NCBI GenBank assembly: GCA_017546705.1
Contig: JAFYSB010000016.1
Coordinates: 1 to 51,932 of the forward strand
Length of the DNA stretch: 51,932 nt
From: Paludibacteraceae bacterium
Lineage (GTDB): Bacteria > Bacteroidota > Bacteroidia > Bacteroidales > Paludibacteraceae
Direction: 5' to 3'
The notes below the pieces were generated by a model. The model was given only the letters and a program-made list of their open reading frames with translations. It was not told the origin of the DNA and did no database searches. Positions within the stretch are counted from its first letter, which is position 1; the number at the start of each line of letters is the position of its first letter. This document shows, piece by piece, positions 1-51,932 of the stretch. Both the position numbers and the translations under genes were made by a program.

Positions 1-180
1 CACGCTGTAGCATGAACGTCATCACTTAATTCGTGGTGTTTTGAAAGTGTCGAAGTTTCAGAAGCCCGAATATAAGCTAAAACGCTTTTTCTATTTTACG
101 ATGTGCGTATCAACTACACACTACTATTTCATAGGCAAAATATTTTTCTGTTTATATTTAGTAATCAATCTATTACATTA
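1..180. other. No gene recognised at the left edge
   Basis: AT-rich sequence downstream of the minus-strand phosphohexomutase. I see no plausible protein on either strand, no tRNA and no strong hairpin terminator. It may contain the 3' flank of a gene lying outside the window. Confidence 0.4.
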
Positions 181-1956
181 TCAAATTCCCAAGCTTGCTT
201 TGATAGCAGGAACTTTAGCCTCTGCTTCGGCGGTAGCTGCGTCGTAATCAGCAGGAGTAGCCATTACCGCAGGAATTTCGAAGTAGAACTTGATCTTTGG
301 CTCGGTACCACTTGGACGAACACTGATCTTCATACCGCCTTCAGTGAAGTATTGGAGCACGTTGCTGGTTGCATTGAGTGCCATCACGATAGGTGTCTCT
401 ACCCACTCGCCATTCACGAGTTCGCGTTGAACGAGGGTCTTGAAGTCCTTAGACTTAACTACTTTCTCGCCCGCAATCTCCATAGGAGGGTTTTGACGGA
501 AATTAACCATCATGGCTTGAATCTCCTCTGCGCCTGACTTACCTGGGCGAACGACATTGATAGTAGTCTCGCGTTGGAAGCCGTACTCCATATAGATATT
601 AAGGAGATAATCGTAGAGGGTCATGCCGTTGTCCTTTGCATAAGCAGCAATCTCGCAAATGAGGCAGATAGCAGAAGGAGAACATTTATCGCGTACGCCG
701 TCGAAAGCCAAGAAACCGAAACTCTCTTCGCCGCCGCCGATATATTTGTGAGTGCCTTCCCACTCGCGGATACGGTTGGCAATCCACTTGAAGCCAGTAT
801 ATTCGTCGGTCAAAGTCACACCTTGTGCGTCTGCCATCTTGCGGATTAACTCGCTGGTAACAATGGTCTTAACGAGGTAGTGCTCTGGGCGAAGTTTGCC
901 GAGTTTCTTCATATTGTTGATGATGTAGTAGCAGTACATCATACAGGTTTGGTTACCGTTGATGATGGTCCATTCGCCTTTGTCATTGCGGCAAACGATA
1001 GCGATACGGTCAGCATCTGGGTCAGAAGCGATGACGAGGTCAGCGTTGAGCTCAGTACCAAGCTTCATACCCATGGTCATTGCCTCAGCGTTCTCTGGGT
1101 TAGGACTTTGCACGGTGGAGAAATTGCCATCGATGACCATTTGCTCAGGTACTACATGGATATTCTCAAAGCCCCAAGAGCGAAGGCACATTGGGATGAT
1201 TTGGCGTCCTGCGCCGTGGAGAGGGGTATAAACGATGTTGAGGTCTTTTTGACGGAGAATGGTCTCTTGGTCAATCATAACGGTCTTCACGGCTTGCATG
1301 TAGTCGTAGTCCATCTCGCCACCGATGATCTCGATAAGATGCTCATTGCCAGTCATTTTCACATCAGCGAGGGTCACTTTGTTCACCTCGTCGATGATAC
1401 CTTGGTCGTGTGGTTGGAGCACTTGGCTACCGTCCTCCCAATAAGCCTTGTAACCGTTGTACTCTTTAGGGTTGTGGCTGGCGGTTACATTGACACCACC
1501 TTGTGCAGAGAGGTGACGGATAGCAAAGCTAACTTCTGGTGTTGGGCGTAGGCTCTCGAAGAGATATACCTTGATGCCGTTGGCAGCAAATACCGCAGCT
1601 ACGGTCTCTGCAAAGAGGCGGCCATTGTTGCGGCAGTCGTGGCCTACTACGACGCTGACGGTGTCACCCTTTAGGGTGGTGAAACCGCCTTCGCGTTGCA
1701 CTTTGAGGAGGTAGTTGGCATAGCCTTGGGTAGCTTGTGCCACGATGTATTGGTTCATGCGGTTGGTACCAGGACCCATAAGGCCGCGGAGACCACCTGT
1801 ACCAAATTCGAGGGTGCGATAGAAACTATCGATGAGTTCGGTTTTGTCTTCCGCCTCGATCATGGCTTTGACAGCAGCCTGTGTCTCAGCATCGTAAGGC
1901 GCTTTAGTCCATTGCTCGGCAATGGCTAATACTTTTTCGAGTTCTTCGTTTTTCAT
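181..1956 (-). CDS. Phosphohexomutase (phosphoglucomutase/phosphomannomutase family)
   Basis: A 591-aa cytoplasmic enzyme of the alpha-D-phosphohexomutase superfamily, interconverting hexose-1- and hexose-6-phosphates and so feeding sugar-nucleotide and storage-sugar synthesis. The four family landmarks are visible in order: the phosphoserine loop TASHNP (Ser about 160), the metal loop DPDADR (about 312), the sugar-specificity loop GGGEESFGF (about 405) and the phosphate-binding loop RPSGTEPK (about 546). The length matches the long phospho-sugar mutases of Bacteroidota and Firmicutes. I chose the ATG at 1956 (MKNEELEK); an in-frame extension upstream would need a TTG start lying at the promoter. 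A good promoter lies 40 bp upstream, so the gene is probably transcribed alone. Glucose versus mannose preference cannot be read from the sequence. Confidence 0.93.
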   Translation of the reverse strand: MKNEELEKVLAIAEQWTKAPYDAETQAAVKAMIEAEDKTELIDSFYRTLEFGTGGLRGLMGPGTNRMNQYIVAQATQGYANYLLKVQREGGFTTLKGDTVSVVVGHDCRNNGRLFAETVAAVFAANGIKVYLFESLRPTPEVSFAIRHLSAQGGVNVTASHNPKEYNGYKAYWEDGSQVLQPHDQGIIDEVNKVTLADVKMTGNEHLIEIIGGEMDYDYMQAVKTVMIDQETILRQKDLNIVYTPLHGAGRQIIPMCLRSWGFENIHVVPEQMVIDGNFSTVQSPNPENAEAMTMGMKLGTELNADLVIASDPDADRIAIVCRNDKGEWTIINGNQTCMMYCYYIINNMKKLGKLRPEHYLVKTIVTSELIRKMADAQGVTLTDEYTGFKWIANRIREWEGTHKYIGGGEESFGFLAFDGVRDKCSPSAICLICEIAAYAKDNGMTLYDYLLNIYMEYGFQRETTINVVRPGKSGAEEIQAMMVNFRQNPPMEIAGEKVVKSKDFKTLVQRELVNGEWVETPIVMALNATSNVLQYFTEGGMKISVRPSGTEPKIKFYFEIPAVMATPADYDAATAEAEAKVPAIKASLGI

Positions 1957-1995
1957 ATTGTTTGTATTTTTAAAGTTGGCATAATTTATCGGGTG

Positions 1996-2027
1996 CAAAG
2001 TTACGACAAAATTTGCGCATTTGCAAA
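1996..2027 (-). promoter_or_regulatory. Promoter of the phosphohexomutase gene
   Basis: On the minus strand, -33 TTTG (2024-2027) and -7 TAACTTTG (1996-2003) are separated by exactly 20 bp, matching the Bacteroidota housekeeping consensus. The start codon is about 35 bp downstream of the expected transcription start. Confidence 0.75.
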
Positions 2028-2040
2028 TTTTTGGTTGAAA

Positions 2041-2067
2041 AAGTTTTAAGGGTTCTAAAAGTTCTAA
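2041..2067. repeat. Short 9-bp tandem repeat
   Basis: Three 9-bp units: AAGTTTTAA, GGGTTCTAA, AAGTTCTAA. It lies between the phosphohexomutase promoter and the end of the upstream T9SS gene. It resembles the other short word repeats in this window but has a different period and no hairpin. Confidence 0.5.
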
Positions 2068-2079
2068 GGGTAGCAGGAG

Positions 2080-2568
2080 TTATTGTTTGATGACTTGGAA
2101 AGATTGATTACCGCTGAGCAGCAAGTAGTTACCTGTTGGTAAATTGGCCATATTCACTTGTGCAGAGCCGTTGGTCAATGGTTGTGTTTCCAGCAAGCGA
2201 CCATCCATTGTGTAAAGGCGAAGCATATCACCTTGGGCATTCTCCACCATCAAGATATCTTGCGTAGGGTTAGGATATGCTTTCACTTTCAGGGTGTTGT
2301 CACTTGGAGTATTCTCCACGTCAGTAGGATTAGATGGTTGCTCGTCTGAAAAGCGGATATGCTTTACATTCAACAGCAAGTCCTTGAACACGATTGTTTG
2401 TGACTTATCATACACATACAGCGAGTCGCCAGAATAAACTAATTTACCCACTGTACTCAATGCCGAGATACACTCTGCACCAACCAAAGGTTTAACTACT
2501 AAACTAGGTACTGCCATTGCACTACCTACACAGGCAAAAATGCCAAGAATAATTACAATTCGTTTCAT
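2080..2568 (-). CDS. Small secreted protein with T9SS type A sorting domain
   Basis: A 162-aa exported protein. A signal peptide (KRIVIILGIFACVGSAMA) is followed by a short beta-rich stretch ending in KHIRFS, a module often seen in small Bacteroidota T9SS cargo, and then from about residue 93 a type IX secretion C-terminal domain. That domain shows the usual YPNPTQD start, a LYTMDGRLL strand and the closing GNYLL strand before a basic end. It should cross the outer membrane through T9SS and be released or anchored at the surface. No catalytic domain is visible. It starts 14 bp after the DUF4465 gene and is very probably cotranscribed with it. The substrate or partner is unknown. Confidence 0.8.
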   Translation of the reverse strand: MKRIVIILGIFACVGSAMAVPSLVVKPLVGAECISALSTVGKLVYSGDSLYVYDKSQTIVFKDLLLNVKHIRFSDEQPSNPTDVENTPSDNTLKVKAYPNPTQDILMVENAQGDMLRLYTMDGRLLETQPLTNGSAQVNMANLPTGNYLLLSGNQSFQVIKQ

Positions 2569-2582
2569 ATGATTAGATTGTT

Positions 2583-3473
2583 TTAATGTACTATTTGTCC
2601 CACGACAGTATATTTATCTTCACCACATAGTATCAATATTTGCCCATCAACAATGATCTTTTGGTAAGAAGTCGAAGGTGTTGGGGTATTGGGTAATGCG
2701 GTGGGTTGGGCGGTGTTGATGGTAAGGGCATCGAGGGCGAAGTATAGCGGGGTGTTGGAACCAAAATCACCCGTATCCGTAGTCGTCATACGGAAACTTA
2801 AACCCGATGTTTTACCCAAAGCTGTCAAAGGCACTTTTACCCAGCCATTATTCTTTTCACCATCTACAGCAAGGTAGTAGGTGAGGGATTGCGTCTCTTC
2901 CAAACTAGCATTTAATGCACTGATAATCAAAGCAAGCGTGTCATTCTCAGCAAATGGACGTGCGTTGAAGACATTGCCGTTAGCGATAGCCTCCATCGTG
3001 TTGCTATTTTGGCAAATATACACATACTCGGGATAATACTCTTGATCAAATAGAATGATATTGGAAGAGAAACCTTGCGCCTCTGTCACCCATTCGGAGT
3101 AGTAGCCTGTAATATAAGGTGTGGCTACTCCAGCTAAGCCGCCATTGGCCACACAACCAAAGACATTGGCGGTGTCTTGTGAGACTTTGGATAGCGTAAA
3201 GCCCTCCCAACTCATACCGCCATACGACATCATACTTGGCATATGCGAGAGCATAAAGCGTGCATCGTTGGTATAGATGAACTGACAAAAACCGCTATCA
3301 TTGTACGTGCTATCCCATACGTCGGTGCAATCATAATAGCCATCGCCATACGATGTGCTATAGGTGACAGGATTAGCAAGCAAGTCCGTAGCCGTAGTCA
3401 AATCCATTGTAATCACTTCTGCCGAAGCAAGGAGCGAACATGCAGCCAATATGAGCAAGAATAATCGTTTCAT
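2583..3473 (-). CDS. Secreted DUF4465 protein
   Basis: A 296-aa exported protein starting at ATG 3473 (MKRLFLLILAACSLLASA); a GTG two codons upstream is less likely. After signal peptidase I cleavage the mature part matches the DUF4465 pattern: an early DVWDSTYNDSGF segment, a central GYYSEW region with the aromatic/glycine pattern of a beta-sandwich, and a late PLYFALDALTIN strand. DUF4465 proteins are secreted Bacteroidota and Planctomycetota proteins of unknown function, often surface-associated. It lies 12 bp after the antiporter gene and 14 bp before the T9SS protein, so the three probably form one transcript. The C-terminal 50 residues (TPSTSYQK onward) resemble a short beta-rich tail, not a full sorting domain. 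Confidence 0.78.
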   Translation of the reverse strand: MKRLFLLILAACSLLASAEVITMDLTTATDLLANPVTYSTSYGDGYYDCTDVWDSTYNDSGFCQFIYTNDARFMLSHMPSMMSYGGMSWEGFTLSKVSQDTANVFGCVANGGLAGVATPYITGYYSEWVTEAQGFSSNIILFDQEYYPEYVYICQNSNTMEAIANGNVFNARPFAENDTLALIISALNASLEETQSLTYYLAVDGEKNNGWVKVPLTALGKTSGLSFRMTTTDTGDFGSNTPLYFALDALTINTAQPTALPNTPTPSTSYQKIIVDGQILILCGEDKYTVVGQIVH

Positions 3474-3485
3474 TATCACTATATA

Positions 3486-5147
3486 TTATAGGAATAGCAG
3501 TATCATCAATTGTCCTGTTAATACACGTAGGAACATGGTCAATGGATAGACCGTGGAGTAAGCCACCGCAGCGCGGTCGTTGGCCGAGGAAACGGTAGTG
3601 GCATATGCCAAAGCAGGTGGGTCGGTGGTGCTACCAGCAATCAAGCCCATGAGGGTGAAATAGTCGAGTTTGAGCCATAAGCGAGCAATCGTACCGACAA
3701 TCAACAGCGGTAATAAGGTGATAATCACGCCATAACCAATCCACATATATCCACCATCCAGCAAGGTAGGGATGAAGGTTTTGCCTGCGCCAAAACCAAC
3801 CGCAGCCAAGAACATGGCAATACCAATCTCGCGGATCATGAGGTTGGCACTACTGGTAGTATAAGTGATGATGTGCAGTTTTGGTCCGAAGCAACTCATG
3901 AGAATAGCAATGATGAGCGAGCCACCAGCAATACCGAGTTTGAATGGTTGTGCAAGGCCAGGCAACATGATTGGCACTACTCCAGCAAGCACACCTAAGG
4001 CAATACCCAAGAAGATAGAAGCCAGATTGGGGACGTCCAGTCGCTTGGTAGAGTTGCCAAAGAGTTGCTCTACCTTGTCCACAGCTCGCTCTTCGCCCAC
4101 GACTGTGATACGGTCGCCCAATTGCAGATAGAGGTCGCGCGTAGCCAGCAGTTCAACGCCCGCACGGCGAATACGCGTGATGGATACATGGTAGGTTGCG
4201 CGGACGTTGAGGTCGCCAATGCGCTTGCCGTTGAGTTCGTTTTTAGTCACTATAACATGGCGGGAAACCAAGTGTGCATGGGCTTTATGGTCGGTTGGTA
4301 ATGAAGTTTCCATACCTAACAACAGTATGGATTTTTCGTTTTCCTTGTCCACTACCACACGAATGCGATCGCCTACATGCAGAACGGTGTCCACATCTGG
4401 CAACTCGTCCTCGCCATCAGGGCGAACAAGTCGTGATACGATGAGATTCATGTGCACGAGTTGGCTCAAGTCGCGGATATGTGCACCCTCCACTTGGGGA
4501 TTGGTGAGCAGGACGTCCATATACTGAACTTCTTTTTGCACTTCGCTTTCTGCCGCTACGCGCGCTTCTTCCTTATCCAATTTGATTCGGAAGAACCATC
4601 GCATTGCCAATATTACCGTGATAATACCTACCACACCCAAAGGGTATGCCATGGCATATCCGCTGGCGATGTTCGGGTTGGCATTGCCCGTGATGTCAGC
4701 AAAAGCTTGTTGCGCAGCACCCAAGCCAGGCGTGTTGGTCACAGCACCAAAAAGTACGCCCGTCATGGTAGCAATATCCACGCCTGAGAGTAGCGAAATG
4801 ACATAGGCTGTGACACAGCCGAGCAGGACGATGGATAGGGCTAGCATATTAAGCTTGATACCACCTTTTCCGAAGGACGAAAAGAAACTTGGACCAACCT
4901 GTAAACCAATGGAATAGACGAATAATATCAGTCCGAAATCCTTGGCAAATGTTTCGACCATTGGGTCGAGATGCATGCCAAAATGCGACATGGCAATCGC
5001 ACAGAAGAGTATCCATGTAATGCCTAATGTGATACCCTTGAATTTGAGGTGGTGGCTCAGCGAAATACCACCAGCGATTGCCAGTGTAAGAATGAAAATG
5101 GAGTGAGGCACTCCTGTACCAAAAAACAAACTATTTAACCAATCCAT
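3486..5147 (-). CDS. AspT/YidE/YbjL-type antiporter with two RCK_C domains
   Basis: A 553-aa inner-membrane protein with the family's duplicated layout: an N-terminal block of about five to six membrane segments (residues 1-180), a cytoplasmic centre (about 205-375) carrying two TrkA_C/RCK_C regulatory domains (around VEGAHIRDL and LNGKRIGDLNV), and a second membrane block (about 375-553). The motif VGPSFFSSFGKGG in the first half and GAGKTFIPTLLDGG in the second are the paired family signatures. Known members exchange aspartate and alanine, or are thought to move dicarboxylates or other anions; the substrate here is not determined. The RCK_C domains suggest control by a small ligand. It is first in a probable operon with two secreted proteins, an unexpected partnership. 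A promoter lies 50 bp upstream. Confidence 0.88.
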   Translation of the reverse strand: MDWLNSLFFGTGVPHSIFILTLAIAGGISLSHHLKFKGITLGITWILFCAIAMSHFGMHLDPMVETFAKDFGLILFVYSIGLQVGPSFFSSFGKGGIKLNMLALSIVLLGCVTAYVISLLSGVDIATMTGVLFGAVTNTPGLGAAQQAFADITGNANPNIASGYAMAYPLGVVGIITVILAMRWFFRIKLDKEEARVAAESEVQKEVQYMDVLLTNPQVEGAHIRDLSQLVHMNLIVSRLVRPDGEDELPDVDTVLHVGDRIRVVVDKENEKSILLLGMETSLPTDHKAHAHLVSRHVIVTKNELNGKRIGDLNVRATYHVSITRIRRAGVELLATRDLYLQLGDRITVVGEERAVDKVEQLFGNSTKRLDVPNLASIFLGIALGVLAGVVPIMLPGLAQPFKLGIAGGSLIIAILMSCFGPKLHIITYTTSSANLMIREIGIAMFLAAVGFGAGKTFIPTLLDGGYMWIGYGVIITLLPLLIVGTIARLWLKLDYFTLMGLIAGSTTDPPALAYATTVSSANDRAAVAYSTVYPLTMFLRVLTGQLMILLFL

Positions 5148-5194
5148 GAATGATATAATCTATGCCAAGTGCGCACACTTCGCCAATTTGGGTG

Positions 5195-5226
5195 CAAAGG
5201 TAATAAATAATCGTGACTTAAGCAAG
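5195..5226 (-). promoter_or_regulatory. Promoter of the antiporter operon
   Basis: Minus-strand -7 TACCTTTG (5195-5202) with CTTG at the -33 position (5223-5226), 20 bp apart. Confidence 0.65.
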
Positions 5227-5309
5227 TGGGAAATGGAATCTGCAATATTGAGATTACAGCTTGTAGAGAAGCGGTGATGTGTGCTTGTTCCTTCGATAAA
5301 GACAGGGTA

Positions 5310-5375
5310 ATCATACGTTTATCTTACGTATATGTTACGTATATCCTACGTATATCCTACGTATATGGTACGTAA
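5310..5375. repeat. 11-bp tandem array between divergent promoters
   Basis: Six head-to-tail units of exactly 11 bp, consensus ATCyTACGTAT. The middle two units are identical, the outer ones degenerate. Each unit contains the palindromic core TACGTA or a near match. The array lies about 115 bp upstream of the mlaE -33 element and about 85 bp upstream of the antiporter -33 element. A period close to one helical turn would place all cores on the same face of the DNA. Confidence 0.85.
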
Positions 5376-5409
5376 TTGACAGCGGAAAGATAAGGGATTG
5401 ATAGGTAGT

Positions 5410-5437
5410 AATTATGAATTTTGAATTAAGAATTATA
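5410..5437. repeat. 7-bp tandem repeat, AATTATG type
   Basis: Four heptamers in a row: AATTATG, AATTTTG, AATTAAG, AATTATA. It lies in the same gap as the 11-bp array, 50 bp upstream of the mlaE -33 element. The rest of the 424-bp gap 5148-5571 holds the two promoters and nothing else I can recognise. Confidence 0.6.
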
Positions 5438-5488
5438 GGAGAGAAAAATGTTAAATATTTGAAATTTATGCACAAAAAAACATCGTGA

Positions 5489-5520
5489 TTTGCATATGTA
5501 AAAAAAAAAGCGTACCTTTG
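5489..5520 (+). promoter_or_regulatory. Promoter of the mlaE operon
   Basis: -33 TTTG (5489-5492), a 20-bp spacer containing a ten-A tract, and -7 TACCTTTG (5513-5520). The start codon of mlaE is 51 bp downstream. Confidence 0.8.
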
Positions 5521-5571
5521 CACGGTTTATACTTTGTATAAAGTGCACAACAAAAAAAGAGAAAAAGAAAG

Positions 5572-6315
5572 ATGTTGAAGTTTTTTTATCATATTGGCGA
5601 ATACTGCCTTCTGATGGGTAAGGTGTTTCGCATGCCCGACAAAGGGCGCATGTTTTGGCGTCAGATGAGCAAGGAAATGGGTAAGCAAGGATTGGAGTCG
5701 ATACTGATTACGCTGATTGTGAGCGTGTTTATGGGTGCGATCATGACCTTGCAGACAAAGTTGAACACGGAGAATCCGCTGTTGCCAGCGTATTCGACGG
5801 GTTTGGTGACGCGTGACTGTATCTTGCTGGAGTTTTCGAGTACGATCTTGTGTCTGCTGCTCGCGGGTAAGGTGGGTAGTAACATGGCTTCGGAGATTGG
5901 TACGATGCGTATCACAGAGCAGATTGATGCGATGGAGATTATGGGTGTGAACTCGGCTAACTACCTGATATTGCCTAAGATAGTGGCGTTTATGGTGATG
6001 ATGCCATTGTTGGTGACATTGTCTATGTTCACGGGTTTGCTGGGCGGTTATGGCATTAGTGCGATTACGAACGTGTTGCCTGTGTCGGAGTATCTGCTGG
6101 GTATTCAGTATGCGTTTATACCGTTTTATGTGTGGTATTCGTTTATCAAGACGGTGGTGTTTGCATTTATCATCGCGAGTATGGCATCGTATTACGGCTA
6201 TTACGCGAGAGGTGGCGCATTGGAAGTGGGTAAGGCGAGTACGAAGGCGGTGGTGAATAGTAGTATTGTGGTGCTGCTGATGGATGTGGTGCTGACGAAT
6301 TTGATGCTTAATTAG
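5572..6315 (+). CDS. mlaE: MlaE-family ABC transporter permease
   Basis: A 247-aa integral inner-membrane protein of the MlaE/YrbE family, the permease of ABC systems that move phospholipids between inner and outer membranes with MCE-domain partners. Five to six hydrophobic segments are visible, with the family core GKVGSNMASEIGTMRITEQIDAM (given here as the segment near residues 102-124) and the following MGVNSANYLILPK. Length is normal. It is followed after 38 bp by the ATPase gene. No MCE (MlaD-like) gene is adjacent, so the substrate-binding partner must be encoded elsewhere. Start chosen at the first ATG after the promoter. Confidence 0.92.
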   Translation: MLKFFYHIGEYCLLMGKVFRMPDKGRMFWRQMSKEMGKQGLESILITLIVSVFMGAIMTLQTKLNTENPLLPAYSTGLVTRDCILLEFSSTILCLLLAGKVGSNMASEIGTMRITEQIDAMEIMGVNSANYLILPKIVAFMVMMPLLVTLSMFTGLLGGYGISAITNVLPVSEYLLGIQYAFIPFYVWYSFIKTVVFAFIIASMASYYGYYARGGALEVGKASTKAVVNSSIVVLLMDVVLTNLMLN

Positions 6316-6343
6316 TTTAGTGTTTAGAGTTTAGTGTTTAGAG
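6316..6343 (+). repeat. 7-bp tandem repeat between mlaE and mlaF
   Basis: Four heptamers directly abutting the mlaE stop codon: TTTAGTG, TTTAGAG, TTTAGTG, TTTAGAG (a perfect 14-bp duplication), followed by GCGAGAG and the mlaF start 10 bp later. The same closing pattern recurs after mlaF at 7152-7171. Confidence 0.85.
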
Positions 6344-6353
6344 GCGAGAGATT

Positions 6354-7130
6354 ATGATTCAGGTAAAAGATGTAGTAAAGAGTTTTGATGGGAATGTGGT
6401 GCTGAACCATGTTTCTGCGAACTTTGAAGACGGGAAAGTAAATATGATCATCGGTCAGTCGGGATCAGGAAAAACTGTCTTGATGAAATCGATGATTGGT
6501 TTGCACCAAATAGATGGCGGGGAGATCGTGTTTGATACTCGCTCTGGGCAACAGAACTTAGCTGGGATGACGGAGAAAGAGGTGCGGATGTTGCACAGGG
6601 AAGTGGGAATGCTGTTTCAAGGTGCGGCATTGTTTGACAGTATGACCGTGCAGGAGAACGTGATGTATCCGCTGGAGATGTTTTCGGATATGACGGATGA
6701 GGAGAAGGTGGAAAGAGCACGTTTCTGTTTGGAGCGCGTGAATATGCCCGAGCGAGCGTTTGGACTGATGCCAAGTGAGATTAGTGGTGGTATGCAAAAG
6801 CGCGTGGCGATTGCCAGAGCGATTGCGTTGAATCCGAAGTATTTGTTCTGCGACGAGCCTAACTCGGGATTGGATCCAAGAACCAGTTTGGTGATAGACC
6901 AATTGATACAAGATATTACACGTGAGTACAATATATGTACGATTGTGAATAGTCACGACATGAACTCGATTATGGAGATTGGTGATAATATCGTATTCTT
7001 GCGCAATGGTGTGAAAGAGTGGCAGGGAAGTAGGCACGAGATATTTGAGGCAGATAATGAAGCACTGAATGATTTTGTGTTTGCGAGTGAGTTGTTTAAG
7101 AAGGTAAAGAGCGCTGCGCGCTCCGTTTAG
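6354..7130 (+). CDS. mlaF: MlaF-family ABC transporter ATP-binding protein
   Basis: A 258-aa cytoplasmic ATPase that powers the MlaE permease. Walker A GQSGSGKT lies at about 34-41, the Q-loop at LFQGAALFD, the signature ISGGMQKR at about 143-150, Walker B YLFCDEPNSGLDP shortly after, and the switch histidine in NSHDMNS. The ATG at 6354 follows a repeat-derived spacer with a weak purine-rich stretch. The last residues (SAARSV) and the TAG stop are encoded by a small perfect hairpin and a repeat heptamer, so the tail looks extended or replaced by the repeat; the family's core domain is complete without it. Confidence 0.93.
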   Translation: MIQVKDVVKSFDGNVVLNHVSANFEDGKVNMIIGQSGSGKTVLMKSMIGLHQIDGGEIVFDTRSGQQNLAGMTEKEVRMLHREVGMLFQGAALFDSMTVQENVMYPLEMFSDMTDEEKVERARFCLERVNMPERAFGLMPSEISGGMQKRVAIARAIALNPKYLFCDEPNSGLDPRTSLVIDQLIQDITREYNICTIVNSHDMNSIMEIGDNIVFLRNGVKEWQGSRHEIFEADNEALNDFVFASELFKKVKSAARSV

Positions 7131-7165
7131 AGGACGTCCTTCGGGCGATAGTTTAGCGTTTAGAG
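7109..7165 (+). repeat. Hairpin-punctuated heptamer repeat at the mlaF 3' end
   Basis: In order: a perfect hairpin GAGCGC-TGC-GCGCTC (7109-7123), the word TTTAGAG (7126-7132) whose TAG is the mlaF stop, a second hairpin CGTCC-TTC-GGGCG (7135-7147, one G-U pair), then the heptamers TTTAGCG (7152-7158) and TTTAGAG (7159-7165). The layout is word, hairpin, word, hairpin, word. It overlaps the last codons of mlaF. Confidence 0.75.
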
Positions 7166-7174
7166 GCAAGAGAA

Positions 7175-7468
7175 ATGAAACGACTATTATTGATATTGAC
7201 GATTGGTAGTGCATTGTGCGTTTGGGCGCAGCAGAAGCCAGCGCGAGTGCCTGCGTATCAAGGAGTGATTGAGCGGGTTCAGCCCAATGGCGATACGGTG
7301 TATGTGCGATTGCATGGCGACGAGAGAAGGCATTGGATGACATTGGAGGATGGCAAGACACTCGTGAAAGAAAATAAAAAAGGATATATCTGCTACGCCA
7401 AACAGAAGAAAAACGGGCAGATTGTAGCAACACGTAGAAAAGTAAAACAGAAAAAAAATAAGGTATGA
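7175..7468 (+). CDS. Small secreted protein resembling a free M6-protease propeptide
   Basis: A 97-aa exported protein: signal peptide to about residue 19 (ending CVWAQ), then about 60 residues, then a lysine-rich tail. The mature part shares a pattern with the propeptide region of the protease encoded next door: QPNG...HGDERRHW.T..DG...L..N here against QPDG...HGDEHFHWQT...GEWL in the protease. It contains no peptidase domain, so it looks like a stand-alone copy of the propeptide. By analogy with protease propeptides it could be a chaperone or inhibitor of the neighbouring enzyme; that is inference. Its stop overlaps the protease start by 4 bp (ATGA), implying translational coupling. Confidence 0.75.
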   Translation: MKRLLLILTIGSALCVWAQQKPARVPAYQGVIERVQPNGDTVYVRLHGDERRHWMTLEDGKTLVKENKKGYICYAKQKKNGQIVATRRKVKQKKNKV

Positions 7469-9102
7469 AAAGATTAAGCATTATAGTATTTATTCTTGTA
7501 ATGACTGTCGCAGCATGGGCTATTCCTGCTCGCCGTACAGGTATTGTGATGACTCAACCAGATGGTAGTGAAATAACTGTGTATCAACATGGAGACGAGC
7601 ATTTTCATTGGCAAACCAATGAGAAAGGTGAATGGTTGAAGTTAGGAGACGATGGTTTCTACCGCACAACGGAAGCATTGAGCACAGAACAGATAGAAGC
7701 AAGACGAATGGCTTCCCCAAAGCGTGCTGTACAAACTGCATATCCGTTGAATATCGCTCCTAAGGGTTTAGTAATCTTAGTGAATTTCACAGATGCTGTC
7801 TTTGAAACCGACAAAGCAGAAATGGACAGCATGCTGACAGCTGTAAATTATACTCGTAACTACTCTTATACCTACCGCGGAAAAACGTACAAAGTAACTG
7901 CACAAGGTTCTGCACGTCAGTATTTTGAAGATGCGTCGTTTGGAAAATACAAACTACAATTGGATGTGGTGGGTCCAGTAGCTGTGAGCAACACATATGC
8001 GTACTACGGACAAAACAACAGTGCTGGGCAAGACAAACAAGCAGAAAAAATGATTGAAGAGGCATGTAAATTGGCGGACGCCGAGTGCGATGTAGATTTT
8101 TCTCAGTACGACAATGACGAGGATGGATTCGTAGATTTTGTATTTGTAATCTACGCTGGTTATGGTGAAGCGGATGGTGGTGCGAGCAATACCATTTGGC
8201 CACACGCTTGGAATCTCTACTCCGCAGCGGGAAGAAGGTGCGAGTTAGATGGCAAAGTTGTAGACTTGTATGCCTGCGGTAATGAGTTGGATTACTACTC
8301 TAAGACACATACAGGTATTGGTACTTTCTGCCATGAGTTTAGTCATGTATTGGGGCTACCAGATCTGTATGATACTAAACAAACACATAATCAAAAAACA
8401 CTTGGTGCGTGGGATATTATGGACTATGGACCGTACAACAACGAAGGCAACACCCCCCCTATGTACTCAGCATACGAACGATTCTTTATGGGATGGATGA
8501 TCCCAAGATTAATCACAGAGTCTGAGAATATCGTATTAGAGGAACTTAACGACAGTCAAAATGCATTATTGATTTCTACCACAGACCAACATAATTTGAT
8601 AGGTAACGACCCGAATCCAACAAAATTCTATCTATTAGAAAACCGCCAACAAGAGGGTTGGGATACCTATCTACCTGGACACGGATTGATGCTAACGTAT
8701 GTGCAATATTCTTACAACAAATGGTCTCAAAACACAGTCAATAATACCAGCAAAAGTATGGGTATTGACTTGATTGAAGCAGACGGAAAAACACCTACAT
8801 CCTCACAAAATGGCTATGATGGTAAGGCAACAGATCTATTCCCAGCAGGTGCCACTTCATACACAAAAATTGCAGACCATGCGCTTGAGGAAATAGAGGA
8901 AGTAGATGGTGCAATTAAATTTAAGTATAAAGGAGGAGTAGAAAATCCTGAAACAGCGATAGAAGACGCAATTGTAAAAGAGCATGTGGTTGCGATCTAT
9001 AATATCTTGGGACAAAAGCAAACGACAACTAATATTGACGAATTGTCAAGAGGAACTTATGTCATTATAACCACCGAAGGTAGTAAGAAAATTGTACGTT
9101 GA
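7465..9102 (+). CDS. Secreted M6-family metalloprotease with T9SS sorting domain
   Basis: A 545-aa zinc endopeptidase of the immune-inhibitor-A-like M6 family. Signal peptide to about residue 19 (VAAWA), an N-terminal propeptide-like region (about 20-85), and the catalytic domain with a D-rich calcium-type loop (YDNDEDGFVDF) before the zinc site HEFSH at 290-294 and the downstream GAWDIMDYGPY segment. The C-terminus from about residue 485 is a short T9SS type A domain (AIYNILGQK...GTYVII...KKIVR). It should be exported and exposed at the cell surface to degrade extracellular protein. It is preceded by the free propeptide-like gene with a 4-bp overlap. Confidence 0.92.
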   Translation: MKRLSIIVFILVMTVAAWAIPARRTGIVMTQPDGSEITVYQHGDEHFHWQTNEKGEWLKLGDDGFYRTTEALSTEQIEARRMASPKRAVQTAYPLNIAPKGLVILVNFTDAVFETDKAEMDSMLTAVNYTRNYSYTYRGKTYKVTAQGSARQYFEDASFGKYKLQLDVVGPVAVSNTYAYYGQNNSAGQDKQAEKMIEEACKLADAECDVDFSQYDNDEDGFVDFVFVIYAGYGEADGGASNTIWPHAWNLYSAAGRRCELDGKVVDLYACGNELDYYSKTHTGIGTFCHEFSHVLGLPDLYDTKQTHNQKTLGAWDIMDYGPYNNEGNTPPMYSAYERFFMGWMIPRLITESENIVLEELNDSQNALLISTTDQHNLIGNDPNPTKFYLLENRQQEGWDTYLPGHGLMLTYVQYSYNKWSQNTVNNTSKSMGIDLIEADGKTPTSSQNGYDGKATDLFPAGATSYTKIADHALEEIEEVDGAIKFKYKGGVENPETAIEDAIVKEHVVAIYNILGQKQTTTNIDELSRGTYVIITTEGSKKIVR

Positions 9103-9103
9103 T

Positions 9104-9868
9104 ATGAAGATTATCTCTTATAATTTAAATGGTATCCGCAGCGCAATCAGCAAAGGGCTGTTTGATTGGCTGGCGGAAGAGCAACCCGATGTGTTTTGCA
9201 TACAAGAAAGCAAGGCACAGCCCGAGCAAATAGATGTGATGACCATGCAAGAATTGGGTTATCAAAGCTATATCCACTCGGCAGAAAAAAAAGGTTATTC
9301 GGGTGTAGCGATCTTTACTCGCATTCAGCCCGATCACGTGGTAGTGGGTATGGGTAATCCGAAATACGACTGCCAAGGGCGTGTGATTCGTGCGGATTAT
9401 GGCGATGTGACCGTGGTGTGTGTATATATTCCATCGGGCGAAGCGGAGGGACCAAAATACGAATACAAGATGGATTTTCTGGAGGATTTCTTGGTGTGGA
9501 TTAATGAACTGCGCAAAGAAAGACCAAATATCGTGGTATGTGGGGACTATAATATTGCCCACAAACCAATTGATATCAATCACCCAGAACGTCAAGTGGG
9601 CGTGAGTGGTTTCTTGCCTGAAGAGCGTGCGTGGTTAGATAAGTGGGAAGCAAGTGGTATGGTGGACACCTTCCGTATGTTTGACCAGAGCGGCGAGAAG
9701 TATAGTTGGTGGAGTTTCAGAGCGGCATCCAGAGCAAGAAATGTAGGTTGGCGTATTGATTACCACTGGGTAAGTGAGCCATTGAAAGAGCGCGTGAGCG
9801 ATGCGAAAATATTAAACGAAGTGGTACATTCCGACCATTGTCCTGTTAGTTTGGAGGTTAAAGGTTAG
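9104..9868 (+). CDS. xth: Exodeoxyribonuclease III (AP endonuclease)
   Basis: A 254-aa base-excision-repair enzyme of the ExoIII/APE1 family that cleaves at abasic sites and trims DNA 3' ends. Family landmarks are complete: [10 protein letters not shown] near the start, the metal ligand in CIQESKAQ, the tyrosine in [18 protein letters not shown], then [10 protein letters not shown] and the catalytic HSDHCPV near the end. The chosen ATG at 9104 follows the protease stop by 1 bp, so it is probably in the same transcript although functionally unrelated. An alternative in-frame start at 9092 would overlap the protease gene. Confidence 0.94.
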
Positions 9869-9885
9869 AGACGAAAGGCACGGAT

Positions 9886-10632
9886 ATGGATAAACTGAGA
9901 ACTGAACATTTGTATAAGAAGTACGGCAAGCGTACTGTAGTGAATGATGTGAGTATCTACCTTGAGCAAGGTGAGATTGTGGGTTTATTAGGACCGAATG
10001 GCGCTGGTAAGACAACCACATTCTATATGACAACAGGTTTGGTGACTGCCAATAGCGGAAAGATATTCCTCAACGATCTGGATATCACAAACATGCCGAT
10101 GTACACACGCGCAAAGATGGGAATAGGTTACCTACCACAAGAGGCAAGTGTATTCCGCAAAATGAGTGTAGAAGACAACATCTTGTCGGTATTGGAGATG
10201 ACCAATTTCACGAAAGAGTATCAAAAGGAAAAGTTGGAGCAACTTATCAAGGAGTTTAATCTTGGACATGTACGCAAGAACTTAGGTGACCGTTTGTCGG
10301 GTGGCGAGCGTCGAAGAACTGAGATTGCGCGATGCTTGGCGATTGAACCCAAGTTTGTGATGTTGGATGAGCCATTTGCAGGTGTGGACCCTATTGCTGT
10401 ACAAGAAATTCAAGATGTGGTTTGGCGATTGAAGGATAAAAATATTGGTATCTTGATTACCGACCACAATGTGGATGAAACGCTGATGATTACTGACCGT
10501 GCATACCTTTTGTTTGAGGGCAAGATTCTCTTCCATGGCACACCAGAGGAACTAGCAGCCAACCCAGTAGTGAGAAAGAACTATTTAGGTCGAGATTTTG
10601 AGTTGAAGAAGAAGACAAGAAGTGAAGAGTAA
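9886..10632 (+). CDS. lptB: LPS export ABC transporter ATP-binding protein LptB
   Basis: A 248-aa cytoplasmic ATPase that drives lipopolysaccharide extraction from the inner membrane by LptFG. Walker [10 protein letters not shown] (about 36-44), Q-loop YLPQEASVF, signature [13 protein letters not shown] (about 137), Walker [14 protein letters not shown] and H-loop ITDHNVDET are all typical of LptB, including the LptB-like LSGGERRR signature. It lies 17 bp after exonuclease III and ends directly against the start of the kelch lipoprotein gene (no spacer). It heads a run of envelope genes, consistent with LPS assembly. Confidence 0.93.
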
Positions 10633-11622
10633 ATGTCTATTAAGTATTGGATATTGAATATTCTGGTTATGATGTTGGTTGCATGCGAGGTTTCACAGCC
10701 CGATGTGCAATACAACATCCATGCTTGTGCACCTATTCCTGTGCCACGAGCATCTGCTATTAGTTTCGTAGTGGGAGAATATGCTTATGTGTTTGGTGGA
10801 AGAGACGCTGGTGGACATTACCTAAATGACTTATGGCGATATAATATAGCCGATGACACATGGATATCAATGGGGGAAACGCCACTTCAAGGTCGTGTAA
10901 ATGCTACAGCATGTATACACTATGGAATGGTATATATAGGGCTCGGATTCAATGGTAAATACAGCAACTCCACTGGATATTTATCTGACTGGTGGTCATA
11001 CGATGTAGCGACTGATACATGGAAGCAATTAAGCAATTTTCCTGCTAATACGACTGCGAGAGCGATTAGTCTGGTGGGAGATGGAGAATTGTATGTAGGG
11101 TATGGCTTCTGCTGGACATACGAGCGAGATATGTATCGCTACGATATTGCGAGCAATACTTGGACTTTTATAGATGTACACTTGGATAGAAAAGCATTCA
11201 CATTCCCCATGCGAAGTTTTGGAGGCGTGGGTGCAACATGTCAAAATCGCCATTTTGCAGGTACAGGTTTTCGAATATATAGCCTAAACTGGTGGGGAGA
11301 ATTTTTGCCAGAAGGTGAATGGGTAAAACGTAAAGATGTGCCTGGCTCTAAACGAACTATCGCAGCATGTGCAACTACGAATGATTTTGTATATGTAATT
11401 GGTGGTATGCATTTTGGAGGGGTCAATACAGACGGAAAGGTTTTGGATGATATCCAGCAATACAATCCACGTACTGATAGTTGGTTACACGTAGGCAATC
11501 TGCCTGATGGCGGAAGAATGAATCATATTGCGTTTAGTGTAGATAAGCGTGTATATGTAGGATTAGGGGAGAATGAAGATATACAAGTGTGTGGCGACTT
11601 ATATTGTATTTATGAGAAATAG
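10633..11622 (+). CDS. Kelch-repeat lipoprotein
   Basis: A 329-aa lipoprotein: signal peptide with lipobox LVAC (Cys18), followed by about five kelch motifs forming a predicted beta-propeller. Typical units are visible, for example AYVFGGRDAGGHYLNDLWRY then DTW, WWSYDVATDTWKQL, YRYDIASNTW, VYVIGGMHFGG with YNPRTDSW. Kelch propellers bind proteins or sugars; no enzyme motif is seen. Its start codon follows the lptB stop with no spacer and its end overlaps the Wzi-like gene by 11 bp, so it belongs to the envelope operon. A periplasmic or surface role in LPS or O-polysaccharide assembly is inference. It lacks the extra N-terminal repeat set of sialate mutarotases. Confidence 0.85.
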   Translation: MSIKYWILNILVMMLVACEVSQPDVQYNIHACAPIPVPRASAISFVVGEYAYVFGGRDAGGHYLNDLWRYNIADDTWISMGETPLQGRVNATACIHYGMVYIGLGFNGKYSNSTGYLSDWWSYDVATDTWKQLSNFPANTTARAISLVGDGELYVGYGFCWTYERDMYRYDIASNTWTFIDVHLDRKAFTFPMRSFGGVGATCQNRHFAGTGFRIYSLNWWGEFLPEGEWVKRKDVPGSKRTIAACATTNDFVYVIGGMHFGGVNTDGKVLDDIQQYNPRTDSWLHVGNLPDGGRMNHIAFSVDKRVYVGLGENEDIQVCGDLYCIYEK

Positions 11623-13090
11623 ACTACTCCTACATATTATATTCCTTTCTGCCATTTGGTGCCCAATACAAGCCCAGAATTGGGACTGGTGGCCATTAGG
11701 ATTGACACATGACTGCATACAAGGCGACACACTATACTATGGCGCAGAGATGCTTGGGGTAGCATCTTCGGGCAGTTATGCTCCATTTTGGCTACAAAGC
11801 AATCGCAATGGCAACATCTCCGCTTCTCCGTACAGCGGAAATCTATCTGTTAGTTTGTACAAGCCTGCCACACAACCACATAGATGGTTTGATTACGATT
11901 TTTCGGTGCAACTCACAGGACGTGTGCAAAGCGATATTCCTACTGAATTCTCTCCTTATCAAAAGCGACTAACGGGATATTTCAATCACTTGTATGCTCA
12001 TACGCGATTGTATTTCGTAGATATAACGGCTGGTATCAAACCACTCATTTATGAGAGTTTAGATCCATTGCTGTCCTGTGGTAGTATGATATTTTCAGGA
12101 AATAGCCAACCTATTCCTCGTGTCACAATTGGTATAGACGATTACATCCCTTTTCCTGGATTGTTTGGATATATGGAGCTGAAAGGTGGAATCACATATG
12201 GTTGGTTTGCAGATAATACCTATATTCAGAATTGCCGTTTGCACCATAAGTTTGCAGCTTTACGATTTGGAGGAAAGCTCCCTGTTAATTTAAGCTACGA
12301 ATTCCATCATGCTGCTCAATGGGGAGGTATTTCTCCTGTTTATGGAGATGTCGGTAGCGATTTACATTCGTTTCTCAACGTACTTACCGCTCAATCTGGA
12401 GGAACAATGAGCAATGATCAAAATAATGCTCAAGGCAATCATGTCGGTAGTCAACAATTGACACTTACAGCAAAAGGAAACGGTTGGAACGTGACTGCAT
12501 ATTGGCAAAACTTCTTTGACGACAACTTTGCTTTTTTAGGTTTAGGACAGAATTTACCTGATGGAATATGGGGAATTTCCATACAACAATCCAAGTGGAA
12601 GTGGATAGAAGGTTTAACCTACGAGTACATGAATACTACCGATCAGTCTGGTCCATGGCATGACCGTGATGGACTTTGTTACGGAGCGAATGATTCGTAC
12701 TATCGCAATAGTGTTTTTCGTAATGGATGGAATTATTTCTATCGTTCTATGGGCACGCCATTCATCACCTCGCCTTTGTACAATACAGACGGTACAATTT
12801 ATACTCTAAATAGTCGTGTACGCTTACATCATATTGGAGTTAGGGGAGATATTTTAGGTTTCAAATATCGCATTCTTTGTTCGTACGCACACAATTTTGG
12901 CAACAACAATGCCTCAAAAATACTACTCTCCCAAAATACTGCCACATTGCTAGAAGTTACTAAGCATTTCAAAAAGGTATGGGGATTGAATTTCGGATTA
13001 AGTTTAGCCGCCGATTTTGGAACACAATTTGGTAATCAATTTGGCGCAATGCTCATGGTTCGCAAACAAGGTATAATCACACAATGGTAA
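11612..13090 (+). CDS. Capsule assembly Wzi-family outer-membrane protein
   Basis: A 492-aa predicted outer-membrane beta-barrel. The start at ATG 11612 gives a good signal peptide ending IQAQ; a longer reading from 11573 would bury the signal and overlap the lipoprotein more. After the signal comes a short periplasmic part, then alternating amphipathic strands with many aromatic residues, and family-like segments such as GSYAPFWLQSNRNG, DITAGIKP and PVNLSYEFHHAAQWGG. Wzi proteins help hold polysaccharide at the cell surface. It overlaps its upstream neighbour by 11 bp and the next glycosyltransferase by 7 bp, placing it firmly in the polysaccharide operon. Confidence 0.85.
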   Translation: MRNRLLLHIIFLSAIWCPIQAQNWDWWPLGLTHDCIQGDTLYYGAEMLGVASSGSYAPFWLQSNRNGNISASPYSGNLSVSLYKPATQPHRWFDYDFSVQLTGRVQSDIPTEFSPYQKRLTGYFNHLYAHTRLYFVDITAGIKPLIYESLDPLLSCGSMIFSGNSQPIPRVTIGIDDYIPFPGLFGYMELKGGITYGWFADNTYIQNCRLHHKFAALRFGGKLPVNLSYEFHHAAQWGGISPVYGDVGSDLHSFLNVLTAQSGGTMSNDQNNAQGNHVGSQQLTLTAKGNGWNVTAYWQNFFDDNFAFLGLGQNLPDGIWGISIQQSKWKWIEGLTYEYMNTTDQSGPWHDRDGLCYGANDSYYRNSVFRNGWNYFYRSMGTPFITSPLYNTDGTIYTLNSRVRLHHIGVRGDILGFKYRILCSYAHNFGNNNASKILLSQNTATLLEVTKHFKKVWGLNFGLSLAADFGTQFGNQFGAMLMVRKQGIITQW

Positions 13091-13806
13091 AGAATACTCA
13101 ACTACATATCATCATGCCCGTCAAAGACTCTATTGCGACAGCAGAGAGAGCCATTCGGGCAATTGTAGAAAATGGACACGCACTCTGTGTATATGACGAC
13201 AATTCGCTACCTGAGAATGCACAACGTTTGGATGAACTTGCTGCGGAATTGAATATTCAAGTGGTACATATCTCTACTCTGACAGATCACCCTTCGCCTA
13301 ATTACCGATTAGTCCTGCAACTGGCTGAGCAAGAGGCATTGCAAACAGGTCGTCATTTGGTTATAGTGGAAAGCGATGTGATCATCAAGACAGATACGCT
13401 GAATAGCATGCTCAAGGAGGTACAAGATGGCGTGGGTATGGTGGCTGCTGTTACTGTTGACGAAGAGGGGGTGTATAATTTCCCATACCATTACCTTCAT
13501 CGTTTGCGCTATCGTTTCTTGAGCAAGAAGACTATTGACACTAAAAAACGTTTCTCCTTCTGTTGTACTTTGCTGACTAATGAACTACTAAAGAAAGCTG
13601 ATTTTCAGCAACTTGATCCTTCTAAAAATTGGTACGACGTCACCATTTCCCATTGGTCAGTGGCTCTAAGTCTGCGCAATTTGCTGATGTTGGGAAACCC
13701 TGTCTTGCATCTTCCTCATTCTTCGCGCCCTTGGAAGCGATTGAAATACACCCATCCTTTGCGCTATTATTGGCGTAAGATAACTCAACGCTTAGACAAG
13801 ATATGA
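13084..13806 (+). CDS. Glycosyltransferase family 2
   Basis: A 240-aa GT-A-fold protein without membrane segments. It opens with the family-2 pattern LHIIMPVKDSIATAERAI and has an acidic DD pair in VYDDNS and a possible second in VESDVII where a DxD would bind the metal and sugar nucleotide. The C-terminal third is basic and aromatic (WKRLKYTHPLRYYW), suggesting membrane association. The donor and acceptor cannot be inferred. It overlaps the Wzi-like gene by 7 bp and the next gene by 4 bp (ATGA). The C-terminal half is not typical, so it may be a divergent subfamily. Confidence 0.8.
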   Translation: MVKNTQLHIIMPVKDSIATAERAIRAIVENGHALCVYDDNSLPENAQRLDELAAELNIQVVHISTLTDHPSPNYRLVLQLAEQEALQTGRHLVIVESDVIIKTDTLNSMLKEVQDGVGMVAAVTVDEEGVYNFPYHYLHRLRYRFLSKKTIDTKKRFSFCCTLLTNELLKKADFQQLDPSKNWYDVTISHWSVALSLRNLLMLGNPVLHLPHSSRPWKRLKYTHPLRYYWRKITQRLDKI

Positions 13807-15215
13807 AACCACTTATTAGCGTCATAGTGCCTATTTACAATGCAGCGCCTTATTTGCAAGAGACGTTGGATAGTATATTGGCGTCTACGTATCGACCTAT
13901 AGAGGTGGTTATGGTGGATGATGGCAGCAAAGATGAGAGTCTTTCTATAGCAATGTCTTATTGTGAGCAACACACCGAATGCCAGGTGATTGCGCAAGAG
14001 AATAGCGGTGTATCCGTAGCTCGAAACACTGCCATCAAAGCTGCCAAGGGTACTTATATATTGCCTGTAGATGCAGATGATAAAATAGCGGACACGTTTA
14101 TTCAGAAAGCTGTGGAGGTCATTGAAGAGAATGATAATATACGTGTAGTGGGGTGTCGCTGCTGGATGTTTGGAGCTGTTAATAAAGAGTGGAAACTACC
14201 CACTTTTAGCCACGCTCTGTTAGCACGAAAAAATATGATTCCTGCCACTGCACTTTATCGCAAAGCGGATTGGGAACGATGTGGTGGATATTGCGAACAA
14301 GAGATATACCGCGAAGATTGGGATTTTTGGATCAGTATGATGGAGTTAGGTGGTACGTTCTACAAGTTTGATGAAGTTCTCTTCTTTTACCGCATCTCGA
14401 CGGGTTCTCGACGGGTTCTTGCTAAAGGTAGAAAGAAGGTCATCATTGATGCTATCAACCAACGTCATCCAGAATATTTGAAAAAACACCTGGGAGGTCC
14501 ACTACATTACCAACGTTCATGGTCATGCTTCATCAATTTCTTTAGAACCGAAAAAGTGGTTGGCGACTATTCTAACTGGGATGAGGGTAATATTATTTAT
14601 GCCAAACGAAACACTCTCCGTTCGCACAATGGTTTTATCACCAAACAATTTGCTACTCCGCCACTATGGAGAGGTATAATCTATGGTTGGTTCTGTCCCT
14701 CTAAAGCACAACGCTCATACGAATATGCAAAACGCATAGAGGGACTCACGCCTGCCCCTATAGCATATCGTGAGATACGTTTCTGTGGCATACTCCGACA
14801 AAGCTGGTACGTATGCCAAGAATCAACATGTAAATATACGTTCAATGATCTGATTCATAATAAATCGTTCCCAAAGCGAGAACTTATTTTGCAATCTATT
14901 GGGCAATTTACGGCGGAATTATATCAGCGGGGAATTTTTCATCAAGACTATTCTGGAGGGAATATTCTCTTTAACGAAGATGGCAGCAAGATTGAGATTG
15001 TTGACCTCAATCGTATTAAATTTTACAAAAAAATGCCCTTAAAAAAGGGACTACAATTATTCGAGCGACTTAATATAGACAAGGATGCATTATCTACCCT
15101 CGGCGCTACCTTTGCGCTACCTTTGCGCTTGGATAAAGAATGGGTGATCAACTATATCATCACGCATCGTTGGAAAAAACATATCAAACAAGGAATAACC
15201 AATCTATATGAATAA
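13803..15215 (+). CDS. GT2 glycosyltransferase fused to a KdkA/WaaP-like sugar kinase
   Basis: A 470-aa two-domain protein. Residues 1 to about 230 are a textbook GT2 domain: ISVIVPIYNAAPYLQETLDS, VVMVDDGSKDES, ENSGVSVARN, the DxD-like PVDADDK and a YREDWDFW segment. The remainder looks like the small eukaryotic-like kinases that phosphorylate Kdo or heptose in LPS: catalytic loop HQDYSGGN (His380 to about Asn387) followed by the metal-binding D in IVDLNR near residue 401. The predicted job is to add a core sugar and phosphorylate a nearby sugar in one polypeptide; the coupling is inference. An ATP-binding lysine is not obvious but the catalytic loop is intact. It overlaps both neighbours by a few bases. 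Confidence 0.82.
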   Translation: MKPLISVIVPIYNAAPYLQETLDSILASTYRPIEVVMVDDGSKDESLSIAMSYCEQHTECQVIAQENSGVSVARNTAIKAAKGTYILPVDADDKIADTFIQKAVEVIEENDNIRVVGCRCWMFGAVNKEWKLPTFSHALLARKNMIPATALYRKADWERCGGYCEQEIYREDWDFWISMMELGGTFYKFDEVLFFYRISTGSRRVLAKGRKKVIIDAINQRHPEYLKKHLGGPLHYQRSWSCFINFFRTEKVVGDYSNWDEGNIIYAKRNTLRSHNGFITKQFATPPLWRGIIYGWFCPSKAQRSYEYAKRIEGLTPAPIAYREIRFCGILRQSWYVCQESTCKYTFNDLIHNKSFPKRELILQSIGQFTAELYQRGIFHQDYSGGNILFNEDGSKIEIVDLNRIKFYKKMPLKKGLQLFERLNIDKDALSTLGATFALPLRLDKEWVINYIITHRWKKHIKQGITNLYE

Positions 15216-16485
15216 TTTTTTGTCTAAATACCAGTCCGCAGTGGGGCAACTGAATTATGCGCTATTTTTAGTAGTTGTAGCATTATTGCCTTTCCCACAG
15301 ATATTTCTGCGTTATACTTGCGTAGCTTGGATTATGGTTTGGTTTTTAGAAGGACGTTTCCTGTCTAAACCCAATTGGAAAGAATGGCGTAAGATGCTCC
15401 CATTTCTAATGTTCGGAGGGTGGTACATATGGAAAATTGTCTCAGGGCTGTGGGCGGATAATATGTATACTTATGCTTGGCAATTAGAACGTTATCTGGC
15501 ATTCGGATTGTTTGTTCCTGTTGGTATATGGGGGGTAAACCAAGACTATAATTGGAAACATATCTGTATTGTATTAGCATGCTCATGCGTTCTTGCCGCG
15601 GGAGTATACACATTCACTCTGTTTTGGGTTAGCAATGCTGATTTTTTCAATCATCGTTTTGTGCGAGGACACCTACAACCACTTTCTTCTGAGTTTTTTT
15701 CCAGCAAGATATCTTACATAAAACATCGTCTTTTCCTGTGTAGTGTAGAGTTAATGGGTATAATGGCGTTATTGTACTTACGTAAAGATATAATACATAA
15801 ACTTGGCAAAATAAAAGGAGGAATTTTGATTCTCTTAGCAATAGCAATCATTGTTACGCTTATCTTAGCGACTGGGTCACGAGCCTCTGTTTTATCGGGA
15901 ATAGCTCTCTTGTCCGTTTGGGCGTTATATAAACTACCGATCCGTCGTGTTCGCTACAAAATAGCTTTTTTACTATTAGCATGTGGGATAGGATTATTTG
16001 CATTGAGCCAACATCCTCGTATGGAAAACTTTAAGTACGAGCAACTTTTATCCATCCGTGATACAAATCCAGAGCATAATGTACGGCTTAATATTTGGGG
16101 AACTGCTTTAGATAGACCTCAAGATTATTCGCTCTATGGTTTAGGTGCAGGGCAAAGTTTTCAGTATTTACAAAACAAATACAAAGAACAGGGATTAAGT
16201 AGTTATCATTTGTTAAATTCTCACAATCAATACATAGAAGAGTGGATTGAATTAGGTGTGCCAGGGTTATTGTTCTTTGTGTTAGCATGGCTTAGCCTTC
16301 CATTTTGCACACAAAATAGAGCGCGTAAATCCGCGATTTTATTAGTCGCGCTTTACGCACTCAATATGCTAACCGATTGTATGTTTGGTCGTTTTGACGG
16401 TATTGCTTTATGGTGTGTGTGGATGGTTCTTATCCGTCTCCAAGCCAACACGCAAAGTCATCAAGAGACCACGAGGAATACATAG
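15208..16485 (+). CDS. O-antigen ligase family (Wzy/WaaL-like) membrane protein
   Basis: A 425-aa inner-membrane protein with about ten to eleven hydrophobic segments and, in the second half, a periplasmic loop containing the family pattern: R in NVRLNIWGTALDR, then GLGAGQSF and the conserved LNSHNQYIEEWIELGVPGL, which holds the key histidine. Such proteins join O-polysaccharide to lipid A-core or polymerise repeat units, using undecaprenyl-linked substrates. It closes the envelope operon and overlaps the GT2-kinase gene by 8 bp. Its last 78 bp overlap the 3' end of the opposite-strand barrel gene. Ligase and polymerase activities cannot be told apart from sequence. Confidence 0.88.
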   Translation: MNNFLSKYQSAVGQLNYALFLVVVALLPFPQIFLRYTCVAWIMVWFLEGRFLSKPNWKEWRKMLPFLMFGGWYIWKIVSGLWADNMYTYAWQLERYLAFGLFVPVGIWGVNQDYNWKHICIVLACSCVLAAGVYTFTLFWVSNADFFNHRFVRGHLQPLSSEFFSSKISYIKHRLFLCSVELMGIMALLYLRKDIIHKLGKIKGGILILLAIAIIVTLILATGSRASVLSGIALLSVWALYKLPIRRVRYKIAFLLLACGIGLFALSQHPRMENFKYEQLLSIRDTNPEHNVRLNIWGTALDRPQDYSLYGLGAGQSFQYLQNKYKEQGLSSYHLLNSHNQYIEEWIELGVPGLLFFVLAWLSLPFCTQNRARKSAILLVALYALNMLTDCMFGRFDGIALWCVWMVLIRLQANTQSHQETTRNT

Positions 16486-18888
16486 TGACATAGAAGTACG
16501 GCTTTCATGCATGCTTTGCTTGCCGCGATCATTCGTCCAGTAGGGATAAGTAGGATGATCGTATTTATCAAACACATATTCTGTTAGTGCTGTTCCAAAA
16601 TCATAAATGTTATAGCAAGTAACATCCAATTGGAATGGTATTTGCTTTATCCACCAACGTCCAGTCATTCGTAAGTCAAAGTTAAAAAACGCATCCTCAC
16701 GCTTGCCAAAGAAGTTGTTTGCCATATTGATGCCTTTAGCGTCATCATTCCAAATAGCTACTTGCTGATGACCATTTGTCTGATATGATTCTGCGATAAA
16801 GTTTGCGAATGGTTGACCATCTTTGAACTTTCCATTCAAACTTACAGAGAAATATTTACATGCATTATAAGTTACTTGCAAACGCAAAATAAAGGATTTG
16901 TCTTGATTAAGACGGCTATTCCCTTGATATGGTAGATCCTCTTCACGAGCTACTTTATACGCATTTGGATTAGCACTTGATTCTGCCAACACGCCGATAT
17001 TGTTGTGTAGAGGACCATTACCTATGGTAGATAGCCCTGCCATTAAATAGCTTTGCCATGACAAACTAACAAACCATTTCTTTCCTGTATAAGAATATTT
17101 TGCCACATTAGACATGTAATATGGTGTACGTCCACCTACTGTACCACTCATTAAGTCCATTGGCTGCAGACCAACCGTGTAATTCTTTACTCCTTCTCGC
17201 CAATAATACAACCCATTTTCTGCAAACATATTGGCATCCAATCCGTTAGTATAATCTGTGAACCACATGTTGTAGTACTTGCGAATACTTGACCACAATG
17301 CAAACTGATGCTTCGATTCTTTGTCAAAGGTAAAACGAATCGGAATATCCAATACAGCATAGGATGGCTGATGTGCCCATAAATCTTTTTCAATGGCATG
17401 ATATTTACCACCTGTTGTCGCTAATAATGTACCGTCCGCATAGCGAATTTCGCCATTCAAGTAGTCGTTGCTCAGGTATTGAACTTCGTTCATGGTGTAA
17501 CTCATACGGTTGTGCGAAAGGTTCAAACCCATTTGAAACCACCAATTAGGTTTCCAATCTAAGGCAAACTTAGCCAACCAATTAGGACTGATTACGGACT
17601 TACCGTTTAATGCTATTCCGTCTAATGACACTCCCAAATGTGCTTGCAAGCGTAATCCACGCGCCAACTCATATTCTGCCACTAACAGAGCTTCATCCTC
17701 CAATAATCCTGCTCCATAAGCAGCTGATTGCCAATGATATGTATACAATGGTGTACGTTTTTTGTCTGCTATGCTTTGCATATATACATCATTGCTCCAG
17801 ACATCTGTTGTTGGATTAAAATGTACAAACGAATTATATCCCTCAGCATGTACGCGTAACCATGGCAATAACTGTTGGTCGTATTGTACAGACAAACTGA
17901 CCTCATTTGTGTTTCCGTCTGCATACCAAGGGTCAAATGCTTCGCCATCTTGATCAAGTAAGTTGCGTGCGAACTCCAAACTATCGTGCTTCACTTGGCT
18001 CAATGCCCAACTCAATCCCGCTACCAATTTTCCGCCATTTGCAAATGTCTTTGTTCCATACATCGCTGCTGTATATGCCTGCAAATCAGCTACTTCATTG
18101 TGGTTGTACAGAAACTCGGAGTACATGTCCCCTCTACCCTGTGCCACTAAATAATAGTTCAGCTGATCCAGTACGTTATTCTTTGGCATGGGTAATTCGC
18201 CATCCAATTGTGCTGTGTAATAAGGAGTTGAGTACATTCCTGATATACCCGTATGATCAAAAGCAGTCTGTGTTCGCCAACCATAATGCGCATAGGCATG
18301 TTGGTAATACTGCTTACCGTAGGCAGGAATAGCAAACGTAGCCTCTACTCCACCTGTACCTATCACGTGGTTCCGCATTTCCACGGGACGGCTATCCATG
18401 GTGCGTTCTTCACCAGAAGAGTGAAATAGATTGATCAACTCACACGTACCAGGCGAGATGCCACCTAAGTTACCCAAGTTGCCCTTGAGCGTAAGTGATT
18501 GCTGTTGCAGGGTGTCATCCGAAAATCGGATAACTCCCTCATGATAATCAAGGACAAAATTTGTACGTAACATATTGGTATATAGCATCGTACTTCCTAC
18601 TTGGTAACGGCTATCAATGCGCATTCCATTCAACAAATATTTGTTTTGACGGAACGAGTTACCTGCAATAGAAAATACGTTTTGGTCGCCCAAATTCCAT
18701 TCACCAGTCGTTTCTGCTTCATAGACCACATAGTCGGAATAGTTATCCAAATAGTGACCTAAATCGCCATTGATATACCACTCGCGGAAAAATTCACTTC
18801 CCACACTATCTACTCCAAAAGACGGAAAAACCTCAGCACGCAACTGCATGCTGAGGCATATTGTAATCAAAAGTACGAACCTTTTCAT
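16408..18888 (-). CDS. TonB-dependent-receptor-like outer-membrane protein
   Basis: An 826-aa predicted outer-membrane barrel with a signal peptide ([17 protein letters not shown]). The N-terminal 150 residues look like a receptor plug ([19 protein letters not shown]), but the carboxypeptidase-like domain usual in Bacteroidota receptors is absent and no clear TonB box is seen. The rest is long amphipathic strands ending [18 protein letters not shown], the usual final-strand pattern of Bacteroidota receptors, followed by a short polar tail. The start overlaps the dnaJ stop by 4 bp, so it is translated with the chaperone genes. The 3' end runs 78 bp into the convergent O-antigen ligase gene. 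The ligand is unknown. Confidence 0.82.
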
Positions 18889-20045
18889 CCAAACAAATTC
18901 TTAAAGAAATTCTTCTTATCGCTTGCTCCGGGACGCACATTCTCGCTCTCCTTGAGTTTCTCAATCATCTTCTTCTCTTCTTTGTTGAGTGCCTCTGGAA
19001 TATACACGCCCACATTGATCAGCATATCGCCTGTACCATACTGACGAGCATACTGGTCAATCATTGGCAGACCTTTACCTCTCATTCTCAGCACCTTACC
19101 AGGTTGTGTACCAGGAGCGATGGTGATCTTAGCTTCTCCTTGCAAGGTAGGTATCTGCACTTGTCCGCCCAAGATAGCCGTAGGCATATCCAATAGCAGG
19201 TTATATACCAAATCGCTACCATCGCGCAAGAAATCCTTGTGCTCTTCTTCCTCAATCAACACCAGCAAATCGCCGTTCACGCCGCCATGAGGAGCCGCAT
19301 TACCCTTGCCTTGCACAGGTATCTGCATGCCGCCAGCCACACCCGCAGGGATATGAATCTCGATGATCTCCTCTTCGCGAACCACACCTTCGCCATGGCA
19401 GTGTGTACATTTATTCTTGATGATCTTACCCTCGCCATGGCAGTTTGGACATTCGCTCTGCACCTGCATCATGCCGAAGATACCACGTTGTGCACTCACC
19501 ACGCGACCCGTTCCATGACATTTTGGACATGTCTCTACATTACCATCTGCGCTACCCGAACCGTTACAATGCGAGCAGTTCACTAGTTTCTTCACCTTGA
19601 TCTTTTTGTCCACGCCCGTAGCTATTTCTTCTAAGGTAACGCGCACACGCACGCGCAAGTCGCTGCCGCGACGCACACGCTGACCGCCACCACGACTGCC
19701 ACCGCCAAAGAAACTGGAGAAGCCTCCGCCGCCCATGCCCCATTCAGAGAATAGGTCACCAAACTGCGAGAAGATATCTTCCATGTTCATACCTCCGCCA
19801 CCGAAGCCGCTTGCGCCACCCATACCGGCATGACCAAACTGGTCATAGCGTTGACGTTTCTGTGGGTCAGATAGCACCTCGTATGCTTCTGCAGCTTCTT
19901 TGAATTTCTCCTCAGCCGCTTTGTCACCTGGGTTCTTGTCAGGGTGATACTTTACCGCCATCTTGCGGTAAGCCTTCTTTATCTCGTCTGCTGTCGCGGT
20001 CTTACCCACGCCCAGCACCTCGTAATAATCTCTTTTCTCTGCCAT
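18885..20045 (-). CDS. dnaJ: Chaperone DnaJ
   Basis: A 386-aa Hsp40 that delivers unfolded proteins to DnaK and stimulates its ATPase. The J domain (residues 5-70) includes the essential HPD in [11 protein letters not shown] Gly/Phe-rich linker (about 75-125) follows, then the zinc domain with all four CxxCxGxG modules ([32 protein letters not shown]), then the C-terminal substrate-binding domain. Length and order are normal. It lies downstream of grpE in the same direction, separated by 144 bp that are almost entirely word-and-hairpin repeat. No CIRCE element was seen. Confidence 0.97.
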
Positions 20046-20067
20046 AATTATATTTGATCATTTCATT

Positions 20068-20189
20068 GTTAGACCACTCCGTTGTTTGACCGCTTTGCTG
20101 TTAGACCACGTTGTTGCTAGATTCAAGAGTCTAACTTCTAACAGTGCTATGCACGGTCTAACTTCTAACAGTCCGCAGGACGGTCTAAT
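20068..20189. repeat. Heptamer repeat with covarying hairpins between grpE and dnaJ
   Basis: Two exact-length 27-bp units in tandem (20129-20155 and 20156-20182). Each has the heptamers GTCTAAC and TTCTAAC followed by a 13-bp hairpin block: GTGC-TAT-GCAC in one and GTCC-GCA-GGAC in the other. A third partial GTCTAAT (20183-20189) touches the grpE stop. The units differ only in the hairpin, and the third stem pair changes on both arms. Two copies in the opposite orientation, GTTAGAC, lie at 20068-20074 and 20100-20106, so larger foldback structures are also possible. Confidence 0.88.
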
Positions 20190-20786
20190 TTATTCACCCA
20201 CAACGACCTTAGAAAAGCGAATCACTTTCTCGCCCAAGGTGTAACCCTTTTGTGTACAGTCAATTACTTTACCTTTCTTGTCTTCGCCTGCAGCAAAAGT
20301 AGTGATGGCTTCGTGCAAGTCGGTATTGAATTCAGCGTCAGTTGTGTCGATTGCTTTCACATCGTTGGCAGCCAAGAAACCTACGAACTTGCTATAGATG
20401 AGTTCAATACCTTGACGCACTGCCTCGATGTCATCCGTTTTCTCCATCGCTACTTTGGCACGCTCAAAGTCGTCCACCAATGGCAACATATCTTTGAAGA
20501 TACGCTCGCCAGCAGTAGTCATGAGTTCGAGTTTCTCTTTGTTGGTGCGACGACGGAAATTGTCAAACTCTGCCATTTGGCGTAGTTTGAGGTCTTCCAA
20601 CTCTGCCACTCGTGCCTCTAGTTCTGCCACTTTGACTTGCAATGGGTCAGTCTCTGACACTTCTTCGGCAGCAGTCGCTTCACCGTCATTCACCGCCTCG
20701 CCGTTGTTTACTGTTTCCACAATTTCCTTTTCAACCTGATTTTCAATAGGTTGCTCTACTTGTTTTTTATCTTTATTCTTTGTCAT
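20190..20786 (-). CDS. grpE: Nucleotide exchange factor GrpE
   Basis: A 198-aa co-chaperone that releases ADP from DnaK. It starts at ATG 20786 (MTKNKDKK); a TTG two codons upstream is possible but weaker. An acidic, disordered N-terminus (about 1-55) leads into the long dimerising helix (VAELEARVAELEDLKLRQMAE), the conserved DNFRRRTNKEK segment, LLPLVDDFERA, and a C-terminal beta domain ending in GYTLGEKVIRFSKVVV. All are typical. It is followed by dnaJ and a receptor-like barrel gene. dnaK is not in this window. Confidence 0.95.
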   Translation of the reverse strand: MTKNKDKKQVEQPIENQVEKEIVETVNNGEAVNDGEATAAEEVSETDPLQVKVAELEARVAELEDLKLRQMAEFDNFRRRTNKEKLELMTTAGERIFKDMLPLVDDFERAKVAMEKTDDIEAVRQGIELIYSKFVGFLAANDVKAIDTTDAEFNTDLHEAITTFAAGEDKKGKVIDCTQKGYTLGEKVIRFSKVVVGE

Positions 20787-21040
20787 AATCAAAATTTATT
20801 ACACTGTAATACTCTTCTTACAATCTCCGTGCCATACCCTATAGACTACAATAATTAAAAATCACGTATTAAACAGCCTAACTCACTATCAAACAAATAC
20901 TTCTACTAGCAATTCACTTTAAAACAATTGGAATGATGCACACAAAACATTAGTTTTCAACATGACAAAATGACAGCCACACAGACTATTTCCCATAAAT
21001 CGGTCCATTCGGCAAACATTCGGGAGCCATTAAAAAGACA

Positions 21041-22966
21041 TTAGAATTGCTCAGCATAGGTACACCCCTCACGCCAACGAGAGCACCCATAGCGTGTTTT
21101 TCCACGAATAATTGTGCCTTTTCCACAAACAGGACAACGCATGCCCGCCTTATCGGCTTTTACATCACGGACAACCTCTGAAGTCATCTGCTTGAGTTCA
21201 TCTAGAAATTGTTGCGCAGTAAACGTGCCGCGTTCTATTTCACGCAATTTCTTCTCCCATAATCCTGTGAGTTCTGCAGACTTCAGCAATGGCGAAATGA
21301 TTGTTTGTATCAAATTAATACCCAATGAAGTAGCGTGGATATTCTTTTTCTCACGCACGATATACTTACGTTGAAAAAGCTTCTCAATGATAGCAGCTCG
21401 CGTACTTGGGCGACCTATACCATTCTCCTTCATTGCATCGCGCAGTTCCTCATCTTCCACCGTCTTGCCCGCTGTTTCCATAGCACGCAATAAGGTAGCC
21501 TCGGTGTAGTATTTAGGCGGGGTGGTAGTTTTCTCCTGCAACTGTGGTTCATGAGGTCCTGATTCTCCTTTCACAAATGCTGGCAAACTCTTTTGCTCCT
21601 CTTGTGCTTCATCTTCTTGCTTTTCTTTGGCAAATACCTCACGCCAACCCATCTTAAGAATTTGACGACCTGTCACTTTGAAATCAACATTACCTGCTTT
21701 AGCAAGTACAGTTGTATTCGATACCTCGCAATCAGGATAGAAAGCCGCTATAAAACGCAATGCTACTAGGTTATACACCTTGCGCTCCAATTCTGACAGA
21801 TTGTCTGGTCGCTGTCCAGTCGGGATGATGGCATGGTGGTCGGTAACCTTCTTATTGTCGAATACTTTCTTTGATTTAGGCAAACTACCCGCACCCTTCT
21901 TACCATCTGCCTGCAATGGTAACAACGGCGTTACTTGTGGAAAATAATCCTTAATTCCCTGCAATGTAGCGGGGACTTTGGGATAGATATCATCGCTCAA
22001 ATAGGTGGTATCCACACGTGGATAGGTAGTCACATGCTTCTCGTAGAGACTTTGAATAATCTTCAGTGTATCATCTGCCGAAAGACCAAACTTCTTATTG
22101 CATTCCACTTGTAAGGAAGTAAGGTCAAAGAGTCGAGGTGCATATTCTACGCCTTTTTTCTTCTCCACAGAAATAATCTCCAATGGTAGATCCTTGATTG
22201 AATCTACCAACGCCTGTCCTTTCTCTAACGATATGATTGCATAATCATCTTCTTCTACTGGCAGTTGCGCAGAAAAAGTAGTGTCGCGATAAATGGTTTT
22301 GAGTTCCCAATAAGTGCGAGGAACAAAGTTCTCTATCTCGTGTTGTCGTTTGACAATCAATGCTAGTGTAGGTGTCTGCACACGCCCAATACTCAGCACC
22401 TGCCTATCCTTACCCACACCTTTTGCAAAACGCAGCGTGTACGCACGCGTAGCGTTCATGCCCAACAGCCAATCGCCAATAGCACGCATCATGCCCGCCT
22501 CATAGAGACGCTGATACTCACTTTGATCTTTCAATTTCTGAAAGCCCTCTCGTATTGCCTCTTCCGTTAGCGAGGAAATCCATAGTCGCTTCACAGGCAC
22601 TTTGCAACCAGCCTTCTGATACACCCATCGCTGAATCAGTTCTCCCTCTTGCCCAGCATCACCGCAGTTAATCACTTCATCTGCCCTTGCAATAAGATTC
22701 TTAATGGTATTAAATTGTTTCTGCACACCCTTATCCTCACTCACTTTAATACCAAAACGCAGAGGCACCATCGGCAGGGAGGAAAGGTTCCACCCCTTCC
22801 ATTGTTCGTTGTATTCGTGCGGATCAAGCAATGCGCAGAGATGACCAAAGGTCCAAGTCACACAGTAACCATTGCCCTCCATAAAACCGTCGTGCTGGGT
22901 ATTAGCTCCCAGCACGCGCGCTATATCTCGTCCTACGGACGGTTTCTCTGCAACACAAACAATCAT
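21041..22966 (-). CDS. topB: DNA topoisomerase III
   Basis: A 641-aa type IA topoisomerase that relaxes and decatenates DNA. The N-terminal Toprim domain starts with CVAEKPSVGRDIA and carries the metal-binding acid cluster near NCGDAGQEGE. The active-site tyrosine sits in TTYPRVDTTYLSDD (about residue 313). The C-terminal region contains NGIGRPSTRA and ends in a single zinc-ribbon (CPVCGKGTIIRGKTRYGC). The length is slightly shorter than Escherichia coli TopB, as usual in Bacteroidota. The start is 14 bp downstream of the tyrosine kinase stop, so it is probably at the tail of the polysaccharide export operon, although its role is unrelated. The 254 bp downstream to grpE contain no recognised gene. 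Confidence 0.94.
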   Translation of the reverse strand: MIVCVAEKPSVGRDIARVLGANTQHDGFMEGNGYCVTWTFGHLCALLDPHEYNEQWKGWNLSSLPMVPLRFGIKVSEDKGVQKQFNTIKNLIARADEVINCGDAGQEGELIQRWVYQKAGCKVPVKRLWISSLTEEAIREGFQKLKDQSEYQRLYEAGMMRAIGDWLLGMNATRAYTLRFAKGVGKDRQVLSIGRVQTPTLALIVKRQHEIENFVPRTYWELKTIYRDTTFSAQLPVEEDDYAIISLEKGQALVDSIKDLPLEIISVEKKKGVEYAPRLFDLTSLQVECNKKFGLSADDTLKIIQSLYEKHVTTYPRVDTTYLSDDIYPKVPATLQGIKDYFPQVTPLLPLQADGKKGAGSLPKSKKVFDNKKVTDHHAIIPTGQRPDNLSELERKVYNLVALRFIAAFYPDCEVSNTTVLAKAGNVDFKVTGRQILKMGWREVFAKEKQEDEAQEEQKSLPAFVKGESGPHEPQLQEKTTTPPKYYTEATLLRAMETAGKTVEDEELRDAMKENGIGRPSTRAAIIEKLFQRKYIVREKKNIHATSLGINLIQTIISPLLKSAELTGLWEKKLREIERGTFTAQQFLDELKQMTSEVVRDVKADKAGMRCPVCGKGTIIRGKTRYGCSRWREGCTYAEQF

Positions 22967-22980
22967 TCTGTTGAATCAAA

Positions 22981-25320
22981 TTAGGCTTTCTTTAGCTGCC
23001 ACCATTTCTTCTTTGTTGTTTGATGACCATAGCCATAACCGTAACCATAGCCTATCTTCTTCGCATCTACACCATTCAATACAGCAACCATCTTTGGCAA
23101 GCGTTGTTGCTCATGTGTTTGGTTCAAGAAATCGATCAAATCGAATGTGGTATAATTTGCACGAGTTACATAGATTGTCATATCTGCCACACGATTAAGC
23201 AAGAAAGTATCACTTACCAAGGCCACAGGAGCAGAGTCTATCACCACGCAATCATATCGTTTGCGCAATTCCGTAAATAGCACATCCAGTCTCTCACTCT
23301 GTAATAACTCACTTGGATTTGGAGGAATCACACCTGCTGGTAAAATATCCAAATTCTTTATAGAAGAAGTAACAATGGTATCTTCTAGTGTATAGGAGTC
23401 ATTCGACAAATAACTAGTTAAGCAACCCTGACTTGGCAGATTCAAATAATTCGCCAACATTGGTTTACGAATATCTAATCCCACCAAGGCCACTTTTTTT
23501 CCAAGCAATGCCATAGATATAGCCAAGTTGGTTGCCACATATGACTTTCCTTCGCCATTGACACTTGATGTTACCAACATTACAGGACATTCCTTAGATA
23601 CTGGTTGCATAAAACTAATATTTGTTCGCAATGTACGGAACAACTCAGCAGATACAGAATTCTCACCTTCGCGCACTGCGATATGCTCACCGCGATGGTT
23701 CTTAACCAACATACCACCAAAAGAGATTTTCAGTTTCTTTTCAAGTTCTTTGTAATCGTTCGATATACGATTATTCATCATATCATATAGAATCATTATT
23801 CCCAAAGGGAAGCCCAATCCTAAAACAAGGAAAAATAATCCATATATCTTCAACTTGGGTGATACAGGTATCGGATTAACCTGTGGTGCTGCAATCACTT
23901 TTACTGGTACAATGGCTGAAGCTAATGTCAAGGAATTTTCTTCACGCTGACGAGACAAAAACAGATACAACTGCTCCTTTATTCTTTTCTCGCGCAGCAT
24001 CTCAACATACTTCATTCGTACTCCTGGTGTACTACCCAAGCCTAATTTAGCTATATCATAACGTTCTTGCAAGTCAGCCTTCTTGATAGACAATGTTTGG
24101 CGAACATTATTCAGAGTAACTTCCAAATTACCACAAACCATAGCTAATTCCATATCTATCTGTTTCAGCATAGGGTTCTCCAGACCAGCAGAACGAACAA
24201 CGCGCACCCTCTTCATTACAAGAACATTATACTCTTCTATTGTCTTTACAAGCGCCTCATCATACAATCCTAAATTGGCTGGTATAATATTAGAGGTCTT
24301 AGAGGTATCCGCTAAAAATTCTTCAACAAATTGCACCAAGTGCAACTGGGTTTCTACTTCTGCTAAACGCTTGCGATATTCAGTACCTTCTTGAATAGAA
24401 AGTTCCGATTCCATACCAAAATCTACAATATCTTGTTCCTCTTGATAGCGCGCAATCTCTGTTTCCGAATCCAACAAATCTTTTTTCAGTAATGCGATAC
24501 GTTCATCCAAGAATATTGCAGTACTACTTGCCATCATATTTTTATCGTCAGCCGCATCTTGGTTGTAGAGATCTATTTCCATCAAAATAAAATCTTTAGC
24601 CCTTCCTGGCATATCAGTGACCGTAGATATACTGATTATGTTAGACTCTTTCTTTACTAACGCAGCAGTAATTGCCTCTTTATATTCGTTAACCCTCAAC
24701 AACATCGGCAACGTACTAATCACAAACTTATCACCAACCTCCACCTCTTCGGGGCGATGAATTGTAAACGACATCGGACCGATGCAAGTGTTAAAAGGCA
24801 TAGTCAAATCCGTTACAACATGCTTACTCTTGAGATACTTACCAAATTTCACCTGAACATGATAATCTTTCTTACGCACCTTCACTGTGACTTTAATACC
24901 TCTGTTAGTGGTATCTAACAACATTGGAGCATAATTAATAGACACATCTCGACGAGGATATTGTCCCACCCAACGCAGTTTATCTTTCTTACGATACTCC
25001 GTCTGCAAGTCTAACGTTCTGATAATCTCTGCGATTTTATCACGAGAAGTCAAAATCTCAATCTCGTCTTCTGTATTTTTCATACCACTCATACCCATCA
25101 TGCCCATCAAATCTGACTGAGGCATAAAACTATGCTCATTCTCATTACTGCGCAACATTATTTGAGAATCTACCATAAATTTATTGGTTTTGGATAAATA
25201 GGTTAAAACACCTAATCCTCCAAAAACCACACAACTCAGCGCGAACCAATACCAGTTTTTCAAAATGCGCATTACCCATGCACGGATATCTATTTCTTGA
25301 TTTTTATTTTCTTGTGTCAT
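22981..25320 (-). CDS. Polysaccharide co-polymerase and tyrosine autokinase (Wzc-like)
   Basis: A 779-aa inner-membrane protein controlling chain length and export of a capsule or exopolysaccharide. It has an N-terminal Wzz domain with a first membrane segment near residue 25, a periplasmic coiled-coil-rich stretch (about 270-440), a GNVR-like part, and a second membrane segment near residue 500. The cytoplasmic BY-kinase domain shows Walker A (SSVNGEGKS, about 585), Walker A' (VALVGLDIRKP) and Walker B (VVIDSAP). The C-terminus carries four tyrosines alternating with glycine (YGYGYGYG), the likely autophosphorylation cluster. It follows the Wza-like gene by 40 bp. Confidence 0.93.
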   Translation of the reverse strand: MTQENKNQEIDIRAWVMRILKNWYWFALSCVVFGGLGVLTYLSKTNKFMVDSQIMLRSNENEHSFMPQSDLMGMMGMSGMKNTEDEIEILTSRDKIAEIIRTLDLQTEYRKKDKLRWVGQYPRRDVSINYAPMLLDTTNRGIKVTVKVRKKDYHVQVKFGKYLKSKHVVTDLTMPFNTCIGPMSFTIHRPEEVEVGDKFVISTLPMLLRVNEYKEAITAALVKKESNIISISTVTDMPGRAKDFILMEIDLYNQDAADDKNMMASSTAIFLDERIALLKKDLLDSETEIARYQEEQDIVDFGMESELSIQEGTEYRKRLAEVETQLHLVQFVEEFLADTSKTSNIIPANLGLYDEALVKTIEEYNVLVMKRVRVVRSAGLENPMLKQIDMELAMVCGNLEVTLNNVRQTLSIKKADLQERYDIAKLGLGSTPGVRMKYVEMLREKRIKEQLYLFLSRQREENSLTLASAIVPVKVIAAPQVNPIPVSPKLKIYGLFFLVLGLGFPLGIMILYDMMNNRISNDYKELEKKLKISFGGMLVKNHRGEHIAVREGENSVSAELFRTLRTNISFMQPVSKECPVMLVTSSVNGEGKSYVATNLAISMALLGKKVALVGLDIRKPMLANYLNLPSQGCLTSYLSNDSYTLEDTIVTSSIKNLDILPAGVIPPNPSELLQSERLDVLFTELRKRYDCVVIDSAPVALVSDTFLLNRVADMTIYVTRANYTTFDLIDFLNQTHEQQRLPKMVAVLNGVDAKKIGYGYGYGYGHQTTKKKWWQLKKA

Positions 25321-25360
25321 ATTTAAAAATCCTTAAAATCTATACTATACTTTTAACTAA

Positions 25361-26188
25361 TTATTGATTGTTATTAGTCTTTAGGGCTTCACCATTATTT
25401 TGTATTGCCAACACCGAAACTACTACTGTAGCCGCACTAGCAACAGTACCCACCATACTCAACCACAAACCGATTGATTGGTTGCTTGTAGTCCTAGCTT
25501 GGTTAGGTTCTACATACACCACATCATTTTGTTGAAGATAAAAATAAGGAGAAGTAAAAACCTCATCCGAACGAAGATCCAAACGAGCGAACTCCACCTT
25601 GCCATTATTTTCACGAGTAATCAACACATTCGAGCGATTAGCATATTGTGTCAAATCTCCTGCAATACCCAATGCCTCCAACAAAGTCATACGACCATTA
25701 TTCAACGTAAAAGTACCAGGTCGTTTCACTTCTCCTAAAACGGTCACACGAGCATTCAGAAAACGCATTGTCACTATAGGATTAACCACCTGACCTTGTA
25801 ACTTACTTTCTATTAAATTTATCACTTCTGATTGTCGCAAACCTACTACATATAACTTTCCCAAAACAGGAAAATCGATATACCCCTGTTCATCCACTGT
25901 ATAATACTGAAACGACGACGTCGTAGGCACCGTACTACTTGCAGGCGACTCATAAGACACCGTTGGCAGATTATATGGTATAACTGCTTCTGGATCCAAA
26001 CCTGACACGGTGATAATCAAAGCATCATTAATCTTCACACGAGGTTCTGGCTGAGGTTTTAACGTCTTATTTACTTCTTCAGCGGTTTCAGCAGTTACTG
26101 TGCGAAAAGCAGTCAACTCTTTGCGTGTTACACAAGAAGACATTAACACTACAACTAGTAGTGCAAGCATCGATTCTTTCTTAAGCAT
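25361..26188 (-). CDS. Polysaccharide export outer-membrane lipoprotein (Wza-like)
   Basis: A 275-aa lipoprotein with signal peptide and lipobox (MSSC, Cys19 from the ATG at 26188; a GTG three codons earlier is possible). It contains a Poly_export domain (KINDALIITVSG), SLBB-type modules (YFPVLGKLYVVGL-like and VTVLGEVKRPGTF) and a C-terminal hydrophobic helix (about 240-265) that could cross the outer membrane as in Wza. It forms the export channel that works with the tyrosine kinase encoded next. No glycosyltransferases are adjacent in this operon, so the polymer's own synthesis genes lie elsewhere, possibly including the 13-16 kb cluster. Confidence 0.92.
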   Translation of the reverse strand: MLKKESMLALLVVVLMSSCVTRKELTAFRTVTAETAEEVNKTLKPQPEPRVKINDALIITVSGLDPEAVIPYNLPTVSYESPASSTVPTTSSFQYYTVDEQGYIDFPVLGKLYVVGLRQSEVINLIESKLQGQVVNPIVTMRFLNARVTVLGEVKRPGTFTLNNGRMTLLEALGIAGDLTQYANRSNVLITRENNGKVEFARLDLRSDEVFTSPYFYLQQNDVVYVEPNQARTTSNQSIGLWLSMVGTVASAATVVVSVLAIQNNGEALKTNNNQ

Positions 26189-26227
26189 ATATCTCACAAA
26201 TTTTTATTTTACAAAATTTTAAGCCCG

Positions 26228-26259
26228 CAAAGGTACTACTTTTTTTTCATATAGCCAAA
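26228..26259 (-). promoter_or_regulatory. Promoter of the polysaccharide export operon
   Basis: Minus strand: -33 TTTG (26256-26259), a 20-bp spacer with an eight-A tract, -7 TACCTTTG (26228-26235). Start codon about 40 bp downstream. Confidence 0.8.
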
Positions 26260-26348
26260 TATTTTGTTTTTTTTCATGCATTTATCCTATATTCATTGAA
26301 GTTAGACCACAGAGACGCCCACGAAGTTGATGAGATTTTACAATGTAT

Positions 26349-26380
26349 CTTGCGCAATTCAAAAAAAAGTAGTACCTTTG
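26349..26380 (+). promoter_or_regulatory. Promoter of the DUF59-lpxH-mazG genes
   Basis: CTTG at -33 (26349-26352), a 20-bp spacer containing eight A residues, -7 TACCTTTG (26373-26380). The DUF59 gene starts 28 bp downstream. It is divergent from the polysaccharide export promoter. Confidence 0.78.
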
Positions 26381-26408
26381 TGGCTTGTTTTATGAAGCAT
26401 TTAGATAA

Positions 26409-26723
26409 ATGAACGAATTTTTAGAACTCGAAGAGCAGGTACTCCGCATGATCAAAACGGTTTACGACCCTGAGATACCTGTCAACGTATATGAATTAGG
26501 ATTGATCTACAAGATCGATCTACCAGGGGACGGCATTTGCAATATTGACATGACCCTCACCGCACCCAACTGCCCTGCGGCTGATTTCCTCGTTGAGGAC
26601 ATTAAGCAGAAAGTTGGTTCTGTGGACGGCATCAGCACGGTTAACGTGAATATCGTCTTTGAACCTGAATGGACCAAAGACATGATGTCTGAAGAAGCAA
26701 AACTGGAACTCGGCTTCCTTTAG
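26409..26723 (+). CDS. DUF59/MIP18-family Fe-S assembly protein (SufT-like)
   Basis: A 104-aa cytoplasmic protein of the DUF59 (MIP18) family that helps mature iron-sulfur proteins. The family core is clear: VYDPEIPVNVYELGLIY, then a central acidic strand, and the reactive-cysteine segment MTLTAPNCPAADF, ending with a VNIVFEPEWTKDMMSEEAKLELG tail (residues about 81-103). This is the normal full length. It heads the lpxH-mazG transcription unit and is separated from lpxH by a repeat-rich 58-bp spacer. The other SUF genes are not nearby. Confidence 0.9.
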   Translation: MNEFLELEEQVLRMIKTVYDPEIPVNVYELGLIYKIDLPGDGICNIDMTLTAPNCPAADFLVEDIKQKVGSVDGISTVNVNIVFEPEWTKDMMSEEAKLELGFL

Positions 26724-26736
26724 TCCTTAGCTTAGC

Positions 26737-26778
26737 CACTAAACAGTAGCGCCATAGGCGCGTTCACTAAACACTAAA
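26737..26778. repeat. Heptamer repeat with hairpin between the DUF59 gene and lpxH
   Basis: Heptamer CACTAAA (26737-26743), a perfect hairpin GCGCC-ATA-GGCGC (26749-26761), then CACTAAA twice in tandem (26765-26778), ending 3 bp before the lpxH start codon. CACTAAA is the reverse complement of the TTTAGTG heptamer found after mlaE, so the same word occurs in both orientations relative to the genes. Confidence 0.85.
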
Positions 26779-26781
26779 CGA

Positions 26782-27573
26782 ATGATTTACTTCCTCTCCG
26801 ACGCACATCTTGGTTCGAGGGCGATTGATAACCCACTAGCCCATCAGCAAACCTTGATTGACATGCTGCAGAGCATGGCTAAGGATGCTACAGCTATCTA
26901 CCTGCTTGGAGATATATTTGACTTCTGGTGCGAGTACTTCTGGCGCGATAAGAGCAAGGAGCAGTACCGTCCTTTCCTGCAAACGCTCAAAGAGCTCACA
27001 GACAAGGGTATTGACATACACTTCTTTATTGGCAACCACGATATCTGGACATTCGGTTGGCTCGCCAAGGAGACGGGCATCACGGTGCACCGCCGTCCCG
27101 AAGAACTAACCATCAACGGCAAACGCCTTTTCCTTGCCCACGGCGACGGATTGGTACCCAGCAACTACTTGCAACAAATGCCCAAAGCCATTCAAAAGAA
27201 AATCAAGCAATTTATTTTCCTACGCCGTGTCTTCCACAATCCCATTTTGCAATTCCTCTTTCGGCTACTGCCGCCCGCATGGGCCAATGAGTTTGGTTAT
27301 GAGTGGGCAAAAAATAGTCGCCTAAAAGAGTTAGCCCGCCCATGTCCCTACAAAGGCGAAGACAAGGAAGAATTGGTACTCTTTGCCAAAGAACAAGAGC
27401 AGTTGGGCAATCACCACGATTATTACATTTTCGGTCATCGCCACATTGAACTCGACTTAATGCTCAGCCGCGACAGCCGAATCATGATTCTCGGCGACTG
27501 CTGGAAGCAGTTTACCTACGCTCAAATGGACGATCTTGGAAATACAACTTTAAATTACTTTGAACAATTTTAA
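26782..27573 (+). CDS. lpxH: UDP-2,3-diacylglucosamine diphosphatase
   Basis: A 263-aa metallophosphoesterase of the LpxH type, releasing UMP from UDP-diacylglucosamine to give lipid X in lipid A synthesis at the inner-membrane face. The calcineurin-like metal motifs appear in order: SDAHLG (near residue 6), GDIFDFW, GNHD, then HGDG and the paired histidines in FGHRHIE. Length fits the family. It is coupled to the next gene by 7 bp. It lies outside the main LPS cluster here, which is common. Confidence 0.9.
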   Translation: MIYFLSDAHLGSRAIDNPLAHQQTLIDMLQSMAKDATAIYLLGDIFDFWCEYFWRDKSKEQYRPFLQTLKELTDKGIDIHFFIGNHDIWTFGWLAKETGITVHRRPEELTINGKRLFLAHGDGLVPSNYLQQMPKAIQKKIKQFIFLRRVFHNPILQFLFRLLPPAWANEFGYEWAKNSRLKELARPCPYKGEDKEELVLFAKEQEQLGNHHDYYIFGHRHIELDLMLSRDSRIMILGDCWKQFTYAQMDDLGNTTLNYFEQF

Positions 27574-27580
27574 ACAACCT

Positions 27581-28363
27581 ATGAACAATAGACAACAACA
27601 ACTTGCAGCTTTTGACCGTCTCTTGACGGTGATGGACGAACTCCGAGAGAAATGCCCTTGGGATAGAAAGCAAACGTTCGAATCCCTCCGCCAGAATACT
27701 ATCGAAGAAACCTACGAGTTAGCCACTGCCCTGCTCCAAAATGATATGAATGAAATCAGCAAGGAACTCGGCGATGTCCTGCTCCATGTAGTTTTCTACG
27801 CTAAGATCGGCAGCGAATTGGGCGCTTTTGATATGGCAGATGTCTGCAACAAGATCTGCGACAAGCTCATCTTCCGCCACCCACATGTATATGGCGAGTT
27901 TGCAGCCAACAACGCGAAAGAAGTATGCGAGATGTGGGAGCAAGTCAAACTCAAAGAGAAGGGCGGCAACAAAACTGTCCTCGCAGGCATTCCTGATGCG
28001 CTACCTGCTCTCGTCAAAGCATATCGCATACAAGACAAAGTAGCCAATGTAGGCTTCGATTGGGAGAAGCGCGAAGATGTATGGGCGAAGGTCAAAGAGG
28101 AGATCGCTGAGTTTGAGGCAGAGGTTGAGAATATGGACGAGGAGAAAGCCACCGAAGAAATGGGCGACCTGTTCTTTGCGCTCGTCAACGCGGCTCGCCT
28201 ATATAATGTTCGCCCTGACAACGCACTGGAGAAAACCAATGCCAAGTTCATCCGCCGTTTCAACTACGTTGAGCAAAAGGCAAAAGAAAAGGGTCTATCT
28301 CTCAAAGAGATGACCCTAGATGATATGGAAGCACTCTGGCAAGAAGCCAAGACATTGGAATGA
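27581..28363 (+). CDS. mazG: Nucleoside triphosphate pyrophosphohydrolase MazG
   Basis: A 260-aa house-cleaning enzyme that hydrolyses non-canonical or excess NTPs to NMP and pyrophosphate. It has the expected two tandem MazG domains. The first has CPWDRKQTFESLRQNTIEE, then EE..E and KELGDVLLHVVF metal ligands; the second has KEEIAEFEAE and EMGDLFFALVN. I start it at ATG 27581; an upstream TTG would overlap lpxH. The stop codon directly abuts the stop codon of the convergent lipoprotein gene (28363/28364), leaving no spacer. Confidence 0.93.
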   Translation: MNNRQQQLAAFDRLLTVMDELREKCPWDRKQTFESLRQNTIEETYELATALLQNDMNEISKELGDVLLHVVFYAKIGSELGAFDMADVCNKICDKLIFRHPHVYGEFAANNAKEVCEMWEQVKLKEKGGNKTVLAGIPDALPALVKAYRIQDKVANVGFDWEKREDVWAKVKEEIAEFEAEVENMDEEKATEEMGDLFFALVNAARLYNVRPDNALEKTNAKFIRRFNYVEQKAKEKGLSLKEMTLDDMEALWQEAKTLE

Positions 28364-28912
28364 TTAATCCTCTTGGGTTGCCTCTATAGCGGGGATATAG
28401 ATCAACACGGAATGCATCGGGAAATCCGAATCACTCTCAACCGATAACTTCAGTTGCATACCGCCTCGCTCCTTAGGTGTGAAATAGACTGGGAAAGTCA
28501 CGCGGTTGTAACCTGGTTTGAAACGCATCGTGCATGTATAATGACCCACAGTATCCGTTTTCAATAGTGCTTTATCAATATCAGCCGTTGTTACATACCA
28601 CAAGTTCATTTCCGTAGTATCCCATTTCATTTCCACAGCTACAAGATTATTGGCCACAGTATAGTATGTACTAGCAAACATCACAGTATCACCCAAATAC
28701 ACAGTATCCAATTCATACGAATCATCATCTGCATCATAGATAATATCCAATGTATCTTTAGCACCAACCACAGAATCACCCTTAAACTGAGGATTCACAT
28801 AAAATAATGAACTATAAATTTGAGGACTGTATTGAGGCTCTTTATACTCCAAGCAACTGGTCATTGCACCAGCAACAACAACTAAAACCAAAAATATAAA
28901 TAACTTACGCAT
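28364..28912 (-). CDS. Hypothetical lipoprotein
   Basis: A 182-aa lipoprotein with signal peptide and lipobox (GAMTSC, Cys20). The mature part is rich in Asp, Thr and Tyr, with alternating strand-like segments (AKDTLDIIYDADDD, DTVMFASTYYTV), suggesting a beta-sandwich. I do not recognise a named family with confidence; the closing half (PVYFTPKERGGMQLKLSVESDSDF) looks like an immunoglobulin-like fold common in Bacteroidota surface lipoproteins. It is transcribed toward mazG with abutting stop codons and has no operon partner. No Bacteroidota-type promoter stands out upstream. Confidence 0.72.
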   Translation of the reverse strand: MRKLFIFLVLVVVAGAMTSCLEYKEPQYSPQIYSSLFYVNPQFKGDSVVGAKDTLDIIYDADDDSYELDTVYLGDTVMFASTYYTVANNLVAVEMKWDTTEMNLWYVTTADIDKALLKTDTVGHYTCTMRFKPGYNRVTFPVYFTPKERGGMQLKLSVESDSDFPMHSVLIYIPAIEATQED

Positions 28913-28972
28913 AATATATTTAACAATTACCAGTTAATAATTAATATTTGTTATCGATTTGTATTTTGATAC

Positions 28973-28995
28973 AAAAAACGGGTCTTGCAACCCGT
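28973..28995 (-). terminator. Terminator of tRNA-Leu
   Basis: Minus-strand hairpin ACGGGT-TGCAAG-ACCCGT followed by six T residues, starting 3 bp after the tRNA 3' end. Confidence 0.8.
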
Positions 28996-28997
28996 TG

Positions 28998-29079
28998 TGC
29001 GGCATAAAGGACTCGAACCTTCACTCCTCTCGAAACTAGATCCTAAGTCTAGCGCGTCTACCAATTCCGCCAATGCCGC
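28998..29079 (-). tRNA. tRNA-Leu(UAG)
   Basis: An 82-nt class II tRNA. Acceptor stem GCGGCAT pairs with ATGCCGC, with discriminator A. The anticodon arm CTAGA-CTTAGGA-TCTAG gives anticodon UAG, reading CUA and CUG codons. A long variable arm and the TTCGAGT T-loop are present. The 3' CCA is not encoded and must be added after transcription. Confidence 0.95.
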
Positions 29080-29091
29080 AGAAATCGGGTG

Positions 29092-29123
29092 CAAAAGTAG
29101 TAAAAAAAATACACATACGCAAG
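29092..29123 (-). promoter_or_regulatory. Promoter of tRNA-Leu
   Basis: Minus strand -7 TACTTTTG (29092-29099), 20-bp A/T-rich spacer, CTTG at -33 (29120-29123), 13 bp upstream of the tRNA 5' end. Confidence 0.65.
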
Positions 29124-29155
29124 AAAAATAGCAAAAACTTTGCTTTTATTAACAA

Positions 29156-30397
29156 ATGAGCGATACTTTTTATCATAATTTACCCAACGGTGTGCAAATT
29201 GTCCACCGCAAGACCACTTCTCCCGTCGTTTATGTCGGTCTGATGATTGGTGCAGGCACTCGCCACGAACTCCCCAATGAGAACGGCATGGCACACTACA
29301 TAGAGCATTGCGTCTTCAAGGGGACTGAACATTACACTGCCCGCCAAATCATCAATCATATTGAGGGTATTGGCGGCGAAATCAATGCCTATACCACCAA
29401 GGAGGAAACCACCTTCTACGCAGCCACCCTGCGCAATCACTTTCGCACCACCCTCCACCTGCTCGCAGAGATGGTGCTTCATCCCACTTTCAACAAGAAA
29501 GAAACTGACAAGGAAGTCACCGTCATCCTCGACGAGATAGAGAGTTATAATGATTCGCCCAGCGAGCTCATCTATGATGACTTCGAGAACATGATCTTCG
29601 AGGGCAGTTCACTCGCTATGCCTATCCTCGGCACCAAGAAAACCCTCCGCCGTATATCTAAGTCGCCCGATATTGCCCTCAACTGGATGCAGCAGCACTA
29701 TCGCCCTGAGCGCATGGTGCTCTTCGTACTGGGCAACGTCACACCCCAACAAGTCATCTCTGCCGCAAAAAAAGAACTCCTCGCCTCATCGCCTATTTCC
29801 TATAGCGAAGCGTCCTATAGCGAAGCGTCCTGTAACCAATCGCCTATCGCCTATACCCGAACATACAAACGCCACACCCACCAGACGCATATCATGCTGG
29901 GGTCGCATGCCTACCCTATCGGGCATCCTAAGCAGTTGACCATGTACCTGCTGAACAATATCTTGGGCGGTGGCAGCATGTCCAGCCGATTGTATCTGAG
30001 CCTTCGCGAAAAACACGGTCTAGTCTATAACATCGACTCGCAGGCAGTGCCCCTGAGTGATACGGGCTATTGGAATATCTATCTGGCGTGTGAGCCACAG
30101 CATAAGGAGCAATGCCTGGAGCTCTGCCACAAGGAGCTCAAGCAACTGCGCGACACGACGCTCACATCAGCGCAACTCCAACGAGCCCTGCGTCAGTTGG
30201 AGGGACAAATGGCTATATCGGCAGAGAACCAAGAAAATAATGCGCTGGCGATGGCGAAGCAGATGCTCTATCACCACCATGCCCCTGCATGGCAAGAGAC
30301 CTTTGCTAAAGTGCAACAGATCACCCCTACACAACTGCAAGACGTCGCCAATGAAGTCTTCGCCCCCGAAAGAATCTACACCCTGCTGTACGACTAA
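29156..30397 (+). CDS. M16-family zinc peptidase (pitrilysin/insulinase family)
   Basis: A 413-aa single-chain M16B-type peptidase, probably periplasmic or cytoplasmic since no signal peptide is seen. The inverted zinc motif HYIEH is at residues 47-51, and the downstream glutamate lies in the EVTVILDEIESYND helix. The second, inactive half contains the family's LNNILGGGSMSSRLY and REKHGLVYNI segments that form the chamber wall. Between the halves, residues 212 to about 233 (SPISYSEAS...) are encoded by a short repeat and read as low-complexity Ser/Tyr/Ala; family members have a variable linker here. Possible roles are peptide clearance or processing. Confidence 0.9.
   Translation: MSDTFYHNLPNGVQIVHRKTTSPVVYVGLMIGAGTRHELPNENGMAHYIEHCVFKGTEHYTARQIINHIEGIGGEINAYTTKEETTFYAATLRNHFRTTLHLLAEMVLHPTFNKKETDKEVTVILDEIESYNDSPSELIYDDFENMIFEGSSLAMPILGTKKTLRRISKSPDIALNWMQQHYRPERMVLFVLGNVTPQQVISAAKKELLASSPISYSEASYSEASCNQSPIAYTRTYKRHTHQTHIMLGSHAYPIGHPKQLTMYLLNNILGGGSMSSRLYLSLREKHGLVYNIDSQAVPLSDTGYWNIYLACEPQHKEQCLELCHKELKQLRDTTLTSAQLQRALRQLEGQMAISAENQENNALAMAKQMLYHHHAPAWQETFAKVQQITPTQLQDVANEVFAPERIYTLLYD
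29789..29853. repeat. Repeat tract inside the M16 peptidase gene
   Basis: TCGCCTA (29789-29795), a 15-bp unit TCCTATAGCGAAGCG repeated exactly twice (29798-29827), and TCGCCTA twice in tandem (29840-29853). The tract is in frame and encodes a low-complexity linker. The heptamer-plus-GC-rich-spacer layout resembles the intergenic repeats, although the spacer GCGAAGCG is not a good hairpin. Confidence 0.75.
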
Positions 30398-30419
30398 ACA
30401 CACAAAATTCCCCTTCCGT

Positions 30420-30474
30420 ATCGCACTATTCACGCACAATACACGCACAATAGACGGACAATAGACGCACTATT
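30420..30474. repeat. 11-bp tandem array downstream of the M16 peptidase
   Basis: Five 11-bp units. The second and third (CACGCACAATA) are identical, the fourth is GACGGACAATA, and the first and last end in CACTATT in place of CACAATA. It lies 23 bp after the peptidase stop and about 50 bp before the terminator. Confidence 0.75.
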
Positions 30475-30521
30475 CGTGGCCCCCACAGAAGACCCAGTGA
30501 AGCAAAACATATGCCAACAAT

Positions 30522-30550
30522 AAAACGCGACTCGGATGGAGTCGCGTTTT
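30522..30550 (+). terminator. Terminator of the M16 peptidase gene
   Basis: Perfect 12-bp stem (AAAACGCGACTC with its complement) closing the loop GGATG, with A residues before and T residues after, so it could work in both directions. Confidence 0.85.
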
Positions 30551-30599
30551 GTTTGTTTTATCCTTTTATCTTACGATTTAGGATGTTCGTAAGGGAAGA

Positions 30600-30689
30600 T
30601 TATTGGATGAACTTTTGACCGTTCTTGATAACAACGCCCTTGTATGTCTCATCAACTTCCATACCAAGGAGGTCACACATTCTATTCTG
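30600..30689 (-). pseudogene. Remnant 3' end of a BACON/T9SS-type gene
   Basis: On the minus strand 29 codons and a stop encode a C-terminal fragment, LLGMEVDETYKGVVIKNG then QKFIQ, nearly the same as the last residues of the intact gene at 32639-34258 (LLGVEVDENYKGIVIKNG then QKYIQ). No continuation upstream is readable: the coding pattern dissolves into AT-rich sequence beyond 30690. It is a leftover of a paralogous gene or of a duplication, about 2 kb from the intact copy and on the same strand. Confidence 0.8.
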
Positions 30690-30737
30690 CACTAAAAAAA
30701 TGCACTTTTTGCAATAAATTGCATTTTTTTCATGCAA

Positions 30738-30772
30738 TTTATTATGTATTTCATAAAAAAGCATTACCTTTG
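30738..30772 (+). promoter_or_regulatory. Orphan promoter before the ATPase locus
   Basis: -7 TACCTTTG (30765-30772) preceded by an A-tract, with only a weak -33 (TTTA near 30738). No gene follows it directly; the first open frame (MKSDNFG at 30843) stops after seven codons. It is probably the surviving promoter of a deleted gene. Confidence 0.5.
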
Positions 30773-30810
30773 CGCCAAATTACTGAACAAATCGGCGCCA
30801 AATTACTGAA
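30772..30810 (+). repeat. 16-bp direct repeat just after the orphan promoter
   Basis: GCGCCAAATTACTGAA occurs exactly twice (30772-30787 and 30795-30810), 23 bp apart start to start, directly at the predicted transcription start. A comparable repeat follows the ATPase promoter. Confidence 0.8.
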
Positions 30811-30954
30811 TTTTCAAATATCACACTAAATATCAATCACTTATGAAATCAGATAATTTTGGTTAATTTTGTATCTTATTCTATCATTTTGGTAGTGCAA
30901 ACTCCCTGAAATCTTTGCTAATTTTCGGTCTAATCTTTGTTTGATAATACAACA

Positions 30955-30999
30955 AAACTCTGCGAAAAGTCGTTTTTTTTGGCACTTTTCGCAGAGTTT
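30955..30999. terminator. Long perfect hairpin upstream of the ATPase promoter
   Basis: A 16-bp perfect inverted repeat (AAACTCTGCGAAAAGT and complement) around a 13-nt loop rich in T. It separates the remnant sequence from the ATPase promoter and probably ended transcription of a lost gene. Apart from this, the array, the remnant and the promoters listed here, the 767-bp gap 30398-31164 holds no gene. Confidence 0.65.
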
Positions 31000-31044
31000 C
31001 TGTTATATGGAGTATTTGGAAAATTGCATTTTTTTTGCAAAATA

Positions 31045-31076
31045 CTTGCTCATATCAGATAAAAAGTGTACCTTTG
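31045..31076 (+). promoter_or_regulatory. Promoter of the AAA ATPase gene
   Basis: CTTG at -33 (31045-31048), 20-bp spacer with an A5 stretch, -7 TACCTTTG (31069-31076). Start codon 88 bp downstream. Confidence 0.75.
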
Positions 31077-31082
31077 CAGCGA

Positions 31083-31136
31083 AAACTCGTCCCGAAAAGT
31101 GTTAAAAAACACGACAAACTCGTCAAGAAAAGTGTT
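31083..31136 (+). repeat. 21-bp direct repeat in the ATPase leader
   Basis: Two copies (31083-31103 and 31116-31136) sharing AAACTCGTC and GAAAAGTGTT with two mismatches between them, 33 bp apart start to start. They lie in the untranslated leader immediately after the promoter, a good position for an operator or a leader RNA structure. Confidence 0.75.
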
Positions 31137-31164
31137 ATTCAATTGAAAATCAGCAGATTTTAAT

Positions 31165-32481
31165 ATGAGGAGAAAAATTGAGCAATTATTTTTGCAATGG
31201 AAGCAGAATCCCGATCGTAAGCCATTGGTGGTGAAAGGATGTCGTCAATGCGGTAAAACCTACTCGGTTTTGTCTTTTGCTCGTGCTAATTACGAGCATG
31301 TGATATACCTCAATTTTCATGAACAACCATCTTACAAGAAATTTTTTCAAGGGGCATTAGATGTACAAACAATCACGATGCTTATTTCAGCAGCTTTTCC
31401 TTCTATTCCGATTGTCCATGGAAAAACATGTTTTGTGTTGGATGAGATACAGGAGTGTCCTCGTGCGCGCACAGCATTAAAATTCTTTAAGTTGGATGGG
31501 CGATACGATGTTCTATGTACTGGCTCGCTATTGGGTGTGAATGGCTATCGCAATGACTTAGAGGATATGGAGGCGGCTATTCCAGTCGGGTACGAACAGA
31601 TTGTGGACATGTATCCCATGGATTTTGAAGAATGGTTGTGGGCTATCGGATTAAAAGATGAAATCTTCCAAACATTACGCCAGTCTTTTGAGCAAGAAAC
31701 ACCCATTCCTGAAAGTTTGCATGATACAATGAGTAATTACCTATTGCAATACGCTGTGGTTGGCGGCATGCCAGAGGCGGTAAATACCTTTGTTCAGACA
31801 CATAACATGCAAATGGTATTAGATGTGCAGCGAAGTATAGTAGATGGTTATCGCTCTGACATGATCAAGTATGCATCTAAAGAAGAGAAAGCACGTATCC
31901 GAGCATGTTTTGATTCTATTCCAAAGCAATTGAGCAAGGAAAACAAGAAGTTTCAATACTCCACTATCCGCACCGGCGCACGTGCGAAAGACTATTGGTC
32001 ATGTTTGCAATGGATTGAGGACGCGGGTATTATTCGTCGTTGCTACAATCTGCAAATGCCAGAGTTGCCCCTTGCTGGCAATGCGATAGACAATGTGTTT
32101 AAGGTCTATATGGCAGATACGGGCTTATTTGTTAGCATGTTGGAAGATGGTACGCAAGCGGATATTTTGCAAGGCGATTTGTTAGGGTATAAAGGTGCAA
32201 TCTTTGAGAACTTGTTAGCTGATTTTCTTGGAAAAATGCAACGCCCATTGTACTATTACCACAAAGAGGGTGGATTAGAAATAGATTTTGTAATGAGATA
32301 CAAAGGAGAATGCACATTGCTGGAGTGCAAAGCAACCACAGGACAAGCAAAATCCTTACGTACCATTTTGAACAATCCAGATAAGTACCATATTTATCAA
32401 GCCGTCAAAGTAGGGAGTTACAATATTGGCAGAAGTGATGGTATATTGACTATCCCACACTATTTAGCATTTTGCTTGTAA
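31165..32481 (+). CDS. AAA ATPase with DUF4143 domain
   Basis: A 438-aa protein of the AAA_14/DUF4143 family common in Bacteroidota and archaea, often in many copies per genome and of unknown function. Walker A GCRQCGKT is at 25-32, Walker B near CFVLDEIQECPRA, and the C-terminal DUF4143 region contains a PD-(D/E)xK-like segment (GGLEIDFVMRYKGECTLLECKA), the nuclease-like fold reported for this family. Frame and length are intact. It has its own promoter and a leader with direct repeats. It is flanked by related AT-rich sequences on both sides (see findings), suggesting a mobile or duplicating history. Confidence 0.9.
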   Translation: MRRKIEQLFLQWKQNPDRKPLVVKGCRQCGKTYSVLSFARANYEHVIYLNFHEQPSYKKFFQGALDVQTITMLISAAFPSIPIVHGKTCFVLDEIQECPRARTALKFFKLDGRYDVLCTGSLLGVNGYRNDLEDMEAAIPVGYEQIVDMYPMDFEEWLWAIGLKDEIFQTLRQSFEQETPIPESLHDTMSNYLLQYAVVGGMPEAVNTFVQTHNMQMVLDVQRSIVDGYRSDMIKYASKEEKARIRACFDSIPKQLSKENKKFQYSTIRTGARAKDYWSCLQWIEDAGIIRRCYNLQMPELPLAGNAIDNVFKVYMADTGLFVSMLEDGTQADILQGDLLGYKGAIFENLLADFLGKMQRPLYYYHKEGGLEIDFVMRYKGECTLLECKATTGQAKSLRTILNNPDKYHIYQAVKVGSYNIGRSDGILTIPHYLAFCL

Positions 32482-32546
32482 GATTTTTGATAATTTTCGG
32501 TCTAATTTTGTCTAAATTTTGTTTGATACCTTAGAGATACAAAAAA

Positions 32547-32572
32547 AAGAGCTTGCCGATTGGCAAGCTCTT
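32547..32572. terminator. Bidirectional terminator between ATPase and BACON gene
   Basis: An 11-bp perfect stem (AAGAGCTTGCC) with loop GATT. Eight A residues precede it, so the minus strand gets a strong T-run; the plus strand has a short broken T-run. Confidence 0.85.
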
Positions 32573-32578
32573 ACTTTT

Positions 32579-32640
32579 TCTAGATTGAATCTATAGGTTA
32601 TAGATGAACTATATGCTATAGATTTGTATAATTCTAGATT
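32579..32640. repeat. AT-rich word repeat downstream of the BACON gene
   Basis: Heptamers CTATAGG and TTATAGA in tandem (32591-32604), a later CTATAGA (32616-32622), and TCTAGATT at both borders (32579-32586 and 32633-32640). It abuts the minus-strand stop codon at 32639. Confidence 0.5.
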
Positions 32641-34258
32641 ATTGAATGTACTTTTGACCGTTCTTGATAACGATACCCTTGTAGTTCTCATCTACCTCAA
32701 CACCGAGGAGGTTGTAGATCTTGCCATTGAATGAAGGAGTAACTACGTTCTCAACGCCAGTTTCAACTTCACCTTGGTTTACAATAAGTTCATATACATA
32801 ACCATCAGCATTGAAAGTTACAACACCTTGACGGCCTGTACCCTCTGTCAATGGTTCTACAGTAACAGCTACAGCAACTACAGGTTCTGGTGCCTCTTCG
32901 GTACCAACGTTTGCAAGGAAGTATTCTACCTCCATCCACTCTGGATAGTCAACTGACCACAAGGCATCCACATCATATACATTGGTGTACAAGAGAGTGT
33001 ATGTATTGCCTTCTTCAACATAGTAAGCCTCACCACCCTCAACAGAAACATTCATCACATTTCCTGCTACATCTTGTACAGTTGGCCAGTAAGCATCATA
33101 CATGATAGCGAGGTTAGAACTTGCAGAGAAGATTGGAGTATATTTGCCATTTACGCAATAAACTGTTGTACCACCAGGAGTATAGTAGTCTGCATAAATA
33201 CCGAAATCACAACCAGACTCGTTGAAGCCAGTCAATTGAACAACGAAGTCACCCTCAACTACTACAGAAACATCCATCATACCACCAAATGGGTCTTCCT
33301 CTTGGAATGTAGCAACCAAAGTACCCAAACCAGTTTGGATCTCCAAGAAGTTCTCAACAGTAGCCACAGTTGTACCGAGAATAGAGTCAGTGTAGATAAT
33401 GCCACGATTCAAGTCTGCTGCGAAGATTTCAATCTTAATCTCTGCATTTTCAGGAATCATAGTAGTGCCATTGACGTTATAAAGAGGAATATTAATAGAA
33501 CTAATATTCAATGGGCTAACGTTGCGAACAGTAGAAAGGAGAGTATCAGCTCTAGTACCTAAGGTATCAGCAATCAAGTTTGTACCATAAGCATAAGCAC
33601 CACGCGCACCTGCACCAATACGATAGAAGTCAGAACCATTACCATTATCCATAGGATCAGTGGCCATACCGCAAAGGGTAAGAGGAATATTCTCACCAGT
33701 AGAGATTGTATATGGAGAAGCACCTGAAGCCAACAAACCGCCATTTTCATTTCCTGCTGCAAACTTGTAACCCTTGATGAGATAATCTACACCATTTTGA
33801 GTCAAAGTATGATCTGTGGTATAAGGAAGATAATATCCAATACCATCAATACCATACCAACCTTCTGCCACCAAAGTCTCGCTATCCTCTGCAAGCAAGG
33901 CATCATCATATTGATCATACCAATCTGTTGGACCATAAAGGTTCTTCCATACTACGCTTTCCATATAAGGAATAGCAATCAAATCAACTGCCAAACTCAT
34001 AAAAGTTGGAGTAAGACCCCAATGCATCATACCATCAACATAATAGTAATCATGAGCCGCATAATCTTCTGCTGCTGCCTTTTGTTGTTTAGCAATGTAC
34101 TCTGCATTCCATTCCTCCATAGTAATCTCGCGATCCATTTCTACGGATTGTGTAGCGACAACTTGACGAACTTCCATGTTCTCAAGAGCAGTCATTTGAA
34201 CTTGTGCGGTAGCCATACCTGCTACGAGCACTGCACTTAAAAGAGTAATCTTTTTCAT
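32639..34258 (-). CDS. Secreted protein with BACON-like domain and C-terminal sorting-type tail
   Basis: A 539-aa exported protein with a signal peptide (TLLSAVLVAGMATA). Residues 20-400 form a long beta-rich region with an Asp/Tyr-rich middle and no recognised catalytic motif. A BACON-like domain follows at about 415-505 (W-x-VDYPEWMEVEYF, later GRQGVVTFNADGYVYELIVNQG), an Ig-like fold thought to bind sugars or mucin. The C-terminus (IYNLLGVEVDE...GIVIKNG) is a short T9SS-like sorting tail. It is the last gene of the SusC/SusD locus, 62 bp after the DUF4302 gene. A near-identical C-terminal fragment lies at 30600-30689. Confidence 0.78.
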   Translation of the reverse strand: MKKITLLSAVLVAGMATAQVQMTALENMEVRQVVATQSVEMDREITMEEWNAEYIAKQQKAAAEDYAAHDYYYVDGMMHWGLTPTFMSLAVDLIAIPYMESVVWKNLYGPTDWYDQYDDALLAEDSETLVAEGWYGIDGIGYYLPYTTDHTLTQNGVDYLIKGYKFAAGNENGGLLASGASPYTISTGENIPLTLCGMATDPMDNGNGSDFYRIGAGARGAYAYGTNLIADTLGTRADTLLSTVRNVSPLNISSINIPLYNVNGTTMIPENAEIKIEIFAADLNRGIIYTDSILGTTVATVENFLEIQTGLGTLVATFQEEDPFGGMMDVSVVVEGDFVVQLTGFNESGCDFGIYADYYTPGGTTVYCVNGKYTPIFSASSNLAIMYDAYWPTVQDVAGNVMNVSVEGGEAYYVEEGNTYTLLYTNVYDVDALWSVDYPEWMEVEYFLANVGTEEAPEPVVAVAVTVEPLTEGTGRQGVVTFNADGYVYELIVNQGEVETGVENVVTPSFNGKIYNLLGVEVDENYKGIVIKNGQKYIQ

Positions 34259-34320
34259 ACCTTAAAAAATTTTGTTGTTAAACATTATGAGGTTTTCCTC
34301 GTTATTTATATAAGTATATC

Positions 34321-35625
34321 TTACATTTTAATATTGTTAGCACCTCTTATTACCAATTCTTTTTCACCCACAAGTTTCATACCTGCAGCGGCATTAAAGA
34401 GGTAACCTTGTAATGGAACAGCTTTGAAAGAACCCAACATCATATCAGCAACTGCCTGAGCAGAAGGGATTTGACCTAAGAAAGTCTCAGTATTACTATC
34501 ATAAGGGACAGCATTCGCCACAGTGACACCATTCTCATCTTGTGTCAAATCAATAGTCCAAACCAGTTTCTTCTCTTGGTTCTTCTTGCCTTGTTTGTAG
34601 GTAAAGTTCACAAGTAAGAAATATCCACCTTCATACATATTCAATGATTGTTTGTAGCCATAACCCATCACCTTCATTTTAGCAGATGTATTATTCATTG
34701 CAGTATTAACGGCTGCTATAAGTGCATCTACTGTCTCTTGACCTTCAGAATCCACAGCCCAACCCAATGCATTATCGGTAAAGTAAGCACCAAAGAGCAC
34801 ATTCAAGTTACCTGCATTCATTACAGCACCTGCCTCACTCTTGAGTTCACCATTGATGCTATCATACAAGAAAATATGGTCGTGTACATCCTCTCCAAAA
34901 CCAGTAGATACGATGATACCATCTTCTGTTGAGCATACAGGGTGATAGGTTGCTTCTTCAGCCACCAGTGGAGAACCATACGCAGCACTTTGGAATTGAC
35001 CATCCGCACCTTTGTAGAGGTACATTTTTTCGTTACCTTGTGTGAGGGTTACGATGTTGTTGTTACCAAAGAGGTTAGTTTGCATCTTCTCGCATGCTGC
35101 GAAATATGCAGGCAAGTCGGTATTCTTCATAGGGCGCATTATAGTGTATGCACTATGCTTTTTACCTTTGAGGATTACCAACTCTGGTGTAGCTTTGAGA
35201 ATCAAGAACTCATAGTCACCGAGGAAACCTGCGCCATTATCTTTAGGGTCTGAAAATGCGTGGAAGACATCATTGTAGGTGTCAAACGTGAGAATTGGTC
35301 CGTAGTCGCTCTTTACAGCCCATGTACTTGCGGTATCAGTAAGTATTTTATTAGCTGTAGTTGCACTATTCTTAGCTGTTACACTCACATTACCATTCTT
35401 ATTGAACTTCAACACCATATTATAGCCCTTTGCGCTTGCCTCCAAGTTAGGGAAATATGCCATCTCCCAACCATTCTCGGCAGAGGTTAATACATCAAAT
35501 GCATTATCAATAGCCTCTTGTGCACGAATGGCAGCTGGCTTATCAAACAAACTTTCTTCATCGCGGCTACAAGCTGCAAATGTAGCAGCCAACAAGCCAA
35601 TTATTACTAAATATTTTGCTTTCAT
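34321..35625 (-). CDS. DUF4302 lipoprotein
   Basis: A 434-aa lipoprotein (lipobox FAAC, Cys19). The N-terminal region matches DUF4302: RAQEAIDNAFDVLTSAENGWEMAYFPN, then YNMVLKFNKNGNVSV and a DSTYN-like folded core, with the pattern of repeated beta strands. DUF4302 proteins are surface lipoproteins found beside SusC/SusD pairs, and often together with a zinc-binding metallopeptidase as here; their biochemical role is unknown, probably ligand binding. It starts 11 bp after the metallohydrolase gene. Confidence 0.85.
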   Translation of the reverse strand: MKAKYLVIIGLLAATFAACSRDEESLFDKPAAIRAQEAIDNAFDVLTSAENGWEMAYFPNLEASAKGYNMVLKFNKNGNVSVTAKNSATTANKILTDTASTWAVKSDYGPILTFDTYNDVFHAFSDPKDNGAGFLGDYEFLILKATPELVILKGKKHSAYTIMRPMKNTDLPAYFAACEKMQTNLFGNNNIVTLTQGNEKMYLYKGADGQFQSAAYGSPLVAEEATYHPVCSTEDGIIVSTGFGEDVHDHIFLYDSINGELKSEAGAVMNAGNLNVLFGAYFTDNALGWAVDSEGQETVDALIAAVNTAMNNTSAKMKVMGYGYKQSLNMYEGGYFLLVNFTYKQGKKNQEKKLVWTIDLTQDENGVTVANAVPYDSNTETFLGQIPSAQAVADMMLGSFKAVPLQGYLFNAAAGMKLVGEKELVIRGANNIKM

Positions 35626-35636
35626 AATCCTTCTCC

Positions 35637-36560
35637 TTACTCTTTAGCGTTTTCACGTTTTTCCTTCAACATTTCATCAAAACTCATAATCATCTCCCAA
35701 TCCAAATTAGCTTGACGCTTTTGTACTTCAGCGCGGAGGTCATCCAAACTGATTTCCCATTTCTCAGCAAGCCAATTGTTGCAGATTTCCCATTTCTGAT
35801 TGATGAGTGCAGCACCTTCGGTACCCGCTTCTTTGAGCATGTTAGCCCACCAAGCATCTGGTTTCACGATATAGTTAGCAATCACCTCCACGAAGTCCTC
35901 GCGTGCCTCGCTACTTCCGTAGTTACTTACACAGCCCAACTGCCAAGCTTCTTTATAAGTACGCTCTTGCCACTTGATAGGGTCGTAGTTCGCAGGAGTG
36001 ATTTGTGCAAACTCAGTAGGATAGTTCTTTTGTTGGTGCAAGATGTGTGCAAACTCGTGGTGCATGGTCTTAAAGATATACTCATTGAGGTTATCAATGT
36101 TGTTCAGTTGCATCTTGTTGATCTTCAAGAGAGTAATCTTGATACCACCTTCCGCATAACCGAGTTTCTCGGTATTATTCACAGGGTCCATCATAGATGA
36201 TCCAATAAGCTGAATCATCTTAGGTCCATACTCTGGCAAGAACTCAGGACCTACTACAGAATCATACACATCATACCACAAATACAATGCCAAGTGTGCC
36301 AATGTATCTGCCATACCGATACTAACGGGTACTACGTTGTAGTTAGGGTCAGTTGCATTGTCATCCAACTTATAGAGAAACTCTACGTTGTATGGCTCTG
36401 TATAGTATTTATCCAACCATTTATCAAATTGATAGGTGTAAGTGGTGGTGTCAATTACAGGATCAATGAAAATAGACTCACCCGTCAATTGCTCATTTTC
36501 ACAAGCAGCGAAGCCCATCACAAGACAAGCAACTGCTAATATTTTATATAAACTTTTCAT
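35637..36560 (-). CDS. SusC/D-associated zinc metallohydrolase lipoprotein
   Basis: A 307-aa surface lipoprotein (lipobox FAAC, Cys20) with the zinc site HEFAH at 168-172 inside TMHHEFAHILHQ, followed by an acidic segment (REDFVEVIANY) that could supply the third ligand. This matches the 'substrate import-associated zinc metallohydrolase lipoprotein' group, whose genes regularly sit with SusC, SusD and a DUF4302 gene. It probably trims a peptide or glycopeptide substrate at the cell surface before import. It lies 19 bp after susD. Confidence 0.87.
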   Translation of the reverse strand: MKSLYKILAVACLVMGFAACENEQLTGESIFIDPVIDTTTYTYQFDKWLDKYYTEPYNVEFLYKLDDNATDPNYNVVPVSIGMADTLAHLALYLWYDVYDSVVGPEFLPEYGPKMIQLIGSSMMDPVNNTEKLGYAEGGIKITLLKINKMQLNNIDNLNEYIFKTMHHEFAHILHQQKNYPTEFAQITPANYDPIKWQERTYKEAWQLGCVSNYGSSEAREDFVEVIANYIVKPDAWWANMLKEAGTEGAALINQKWEICNNWLAEKWEISLDDLRAEVQKRQANLDWEMIMSFDEMLKEKRENAKE

Positions 36561-36579
36561 AACTATTATTATTTAGTAG

Positions 36580-38382
36580 TTAATCATTATTTGATTCCTC
36601 TTCCTCCACCAACTTCACATCACTACCACTTGGCAAAGAAGCAGCGCTTGTATAAGTAGGAGTTGATTGGGTATATACATCACTTGGATTAAGAGATGGG
36701 GAGGTTGTCATGCTACCATCCAAGTTATCACCCATTACCTCGCGTGGGTTAGCGGTCATACCTGCTACGATAACCTCTTGTGGTAATTGGATAGCACGGC
36801 GGTCATCGTTCCAAAGCAATTTACGAGGAGCGTCTTTACCTTGTACGTGCTCTATCTCTATACCGTAGCGTTTGAGGTCGTGCCAACGCAAGCCATCATG
36901 CATACCCTCAATACGGCGGAAATGCAATGCACAGTGTACAAATGGCATTTGCTCTGGAGTTATTACCCAATCTGCTGCCATATCTTGGTTGTGCAATACT
37001 GGAGCAAACTTTGTACCAGCCTTCTCTGTATAGAACTTAGTAATAATTGCAGCATCCAATTTCACGGTACTGTCAGCATACATGTTCATACGACCACCTA
37101 CATTATAACTTTGACACCACAGACGGAAGTCATTAGCGGAACCAGCCAAGTCATTGAGATGAGCCTTTGCCTCAGCACGGCAAAGTAGTGTTTCGTTGGT
37201 AGTAAACGCACGACTCACCATACGAACGTAACCATAGCCTGCCACTTTGTCGGTATATTCAAAGTCGTAATAATCTTTTGCGATAAAACCACCCAATTTC
37301 TGATCAGCACTCCAAAAACCTACACCAGGGAATTGTCCTGTCCAGCAAGGACCTGCTCCATGCGTAGCAAAGTTTTGAGCGTCACCATTGACCTGATAAC
37401 GACCATATGTTGGGAAGTGTGCATAAGCTGAAGATGAGTAAGTAGCGATTAGCAACAGGTTAGAAGGAGCATTCACATCTATATAATGCTTAAATGCCAA
37501 CTCAATGTTACTTTGATCACGGTTAGTTGCTGCATCAAAGAGCATTGACAAAGTGGTCTCATCTGTTGTAGTCAATACATAATCTGCATGCTCCACCACC
37601 TTCGCCCATTCACGTTTGTAGAGATAGAAACGTGCAGCGAAAGCGTGAGCAGCTTTCACGTTGAAGTGGTAACGAGGCACGCTATAGTACTCATCCGAAA
37701 CAAGTTTCAAACCAGCCTCAAGATCTTTTTGGATATTCATAAAAGTGTGATACAACGAACCACCAATCCAAGCTGTATCGCCATTGAGATCCAAACCGAC
37801 CTCCAATTCTGGACCACGTGAATACACAGGAGCCACCTTGGTCTCTGGTTGCATCATATAGGTAAGACCGAGATCCTTCTTACTATCTTCCGCGTTCTTC
37901 CACGCTTGGCAGAATACACCAGCCAGCAAGAAGTGGTGATATGCGCGTGAGAGCAATGCCTCACCCTTCTCTGCATCCATATTAACGCCTTGCTCCTCAA
38001 GTTTCTTGATTGCCTCAAGCGCAGAGTTTGCTGTAGCAATAGCTGTATAGTGAGCATCCCAAATCAGTTTTGGAGAGTCATTGCTTGATTGCTTAACAGG
38101 TCTCCAAGCGAAAATCTCGTTGTACATTTCATCCAATGGATTAACTGCATTGGCTTGACCTGTCTTTGGGTCTGGCACGTTGTTGTCAACCACTTGGTCG
38201 GATGAATACTCGCAAAGAGGAGCACTATTCGCATCGGTATAAGCACTCACCAACAAAAGTTGTACTTTCTCTTTGTTGTCAATAGTAGCACGCAAGTCTG
38301 GCTCTTTATCCAAGAAATTACAAGCCGTTGTAACTAACGCTAACAAAGCAATGATAACAAATATATTCTTTTTCATTTTCAT
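36580..38382 (-). CDS. RagB/SusD-family substrate-binding lipoprotein
   Basis: A 600-aa surface lipoprotein (lipobox TTAC, Cys21) forming the lid of a SusC/SusD importer. SusD features are present: the N-terminal NFLDKEPD, helical TPR-like repeats (LLVSAYTDANS, ALEAIKKLEEQG, ALLSRAYHHFLLAG, AKAAHAFAARFYLYKREW) and the C-terminal RRIEGMHDGLRWHDLKRYGI that packs on SusC. It is 30 bp after susC. A peptide-type substrate (RagB-like) is suggested by the neighbouring metallohydrolase, not by this protein itself. Confidence 0.95.
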   Translation of the reverse strand: MKMKKNIFVIIALLALVTTACNFLDKEPDLRATIDNKEKVQLLLVSAYTDANSAPLCEYSSDQVVDNNVPDPKTGQANAVNPLDEMYNEIFAWRPVKQSSNDSPKLIWDAHYTAIATANSALEAIKKLEEQGVNMDAEKGEALLSRAYHHFLLAGVFCQAWKNAEDSKKDLGLTYMMQPETKVAPVYSRGPELEVGLDLNGDTAWIGGSLYHTFMNIQKDLEAGLKLVSDEYYSVPRYHFNVKAAHAFAARFYLYKREWAKVVEHADYVLTTTDETTLSMLFDAATNRDQSNIELAFKHYIDVNAPSNLLLIATYSSSAYAHFPTYGRYQVNGDAQNFATHGAGPCWTGQFPGVGFWSADQKLGGFIAKDYYDFEYTDKVAGYGYVRMVSRAFTTNETLLCRAEAKAHLNDLAGSANDFRLWCQSYNVGGRMNMYADSTVKLDAAIITKFYTEKAGTKFAPVLHNQDMAADWVITPEQMPFVHCALHFRRIEGMHDGLRWHDLKRYGIEIEHVQGKDAPRKLLWNDDRRAIQLPQEVIVAGMTANPREVMGDNLDGSMTTSPSLNPSDVYTQSTPTYTSAASLPSGSDVKLVEEEESNND

Positions 38383-38412
38383 ATTCCTTTCTTAATTAAG
38401 TGTTAGGTTTGA

Positions 38413-41400
38413 TTAGAATCCTAATTTTACGGTCAATGTGAATTGGCGTGGAACAGGAGAAGACACACCACCTGTGTTATAATACTCAGGGTCACGTCCG
38501 TTCAACTTCTTGTCAGCATATGCCAACCACAAGTTGGTTGCACTAAGTTTCACACCAAAGCTTGATACAGCATTTTGTCCCTCAAAATACTTCTTAGGTA
38601 AATCGTATGCCAAAGACAATTCCTTGAGTCGGATGAAATCACCCTTAGCCACACGCTCAGTAGAGTAGTTGTATGCAGAATATGCATTGCTGAGTGCATC
38701 GATCTCACGCATTTGGCGAACGGTAGGAATGGATGGGATGGTTGTAACATTCTCATCACCAGGTACCATCCAGCGGTTCTTCATTTCCTTCATGCTGGCT
38801 GTAAGGTCGCTATAGTCGCTGCTATATACAGGGCAGAGGTTATCCAAACGGAGGACGTTACCGAAGCTATAAGTAAAGAACACATTGAGTTTCAAACCTT
38901 TCCAAGAGAAGGTATTACCAAACGAACCAGTAATCTTAGGATCAATAGTACCCTCGTATTTCAAATAATCTATATTTTCGTATTCTTGGAAGTAGATGGC
39001 TGCATAGTTACCAGGTCCCACTACTTGAGTATGCTCAGCGTCAATGAAGAATGTAGGAAGACCTTCCTCTGTCAGACCTGCGAATGGAATACTATAGAGT
39101 GCACCAATTGGACGACCTTCAGTACGACCCACACCATTTACGAGCGAATACACTTGTGAACGCGAATCCAATTTAGTAATGGTATTCTCCGCCCAACCAA
39201 AAATCCAGTCAGTTGTCCACTTAAAGTCCTTAGTCTTAATGTTGGTAGTTGAGATAGTAAACTCACAACCTGTTGACTCCATGGTAGCATCATTCGCCAA
39301 CTTGGTGGTAACACCACCCACACCCATGGTTTGAGTATAACCGATAAGGTCGAAGTTGTTACGGCGATACCAGTCGAACTCTACATTGATACGGTTGTCT
39401 ACAAAACCGAAGGCTACACCGATATTGAGCTCATTTTTCTTCTCATAGGTCAATTCAGAATTTTCCAATGCCGCAAGGATAATAGCAGACTCATTTGCAG
39501 ATGTACTTGGACGCCATGGAGTAAATGACTGGAATACTGCTAATGAGTTGCTTGCAGGACCACGGTCTGCTGTCAATGAGTAGCTAGCCTTCAAGCTGGC
39601 ATAAGTCCAAGCCTTGCCAAATGCAGGCGCCCACCAATTTTCCTCATGCGCATTCCACGAACCAGATACGTTCCATGTAGGCAACCAGCGCGCTTGGCGG
39701 CTCTTACCTAACATGTTCGAACCTTCGTAACGAAGCGTTCCGTTGATGGTGTAACGTCCTTTGTATGAATAAGTTGCCATTCCGAAGAATGCAAGGTTGC
39801 GAAGGTATTGGAAACTATTAGAATAGTAGTCTGTACCTTCTTCTTGACTTTGCTTGAAGAGGCGATAATCCACATATGGAATACCACCGTTGTTGTATTG
39901 ATAACCCCAACCACGGAACCATATCGCTTGACGGTCGGTAGAGTTCAACTCAGAACCTGCAAACAAGTTGAGAATATGATCTCCAGTCTTACCCAAGTCC
40001 GCATTGTAAGCAACTGTAGCACGGAGATCCATAGAAGTCAATGAATATTCGGTCAAGTCATAGATACCACCCTTTGGCAATACGGTCTCAGGCAATGCCA
40101 ATGGATCATCTGGATCTGAATAGAGATATGGGTTGGAGTCGCGAATTGTAGCATTCTCTGGATCAATACCTGCACGATATGCACGTGCTTGGTTGCTATC
40201 GTCCTTAATATTGTGCTCTTGGCGACTTGAATAGTAGCGAATAGCTGCCAATGCGGCAATCTCAAGACCACGAACAGGCTTCCAGTTAATATCACCTTGG
40301 AACTTCAAGTCGGTTACTTTGATGTCAATATAGTTGTTTGCCAACTCATCGTTGATATTGAAATCGCAGTAGTTACGGCGATAAGTCTCCTCAGGATCCA
40401 TCGCACGCGATGTATTCATCGCATAAGAGAATGGGTTGATATCAAACTCACGACTCACAGTACCATTGATAGGGTCAGTGCTTGCAGAAATAGTACCAGG
40501 CGCTTGTTGCTTACGGTAACTACCCATAGTAGCAATACCTACGGTCAGTTTTTGTTTGCTAGTAGTAGGCAATACATCGTAACTAGCATTCATCATTCCC
40601 GTAAAACGAGCTACTTCACTAGCTTTGTACCATCCTGGATCTTGCATAGCAGACAGAGACGCATACACACGTGCACGCTCACTACCTGTAGAGAAAGATA
40701 CTGAGTGGTTGTGCATTACCGTTTGATTGAATAGCTCTGCAAACCAATCAGTATTGCGGAACTCAGCCGCACGCAGATAAGCATTCTTAGCCTCTGGAGT
40801 ATTAGGCAAACCTACATTGCCACCCTTAGCCGCATCAATCAAGGCATACATACGACCATACACACCAGAGTTCTTTGCTCCATAGAGCGAAGAATATTCG
40901 AGCCAACCTTTGCGCTCAAACTCTTGGTAGATACCCATTTGCTCTTGCGAGTTACAGATATTATAGTCATCATATGAAGGCACCATACGATAGGTAACTT
41001 CACCAGTATAGTTCAATTTTGATTGACCAGCTTTACCTTTCTTGGTAGTTACAACAATCACACCCGCCATCGCGCGCGCACCATATATAGAGGTAGCAGA
41101 ACCGTCTTTCAAGATTTGGAAACTCTCAATATCCTCCGAGTTGATACCAGAAATTGCACTCGCAATCAAAGTAGTAGCATCACCTGATGACAAGTCATCT
41201 GCGCTCAACTCCACAGCATCCTCCAAAATGACGCCATCCACAACCCACAAAGGCTTGCTCGCACCGTAAATAGATGTTGCACCACGCACACGGATCTTAG
41301 GTGCAGTACCAAAAGTACCACTCACGTTTTGCACGCTCACACCAGCGGCACGGCCTTCCAAACTGCGGCTCACATCAGCCACACCCGAAAGCATGGTCTC

Positions 41401-41769
41401 ATCCGCCTCCAACTTGGTAGCAGCACCCGTAAACAAGCGCTTATCTTGCTTCACCATACCGGTAACGACAACCTCCTCGATTTGTTGTGCATCACTCTCG
41501 AGGGTAACGTTGATGTTTGGTTTTACAGGAACCGTCATCGTCTTGTAACCCATGTAGGAGATAATCAGATTTTTTACTCCAGCAGGAACTGTCAACTCAA
41601 AGAAACCATCAAAGTCAGTCACTGTACCGACAGTAGTTCCTTCAGCCACAACGTTAGCACCAATCGCGCCAACACCTGCTTCTTCATAAACTGTACCAGT
41701 TACTTTAGTCTGAGCCGAAGCACAAACCACCAGCAACAAGGTAACCATTAAACAGTAAATACGTTTCAT
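38413..41769 (-). CDS. SusC/RagA-family TonB-linked outer-membrane transporter
   Basis: An 1118-aa outer-membrane importer. After the signal peptide (VVCASA) comes a carboxypeptidase-like domain (about 20-100, YEEAGVGAIGANV, TVTDFDGFFELTVP), a TonB box region (IEEVVVTGM), the plug domain (SLEGRAAGVSVQN, IRVRGATSIYGASKPLWVVDG) and a 22-strand-type barrel ending PRQFTLTVKLGF. It starts the import locus and is followed by susD, the metallohydrolase, the DUF4302 and the BACON genes. Its promoter lies 95 bp upstream. No sigma/anti-sigma or hybrid two-component regulator is adjacent. Confidence 0.96.
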   Translation of the reverse strand: MKRIYCLMVTLLLVVCASAQTKVTGTVYEEAGVGAIGANVVAEGTTVGTVTDFDGFFELTVPAGVKNLIISYMGYKTMTVPVKPNINVTLESDAQQIEEVVVTGMVKQDKRLFTGAATKLEADETMLSGVADVSRSLEGRAAGVSVQNVSGTFGTAPKIRVRGATSIYGASKPLWVVDGVILEDAVELSADDLSSGDATTLIASAISGINSEDIESFQILKDGSATSIYGARAMAGVIVVTTKKGKAGQSKLNYTGEVTYRMVPSYDDYNICNSQEQMGIYQEFERKGWLEYSSLYGAKNSGVYGRMYALIDAAKGGNVGLPNTPEAKNAYLRAAEFRNTDWFAELFNQTVMHNHSVSFSTGSERARVYASLSAMQDPGWYKASEVARFTGMMNASYDVLPTTSKQKLTVGIATMGSYRKQQAPGTISASTDPINGTVSREFDINPFSYAMNTSRAMDPEETYRRNYCDFNINDELANNYIDIKVTDLKFQGDINWKPVRGLEIAALAAIRYYSSRQEHNIKDDSNQARAYRAGIDPENATIRDSNPYLYSDPDDPLALPETVLPKGGIYDLTEYSLTSMDLRATVAYNADLGKTGDHILNLFAGSELNSTDRQAIWFRGWGYQYNNGGIPYVDYRLFKQSQEEGTDYYSNSFQYLRNLAFFGMATYSYKGRYTINGTLRYEGSNMLGKSRQARWLPTWNVSGSWNAHEENWWAPAFGKAWTYASLKASYSLTADRGPASNSLAVFQSFTPWRPSTSANESAIILAALENSELTYEKKNELNIGVAFGFVDNRINVEFDWYRRNNFDLIGYTQTMGVGGVTTKLANDATMESTGCEFTISTTNIKTKDFKWTTDWIFGWAENTITKLDSRSQVYSLVNGVGRTEGRPIGALYSIPFAGLTEEGLPTFFIDAEHTQVVGPGNYAAIYFQEYENIDYLKYEGTIDPKITGSFGNTFSWKGLKLNVFFTYSFGNVLRLDNLCPVYSSDYSDLTASMKEMKNRWMVPGDENVTTIPSIPTVRQMREIDALSNAYSAYNYSTERVAKGDFIRLKELSLAYDLPKKYFEGQNAVSSFGVKLSATNLWLAYADKKLNGRDPEYYNTGGVSSPVPRQFTLTVKLGF

Positions 41770-41863
41770 TATAATGTTATTTATAATTAATTTTATCCTA
41801 ATTTACACCATGCACTGCTATCGTTTTCTACAAAGCACCTTTACAAAAACGATAAAAATCGCG

Positions 41864-41895
41864 CAAAGTTACTACTTTTTTTTGAAACAACCAAA
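41864..41895 (-). promoter_or_regulatory. Promoter of the SusC/SusD locus
   Basis: Minus strand: -33 TTTG (41892-41895), 20-bp spacer with an eight-A tract, -7 TAACTTTG (41864-41871). Confidence 0.78.
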
Positions 41896-41959
41896 TATTT
41901 ACCAAGAAAAATGTGTTTTTTAACATATTTATCACATCATTTATATGTTTTATAACATA

Positions 41960-41997
41960 AAAATCGCCTACTCAATCTAACTTGGGTAGGCGATTTT
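41960..41997 (-). terminator. Terminator of serS
   Basis: A 12-bp perfect stem (GTAGGCGATTTT with its complement), extendable by four more pairs, with a T-run on the minus-strand 3' side. It lies 72 bp after the serS stop. Confidence 0.8.
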
Positions 41998-42069
41998 GAT
42001 TGGTATTTGGTAGTATTTTTTTTGAATCTCTCAGTCTGATCTTATCCTATTGTTCTATCAAAAAAAATA

Positions 42070-43440
42070 TTACTTTATCATTTCGCAACCCATATATGGT
42101 TGGAGCGCAGCAGGAATACGAATACCCTCTGGTGTTTGATTGTTCTCCAACAACGCCGCCACAATACGAGGCAATGCCAATGCTGAACCATTGAGTGTGT
42201 GGCAGAGCGTTACCTTCTTATCCTCAGATCGTCGGTAACGGCAGTGCAAGCGATTAGCTTGATAGGTATCGAAATTAGAAGTTGAAGACACTTCCAACCA
42301 ACGATGTTGTGCCTCTGAATACACTTCAAAGTCATAGCAGAGCGCCGCAGTGAATGACATATCACCACCACTTAAGCGAAGTACACGATAAGGGAGTTCG
42401 AGTTTTTGGAGCAATCCCTCTACGTGCTCCAACATTTCCTTGTGACTAGCATCGGAATGTTCTGGAGTGTCGATACGCACAATCTCCACCTTGCTAAACT
42501 CGTGAAGACGGTTCAAACCACGCACATCCTTGCCATATGAACCTGCCTCGCGGCGGAAGCACTGGGTGTAAGCGCAGTTCTTGATAGGGAGTTGTGCCTC
42601 CTCAAGAATTACATCACGATAGATATTGGTTACAGGTACTTCTGCTGTAGGAATGAGATAGAGATTATCCAATTGGCAGTGGTACATTTGTCCCTCTTTA
42701 TCAGGCAATTGACCTGTACCATAACCACTGGCTTCATTGACCACGGTAGGAGGCATAATCTCGGTATATCCTGCCTTGTTCGCCTCAGCCAAGAAGAAGT
42801 TAATCAACGCGCGCTGCAGGCGCGCGCCCATACCTATATATACAGGGAAGCCTGCACCAGAGATTTTGACACCGAGGTCAAAATCGATGAGGTTGTATTT
42901 CTTCGCCAATTCCCAGTGAGGGAGTTTTGCAGTTGACAGTTGACAATTAACAGTTGACAGTTGTTCGTCGGTAGCGGTATCCCAATCGCGGAGAGCGATG
43001 GTACCTTCAGCAGCGAGTTTGTCAAGCATAGGTTGGTTCGCCCAATTGCCTATTTTCACCACGAGGTTATCTTCTGCACTTCCGCCCTCTGGTACGAGGT
43101 CATAAGGTACGTTAGGGATAGTAAGGAGAAGGGAAGTCAATGCCTCTTCTGCCTTCGCCATCTCTTGTTCGTAGCCAGGGATAGCTTGTTTGAGTGCGCC
43201 TGTTTGTGCTTTGGCAGCCTCTGCCTCTTCTTTTTTGCCTTGTGCCATGAGCGCACCAATAGACTTGGAGATGCGGTTCATCTCCGCTGAGGCAGTATCC
43301 TTCTTTTGCTGTGCTGCTTTGCGCTCGGTATCAAGAACAATCACTTGCTCAATAGTCTCAGCAGCATTGGCAAAATGCTTCTTTTCCAAGCCCGCAATAA
43401 TAGCTACCTTATTGTCGTATATTTGTTTGAGTGTTAGCAT
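42070..43440 (-). CDS. serS: Seryl-tRNA synthetase with a repeat-encoded insertion
   Basis: A 456-aa class II synthetase charging tRNA-Ser. The N-terminal coiled-coil arm (about 30-110) and the catalytic core are complete, with motif 2 FRREAGSYGKDVRGLNRLHEF and motif 3 in LPRIVAALLENNQTPEGIRIP. It is about 30 residues longer than most bacterial SerRS. Part of the surplus is residues 159-171 (QLSTVNCQLSTA), encoded by five CAGTTGA-type heptamers in the linker just before the conserved PHWELAKKY. Active-site residues are unaffected. It is third in rplU-rpmA-serS, separated from rpmA by a terminator and by hairpin repeats 10-70 bp upstream of its start codon. Confidence 0.95.
   Translation of the reverse strand: MLTLKQIYDNKVAIIAGLEKKHFANAAETIEQVIVLDTERKAAQQKKDTASAEMNRISKSIGALMAQGKKEEAEAAKAQTGALKQAIPGYEQEMAKAEEALTSLLLTIPNVPYDLVPEGGSAEDNLVVKIGNWANQPMLDKLAAEGTIALRDWDTATDEQLSTVNCQLSTAKLPHWELAKKYNLIDFDLGVKISGAGFPVYIGMGARLQRALINFFLAEANKAGYTEIMPPTVVNEASGYGTGQLPDKEGQMYHCQLDNLYLIPTAEVPVTNIYRDVILEEAQLPIKNCAYTQCFRREAGSYGKDVRGLNRLHEFSKVEIVRIDTPEHSDASHKEMLEHVEGLLQKLELPYRVLRLSGGDMSFTAALCYDFEVYSEAQHRWLEVSSTSNFDTYQANRLHCRYRRSEDKKVTLCHTLNGSALALPRIVAALLENNQTPEGIRIPAALQPYMGCEMIK
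42930..42964. repeat. 7-bp tandem repeat CAGTTGA inside serS
   Basis: Five heptamers: CAGTTGA, CAGTTGA, CAATTAA, CAGTTGA, CAGTTGT. The minus-strand reading encodes QLSTVNCQLSTA. The same heptamer occurs in the rplU leader (44289) and in the lolA-like gene (45039). Confidence 0.9.
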
Positions 43441-43450
43441 ACAAAAGTCT

Positions 43451-43510
43451 TGTTCAGTGCCCGTAAACGGGCTGTTCAGCGCGGCTAAGCCGCTGTTCTG
43501 GATTGTTCAG
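43451..43510. repeat. TGTTCAG words with hairpins in the serS leader
   Basis: Word TGTTCAG plus hairpin GCCCG-TAAA-CGGGC (43451-43472), word TGTTCAG plus hairpin GCGGC-TAA-GCCGC (43473-43493), then TGTTCTG and a final TGTTCAG (43504-43510). Both stems are perfect and unrelated in sequence. The tract ends 10 bp upstream of the serS start codon. Confidence 0.88.
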
Positions 43511-43526
43511 AGTTGTAAATAAAAAC

Positions 43527-43571
43527 AAATTTCTCCTGCCGAATTGCGTATGCAATCGGTAGGAGAAATTT
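43527..43571 (-). terminator. Terminator after rpmA
   Basis: A long stem (about 20 bp with one bulge and one G-U pair, starting AAATTTCTCCT) with loop GTAT and a T-rich run on the minus strand. It should end or attenuate rplU-rpmA transcription before serS. Confidence 0.8.
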
Positions 43572-43591
43572 TAGTTTATTTCTCTATCCGA

Positions 43592-43855
43592 TTATGCCTC
43601 AGCAATAGGTTGGATAGATACGTAAGATTTGTTGTTACGCTTCTTTTGGAAGCATACGATACCATCTGTAAGAGCGAAAAGAGTGTGGTCAGAACCCATA
43701 CCGATATTCTCGCCTGGGTTGTGTACAGTACCACGTTGACGCACGATGATGTTACCTGCTTTAGCGAATTGACCACCAAAGATTTTTACACCAAGTCGTT
43801 TGCTTTCTGATTCACGGCCGTTCTTGGAACTACCGACACCTTTCTTATGTGCCAT
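43592..43855 (-). CDS. rpmA: 50S ribosomal protein L27
   Basis: An 87-aa ribosomal protein whose N-terminus reaches the peptidyl-transferase centre. It begins [16 protein letters not shown], the mature-type N-terminus without the cleaved extension of Firmicutes, and contains [10 protein letters not shown] and [15 protein letters not shown]. It is 35 bp after rplU; this pairing is near universal in bacteria. Confidence 0.97.
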
Positions 43856-43890
43856 ATCTCTTAAACTTTGCTTTTAAAAAGGTTAAACAA

Positions 43891-44208
43891 TTAAGCCAAA
43901 ACGATCTCCTTAACGATGAGATTGGTCAAATCTTGACGATGGCCGTTCAATTTACGATAGCCTTTGCGACGTTTTTTGTGGAAAACGAGAACTTTCTCGC
44001 CACGGCACTCATTGTCGAGTACTTCGCAAACAACTTTAGCGCCCTCTACAACAGGAGCACCTACTTTCACTTCTCCGTCATTATCAACGAGAAGCACTTT
44101 CTCGAATGTTACCTCAGCGCCCTTCTCAGCAGCCATGCGGTTAACAAAGAGTTTCTTGCCAGCCTCAACACGGTATTGGAGGCCTTGCATTTCTACAATT
44201 GCGTACAT
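43891..44208 (-). CDS. rplU: 50S ribosomal protein L21
   Basis: A 105-aa ribosomal protein that binds 23S rRNA. It begins [19 protein letters not shown] and ends with the basic, rRNA-binding [15 protein letters not shown] and LTNLIVKEI segments. Length and sequence are typical for Bacteroidota. It has a 165-nt structured leader and a strong promoter. Confidence 0.97.
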
Positions 44209-44373
44209 TTAATCAAATGTTTTTTAATTAGTTACATCGGTCAGGCGAGATGCAGAGTCTTCGACGTTGGCATACCAAACGCAATTGGCAGTTAACAGTT
44301 GACAATTGACAGTTAACAATGGTATCATCCGTCCCCTCGGCAGCGCTACTTGGAAGCCCAAAAGCCGAAAAAG
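44209..44373 (-). promoter_or_regulatory. Structured 5' leader of rplU-rpmA
   Basis: About 165 nt between the predicted transcription start and the rplU start codon. On the RNA strand a first stem TCGGC/GCCGA encloses an inner TTGG-GCTT-CCAA hairpin, and a second stem ATACCA/TGGTAT (44320-44325 with 44272-44277) encloses the CAGTTGA-type heptamers. Length and structure suggest autoregulation by L21 or another ribosomal protein, as known for many ribosomal operons; I cannot assign a named leader family. Confidence 0.55.
44289..44316. repeat. 7-bp tandem repeat CAGTTGA in the rplU leader
   Basis: Four heptamers: CAGTTAA, CAGTTGA, CAATTGA, CAGTTAA, followed by a degenerate fifth. The block sits at the tip of a predicted leader stem, so it lengthens the loop without breaking the stem. 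Confidence 0.88.
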
Positions 44374-44377
44374 CGTG

Positions 44378-44409
44378 CAAAGGTACTACTTTTTTTTGAA
44401 CTGACCAAA
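44378..44409 (-). promoter_or_regulatory. Promoter of rplU-rpmA(-serS)
   Basis: Minus strand: -33 TTTG (44406-44409), 20-bp spacer with an eight-A tract, -7 TACCTTTG (44378-44385). Confidence 0.82.
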
Positions 44410-44538
44410 TATTTTTTTATTTTTTTACAGAAAGCCCTTCAAAAGAGTCTATACACACCCTTTATCCGTCAGCCAATCAGCCAAAAACGATGCAGCAGAC
44501 CACAAACAACATACTAGGAAAGTATTAGATGGTAACTG

Positions 44539-44573
44539 AGTGGTATCGAAATGCTTTCGGAGTGGTTTCGAGA
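44539..44573. repeat. Word-hairpin-word element after the lolA-like gene
   Basis: GAGTGGTAT, a perfect hairpin CGAAA-TGC-TTTCG (44548-44560), then GAGTGGTTT. Same plan as the other hairpin-punctuated repeats, with a 9-bp word. The remaining 44410-44538 shows no feature. Confidence 0.6.
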
Positions 44574-44592
44574 AATAAAGCGGAATTACCCA

Positions 44593-45153
44593 TCACCTCA
44601 AGTCATTGACAAAGGCATCCTCCTTTTCAATAGCAAAAGAAGGAGTTTCATCTGTATAACGAGCATTATCAAGACGAAGCGTGGTAAGCTTGCCTTCGTC
44701 CTCATGTACCTCAATGGCAGCAGGCAACAAAGTGGCAGTTGCGATGCGCAACACAAACTTCTGAATACCAGCCGAACGGTCGTGTGGAGTTAGCGTAATT
44801 TGCGTCTTGTCGCCTACGACTTTCTCAGCGTACTGGCAAACAGGCAATAAGGCTTGCGCATATAGGAAAGGATTGGTTTGGGTAAGTTCCTCTTCTGTAG
44901 GCGTGGAAAGAGTCAATTCCTCTGTATCATCACTATATATATATAAGGTATTGCCATCATATGCCGCTTCCATCGCAAACATAGTCAAGGCAAATTGCTT
45001 GCCGTGCATTGCAAGATTACCCGTGTAGGTCATTGGGGTAGTTGACAATTGAGAGTTGACAGTTGTCAACATGAAATCTGACACCAAAGTCTTTTGCTCC
45101 AAAGTCGCGAAGAGGGATTGGAGTATTGTGAACGTTATTAGCAATAGTTTCAT
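44593..45153 (-). CDS. LolA-like outer-membrane lipoprotein carrier protein
   Basis: A 186-aa exported protein of the LolA-like fold: signal peptide to about residue 16, then strands such as YTGNLAMHGKQFALTMFAMEAAYDGNTLYIYSDDTEELTL (residues about 43-82) and VLRIATATLLPAAIEV. LolA ferries lipoproteins across the periplasm; Bacteroidota homologues are often found after ftsK, as here with a 1-bp gap. Residues 30-38 (TTVNSQLST) are encoded by CAGTTGA-type heptamers in the early strand region. Sequence identity to classical LolA is low, so the assignment rests on fold pattern and context. Confidence 0.75.
   Translation of the reverse strand: MKLLLITFTILQSLFATLEQKTLVSDFMLTTVNSQLSTTPMTYTGNLAMHGKQFALTMFAMEAAYDGNTLYIYSDDTEELTLSTPTEEELTQTNPFLYAQALLPVCQYAEKVVGDKTQITLTPHDRSAGIQKFVLRIATATLLPAAIEVHEDEGKLTTLRLDNARYTDETPSFAIEKEDAFVNDLR
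45039..45066. repeat. 7-bp tandem repeat CAGTTGA inside the lolA-like gene
   Basis: Four heptamers: TAGTTGA, CAATTGA, GAGTTGA, CAGTTGT. It encodes TVNSQLST on the minus strand, the same reading phase of the word as in serS. Confidence 0.85.
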
Positions 45154-45154
45154 C

Positions 45155-47680
45155 TTAGCAACCTAATTCTTGTAGTTTCTTGTCCAATTCATCGAGGCTT
45201 TGGATGAGTACATCGCGTCCCTTAGGACCTTTGTTTGGTCCCACAATACCCGCTGCTTCGAGTTGGTCGGAGAGCTTACCCGCACGGTTGTAGCCAATCT
45301 CAAAGGCACGTTGCAAGCGCGAGGTAGAGCCCTCTTGCTTGGCCACTACATAGCGTGCTACATCTGCAAACATAGGATCAAGACGCTTGAGATCCACGGC
45401 GCCAGGTGCCAATGCTTCGCCTTCGCCGCCCTCTGGGATATATTCAGGCAGTTGATATGGCTCGAAGTAATGCTGTTGTTTCTCGATATGCTCTACGATC
45501 GCATCCACCTCTGGGGTATCGACGAACGCACATTGTAGACGGGTGATATTACCATTGCCCGAATAGAGCATATCACCGCGACCGATGAGTTGGTCAGCAC
45601 CCTTAGTATCCAGCACGGTACGCGAGTCCACTACGGATTGTGTGCGCAAGGCGATACGCGTTGGGATATTCGCTTTGATCACACCTGTGACGATATTCAC
45701 CGATGGGCGTTGGGTGGCAAGAATCATATGCATACCCACGGCACGCGCCTTCTGTGTGATACGTGCGATAGGTGTCTCCACCTGCTTGCCTGCTTGCATG
45801 ATAAAGTCGCCATACTCATCGATGATTATCACGATATATGGCAGGTATTGGTGGTGAAGTGAATCCGCCACCAATTTCTCAGGATTCAGGCGTCGGGAGA
45901 CAAACTTCTCATTATAATCCTCAAGGTTACGTACACCTGCATCCATGAGCAGTTTGTAGCGATTCTCCATCTCAATTACAAGCGAGTTGAGGGTATTGAC
46001 CACCTTATCGCAATCCACAATGACGATATTCTCATCCTCGGTGTCTGGAGTTGCAGCCAAATAGTGACGAAGCAGTGGTTTGTAAGGGGCGAACTCGACC
46101 ATTTTAGGGTCCACCATCACGAATTTTAGTTCGGCAGGGTGTTTCTTATAGAGTAAAGAGGTGATAATCGCGTTGATCGCCACAGACTTACCTTGACCTG
46201 TAGCACCTGCAACAAGGAGGTGAGGGGTCTTAGCAAGGTCGAACATAAAGACCTCGTTGGTGATGGTACGTCCGATGGAGATAGGCAGTTTCATCTTTTG
46301 CTCCTCTTGGAAGCGTTTGCTGGCAATCACAGAGTGCATGGATACTACTTGTGGTTTCTCGTTTGGAACCTCAATACCGATAGTACCTTTGCCTGGGATA
46401 GGCGCGATAATACGGATACCCATCGCAGAAAGCGAAAGCATGATGTCGCTCTCAAGATTTTGAATCTTGGAGATGCGCACACCAGCCTGAGGCACAATTT
46501 CATAAAGCGTTACAGTAGGGCCAACGGTTGCCTTGATAGACTCAATCTCAATACCATAGTTGCGCAACGTAGTGACAATACGGTTGGCATTGGCTTGCTG
46601 CTCCTCCTGGTTGATGACAGGAGCCGTCTCGTTGTCATAGACCTTGAGTAAGTTGAGAGAAGGGAACTTGTATAATTCTAGATCCTTGCGAGGGTCGTAA
46701 GGACCAAGTTTCTTGAGCAAGTACTCAGGGTCATCCTCCGAGAGTTCAACCTCTTTAACTTCTTCTACAGATATTTCAATATCCTCCTCTGGTTCGGTTA
46801 GCTTCTCGGAGATGGGCTCTGGAGTTGGCTCTTCTATCTCAATAGGAGCAAAGTCGAGCGTAGGGATATCGCTATCGTCAATCTCTTCGATGTCTTCTTC
46901 TGGCTGGGAATCAATAACGATATCAATGACATTATCGGCATTCTCGGGTTCGTCCGACAAAGTTGACAAATCGGACGAGTCGGATGATTCGGATGATTCA
47001 GATTTCTTGAATAAACCTACAACCCATTGAGCGAATTGCTGGCAGTGTTCTACGAAATGTTTGTCCACAACAATAAGGAACACCACCAATACCGCGATAA
47101 GTATCATCAGTAATCCGAGCCATTGTACGTAGGATGTTGCCCATGCGGCTACCATTTGTCCGAATGCTCCGCCCCAGCGGAAGAATGTACCAACACCTAT
47201 CATCTGCTGTGCAAAGCCTAATACAACCGATCCCCATACCAAGGTAAAAAGAGTAATAAACAATAGGCGCAGGCGCTTGAGAGAAAACTCCGTCACCATA
47301 CGCACAGCATATAATGCCAATGCCACCAAAGCCGCCAGTGAAACCAAACCAAATGTACCATCAATCAACCAACGCGAGATCACCGCACCAGGTAATCCTA
47401 GTGCATTTTGTATTTCCACACGCATGTCGCGACGTGCTTCTGCTTGCTCGATGATTGAGAAATCATTTGCACCTGTAAAGAAAAAACTAATATAGGCAAT
47501 CACCAGCATTAAGGTAATGCTGATTAGGATGATACCCACTGCCAAACGGAAACGATGGCTCATCACCATGTCGCGGGTAGAAAGGATAAAATCTTTGAAT
47601 CCAGTTTTCTCTACTGTAATTGGTTTTTGTCGTGCGCCTGAAGTAGTGGGCGCTGTAGGTCTTGTTACTCGTCTAGCCAT
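45155..47680 (-). CDS. ftsK: DNA translocase FtsK
   Basis: An 841-aa septal DNA pump that segregates chromosome ends at division. Four membrane segments lie in residues 35-205. An acidic linker (about 220-310, with a Ser/Asp-rich stretch SESSESSDSSD) leads to the motor: alpha domain, Walker A GATGQGKS (about 490), Walker B IIIDEYGDF (about 617) and TQRPSVNIVTGVIKANIPTR. The gamma winged helix (about 770-830, TSRLQRAFEIGYNRAGKL) reads the KOPS-like orientation sequences. The ATG start is 73 bp downstream of a promoter -7 element. The lolA-like gene follows by one base. Confidence 0.95.
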   Translation of the reverse strand: MARRVTRPTAPTTSGARQKPITVEKTGFKDFILSTRDMVMSHRFRLAVGIILISITLMLVIAYISFFFTGANDFSIIEQAEARRDMRVEIQNALGLPGAVISRWLIDGTFGLVSLAALVALALYAVRMVTEFSLKRLRLLFITLFTLVWGSVVLGFAQQMIGVGTFFRWGGAFGQMVAAWATSYVQWLGLLMILIAVLVVFLIVVDKHFVEHCQQFAQWVVGLFKKSESSESSDSSDLSTLSDEPENADNVIDIVIDSQPEEDIEEIDDSDIPTLDFAPIEIEEPTPEPISEKLTEPEEDIEISVEEVKEVELSEDDPEYLLKKLGPYDPRKDLELYKFPSLNLLKVYDNETAPVINQEEQQANANRIVTTLRNYGIEIESIKATVGPTVTLYEIVPQAGVRISKIQNLESDIMLSLSAMGIRIIAPIPGKGTIGIEVPNEKPQVVSMHSVIASKRFQEEQKMKLPISIGRTITNEVFMFDLAKTPHLLVAGATGQGKSVAINAIITSLLYKKHPAELKFVMVDPKMVEFAPYKPLLRHYLAATPDTEDENIVIVDCDKVVNTLNSLVIEMENRYKLLMDAGVRNLEDYNEKFVSRRLNPEKLVADSLHHQYLPYIVIIIDEYGDFIMQAGKQVETPIARITQKARAVGMHMILATQRPSVNIVTGVIKANIPTRIALRTQSVVDSRTVLDTKGADQLIGRGDMLYSGNGNITRLQCAFVDTPEVDAIVEHIEKQQHYFEPYQLPEYIPEGGEGEALAPGAVDLKRLDPMFADVARYVVAKQEGSTSRLQRAFEIGYNRAGKLSDQLEAAGIVGPNKGPKGRDVLIQSLDELDKKLQELGC

Positions 47681-47753
47681 AATCTCAATTGAATCTCATA
47701 GTTATTTTAGGATATTTAACGATACATCTATTCGTTATTTCATAAAAAGCGTG

Positions 47754-47785
47754 CAAAATTACAAAAAAAAAAGCATATATGCAAA
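47754..47785 (-). promoter_or_regulatory. Promoter of ftsK-lolA
   Basis: Minus strand: -33 TTTG (47782-47785), 20-bp spacer, -7 TAATTTTG (47754-47761). It lies downstream of the candidate small-RNA terminator, so ftsK has its own start. Confidence 0.65.
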
Positions 47786-47816
47786 TACGACGCGAGAAAA
47801 GACATCGGAACTATAT

Positions 47817-47889
47817 AAAAAAAAGAAGGATTGTCCTCTCGACAACCCAATCTCTTACTTAACCTTAAATCTAATACCATGAAAAACAC
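47817..47889 (-). ncRNA. Candidate small RNA upstream of ftsK
   Basis: A strong promoter (47894-47925) is followed within about 75 nt by a hairpin and an eight-T run, with no credible open frame between (one ATG gives only a very short peptide). This is the layout of a free-standing small RNA. It could also be a short attenuated leader of ftsK, but a second promoter lies between the terminator and ftsK. I cannot match it to a named RNA family. Confidence 0.5.
47828..47848 (-). terminator. Terminator of the candidate small RNA
   Basis: Minus strand stem GGGTTGTC-GAGAG-GACAATCC (eight pairs, one G-U) followed by TTC and eight T residues. Confidence 0.72.
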
Positions 47890-47893
47890 GATG

Positions 47894-47925
47894 CAAAGGT
47901 ACTGCTTTTTTGCATATCTACCAAA
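47894..47925 (-). promoter_or_regulatory. Promoter of the candidate small RNA
   Basis: Minus strand: -33 TTTG (47922-47925), 20-bp spacer with an A6 stretch, -7 TACCTTTG (47894-47901). The gap 47926-48075 between this promoter and the tRNA-Asp terminator shows no gene. Confidence 0.75.
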
Positions 47926-48075
47926 TATTTCTCCTTAAAAATATGTTTTACAACATCTTTTTCGCGTTTTTGCAAAGTCAATTTAGCAAAACATGCCCAA
48001 AATTGGACAAAACAGGGGGGAATATGGCTTTGTCCGCTTTATTGATGATTCAACACTACAAATGCATAAAAACAA

Positions 48076-48099
48076 AAGAAGATGCGTTTGCATCTTCTT
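48076..48099 (-). terminator. Terminator of tRNA-Asp
   Basis: A 10-bp perfect stem (AAGAAGATGC and complement) with a 4-nt loop, starting 3 bp after the tRNA and followed by a T-rich run on the minus strand. Confidence 0.8.
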
Positions 48100-48101
48100 C
48101 G

Positions 48102-48175
48102 CGGTGCGGACGGGACTCGAACCCGCGACCCCATGCGTGACAGGCATGTATTCTAACCAACTGAACTACCGCACC
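48102..48175 (-). tRNA. tRNA-Asp(GUC)
   Basis: A 74-nt tRNA. Acceptor stem GGTGCGG pairs with CCGCACC, discriminator G. Anticodon arm ATGCC-TGTCACG-CAT gives GUC. The T-arm has GTTCGAGTC. CCA is not encoded. Confidence 0.95.
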
Positions 48176-48211
48176 AATTGTTATGTCGCACTTTCTTTTC
48201 GAAAGCGGGTG

Positions 48212-48243
48212 CAAAGGTACTGCTTTTTTTTGATATGACCAAA
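48212..48243 (-). promoter_or_regulatory. Promoter of tRNA-Asp
   Basis: Minus strand: -33 TTTG (48240-48243), 20-bp spacer with an eight-A tract, -7 TACCTTTG (48212-48219). Confidence 0.8.
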
Positions 48244-48314
48244 TTTTTTGAAAAAAAAGTGCAATTTCACATGATTTTTTTCACAAAAAGCTCATTTTCA
48301 AGTACGAAACTACA

Positions 48315-48352
48315 CAAAAAAATGGAGGATATCTGCTCATACCCTCCATTTT
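48315..48352 (-). terminator. Terminator of pepD
   Basis: A 10-bp stem (AAAATGGAGG and complement) around a 14-nt loop, with eight T residues on the minus-strand 3' side, 18 bp after the pepD stop. Confidence 0.8.
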
Positions 48353-48369
48353 CGTATCGTTGATTTTGC

Positions 48370-49809
48370 TTACAATGCTCTCAATGTAGCAAGCAAGTAT
48401 TCGTAGAATTTTGCCACCGTAGCAATATTCACGCGCTCATCTGGTGAGTGTGGATATTTGATAGTTGGACCAAAGGAAATCATATCCATGTGTGGATAGT
48501 TGCGACCAATGATACCACACTCCAAACCAGCGTGGATAATAATCACGCGTGGTTCAACACCATAATTAGCTTGGTAGGTCGTCTTCATGACATCAAGAAT
48601 ATGACTTTTGAGATTTGGCTTCCAGCCAGGATAGGAACCAGAGAACTCCACCTCAGCGCCTGCCATCGCAAATACGGAGTGAATAATCTCCTGCAACTCC
48701 TCTTTGCGAGATTCCATAGACGAGCGTGTCAAGCAATATACGGTCACGCAATTATCAGCGGTAGTGAGCATAGCCAGGTTGTTGCTAGTCTCTACCACGT
48801 CAGGCATTTCTGGAATCACGCGATATACACCATGAGGGCAAGCAGTGATAGCATGAATCAAGAAGTCTTGTACATCTTCTGGCAACTCGGTAGTAGGACA
48901 TGACACTTCCTCGGCTGTCAAATGGATGTTATCCTCTACACCGTCATACTCTGCGATAAAGAGGTCTTCGCACTCTGCTACAAGATCCATAATATCCTCT
49001 ACGCCCTCCGCAGGTACGGTAATAATAGCCGATGCTTCGCGTGGAATCGCATTGCGCAAACTACCACCTTCCACACTTGCCAAGCGAGCTTCATAATTAG
49101 CCACTGCCTCCTTAAGGAAACGGAAGAGCAACTTGTTGGCATTCGCGCGTTGCAAGTGGATATCACAACCTGAGTGACCACCTTTGCAGCCCGTAATGCT
49201 AACCTTGACAGCCACGTCACCTTCCTCCACTTCTACTGGAGTGTAAGCAAATTTGGCCGTAGTATCCACGCCGCCTGCACAACCAACGTATAACTCGCCC
49301 TCTGCCTCCGAGTCAAGGTTGAGCAACGTCTTGCCTTGCAGCAGACCACCTTCCAAAGCGAAAGCGCCGTACATGCCAGTTTCCTCATCCACTGTTACAA
49401 GTACCTCTAATGGTGGATGCACCACAGATTTGTCTGCCAAAATAGCCATTGCAGCAGCTACACCTATGCCATTGTCTGCACCAAGGGTAGTACCTTTGGC
49501 GGTTACCCATTCGCCATCAATATACGCTTCAATAGGATCTTTTTCAAAGTCAAATACAGTGTCGTTGTTCTTCTGTGGCACCATATCCATATGACCTTGG
49601 AGTATCACTCCAGGGTGGTTCTCGTAGCCAGGACTCGCAGGTTTACGGATAATCACATTGCCTATTCCATCCACAATTGTTTCCAAGCCTAACGAGCGAC
49701 CGTAGTTTGCAAGAAATGCACTGATTTCCTCTTTTTGTCCTGAAGGACGAGGAATTTGAGTAAGGTCATAGAAATTATTCCAAAGACCTTGAGGTTGTAA
49801 GTTCTTCAT
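48370..49809 (-). CDS. pepD: Aminoacyl-histidine dipeptidase (M20C, PepD)
   Basis: A 479-aa zinc dipeptidase that splits Xaa-His (carnosine-like) and other dipeptides in the cytoplasm. Metal ligands and the catalytic acids appear in order: GHMDMVP (His73, Asp75), DNGIGVAAAMA, the catalytic VDEETGMYGA, DSEAEGELYVGCAGG and a late His in the IHAGLECGIIG segment. The lid/dimerisation domain lies at about 200-380. It follows the asparaginase gene by 18 bp; both release amino acids from simple substrates, so a shared catabolic role is plausible. Confidence 0.94.
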   Translation of the reverse strand: MKNLQPQGLWNNFYDLTQIPRPSGQKEEISAFLANYGRSLGLETIVDGIGNVIIRKPASPGYENHPGVILQGHMDMVPQKNNDTVFDFEKDPIEAYIDGEWVTAKGTTLGADNGIGVAAAMAILADKSVVHPPLEVLVTVDEETGMYGAFALEGGLLQGKTLLNLDSEAEGELYVGCAGGVDTTAKFAYTPVEVEEGDVAVKVSITGCKGGHSGCDIHLQRANANKLLFRFLKEAVANYEARLASVEGGSLRNAIPREASAIITVPAEGVEDIMDLVAECEDLFIAEYDGVEDNIHLTAEEVSCPTTELPEDVQDFLIHAITACPHGVYRVIPEMPDVVETSNNLAMLTTADNCVTVYCLTRSSMESRKEELQEIIHSVFAMAGAEVEFSGSYPGWKPNLKSHILDVMKTTYQANYGVEPRVIIIHAGLECGIIGRNYPHMDMISFGPTIKYPHSPDERVNIATVAKFYEYLLATLRAL

Positions 49810-49827
49810 ATGATTGTTATTTTGGGG

Positions 49828-50859
49828 TTATACGTTGGTTAATTCTCCGCAGAGTGACACAGATAGCATTTTCTTGACCTTCGCAAGATCTTCGCCATGT
49901 TCGCCCAGCACGTGCATCATCTTAGTAAGCAGGGCTTCAGTGGTGATGTCATATCCTGAAATCACTCCCGCCTTCAACAAATTAAGACTCACTGCATACT
50001 GCCCCATGCTGACAGAGCCTGTATTACATTGCGTTTTATTCACAATCACCACGCCGCGATTTACAGCATCGCGCAAGCTTTGGTATAGCCATTCGTGTGA
50101 AGGAGCGTTGCCTGAACCGAAAGTTTCCAACACTACACCGCGCAAGTTGGGTGTATTCAACACCGCAGCCACCACCTCCTCTGTGATACCTGGAAAGAGC
50201 TTCAGAATGGCCACGCGCGTATCAAACCGCTCAAACACATGCAGCGGACGTGCCGTATTGCCTATCGGTTGAATGAGTTGGCGGTTATAGGTGATATGTA
50301 CACCTGCACGCGCGAGCGCAGGATAGTTATAGGAGTTGAATGCTGAGAAGTGCTCCGCATTGCGTTTGGTAGCACGATTGCCGCGATAAAGCTCTCCATC
50401 CATAAACAACGTTACCTCAGGTACAATCGCTTTACCATCCGTGTCATATGCAGCCGCTATCTCAATGGCTGTTAACAGATTCTCTTTGGCATCTGAGCGC
50501 AATACACCCACTGGCAACTGACTTCCCGTAAACACTACTGGTTTGCACAAATTGTCGAACATGAAACTCAATGCCGATGCAGAATATGCCATTGTATCAG
50601 TACCATGTAGAATTACAAAACCATCGTACGCATCGTAGTTATCTTGCACGACATGCGCCATCTGTCGCCAGTTATCAGGATTCAAATCCGAAGAGTCTAA
50701 TAGAGGCTCGAAAGGAATCATATCTACCTGAATATCACCAGCAAACAATTCTGGAACAAAAGCTTTGAATGTTTGCATATCAGCTGGATGCAACGCGCCT
50801 GTCTCTGCATCGCGTACCATGGAAATGGTACCACCTGTGAAAAGAAGCAATACTTTCAT
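49828..50859 (-). CDS. ansA: L-asparaginase type I
   Basis: A 343-aa cytoplasmic amidohydrolase converting asparagine to aspartate and ammonia. The first active-site threonine is in LFTGGTISM near residue 11, and the second in VILHGTDTMAYSASALSFM. The catalytic Lys lies in GVLRSDAKENLLTA. No signal peptide is present, consistent with type I. It heads a two-gene operon with pepD, behind a good promoter 26 bp upstream of the start. Confidence 0.94.
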   Translation of the reverse strand: MKVLLLFTGGTISMVRDAETGALHPADMQTFKAFVPELFAGDIQVDMIPFEPLLDSSDLNPDNWRQMAHVVQDNYDAYDGFVILHGTDTMAYSASALSFMFDNLCKPVVFTGSQLPVGVLRSDAKENLLTAIEIAAAYDTDGKAIVPEVTLFMDGELYRGNRATKRNAEHFSAFNSYNYPALARAGVHITYNRQLIQPIGNTARPLHVFERFDTRVAILKLFPGITEEVVAAVLNTPNLRGVVLETFGSGNAPSHEWLYQSLRDAVNRGVVIVNKTQCNTGSVSMGQYAVSLNLLKAGVISGYDITTEALLTKMMHVLGEHGEDLAKVKKMLSVSLCGELTNV

Positions 50860-50884
50860 ATGCTACATTGAATTAATTCGTTTG

Positions 50885-50916
50885 CAAAGGTACACTTTTT
50901 TTTTGGTTTATGCAAA
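50885..50916 (-). promoter_or_regulatory. Promoter of ansA-pepD
   Basis: Minus strand: -33 TTTG (50913-50916), 20-bp spacer with a nine-A tract, -7 TACCTTTG (50885-50892). Confidence 0.8.
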
Positions 50917-50924
50917 TTTCCTCC

Positions 50925-50957
50925 AAAAAAAGAGAGCGCGATTCACATCGAACTCTC
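50925..50957 (-). terminator. Terminator of the response regulator gene
   Basis: Stem GAGAG/CTCTC plus CGAT/ATCG separated by a 2x2 internal loop, followed on the minus strand by seven T residues. It sits just upstream of the ansA promoter. Confidence 0.65.
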
Positions 50958-51030
50958 CCCACATATTATGAAAAACACTATTTACAAAAACACGACCTCT
51001 TCTCATTATCGTGTTTCTCGTCTTGGACTA

Positions 51031-51714
51031 TCAGTCCATTATCACCATTTTATATCCTTTGCCATGTACACTCATAATTCTCACAGGAGAATTATCGCCC
51101 AAATATTTGCGCAAGTGATTGATATATACGCTCAAAGAACGTGCATTAAAATACGTATCAGCTCCCCATATGCTCATCAATATACGATTGCGATCCACCA
51201 AATTATTCATACTCTGACACAACATCTTCAACAGATCATTCTCGCGCGAACTAAGATGTTGGTCACCTATTTGCTGACGAACTGAATCAAACAGCAGATC
51301 ACCCAATTGCCACTCCGTCTGCTCCGTCTCCAAACGCACACGACATCTGCGCAACACCGCCTCCATCTTACAAATCAATATATCCATTGAGAAAGGCTTC
51401 GTCACATAATCATCACACCCTAATTCATAGGCATGCATAATATCGTCGCGATCAACCTTGGCAGTCAGCATAATCATTGGCATATCAGGATATTGAGCGC
51501 GCACCAACTTAAGCAACTCAAAACCATTCATACGAGGCATCATGATATCACTAATGATCAAGTCATAATGCTTAATCATAATTAACTCCCATGCCTCCTT
51601 ACCATTATTCGCAGTCTCTACCGTATAATCCTTACTACGCAAATAATCTGCAAGTACAGTGCTCAAACTAGCATCATCTTCTACTAACAATATGTTGGTC
51701 TGCGTTGTTTTCAT
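51031..51714 (-). CDS. OmpR-family response regulator
   Basis: A 227-aa DNA-binding response regulator. The receiver domain (residues 5-120) has the acid pair VEDD, the phosphoacceptor Asp56 in IISDIMMPRMNG, the conserved T/A of MLTAK and the lysine in DDYVTKPF. The winged-helix output domain (about 130-225) has LSSRENDLLKML and ends SVHGKGYKMVI. I use ATG 51714 (MKTTQTN); a longer reading to 51780 adds an unlikely N-terminus. The partner histidine kinase is not in the window but could lie just beyond its right edge, upstream of this gene. Confidence 0.93.
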   Translation of the reverse strand: MKTTQTNILLVEDDASLSTVLADYLRSKDYTVETANNGKEAWELIMIKHYDLIISDIMMPRMNGFELLKLVRAQYPDMPMIMLTAKVDRDDIMHAYELGCDDYVTKPFSMDILICKMEAVLRRCRVRLETEQTEWQLGDLLFDSVRQQIGDQHLSSRENDLLKMLCQSMNNLVDRNRILMSIWGADTYFNARSLSVYINHLRKYLGDNSPVRIMSVHGKGYKMVIMD

Positions 51715-51932
51715 CACATAATAAATATAGACATGAGCATTACTACAAATACCGTGCCAAATCAAATCATTTTCTATCAAAATTAAGATATGGTCAGGGC
51801 AACCGCATCAAAATTTTGTTAACTCCCTGCGAATGACACAGATTAGAGAGATGCTTCGATCTTCGTAAAAACAGCAGCGTAAAATGATATAATCAACTGA
51901 TTTTCTTAGTATTAAACCTTTCGTATTTAAAA
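51715..51932. other. Upstream region of the response regulator
   Basis: AT-rich sequence with no gene. I see no convincing consensus promoter. A stretch around 51825-51870 (GAATGACACAGATT, then GATGCTTCGATCTTCG) reads like a fragment of a dispersed intergenic repeat, but a second copy cannot be shown within this window. Confidence 0.3.

Follow-up and report, generated by a model that had tools for sequence, protein, structure and literature searches.

Tandem heptamer words punctuated by mini-hairpins with covarying stems in a Paludibacteraceae genome

REP/BIME elements are small hairpins dispersed in spacers and moved by RAYT transposases (PF01797); their stems are conserved in sequence, and the hairpin carries a GTAG or GGAG foot. 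Rickettsia palindromic elements are longer palindromic insertions, also conserved in sequence, which are tolerated in protein genes. Across a wide range of prokaryotes, tandem heptamers are described as the commonest intergenic tandem repeat, with no clear clue to what they do (PMC6344855). Individual words have been reported from several groups: TAACTGA from Beggiatoaceae, Cyanobacteria, and five Bacteroidetes including Paludibacter propionicigenes (MacGregor, 2015; PMC4679880), and GGGAATC and GGGGATT from Xanthomonas and Nostoc, respectively (PMC4692102). DNA mini-hairpins with GNA or GNNA loops are very stable (Hirao and colleagues, as described in PMC4686876).

The window analyzed here, a stretch of 51,932 nt in the 2.1-Mb draft genome (G000) of a gut bacterium, belongs to a host of the same family as P. 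propionicigenes, Paludibacteraceae, and contains both tandem heptamer words and hairpins set between them (Table 1). The words and hairpins listed in the initial annotation are present, at or within 1–2 bases of where it placed them; of the hairpins called perfect there, the second one near 7109 is not. The element at 44539, taken there for a repeat of a 9-bp word, looks by eye more like a separate 11-bp family (L215:4344) than like the heptamers. Rfam has three matches in the window, none of them at an array, so no array there matches a known RNA family.

Table 1. Heptamer arrays and hairpin units in the window
Feature	Position	Strand	Context and details
AATTATG-type heptamer array	5410–5436	+	divergent spacer upstream of mlaE
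GTTTAGT/GTTTAGA array	6315–6343	+	fills mlaE-mlaF spacer; at the same spacer, G014 carries a GTTATGA-type array
Hairpins between GTTTAGA/GTTTAGC words	7109–7166	-	hairpins given in the next two rows
Hairpin GAGCGC-TGC-GCGCTC	7109–7123		in last codons of mlaF ORF
Hairpin CGTCC-TTC-GGGCG	7135–7147		imperfect: one T.G pair
Period-16 array, TTAGACC words and minimal hairpins	20066–20121	-	type B, word strand minus; grpE-dnaJ spacer
Two type B units, word TCTAAC	20129–20188	+	hairpins GTGC-TAT-GCAC (20144–20154) and GTCC-GCA-GGAC (20171–20181)
Type A unit, word CACTAAA	26737–26779	+	DUF59-lpxH spacer; hairpin GCGCC-ATA-GGCGC (26749–26761)
Type C mini form	29798–29854	+	in M16 peptidase gene; CCTATA-GCGAAGC-GTCC twice, then TCGCCTA words; GCGAAGC at 29805–29811 and 29820–29826
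CAGTTGA heptamer array	42930–42963	+	inside serS; absent in 6 closest relatives
Type D units, word CTGAACA (minus strand)	43451–43509	-	rpmA-serS spacer
Type D hairpin GCCCG-TAAA-CGGGC	43459–43472		rpmA-serS spacer
Type D hairpin GCGGC-TAA-GCCGC	43481–43493		rpmA-serS spacer
CAGTTGA/CAGTTAA array	44289–44318	+	upstream of rplU; G060, G025, and G014 lack an array there
GAGTGGT repeat around a hairpin	44538–44567	+	hairpin CGAAA-TGC-TTTCG (44547–44559)
AGTTGAC/AATTGAG array	45040–45065	+	inside ORF 44593–45153

The repeats extend far beyond the window. Across the window plus 20 other stretches of this genome, 339,554 bases or 16% of the total, head-to-tail 7-bp units form 47 arrays with a score of at least 9, against a mean of 1.0 in three shuffles, and 35 with a score of at least 11, against 0; at the lower threshold, periods 6, 8, and 11 give 8, 11, and 23 arrays, with 35 and 27 at the harmonics 14 and 21. 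Period 7 leads all periods from 4 to 15 in five of five sequence sets. The window alone holds 3 arrays scoring at least 11 (mean 0.05 in 20 dinucleotide shuffles), and its arrays of about two copies (7152, 26765, 29840) are singly near noise, counting only as members of the genome-wide family. The pattern GTTTAGNGTTTAGNG occurs at 168 places genome-wide and its reversed control at 0. Elsewhere this control gave 0–1 matches per genome and strand with a few higher exceptions (5 in G523); in the family search, G476 gave 39 for the control and 1 for the word, perhaps because the reversed pattern is a heptamer word in its own right in that genome. The multi-word family of the initial annotation is borne out on the scale of the genome, with counts well above those in shuffled sequence. 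Copy number varies among close relatives, and single-word abundance spans 0 to 202 matches across genomes, even within one genus, in bursts. At two loci (L048 and L058), words follow each other in one register, AGTTGAG to CGTTTAG to AGTTTAG, which is compatible with a common origin of some words; a single GTT-anchored origin of all words is conjectural.

Where do the arrays sit? Among intergenic arrays of this genome that are flanked by two genes, 23 of 25 lie between co-directional genes. The earlier impression that most occupy spacers inside operons holds only as a weak preference, because co-directional spacers are in the majority to begin with and many arrays lie inside genes; in the window, three sites are within ORFs (29798–29854, 42930–42963, and 45040–45065). 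A three-frame stop guard, in which a stop-bearing 7-bp word closes all frames, was rejected: in co-directional spacers, all three frames are stopped on the sense strand in 15/23 arrays (10/20 in G060) and on the antisense strand in 17/23 (13/20 in G060). Arrays inside genes never stop all three (0/12 here, 0/28 in G060), as any gene requires.

Orthologous spacers reveal turnover rather than conserved unrelated sequence: one word is replaced by another, or an array by hairpins, and in some relatives a spacer that elsewhere holds hairpins is filled by a hairpin-free array. The period and the hairpin form outlast changes of word and stem, as had been claimed. The serS array, a pure one, is built from a word found throughout the genome, for which the orthologous site in relatives offers no source. 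Hairpins of the same type that are kept at an orthologous site are identical in 11 of 17 comparisons (tallied by hand). Such hairpins have barely changed next to flanking genes whose most variable codon phase differs by 13–40%; conservation this strong could mean host function. In the G014 orthologue of the type B pair at 20129–20188, differences are confined to the two loops, and the only single stem change, seen in L126 against G060, gives a G.T pair when read on the sense strand. Mutation is inferred here by comparing sequences, and none was observed directly. The type B mini pattern is absent from 394 other genomes of the phylum, a set that includes only 5 of the same order and 0 of the same family.

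A subset of arrays departs from a plain tandem repeat in having a compact hairpin between word copies, laid out in type B as CTAACA-[hairpin]-GGTCTAA, with A, C, and D forms alongside. These types are defined by their flanks because a list of direct-repeat pairs enclosing a hairpin (57/1084, vs 15/481, 13/488, and 20/494 in shuffles) looked mostly like noise. Between constant flanks, 31 of 34 type A inserts are fully paired, as are 124 of 150 type B inserts among the matches listed, and the stems are far from uniform, with 22 and 85 distinct inserts, respectively. The arms covary: 19/22 distinct type A inserts are paired, against a mean of 8.9 after the arms are re-dealt, and 61/85 distinct type B inserts among the matches listed, against 28.4. 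On the word strand, type B stems contain 18 G.T pairs and 1 A.C pair (among the matches listed); type A stems as scored have no such bias (A.C 3, G.T 0). Stems of just 2 bp are common in type B, and the distinct minimal loops are GNA in 15/25 and GNNA in 11/12, with 0 of the complementary kinds. Most minimal type B forms carry such a loop on two or more closing G-C pairs, although in some a stem pair is T-A or a wobble; most type A hairpins are of another kind, with few GNA loops. The foot is GTAG in type A, ACAG in type B, and ATAG in type C. The type C pattern is loose (21/92 inserts perfect, many unrelated), and type D has 3 matches only, 0 of them symmetric by the script used. ViennaRNA assigned no stability to the 2-bp hairpins as DNA, and its energies did not separate DNA from RNA; we know of no GNA bonus in its DNA parameter set.

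The excess over chance, together with the sharing of words, the covarying stems between constant flanks, and the turnover and gain at orthologous sites, is tentatively best explained by a composite, multi-word heptamer satellite, possibly spread by slippage and template switching that favor foldable single strands. Arrays built from a shared lexicon of 7-bp words would arise, amplify in species-specific bursts, and replace each other in tolerant places, i.e., spacers and permissive protein loops; some arrays carry the hairpin as an extra module, presumably kept because the word strand can fold as single-stranded DNA. Copying, through slippage, microhomology template switching, and fold-back priming by ordinary replication and repair enzymes, would fall to units able to fold, and stems would drift via G.T intermediates and indels with pairing kept throughout. 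Several observations weigh against this reading: the strong conservation of kept hairpins, the type A stems with their lack of G.T bias and few GNA loops, the ViennaRNA result for 2-bp hairpins, and word orientation, which by eye shows no clear pattern against GC skew at four-fold sites (340 kb, and 220 kb of G060) that would tie it to the replication strand; an unrecognized transposase may also be at work. It is possible, if doubtful, that the units go further and are minimal selfish DNA replicators without genes, each consisting of a heptamer word and a mini-hairpin that the replication and repair enzymes of the host copy in proportion to word-strand folding. Selection would then act on structure alone, leaving stems free to wander as long as they pair; species would pass through bursts of differing words, and permissive sites, essential genes included, would be refilled repeatedly.

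Could the hairpins instead work in RNA, selected by the host because they determine mRNA stability, pausing, or the spacing of translation in polycistronic transcripts? Stems would drift here too, since pairing alone would matter, and the co-directional neighbors of the intergenic arrays, the near-invariance of kept hairpins next to diverging genes, and the sense-strand G.T pair in the lone stem change all fit. So does a mild sense excess, but orientation to the transcript is not fixed (81 elements sense, 54 antisense, 18 undecided). Moreover, GNA/GNNA loops keep to the word strand in 24/31 antisense as in 25/44 sense elements; because these DNA-type loops stay there whichever way the element is transcribed, a host-mRNA structure is unlikely, and 2-bp stems, arrays inside genes, and wholesale replacement of hairpins by hairpin-free arrays also speak against it.

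Mobilization of REP- or MITE-like units in trans, by a single-strand transposase that recognizes hairpin and foot, would explain why flanks are constant and why copies lie at many loci in either orientation, along with the single-strand structure and the REP-like type A foot. It is distinctly unlikely: PF01797, the only transposase family profiled and searched in incomplete drafts, is found in 22/61 genomes of the genus but has 0 matches in G000, G014, G060, and G024, the last having the most type B copies, and aligned sites show neither fixed ends nor target duplications beyond the word itself. A RAYT/REP origin was rejected on this absence, and Ku end joining because PF02735 occurs in 0/11 genomes. 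Ordinary local slippage, with the heptamer as a favored polymerase step and hairpins as bystanders, agrees with the prevalence of intergenic heptamers (PMC6344855) and has been proposed before (cited in PMC4679880 and PMC4692102); identical words at unrelated loci, a serS word with no local source, and insert pairing far above that of re-dealt arms make it improbable. Template-coded addition, by a reverse transcriptase or similar enzyme writing words from RNA, would suit words that recur from locus to locus as 7-bp units, the last position being loose, and RVT_1 is present in 5/11 genomes: G000 (3 matches), G060, G025, G467, and G497. Its absence from G014, G024, and G540, which are 94–98% complete and all word- or hairpin-rich, leaves this reading very improbable, and a reverse transcriptase was rejected as the source. 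Neither RAYT, Ku, nor RVT_1 presence tracks repeat copies.

The repeats matter because the genus offers orthologous sites at which the word is replaced and the period kept, because hairpin covariation and the DNA-type loop signature suggest that what is copied is the folded single strand, and because dozens of related genomes show bursts and empty sites. Together, replaced words, the hairpin module, and the bursts make the origin of period-7 repeats testable both comparatively and experimentally; they suggest a DNA-copying process that favors strands able to fold.

How do these repeats compare with those already described? They share dispersed small spacer hairpins with REP/BIMEs, and type A, unlike types B and C, has a GTAG foot, but they differ in free stems, heptamer-word flanks, tandem units, and copy-rich genomes that lack RAYT among those tested. 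Tolerance inside protein genes recalls Rickettsia palindromic elements, which are longer and of conserved sequence. The hairpin-punctuated form itself was not found described in the open-access literature. Most type B minimal inserts are GCGNAGC and GCGNNAGC, matching the GNA/GNNA mini-hairpins, a chemical motif in the account of PMC4686876 and a dispersed genomic module here; Pol theta fold-back synthesis, as presented in PMC11292364, provides an analogy for the copying route, with no homology claimed. The GGGAATC/GGGGATT repeats are likewise intergenic, of period 7, and variable in length and sequence among close relatives, and GGGAATC recurs in in-gene arrays of G060 (L200:12760); theirs are G-rich quadruplex words, for which the relevant portions of PMC4692102 describe no hairpin punctuation. 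TAACTGA heptamers are, in the account of PMC4679880, short tandem 7-mers too, mostly intergenic, often near start codons and sometimes in genes, with many copies in a genome and empty sites in close relatives. The initial claim that the established repeats lack this architecture therefore fails for the tandem heptamers, which are known, widespread, and present in several Bacteroidetes, and stands for hairpin punctuation and word-for-word turnover, the only parts that go beyond the published tandem heptamers found in the open-access literature. Whereas that work, so far as its text on the repeats goes, follows one word whose near variants are rarely repeated in its main genome, here several words share a genome, are swapped at orthologous sites, and enclose a hairpin module.

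Period-7 arrays are real: 47 with an array score of at least 9 lie in 339,554 bases of the window's own genome versus 1.0 in shuffles, so the scattered heptamer family of the initial annotation exceeds chance. Period 7 tops periods 4-15 in all five sets examined (stretches of the own genome and of relatives G060 and G014; the 14 lpxH loci closest to that of the window; a further 66 lpxH loci), and period 11, the second commonest tandem period behind 7 and its harmonics, comes next in each once harmonic 14 is set aside. Words are common to different loci: two arrays share a word class with a probability of 0.02-0.05, versus ~0.0009 for uniform choice among 1172 classes, a null that is lenient, the words being A+T-rich. 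GTTTAGNGTTTAGNG occurs at 168 places in the own genome (control, 0) and sporadically across the family, in 35 of 120 genomes and 21 of 33 genera, with per-genome counts from 0 to 202; one genome of genus g184 holds 202 hits and two others none, an uneven distribution suggestive of bursts. The reversed control of GTTTAGNGTTTAGNG scores 39 in one genome, G476, where it may itself be a word.

The hairpin units are defined by constant flanking words. With only the flanks fixed, type A, AAACAGTA-N(9-20)-GTTCACTAAA, gives 34 matches in 6 of 61 genus genomes (16 in the own genome), 31 with fully paired inserts; the reversed pattern gives none in all 61. Type B, TCTAACAG-N(5-16)-GTCTAA, has at least 150 matches, spread over 38 of the 61 genomes (91 in G024; reversed control, 4 in G024 and 0-1 elsewhere); among the 150 matches listed, 124 pair fully, 14 pair only if G.T is allowed, 8 have G.A pairs (e.g., GCGAGC-AAA-GCGAGC), and 4 fail. 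Stem arms covary, as the initial annotation had suggested checking: 19 of 22 distinct type A inserts pair versus a mean of 8.9 and a maximum of 16 with re-dealt arms (5,000 trials), and 61 of 85 distinct type B inserts among the matches listed are fully paired versus 28.4 (maximum 40; 2,000 trials). Identical cores sit beside different words: types A, B, and C all contain GCGAAGC, and GCGGCTCTGCCGC is common to A and C.

The window is contig 8 of an 82-contig draft genome (2,105,339 bases); its lpxH-like protein is 80-91% identical to counterparts in 13 gut MAGs (L031-L043), the majority labeled Paludibacteraceae. By Pfam, genes adjoining the elements encode MlaE, ABC ATPase, DnaJ, GrpE, FeS_assembly_P (initially annotated as DUF59), calcineurin-like phosphoesterase, M16 peptidase, seryl-tRNA synthetase, L27, and L21. 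With gene calls from an in-house codon scorer, the 38 own arrays at score 10 fall between co-directional (23) or divergent (2) genes, in genes (12), or at an edge (1), and those in 619,955 bases of G060 between co-directional (20), divergent (4), or convergent (4) genes or in genes (28); none of the in-gene arrays (0/12 and 0/28) has a stop in each of the three frames when read in the direction of the gene.

Comparison of orthologous spacers, another check put forward at the outset, reveals turnover: words are swapped, arrays stand against hairpins, and sites are empty (lpxH, mlaE-mlaF, L153, L160, rplU, serS; see the table). Of 111 clusters of arrays or hairpins in the own genome, a few of them entered twice where stretches overlap, 41 can be set against a comparable stretch in the compared relatives. 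Neither heptamer array nor hairpin was seen in the lpxH spacers of L045 and L046. Upstream of rplU, G060, G025, and G014 lack the array at the orthologous site, and G038 and G054 carry a different sequence; none of the six closest relatives has the serS array, and more distant ones carry CAATTCT-type heptamers (L174) or, by eye, hairpin-like inserts (L180, L181, L183, L184, L186, L188, L189) at that point. A 2-bp stem at L164 corresponds to a 5-bp stem in G060, only copy number differs at L131 and L140, and the remaining compared sites stay alike.

Repeat elements and neighboring features by location; L handles are fetched loci, G handles genomes
Location	Element	Carrier
lpxH spacer	GCGCC-ATA-GGCGC	window, L033
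lpxH spacer	GCGGC-TCT-GCCGC	L037, L038
lpxH spacer	GCGGC-TTT-GCCGC	L101
lpxH spacer	TCTAACA with mini-hairpins	L034, L036, L040, L042
lpxH spacer	GGCGAGA-type heptamers	L032, L035
lpxH spacer	another palindrome	L031, L039
mlaE-mlaF spacer	GTTTAGT	window
mlaE-mlaF spacer	GTTATGA type	G014
L153 spacer	type B	own genome
L153 spacer	TAATCGA words	L067
L153 spacer	ACACATA words	L060
L160 spacer	TTTAGTG words	own genome
L160 spacer	series of type C hairpin units	G060
5310-5374	11-bp array on palindrome TACGTA (TACGTATATCC and variants)	window
L115:10145; L123:159; at least nine places	TACGTA-based 11-bp array	L115; L123; G060
30422-30475	11/22-bp array CGCACAATACA, directly after M16 peptidase gene	window
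47815-47889 (-)	Rfam match, Bacteroidetes FopS sRNA family, 75.1 bits (gathering 56)	window
48102-48175	tRNA, near the FopS match	window
L200 12760; L206 7348; L217 18741	in-gene arrays of TCGGGAA/CCCGATT words	G060

The TACGTA arrays, present at many loci, could be operator arrays or a second satellite class; units similar to CGCACAATACA occur in L126 and L210. G+C-rich palindromes of the CCCCTCCCTAAAGGGAAGGG and CCCTCTCC types, a further dispersed repeat class, lie in the lpxH spacer (L031, L039) and at serS (L184, L188, L189), where the window has heptamers.

Which molecule folds? That the hairpins are under host selection as RNA is kept as a rival because retained hairpins are conserved, the best evidence for it: 11 of 17 orthologous comparisons with the same hairpin type (leaving out the L133 cluster, L139:2644, and L158 versus L213 as ambiguous) have identical inserts, against differences of 13-40% at the most variable codon phase of flanking genes, with decayed copies under-counted since flanks and pairing are part of hairpin detection. 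The other six comprise two loop-only changes, one compensatory pair plus loop, two in which the stem differs in length or sequence yet still pairs, and one single stem change. The word strand of type B, among the matches listed, has 18 G.T pairs versus one A.C, under scoring that favored G.T and took the innermost C.A of GCCCATTAGGC as part of a 5-nt loop (counted in the orientation tally); this asymmetry is not general because type A gives three A.C and no G.T as scored, one possible T.G being taken as loop. In the minimal type B hairpins, whose 2-bp stem may include wobbles, the loop is GNA in 15 of 25 distinct inserts with 3-nt loops and GNNA in 11 of 12 with 4-nt loops; the complementary TNC and TNNC occur in none of these. 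GNRA is a loop rule of RNA, violated by four of the eight distinct GNNA loops. DNA mini-hairpins in which a GNA or GNNA loop is combined with two or more G-C pairs are extraordinarily stable (PMC4686876). With relaxed flanks and near-complete pairing required, 81 type A-C elements are sense to their genes, 54 antisense, and 18 undecided, and GNA/GNNA stands on the word strand in 24 of 31 antisense and 25 of 44 sense type B elements. Structure in the host mRNA would not give word-strand loops in antisense elements; the pattern could come from a DNA single strand, or from RNA other than the host transcript.

The three enzymes searched for do not track the copies: among draft genomes, the RAYT transposase (PF01797) matches in 22 of 61 of the genus and in none of G000 (the own genome), G014, G024, and G060; Ku (PF02735) in 0 of 11; and reverse transcriptase (RVT_1) in 5 of 11, with none in G014, G024, and G540. 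The words and the hairpins appear to be modules of a single satellite system that runs on the cell's own DNA synthesis. Human Pol theta primes by fold-back from two base pairs (PMC11292364), and, by analogy, a bacterial counterpart of such priming may operate here. Slippage has been proposed as the origin of period 7 (cited in PMC4679880, PMC4692102) but does not by itself explain why loci share a lexicon and hairpin stems covary. Tandem heptamers are already known, in Paludibacteraceae too; searches of an open-access library turned up no account of a form that is punctuated by hairpins and swaps its words. One word of the G060 in-gene arrays, GGGAATC, is also a Xanthomonas heptamer (PMC4692102), and its presence in different phyla reflects either chance or a common mechanism.
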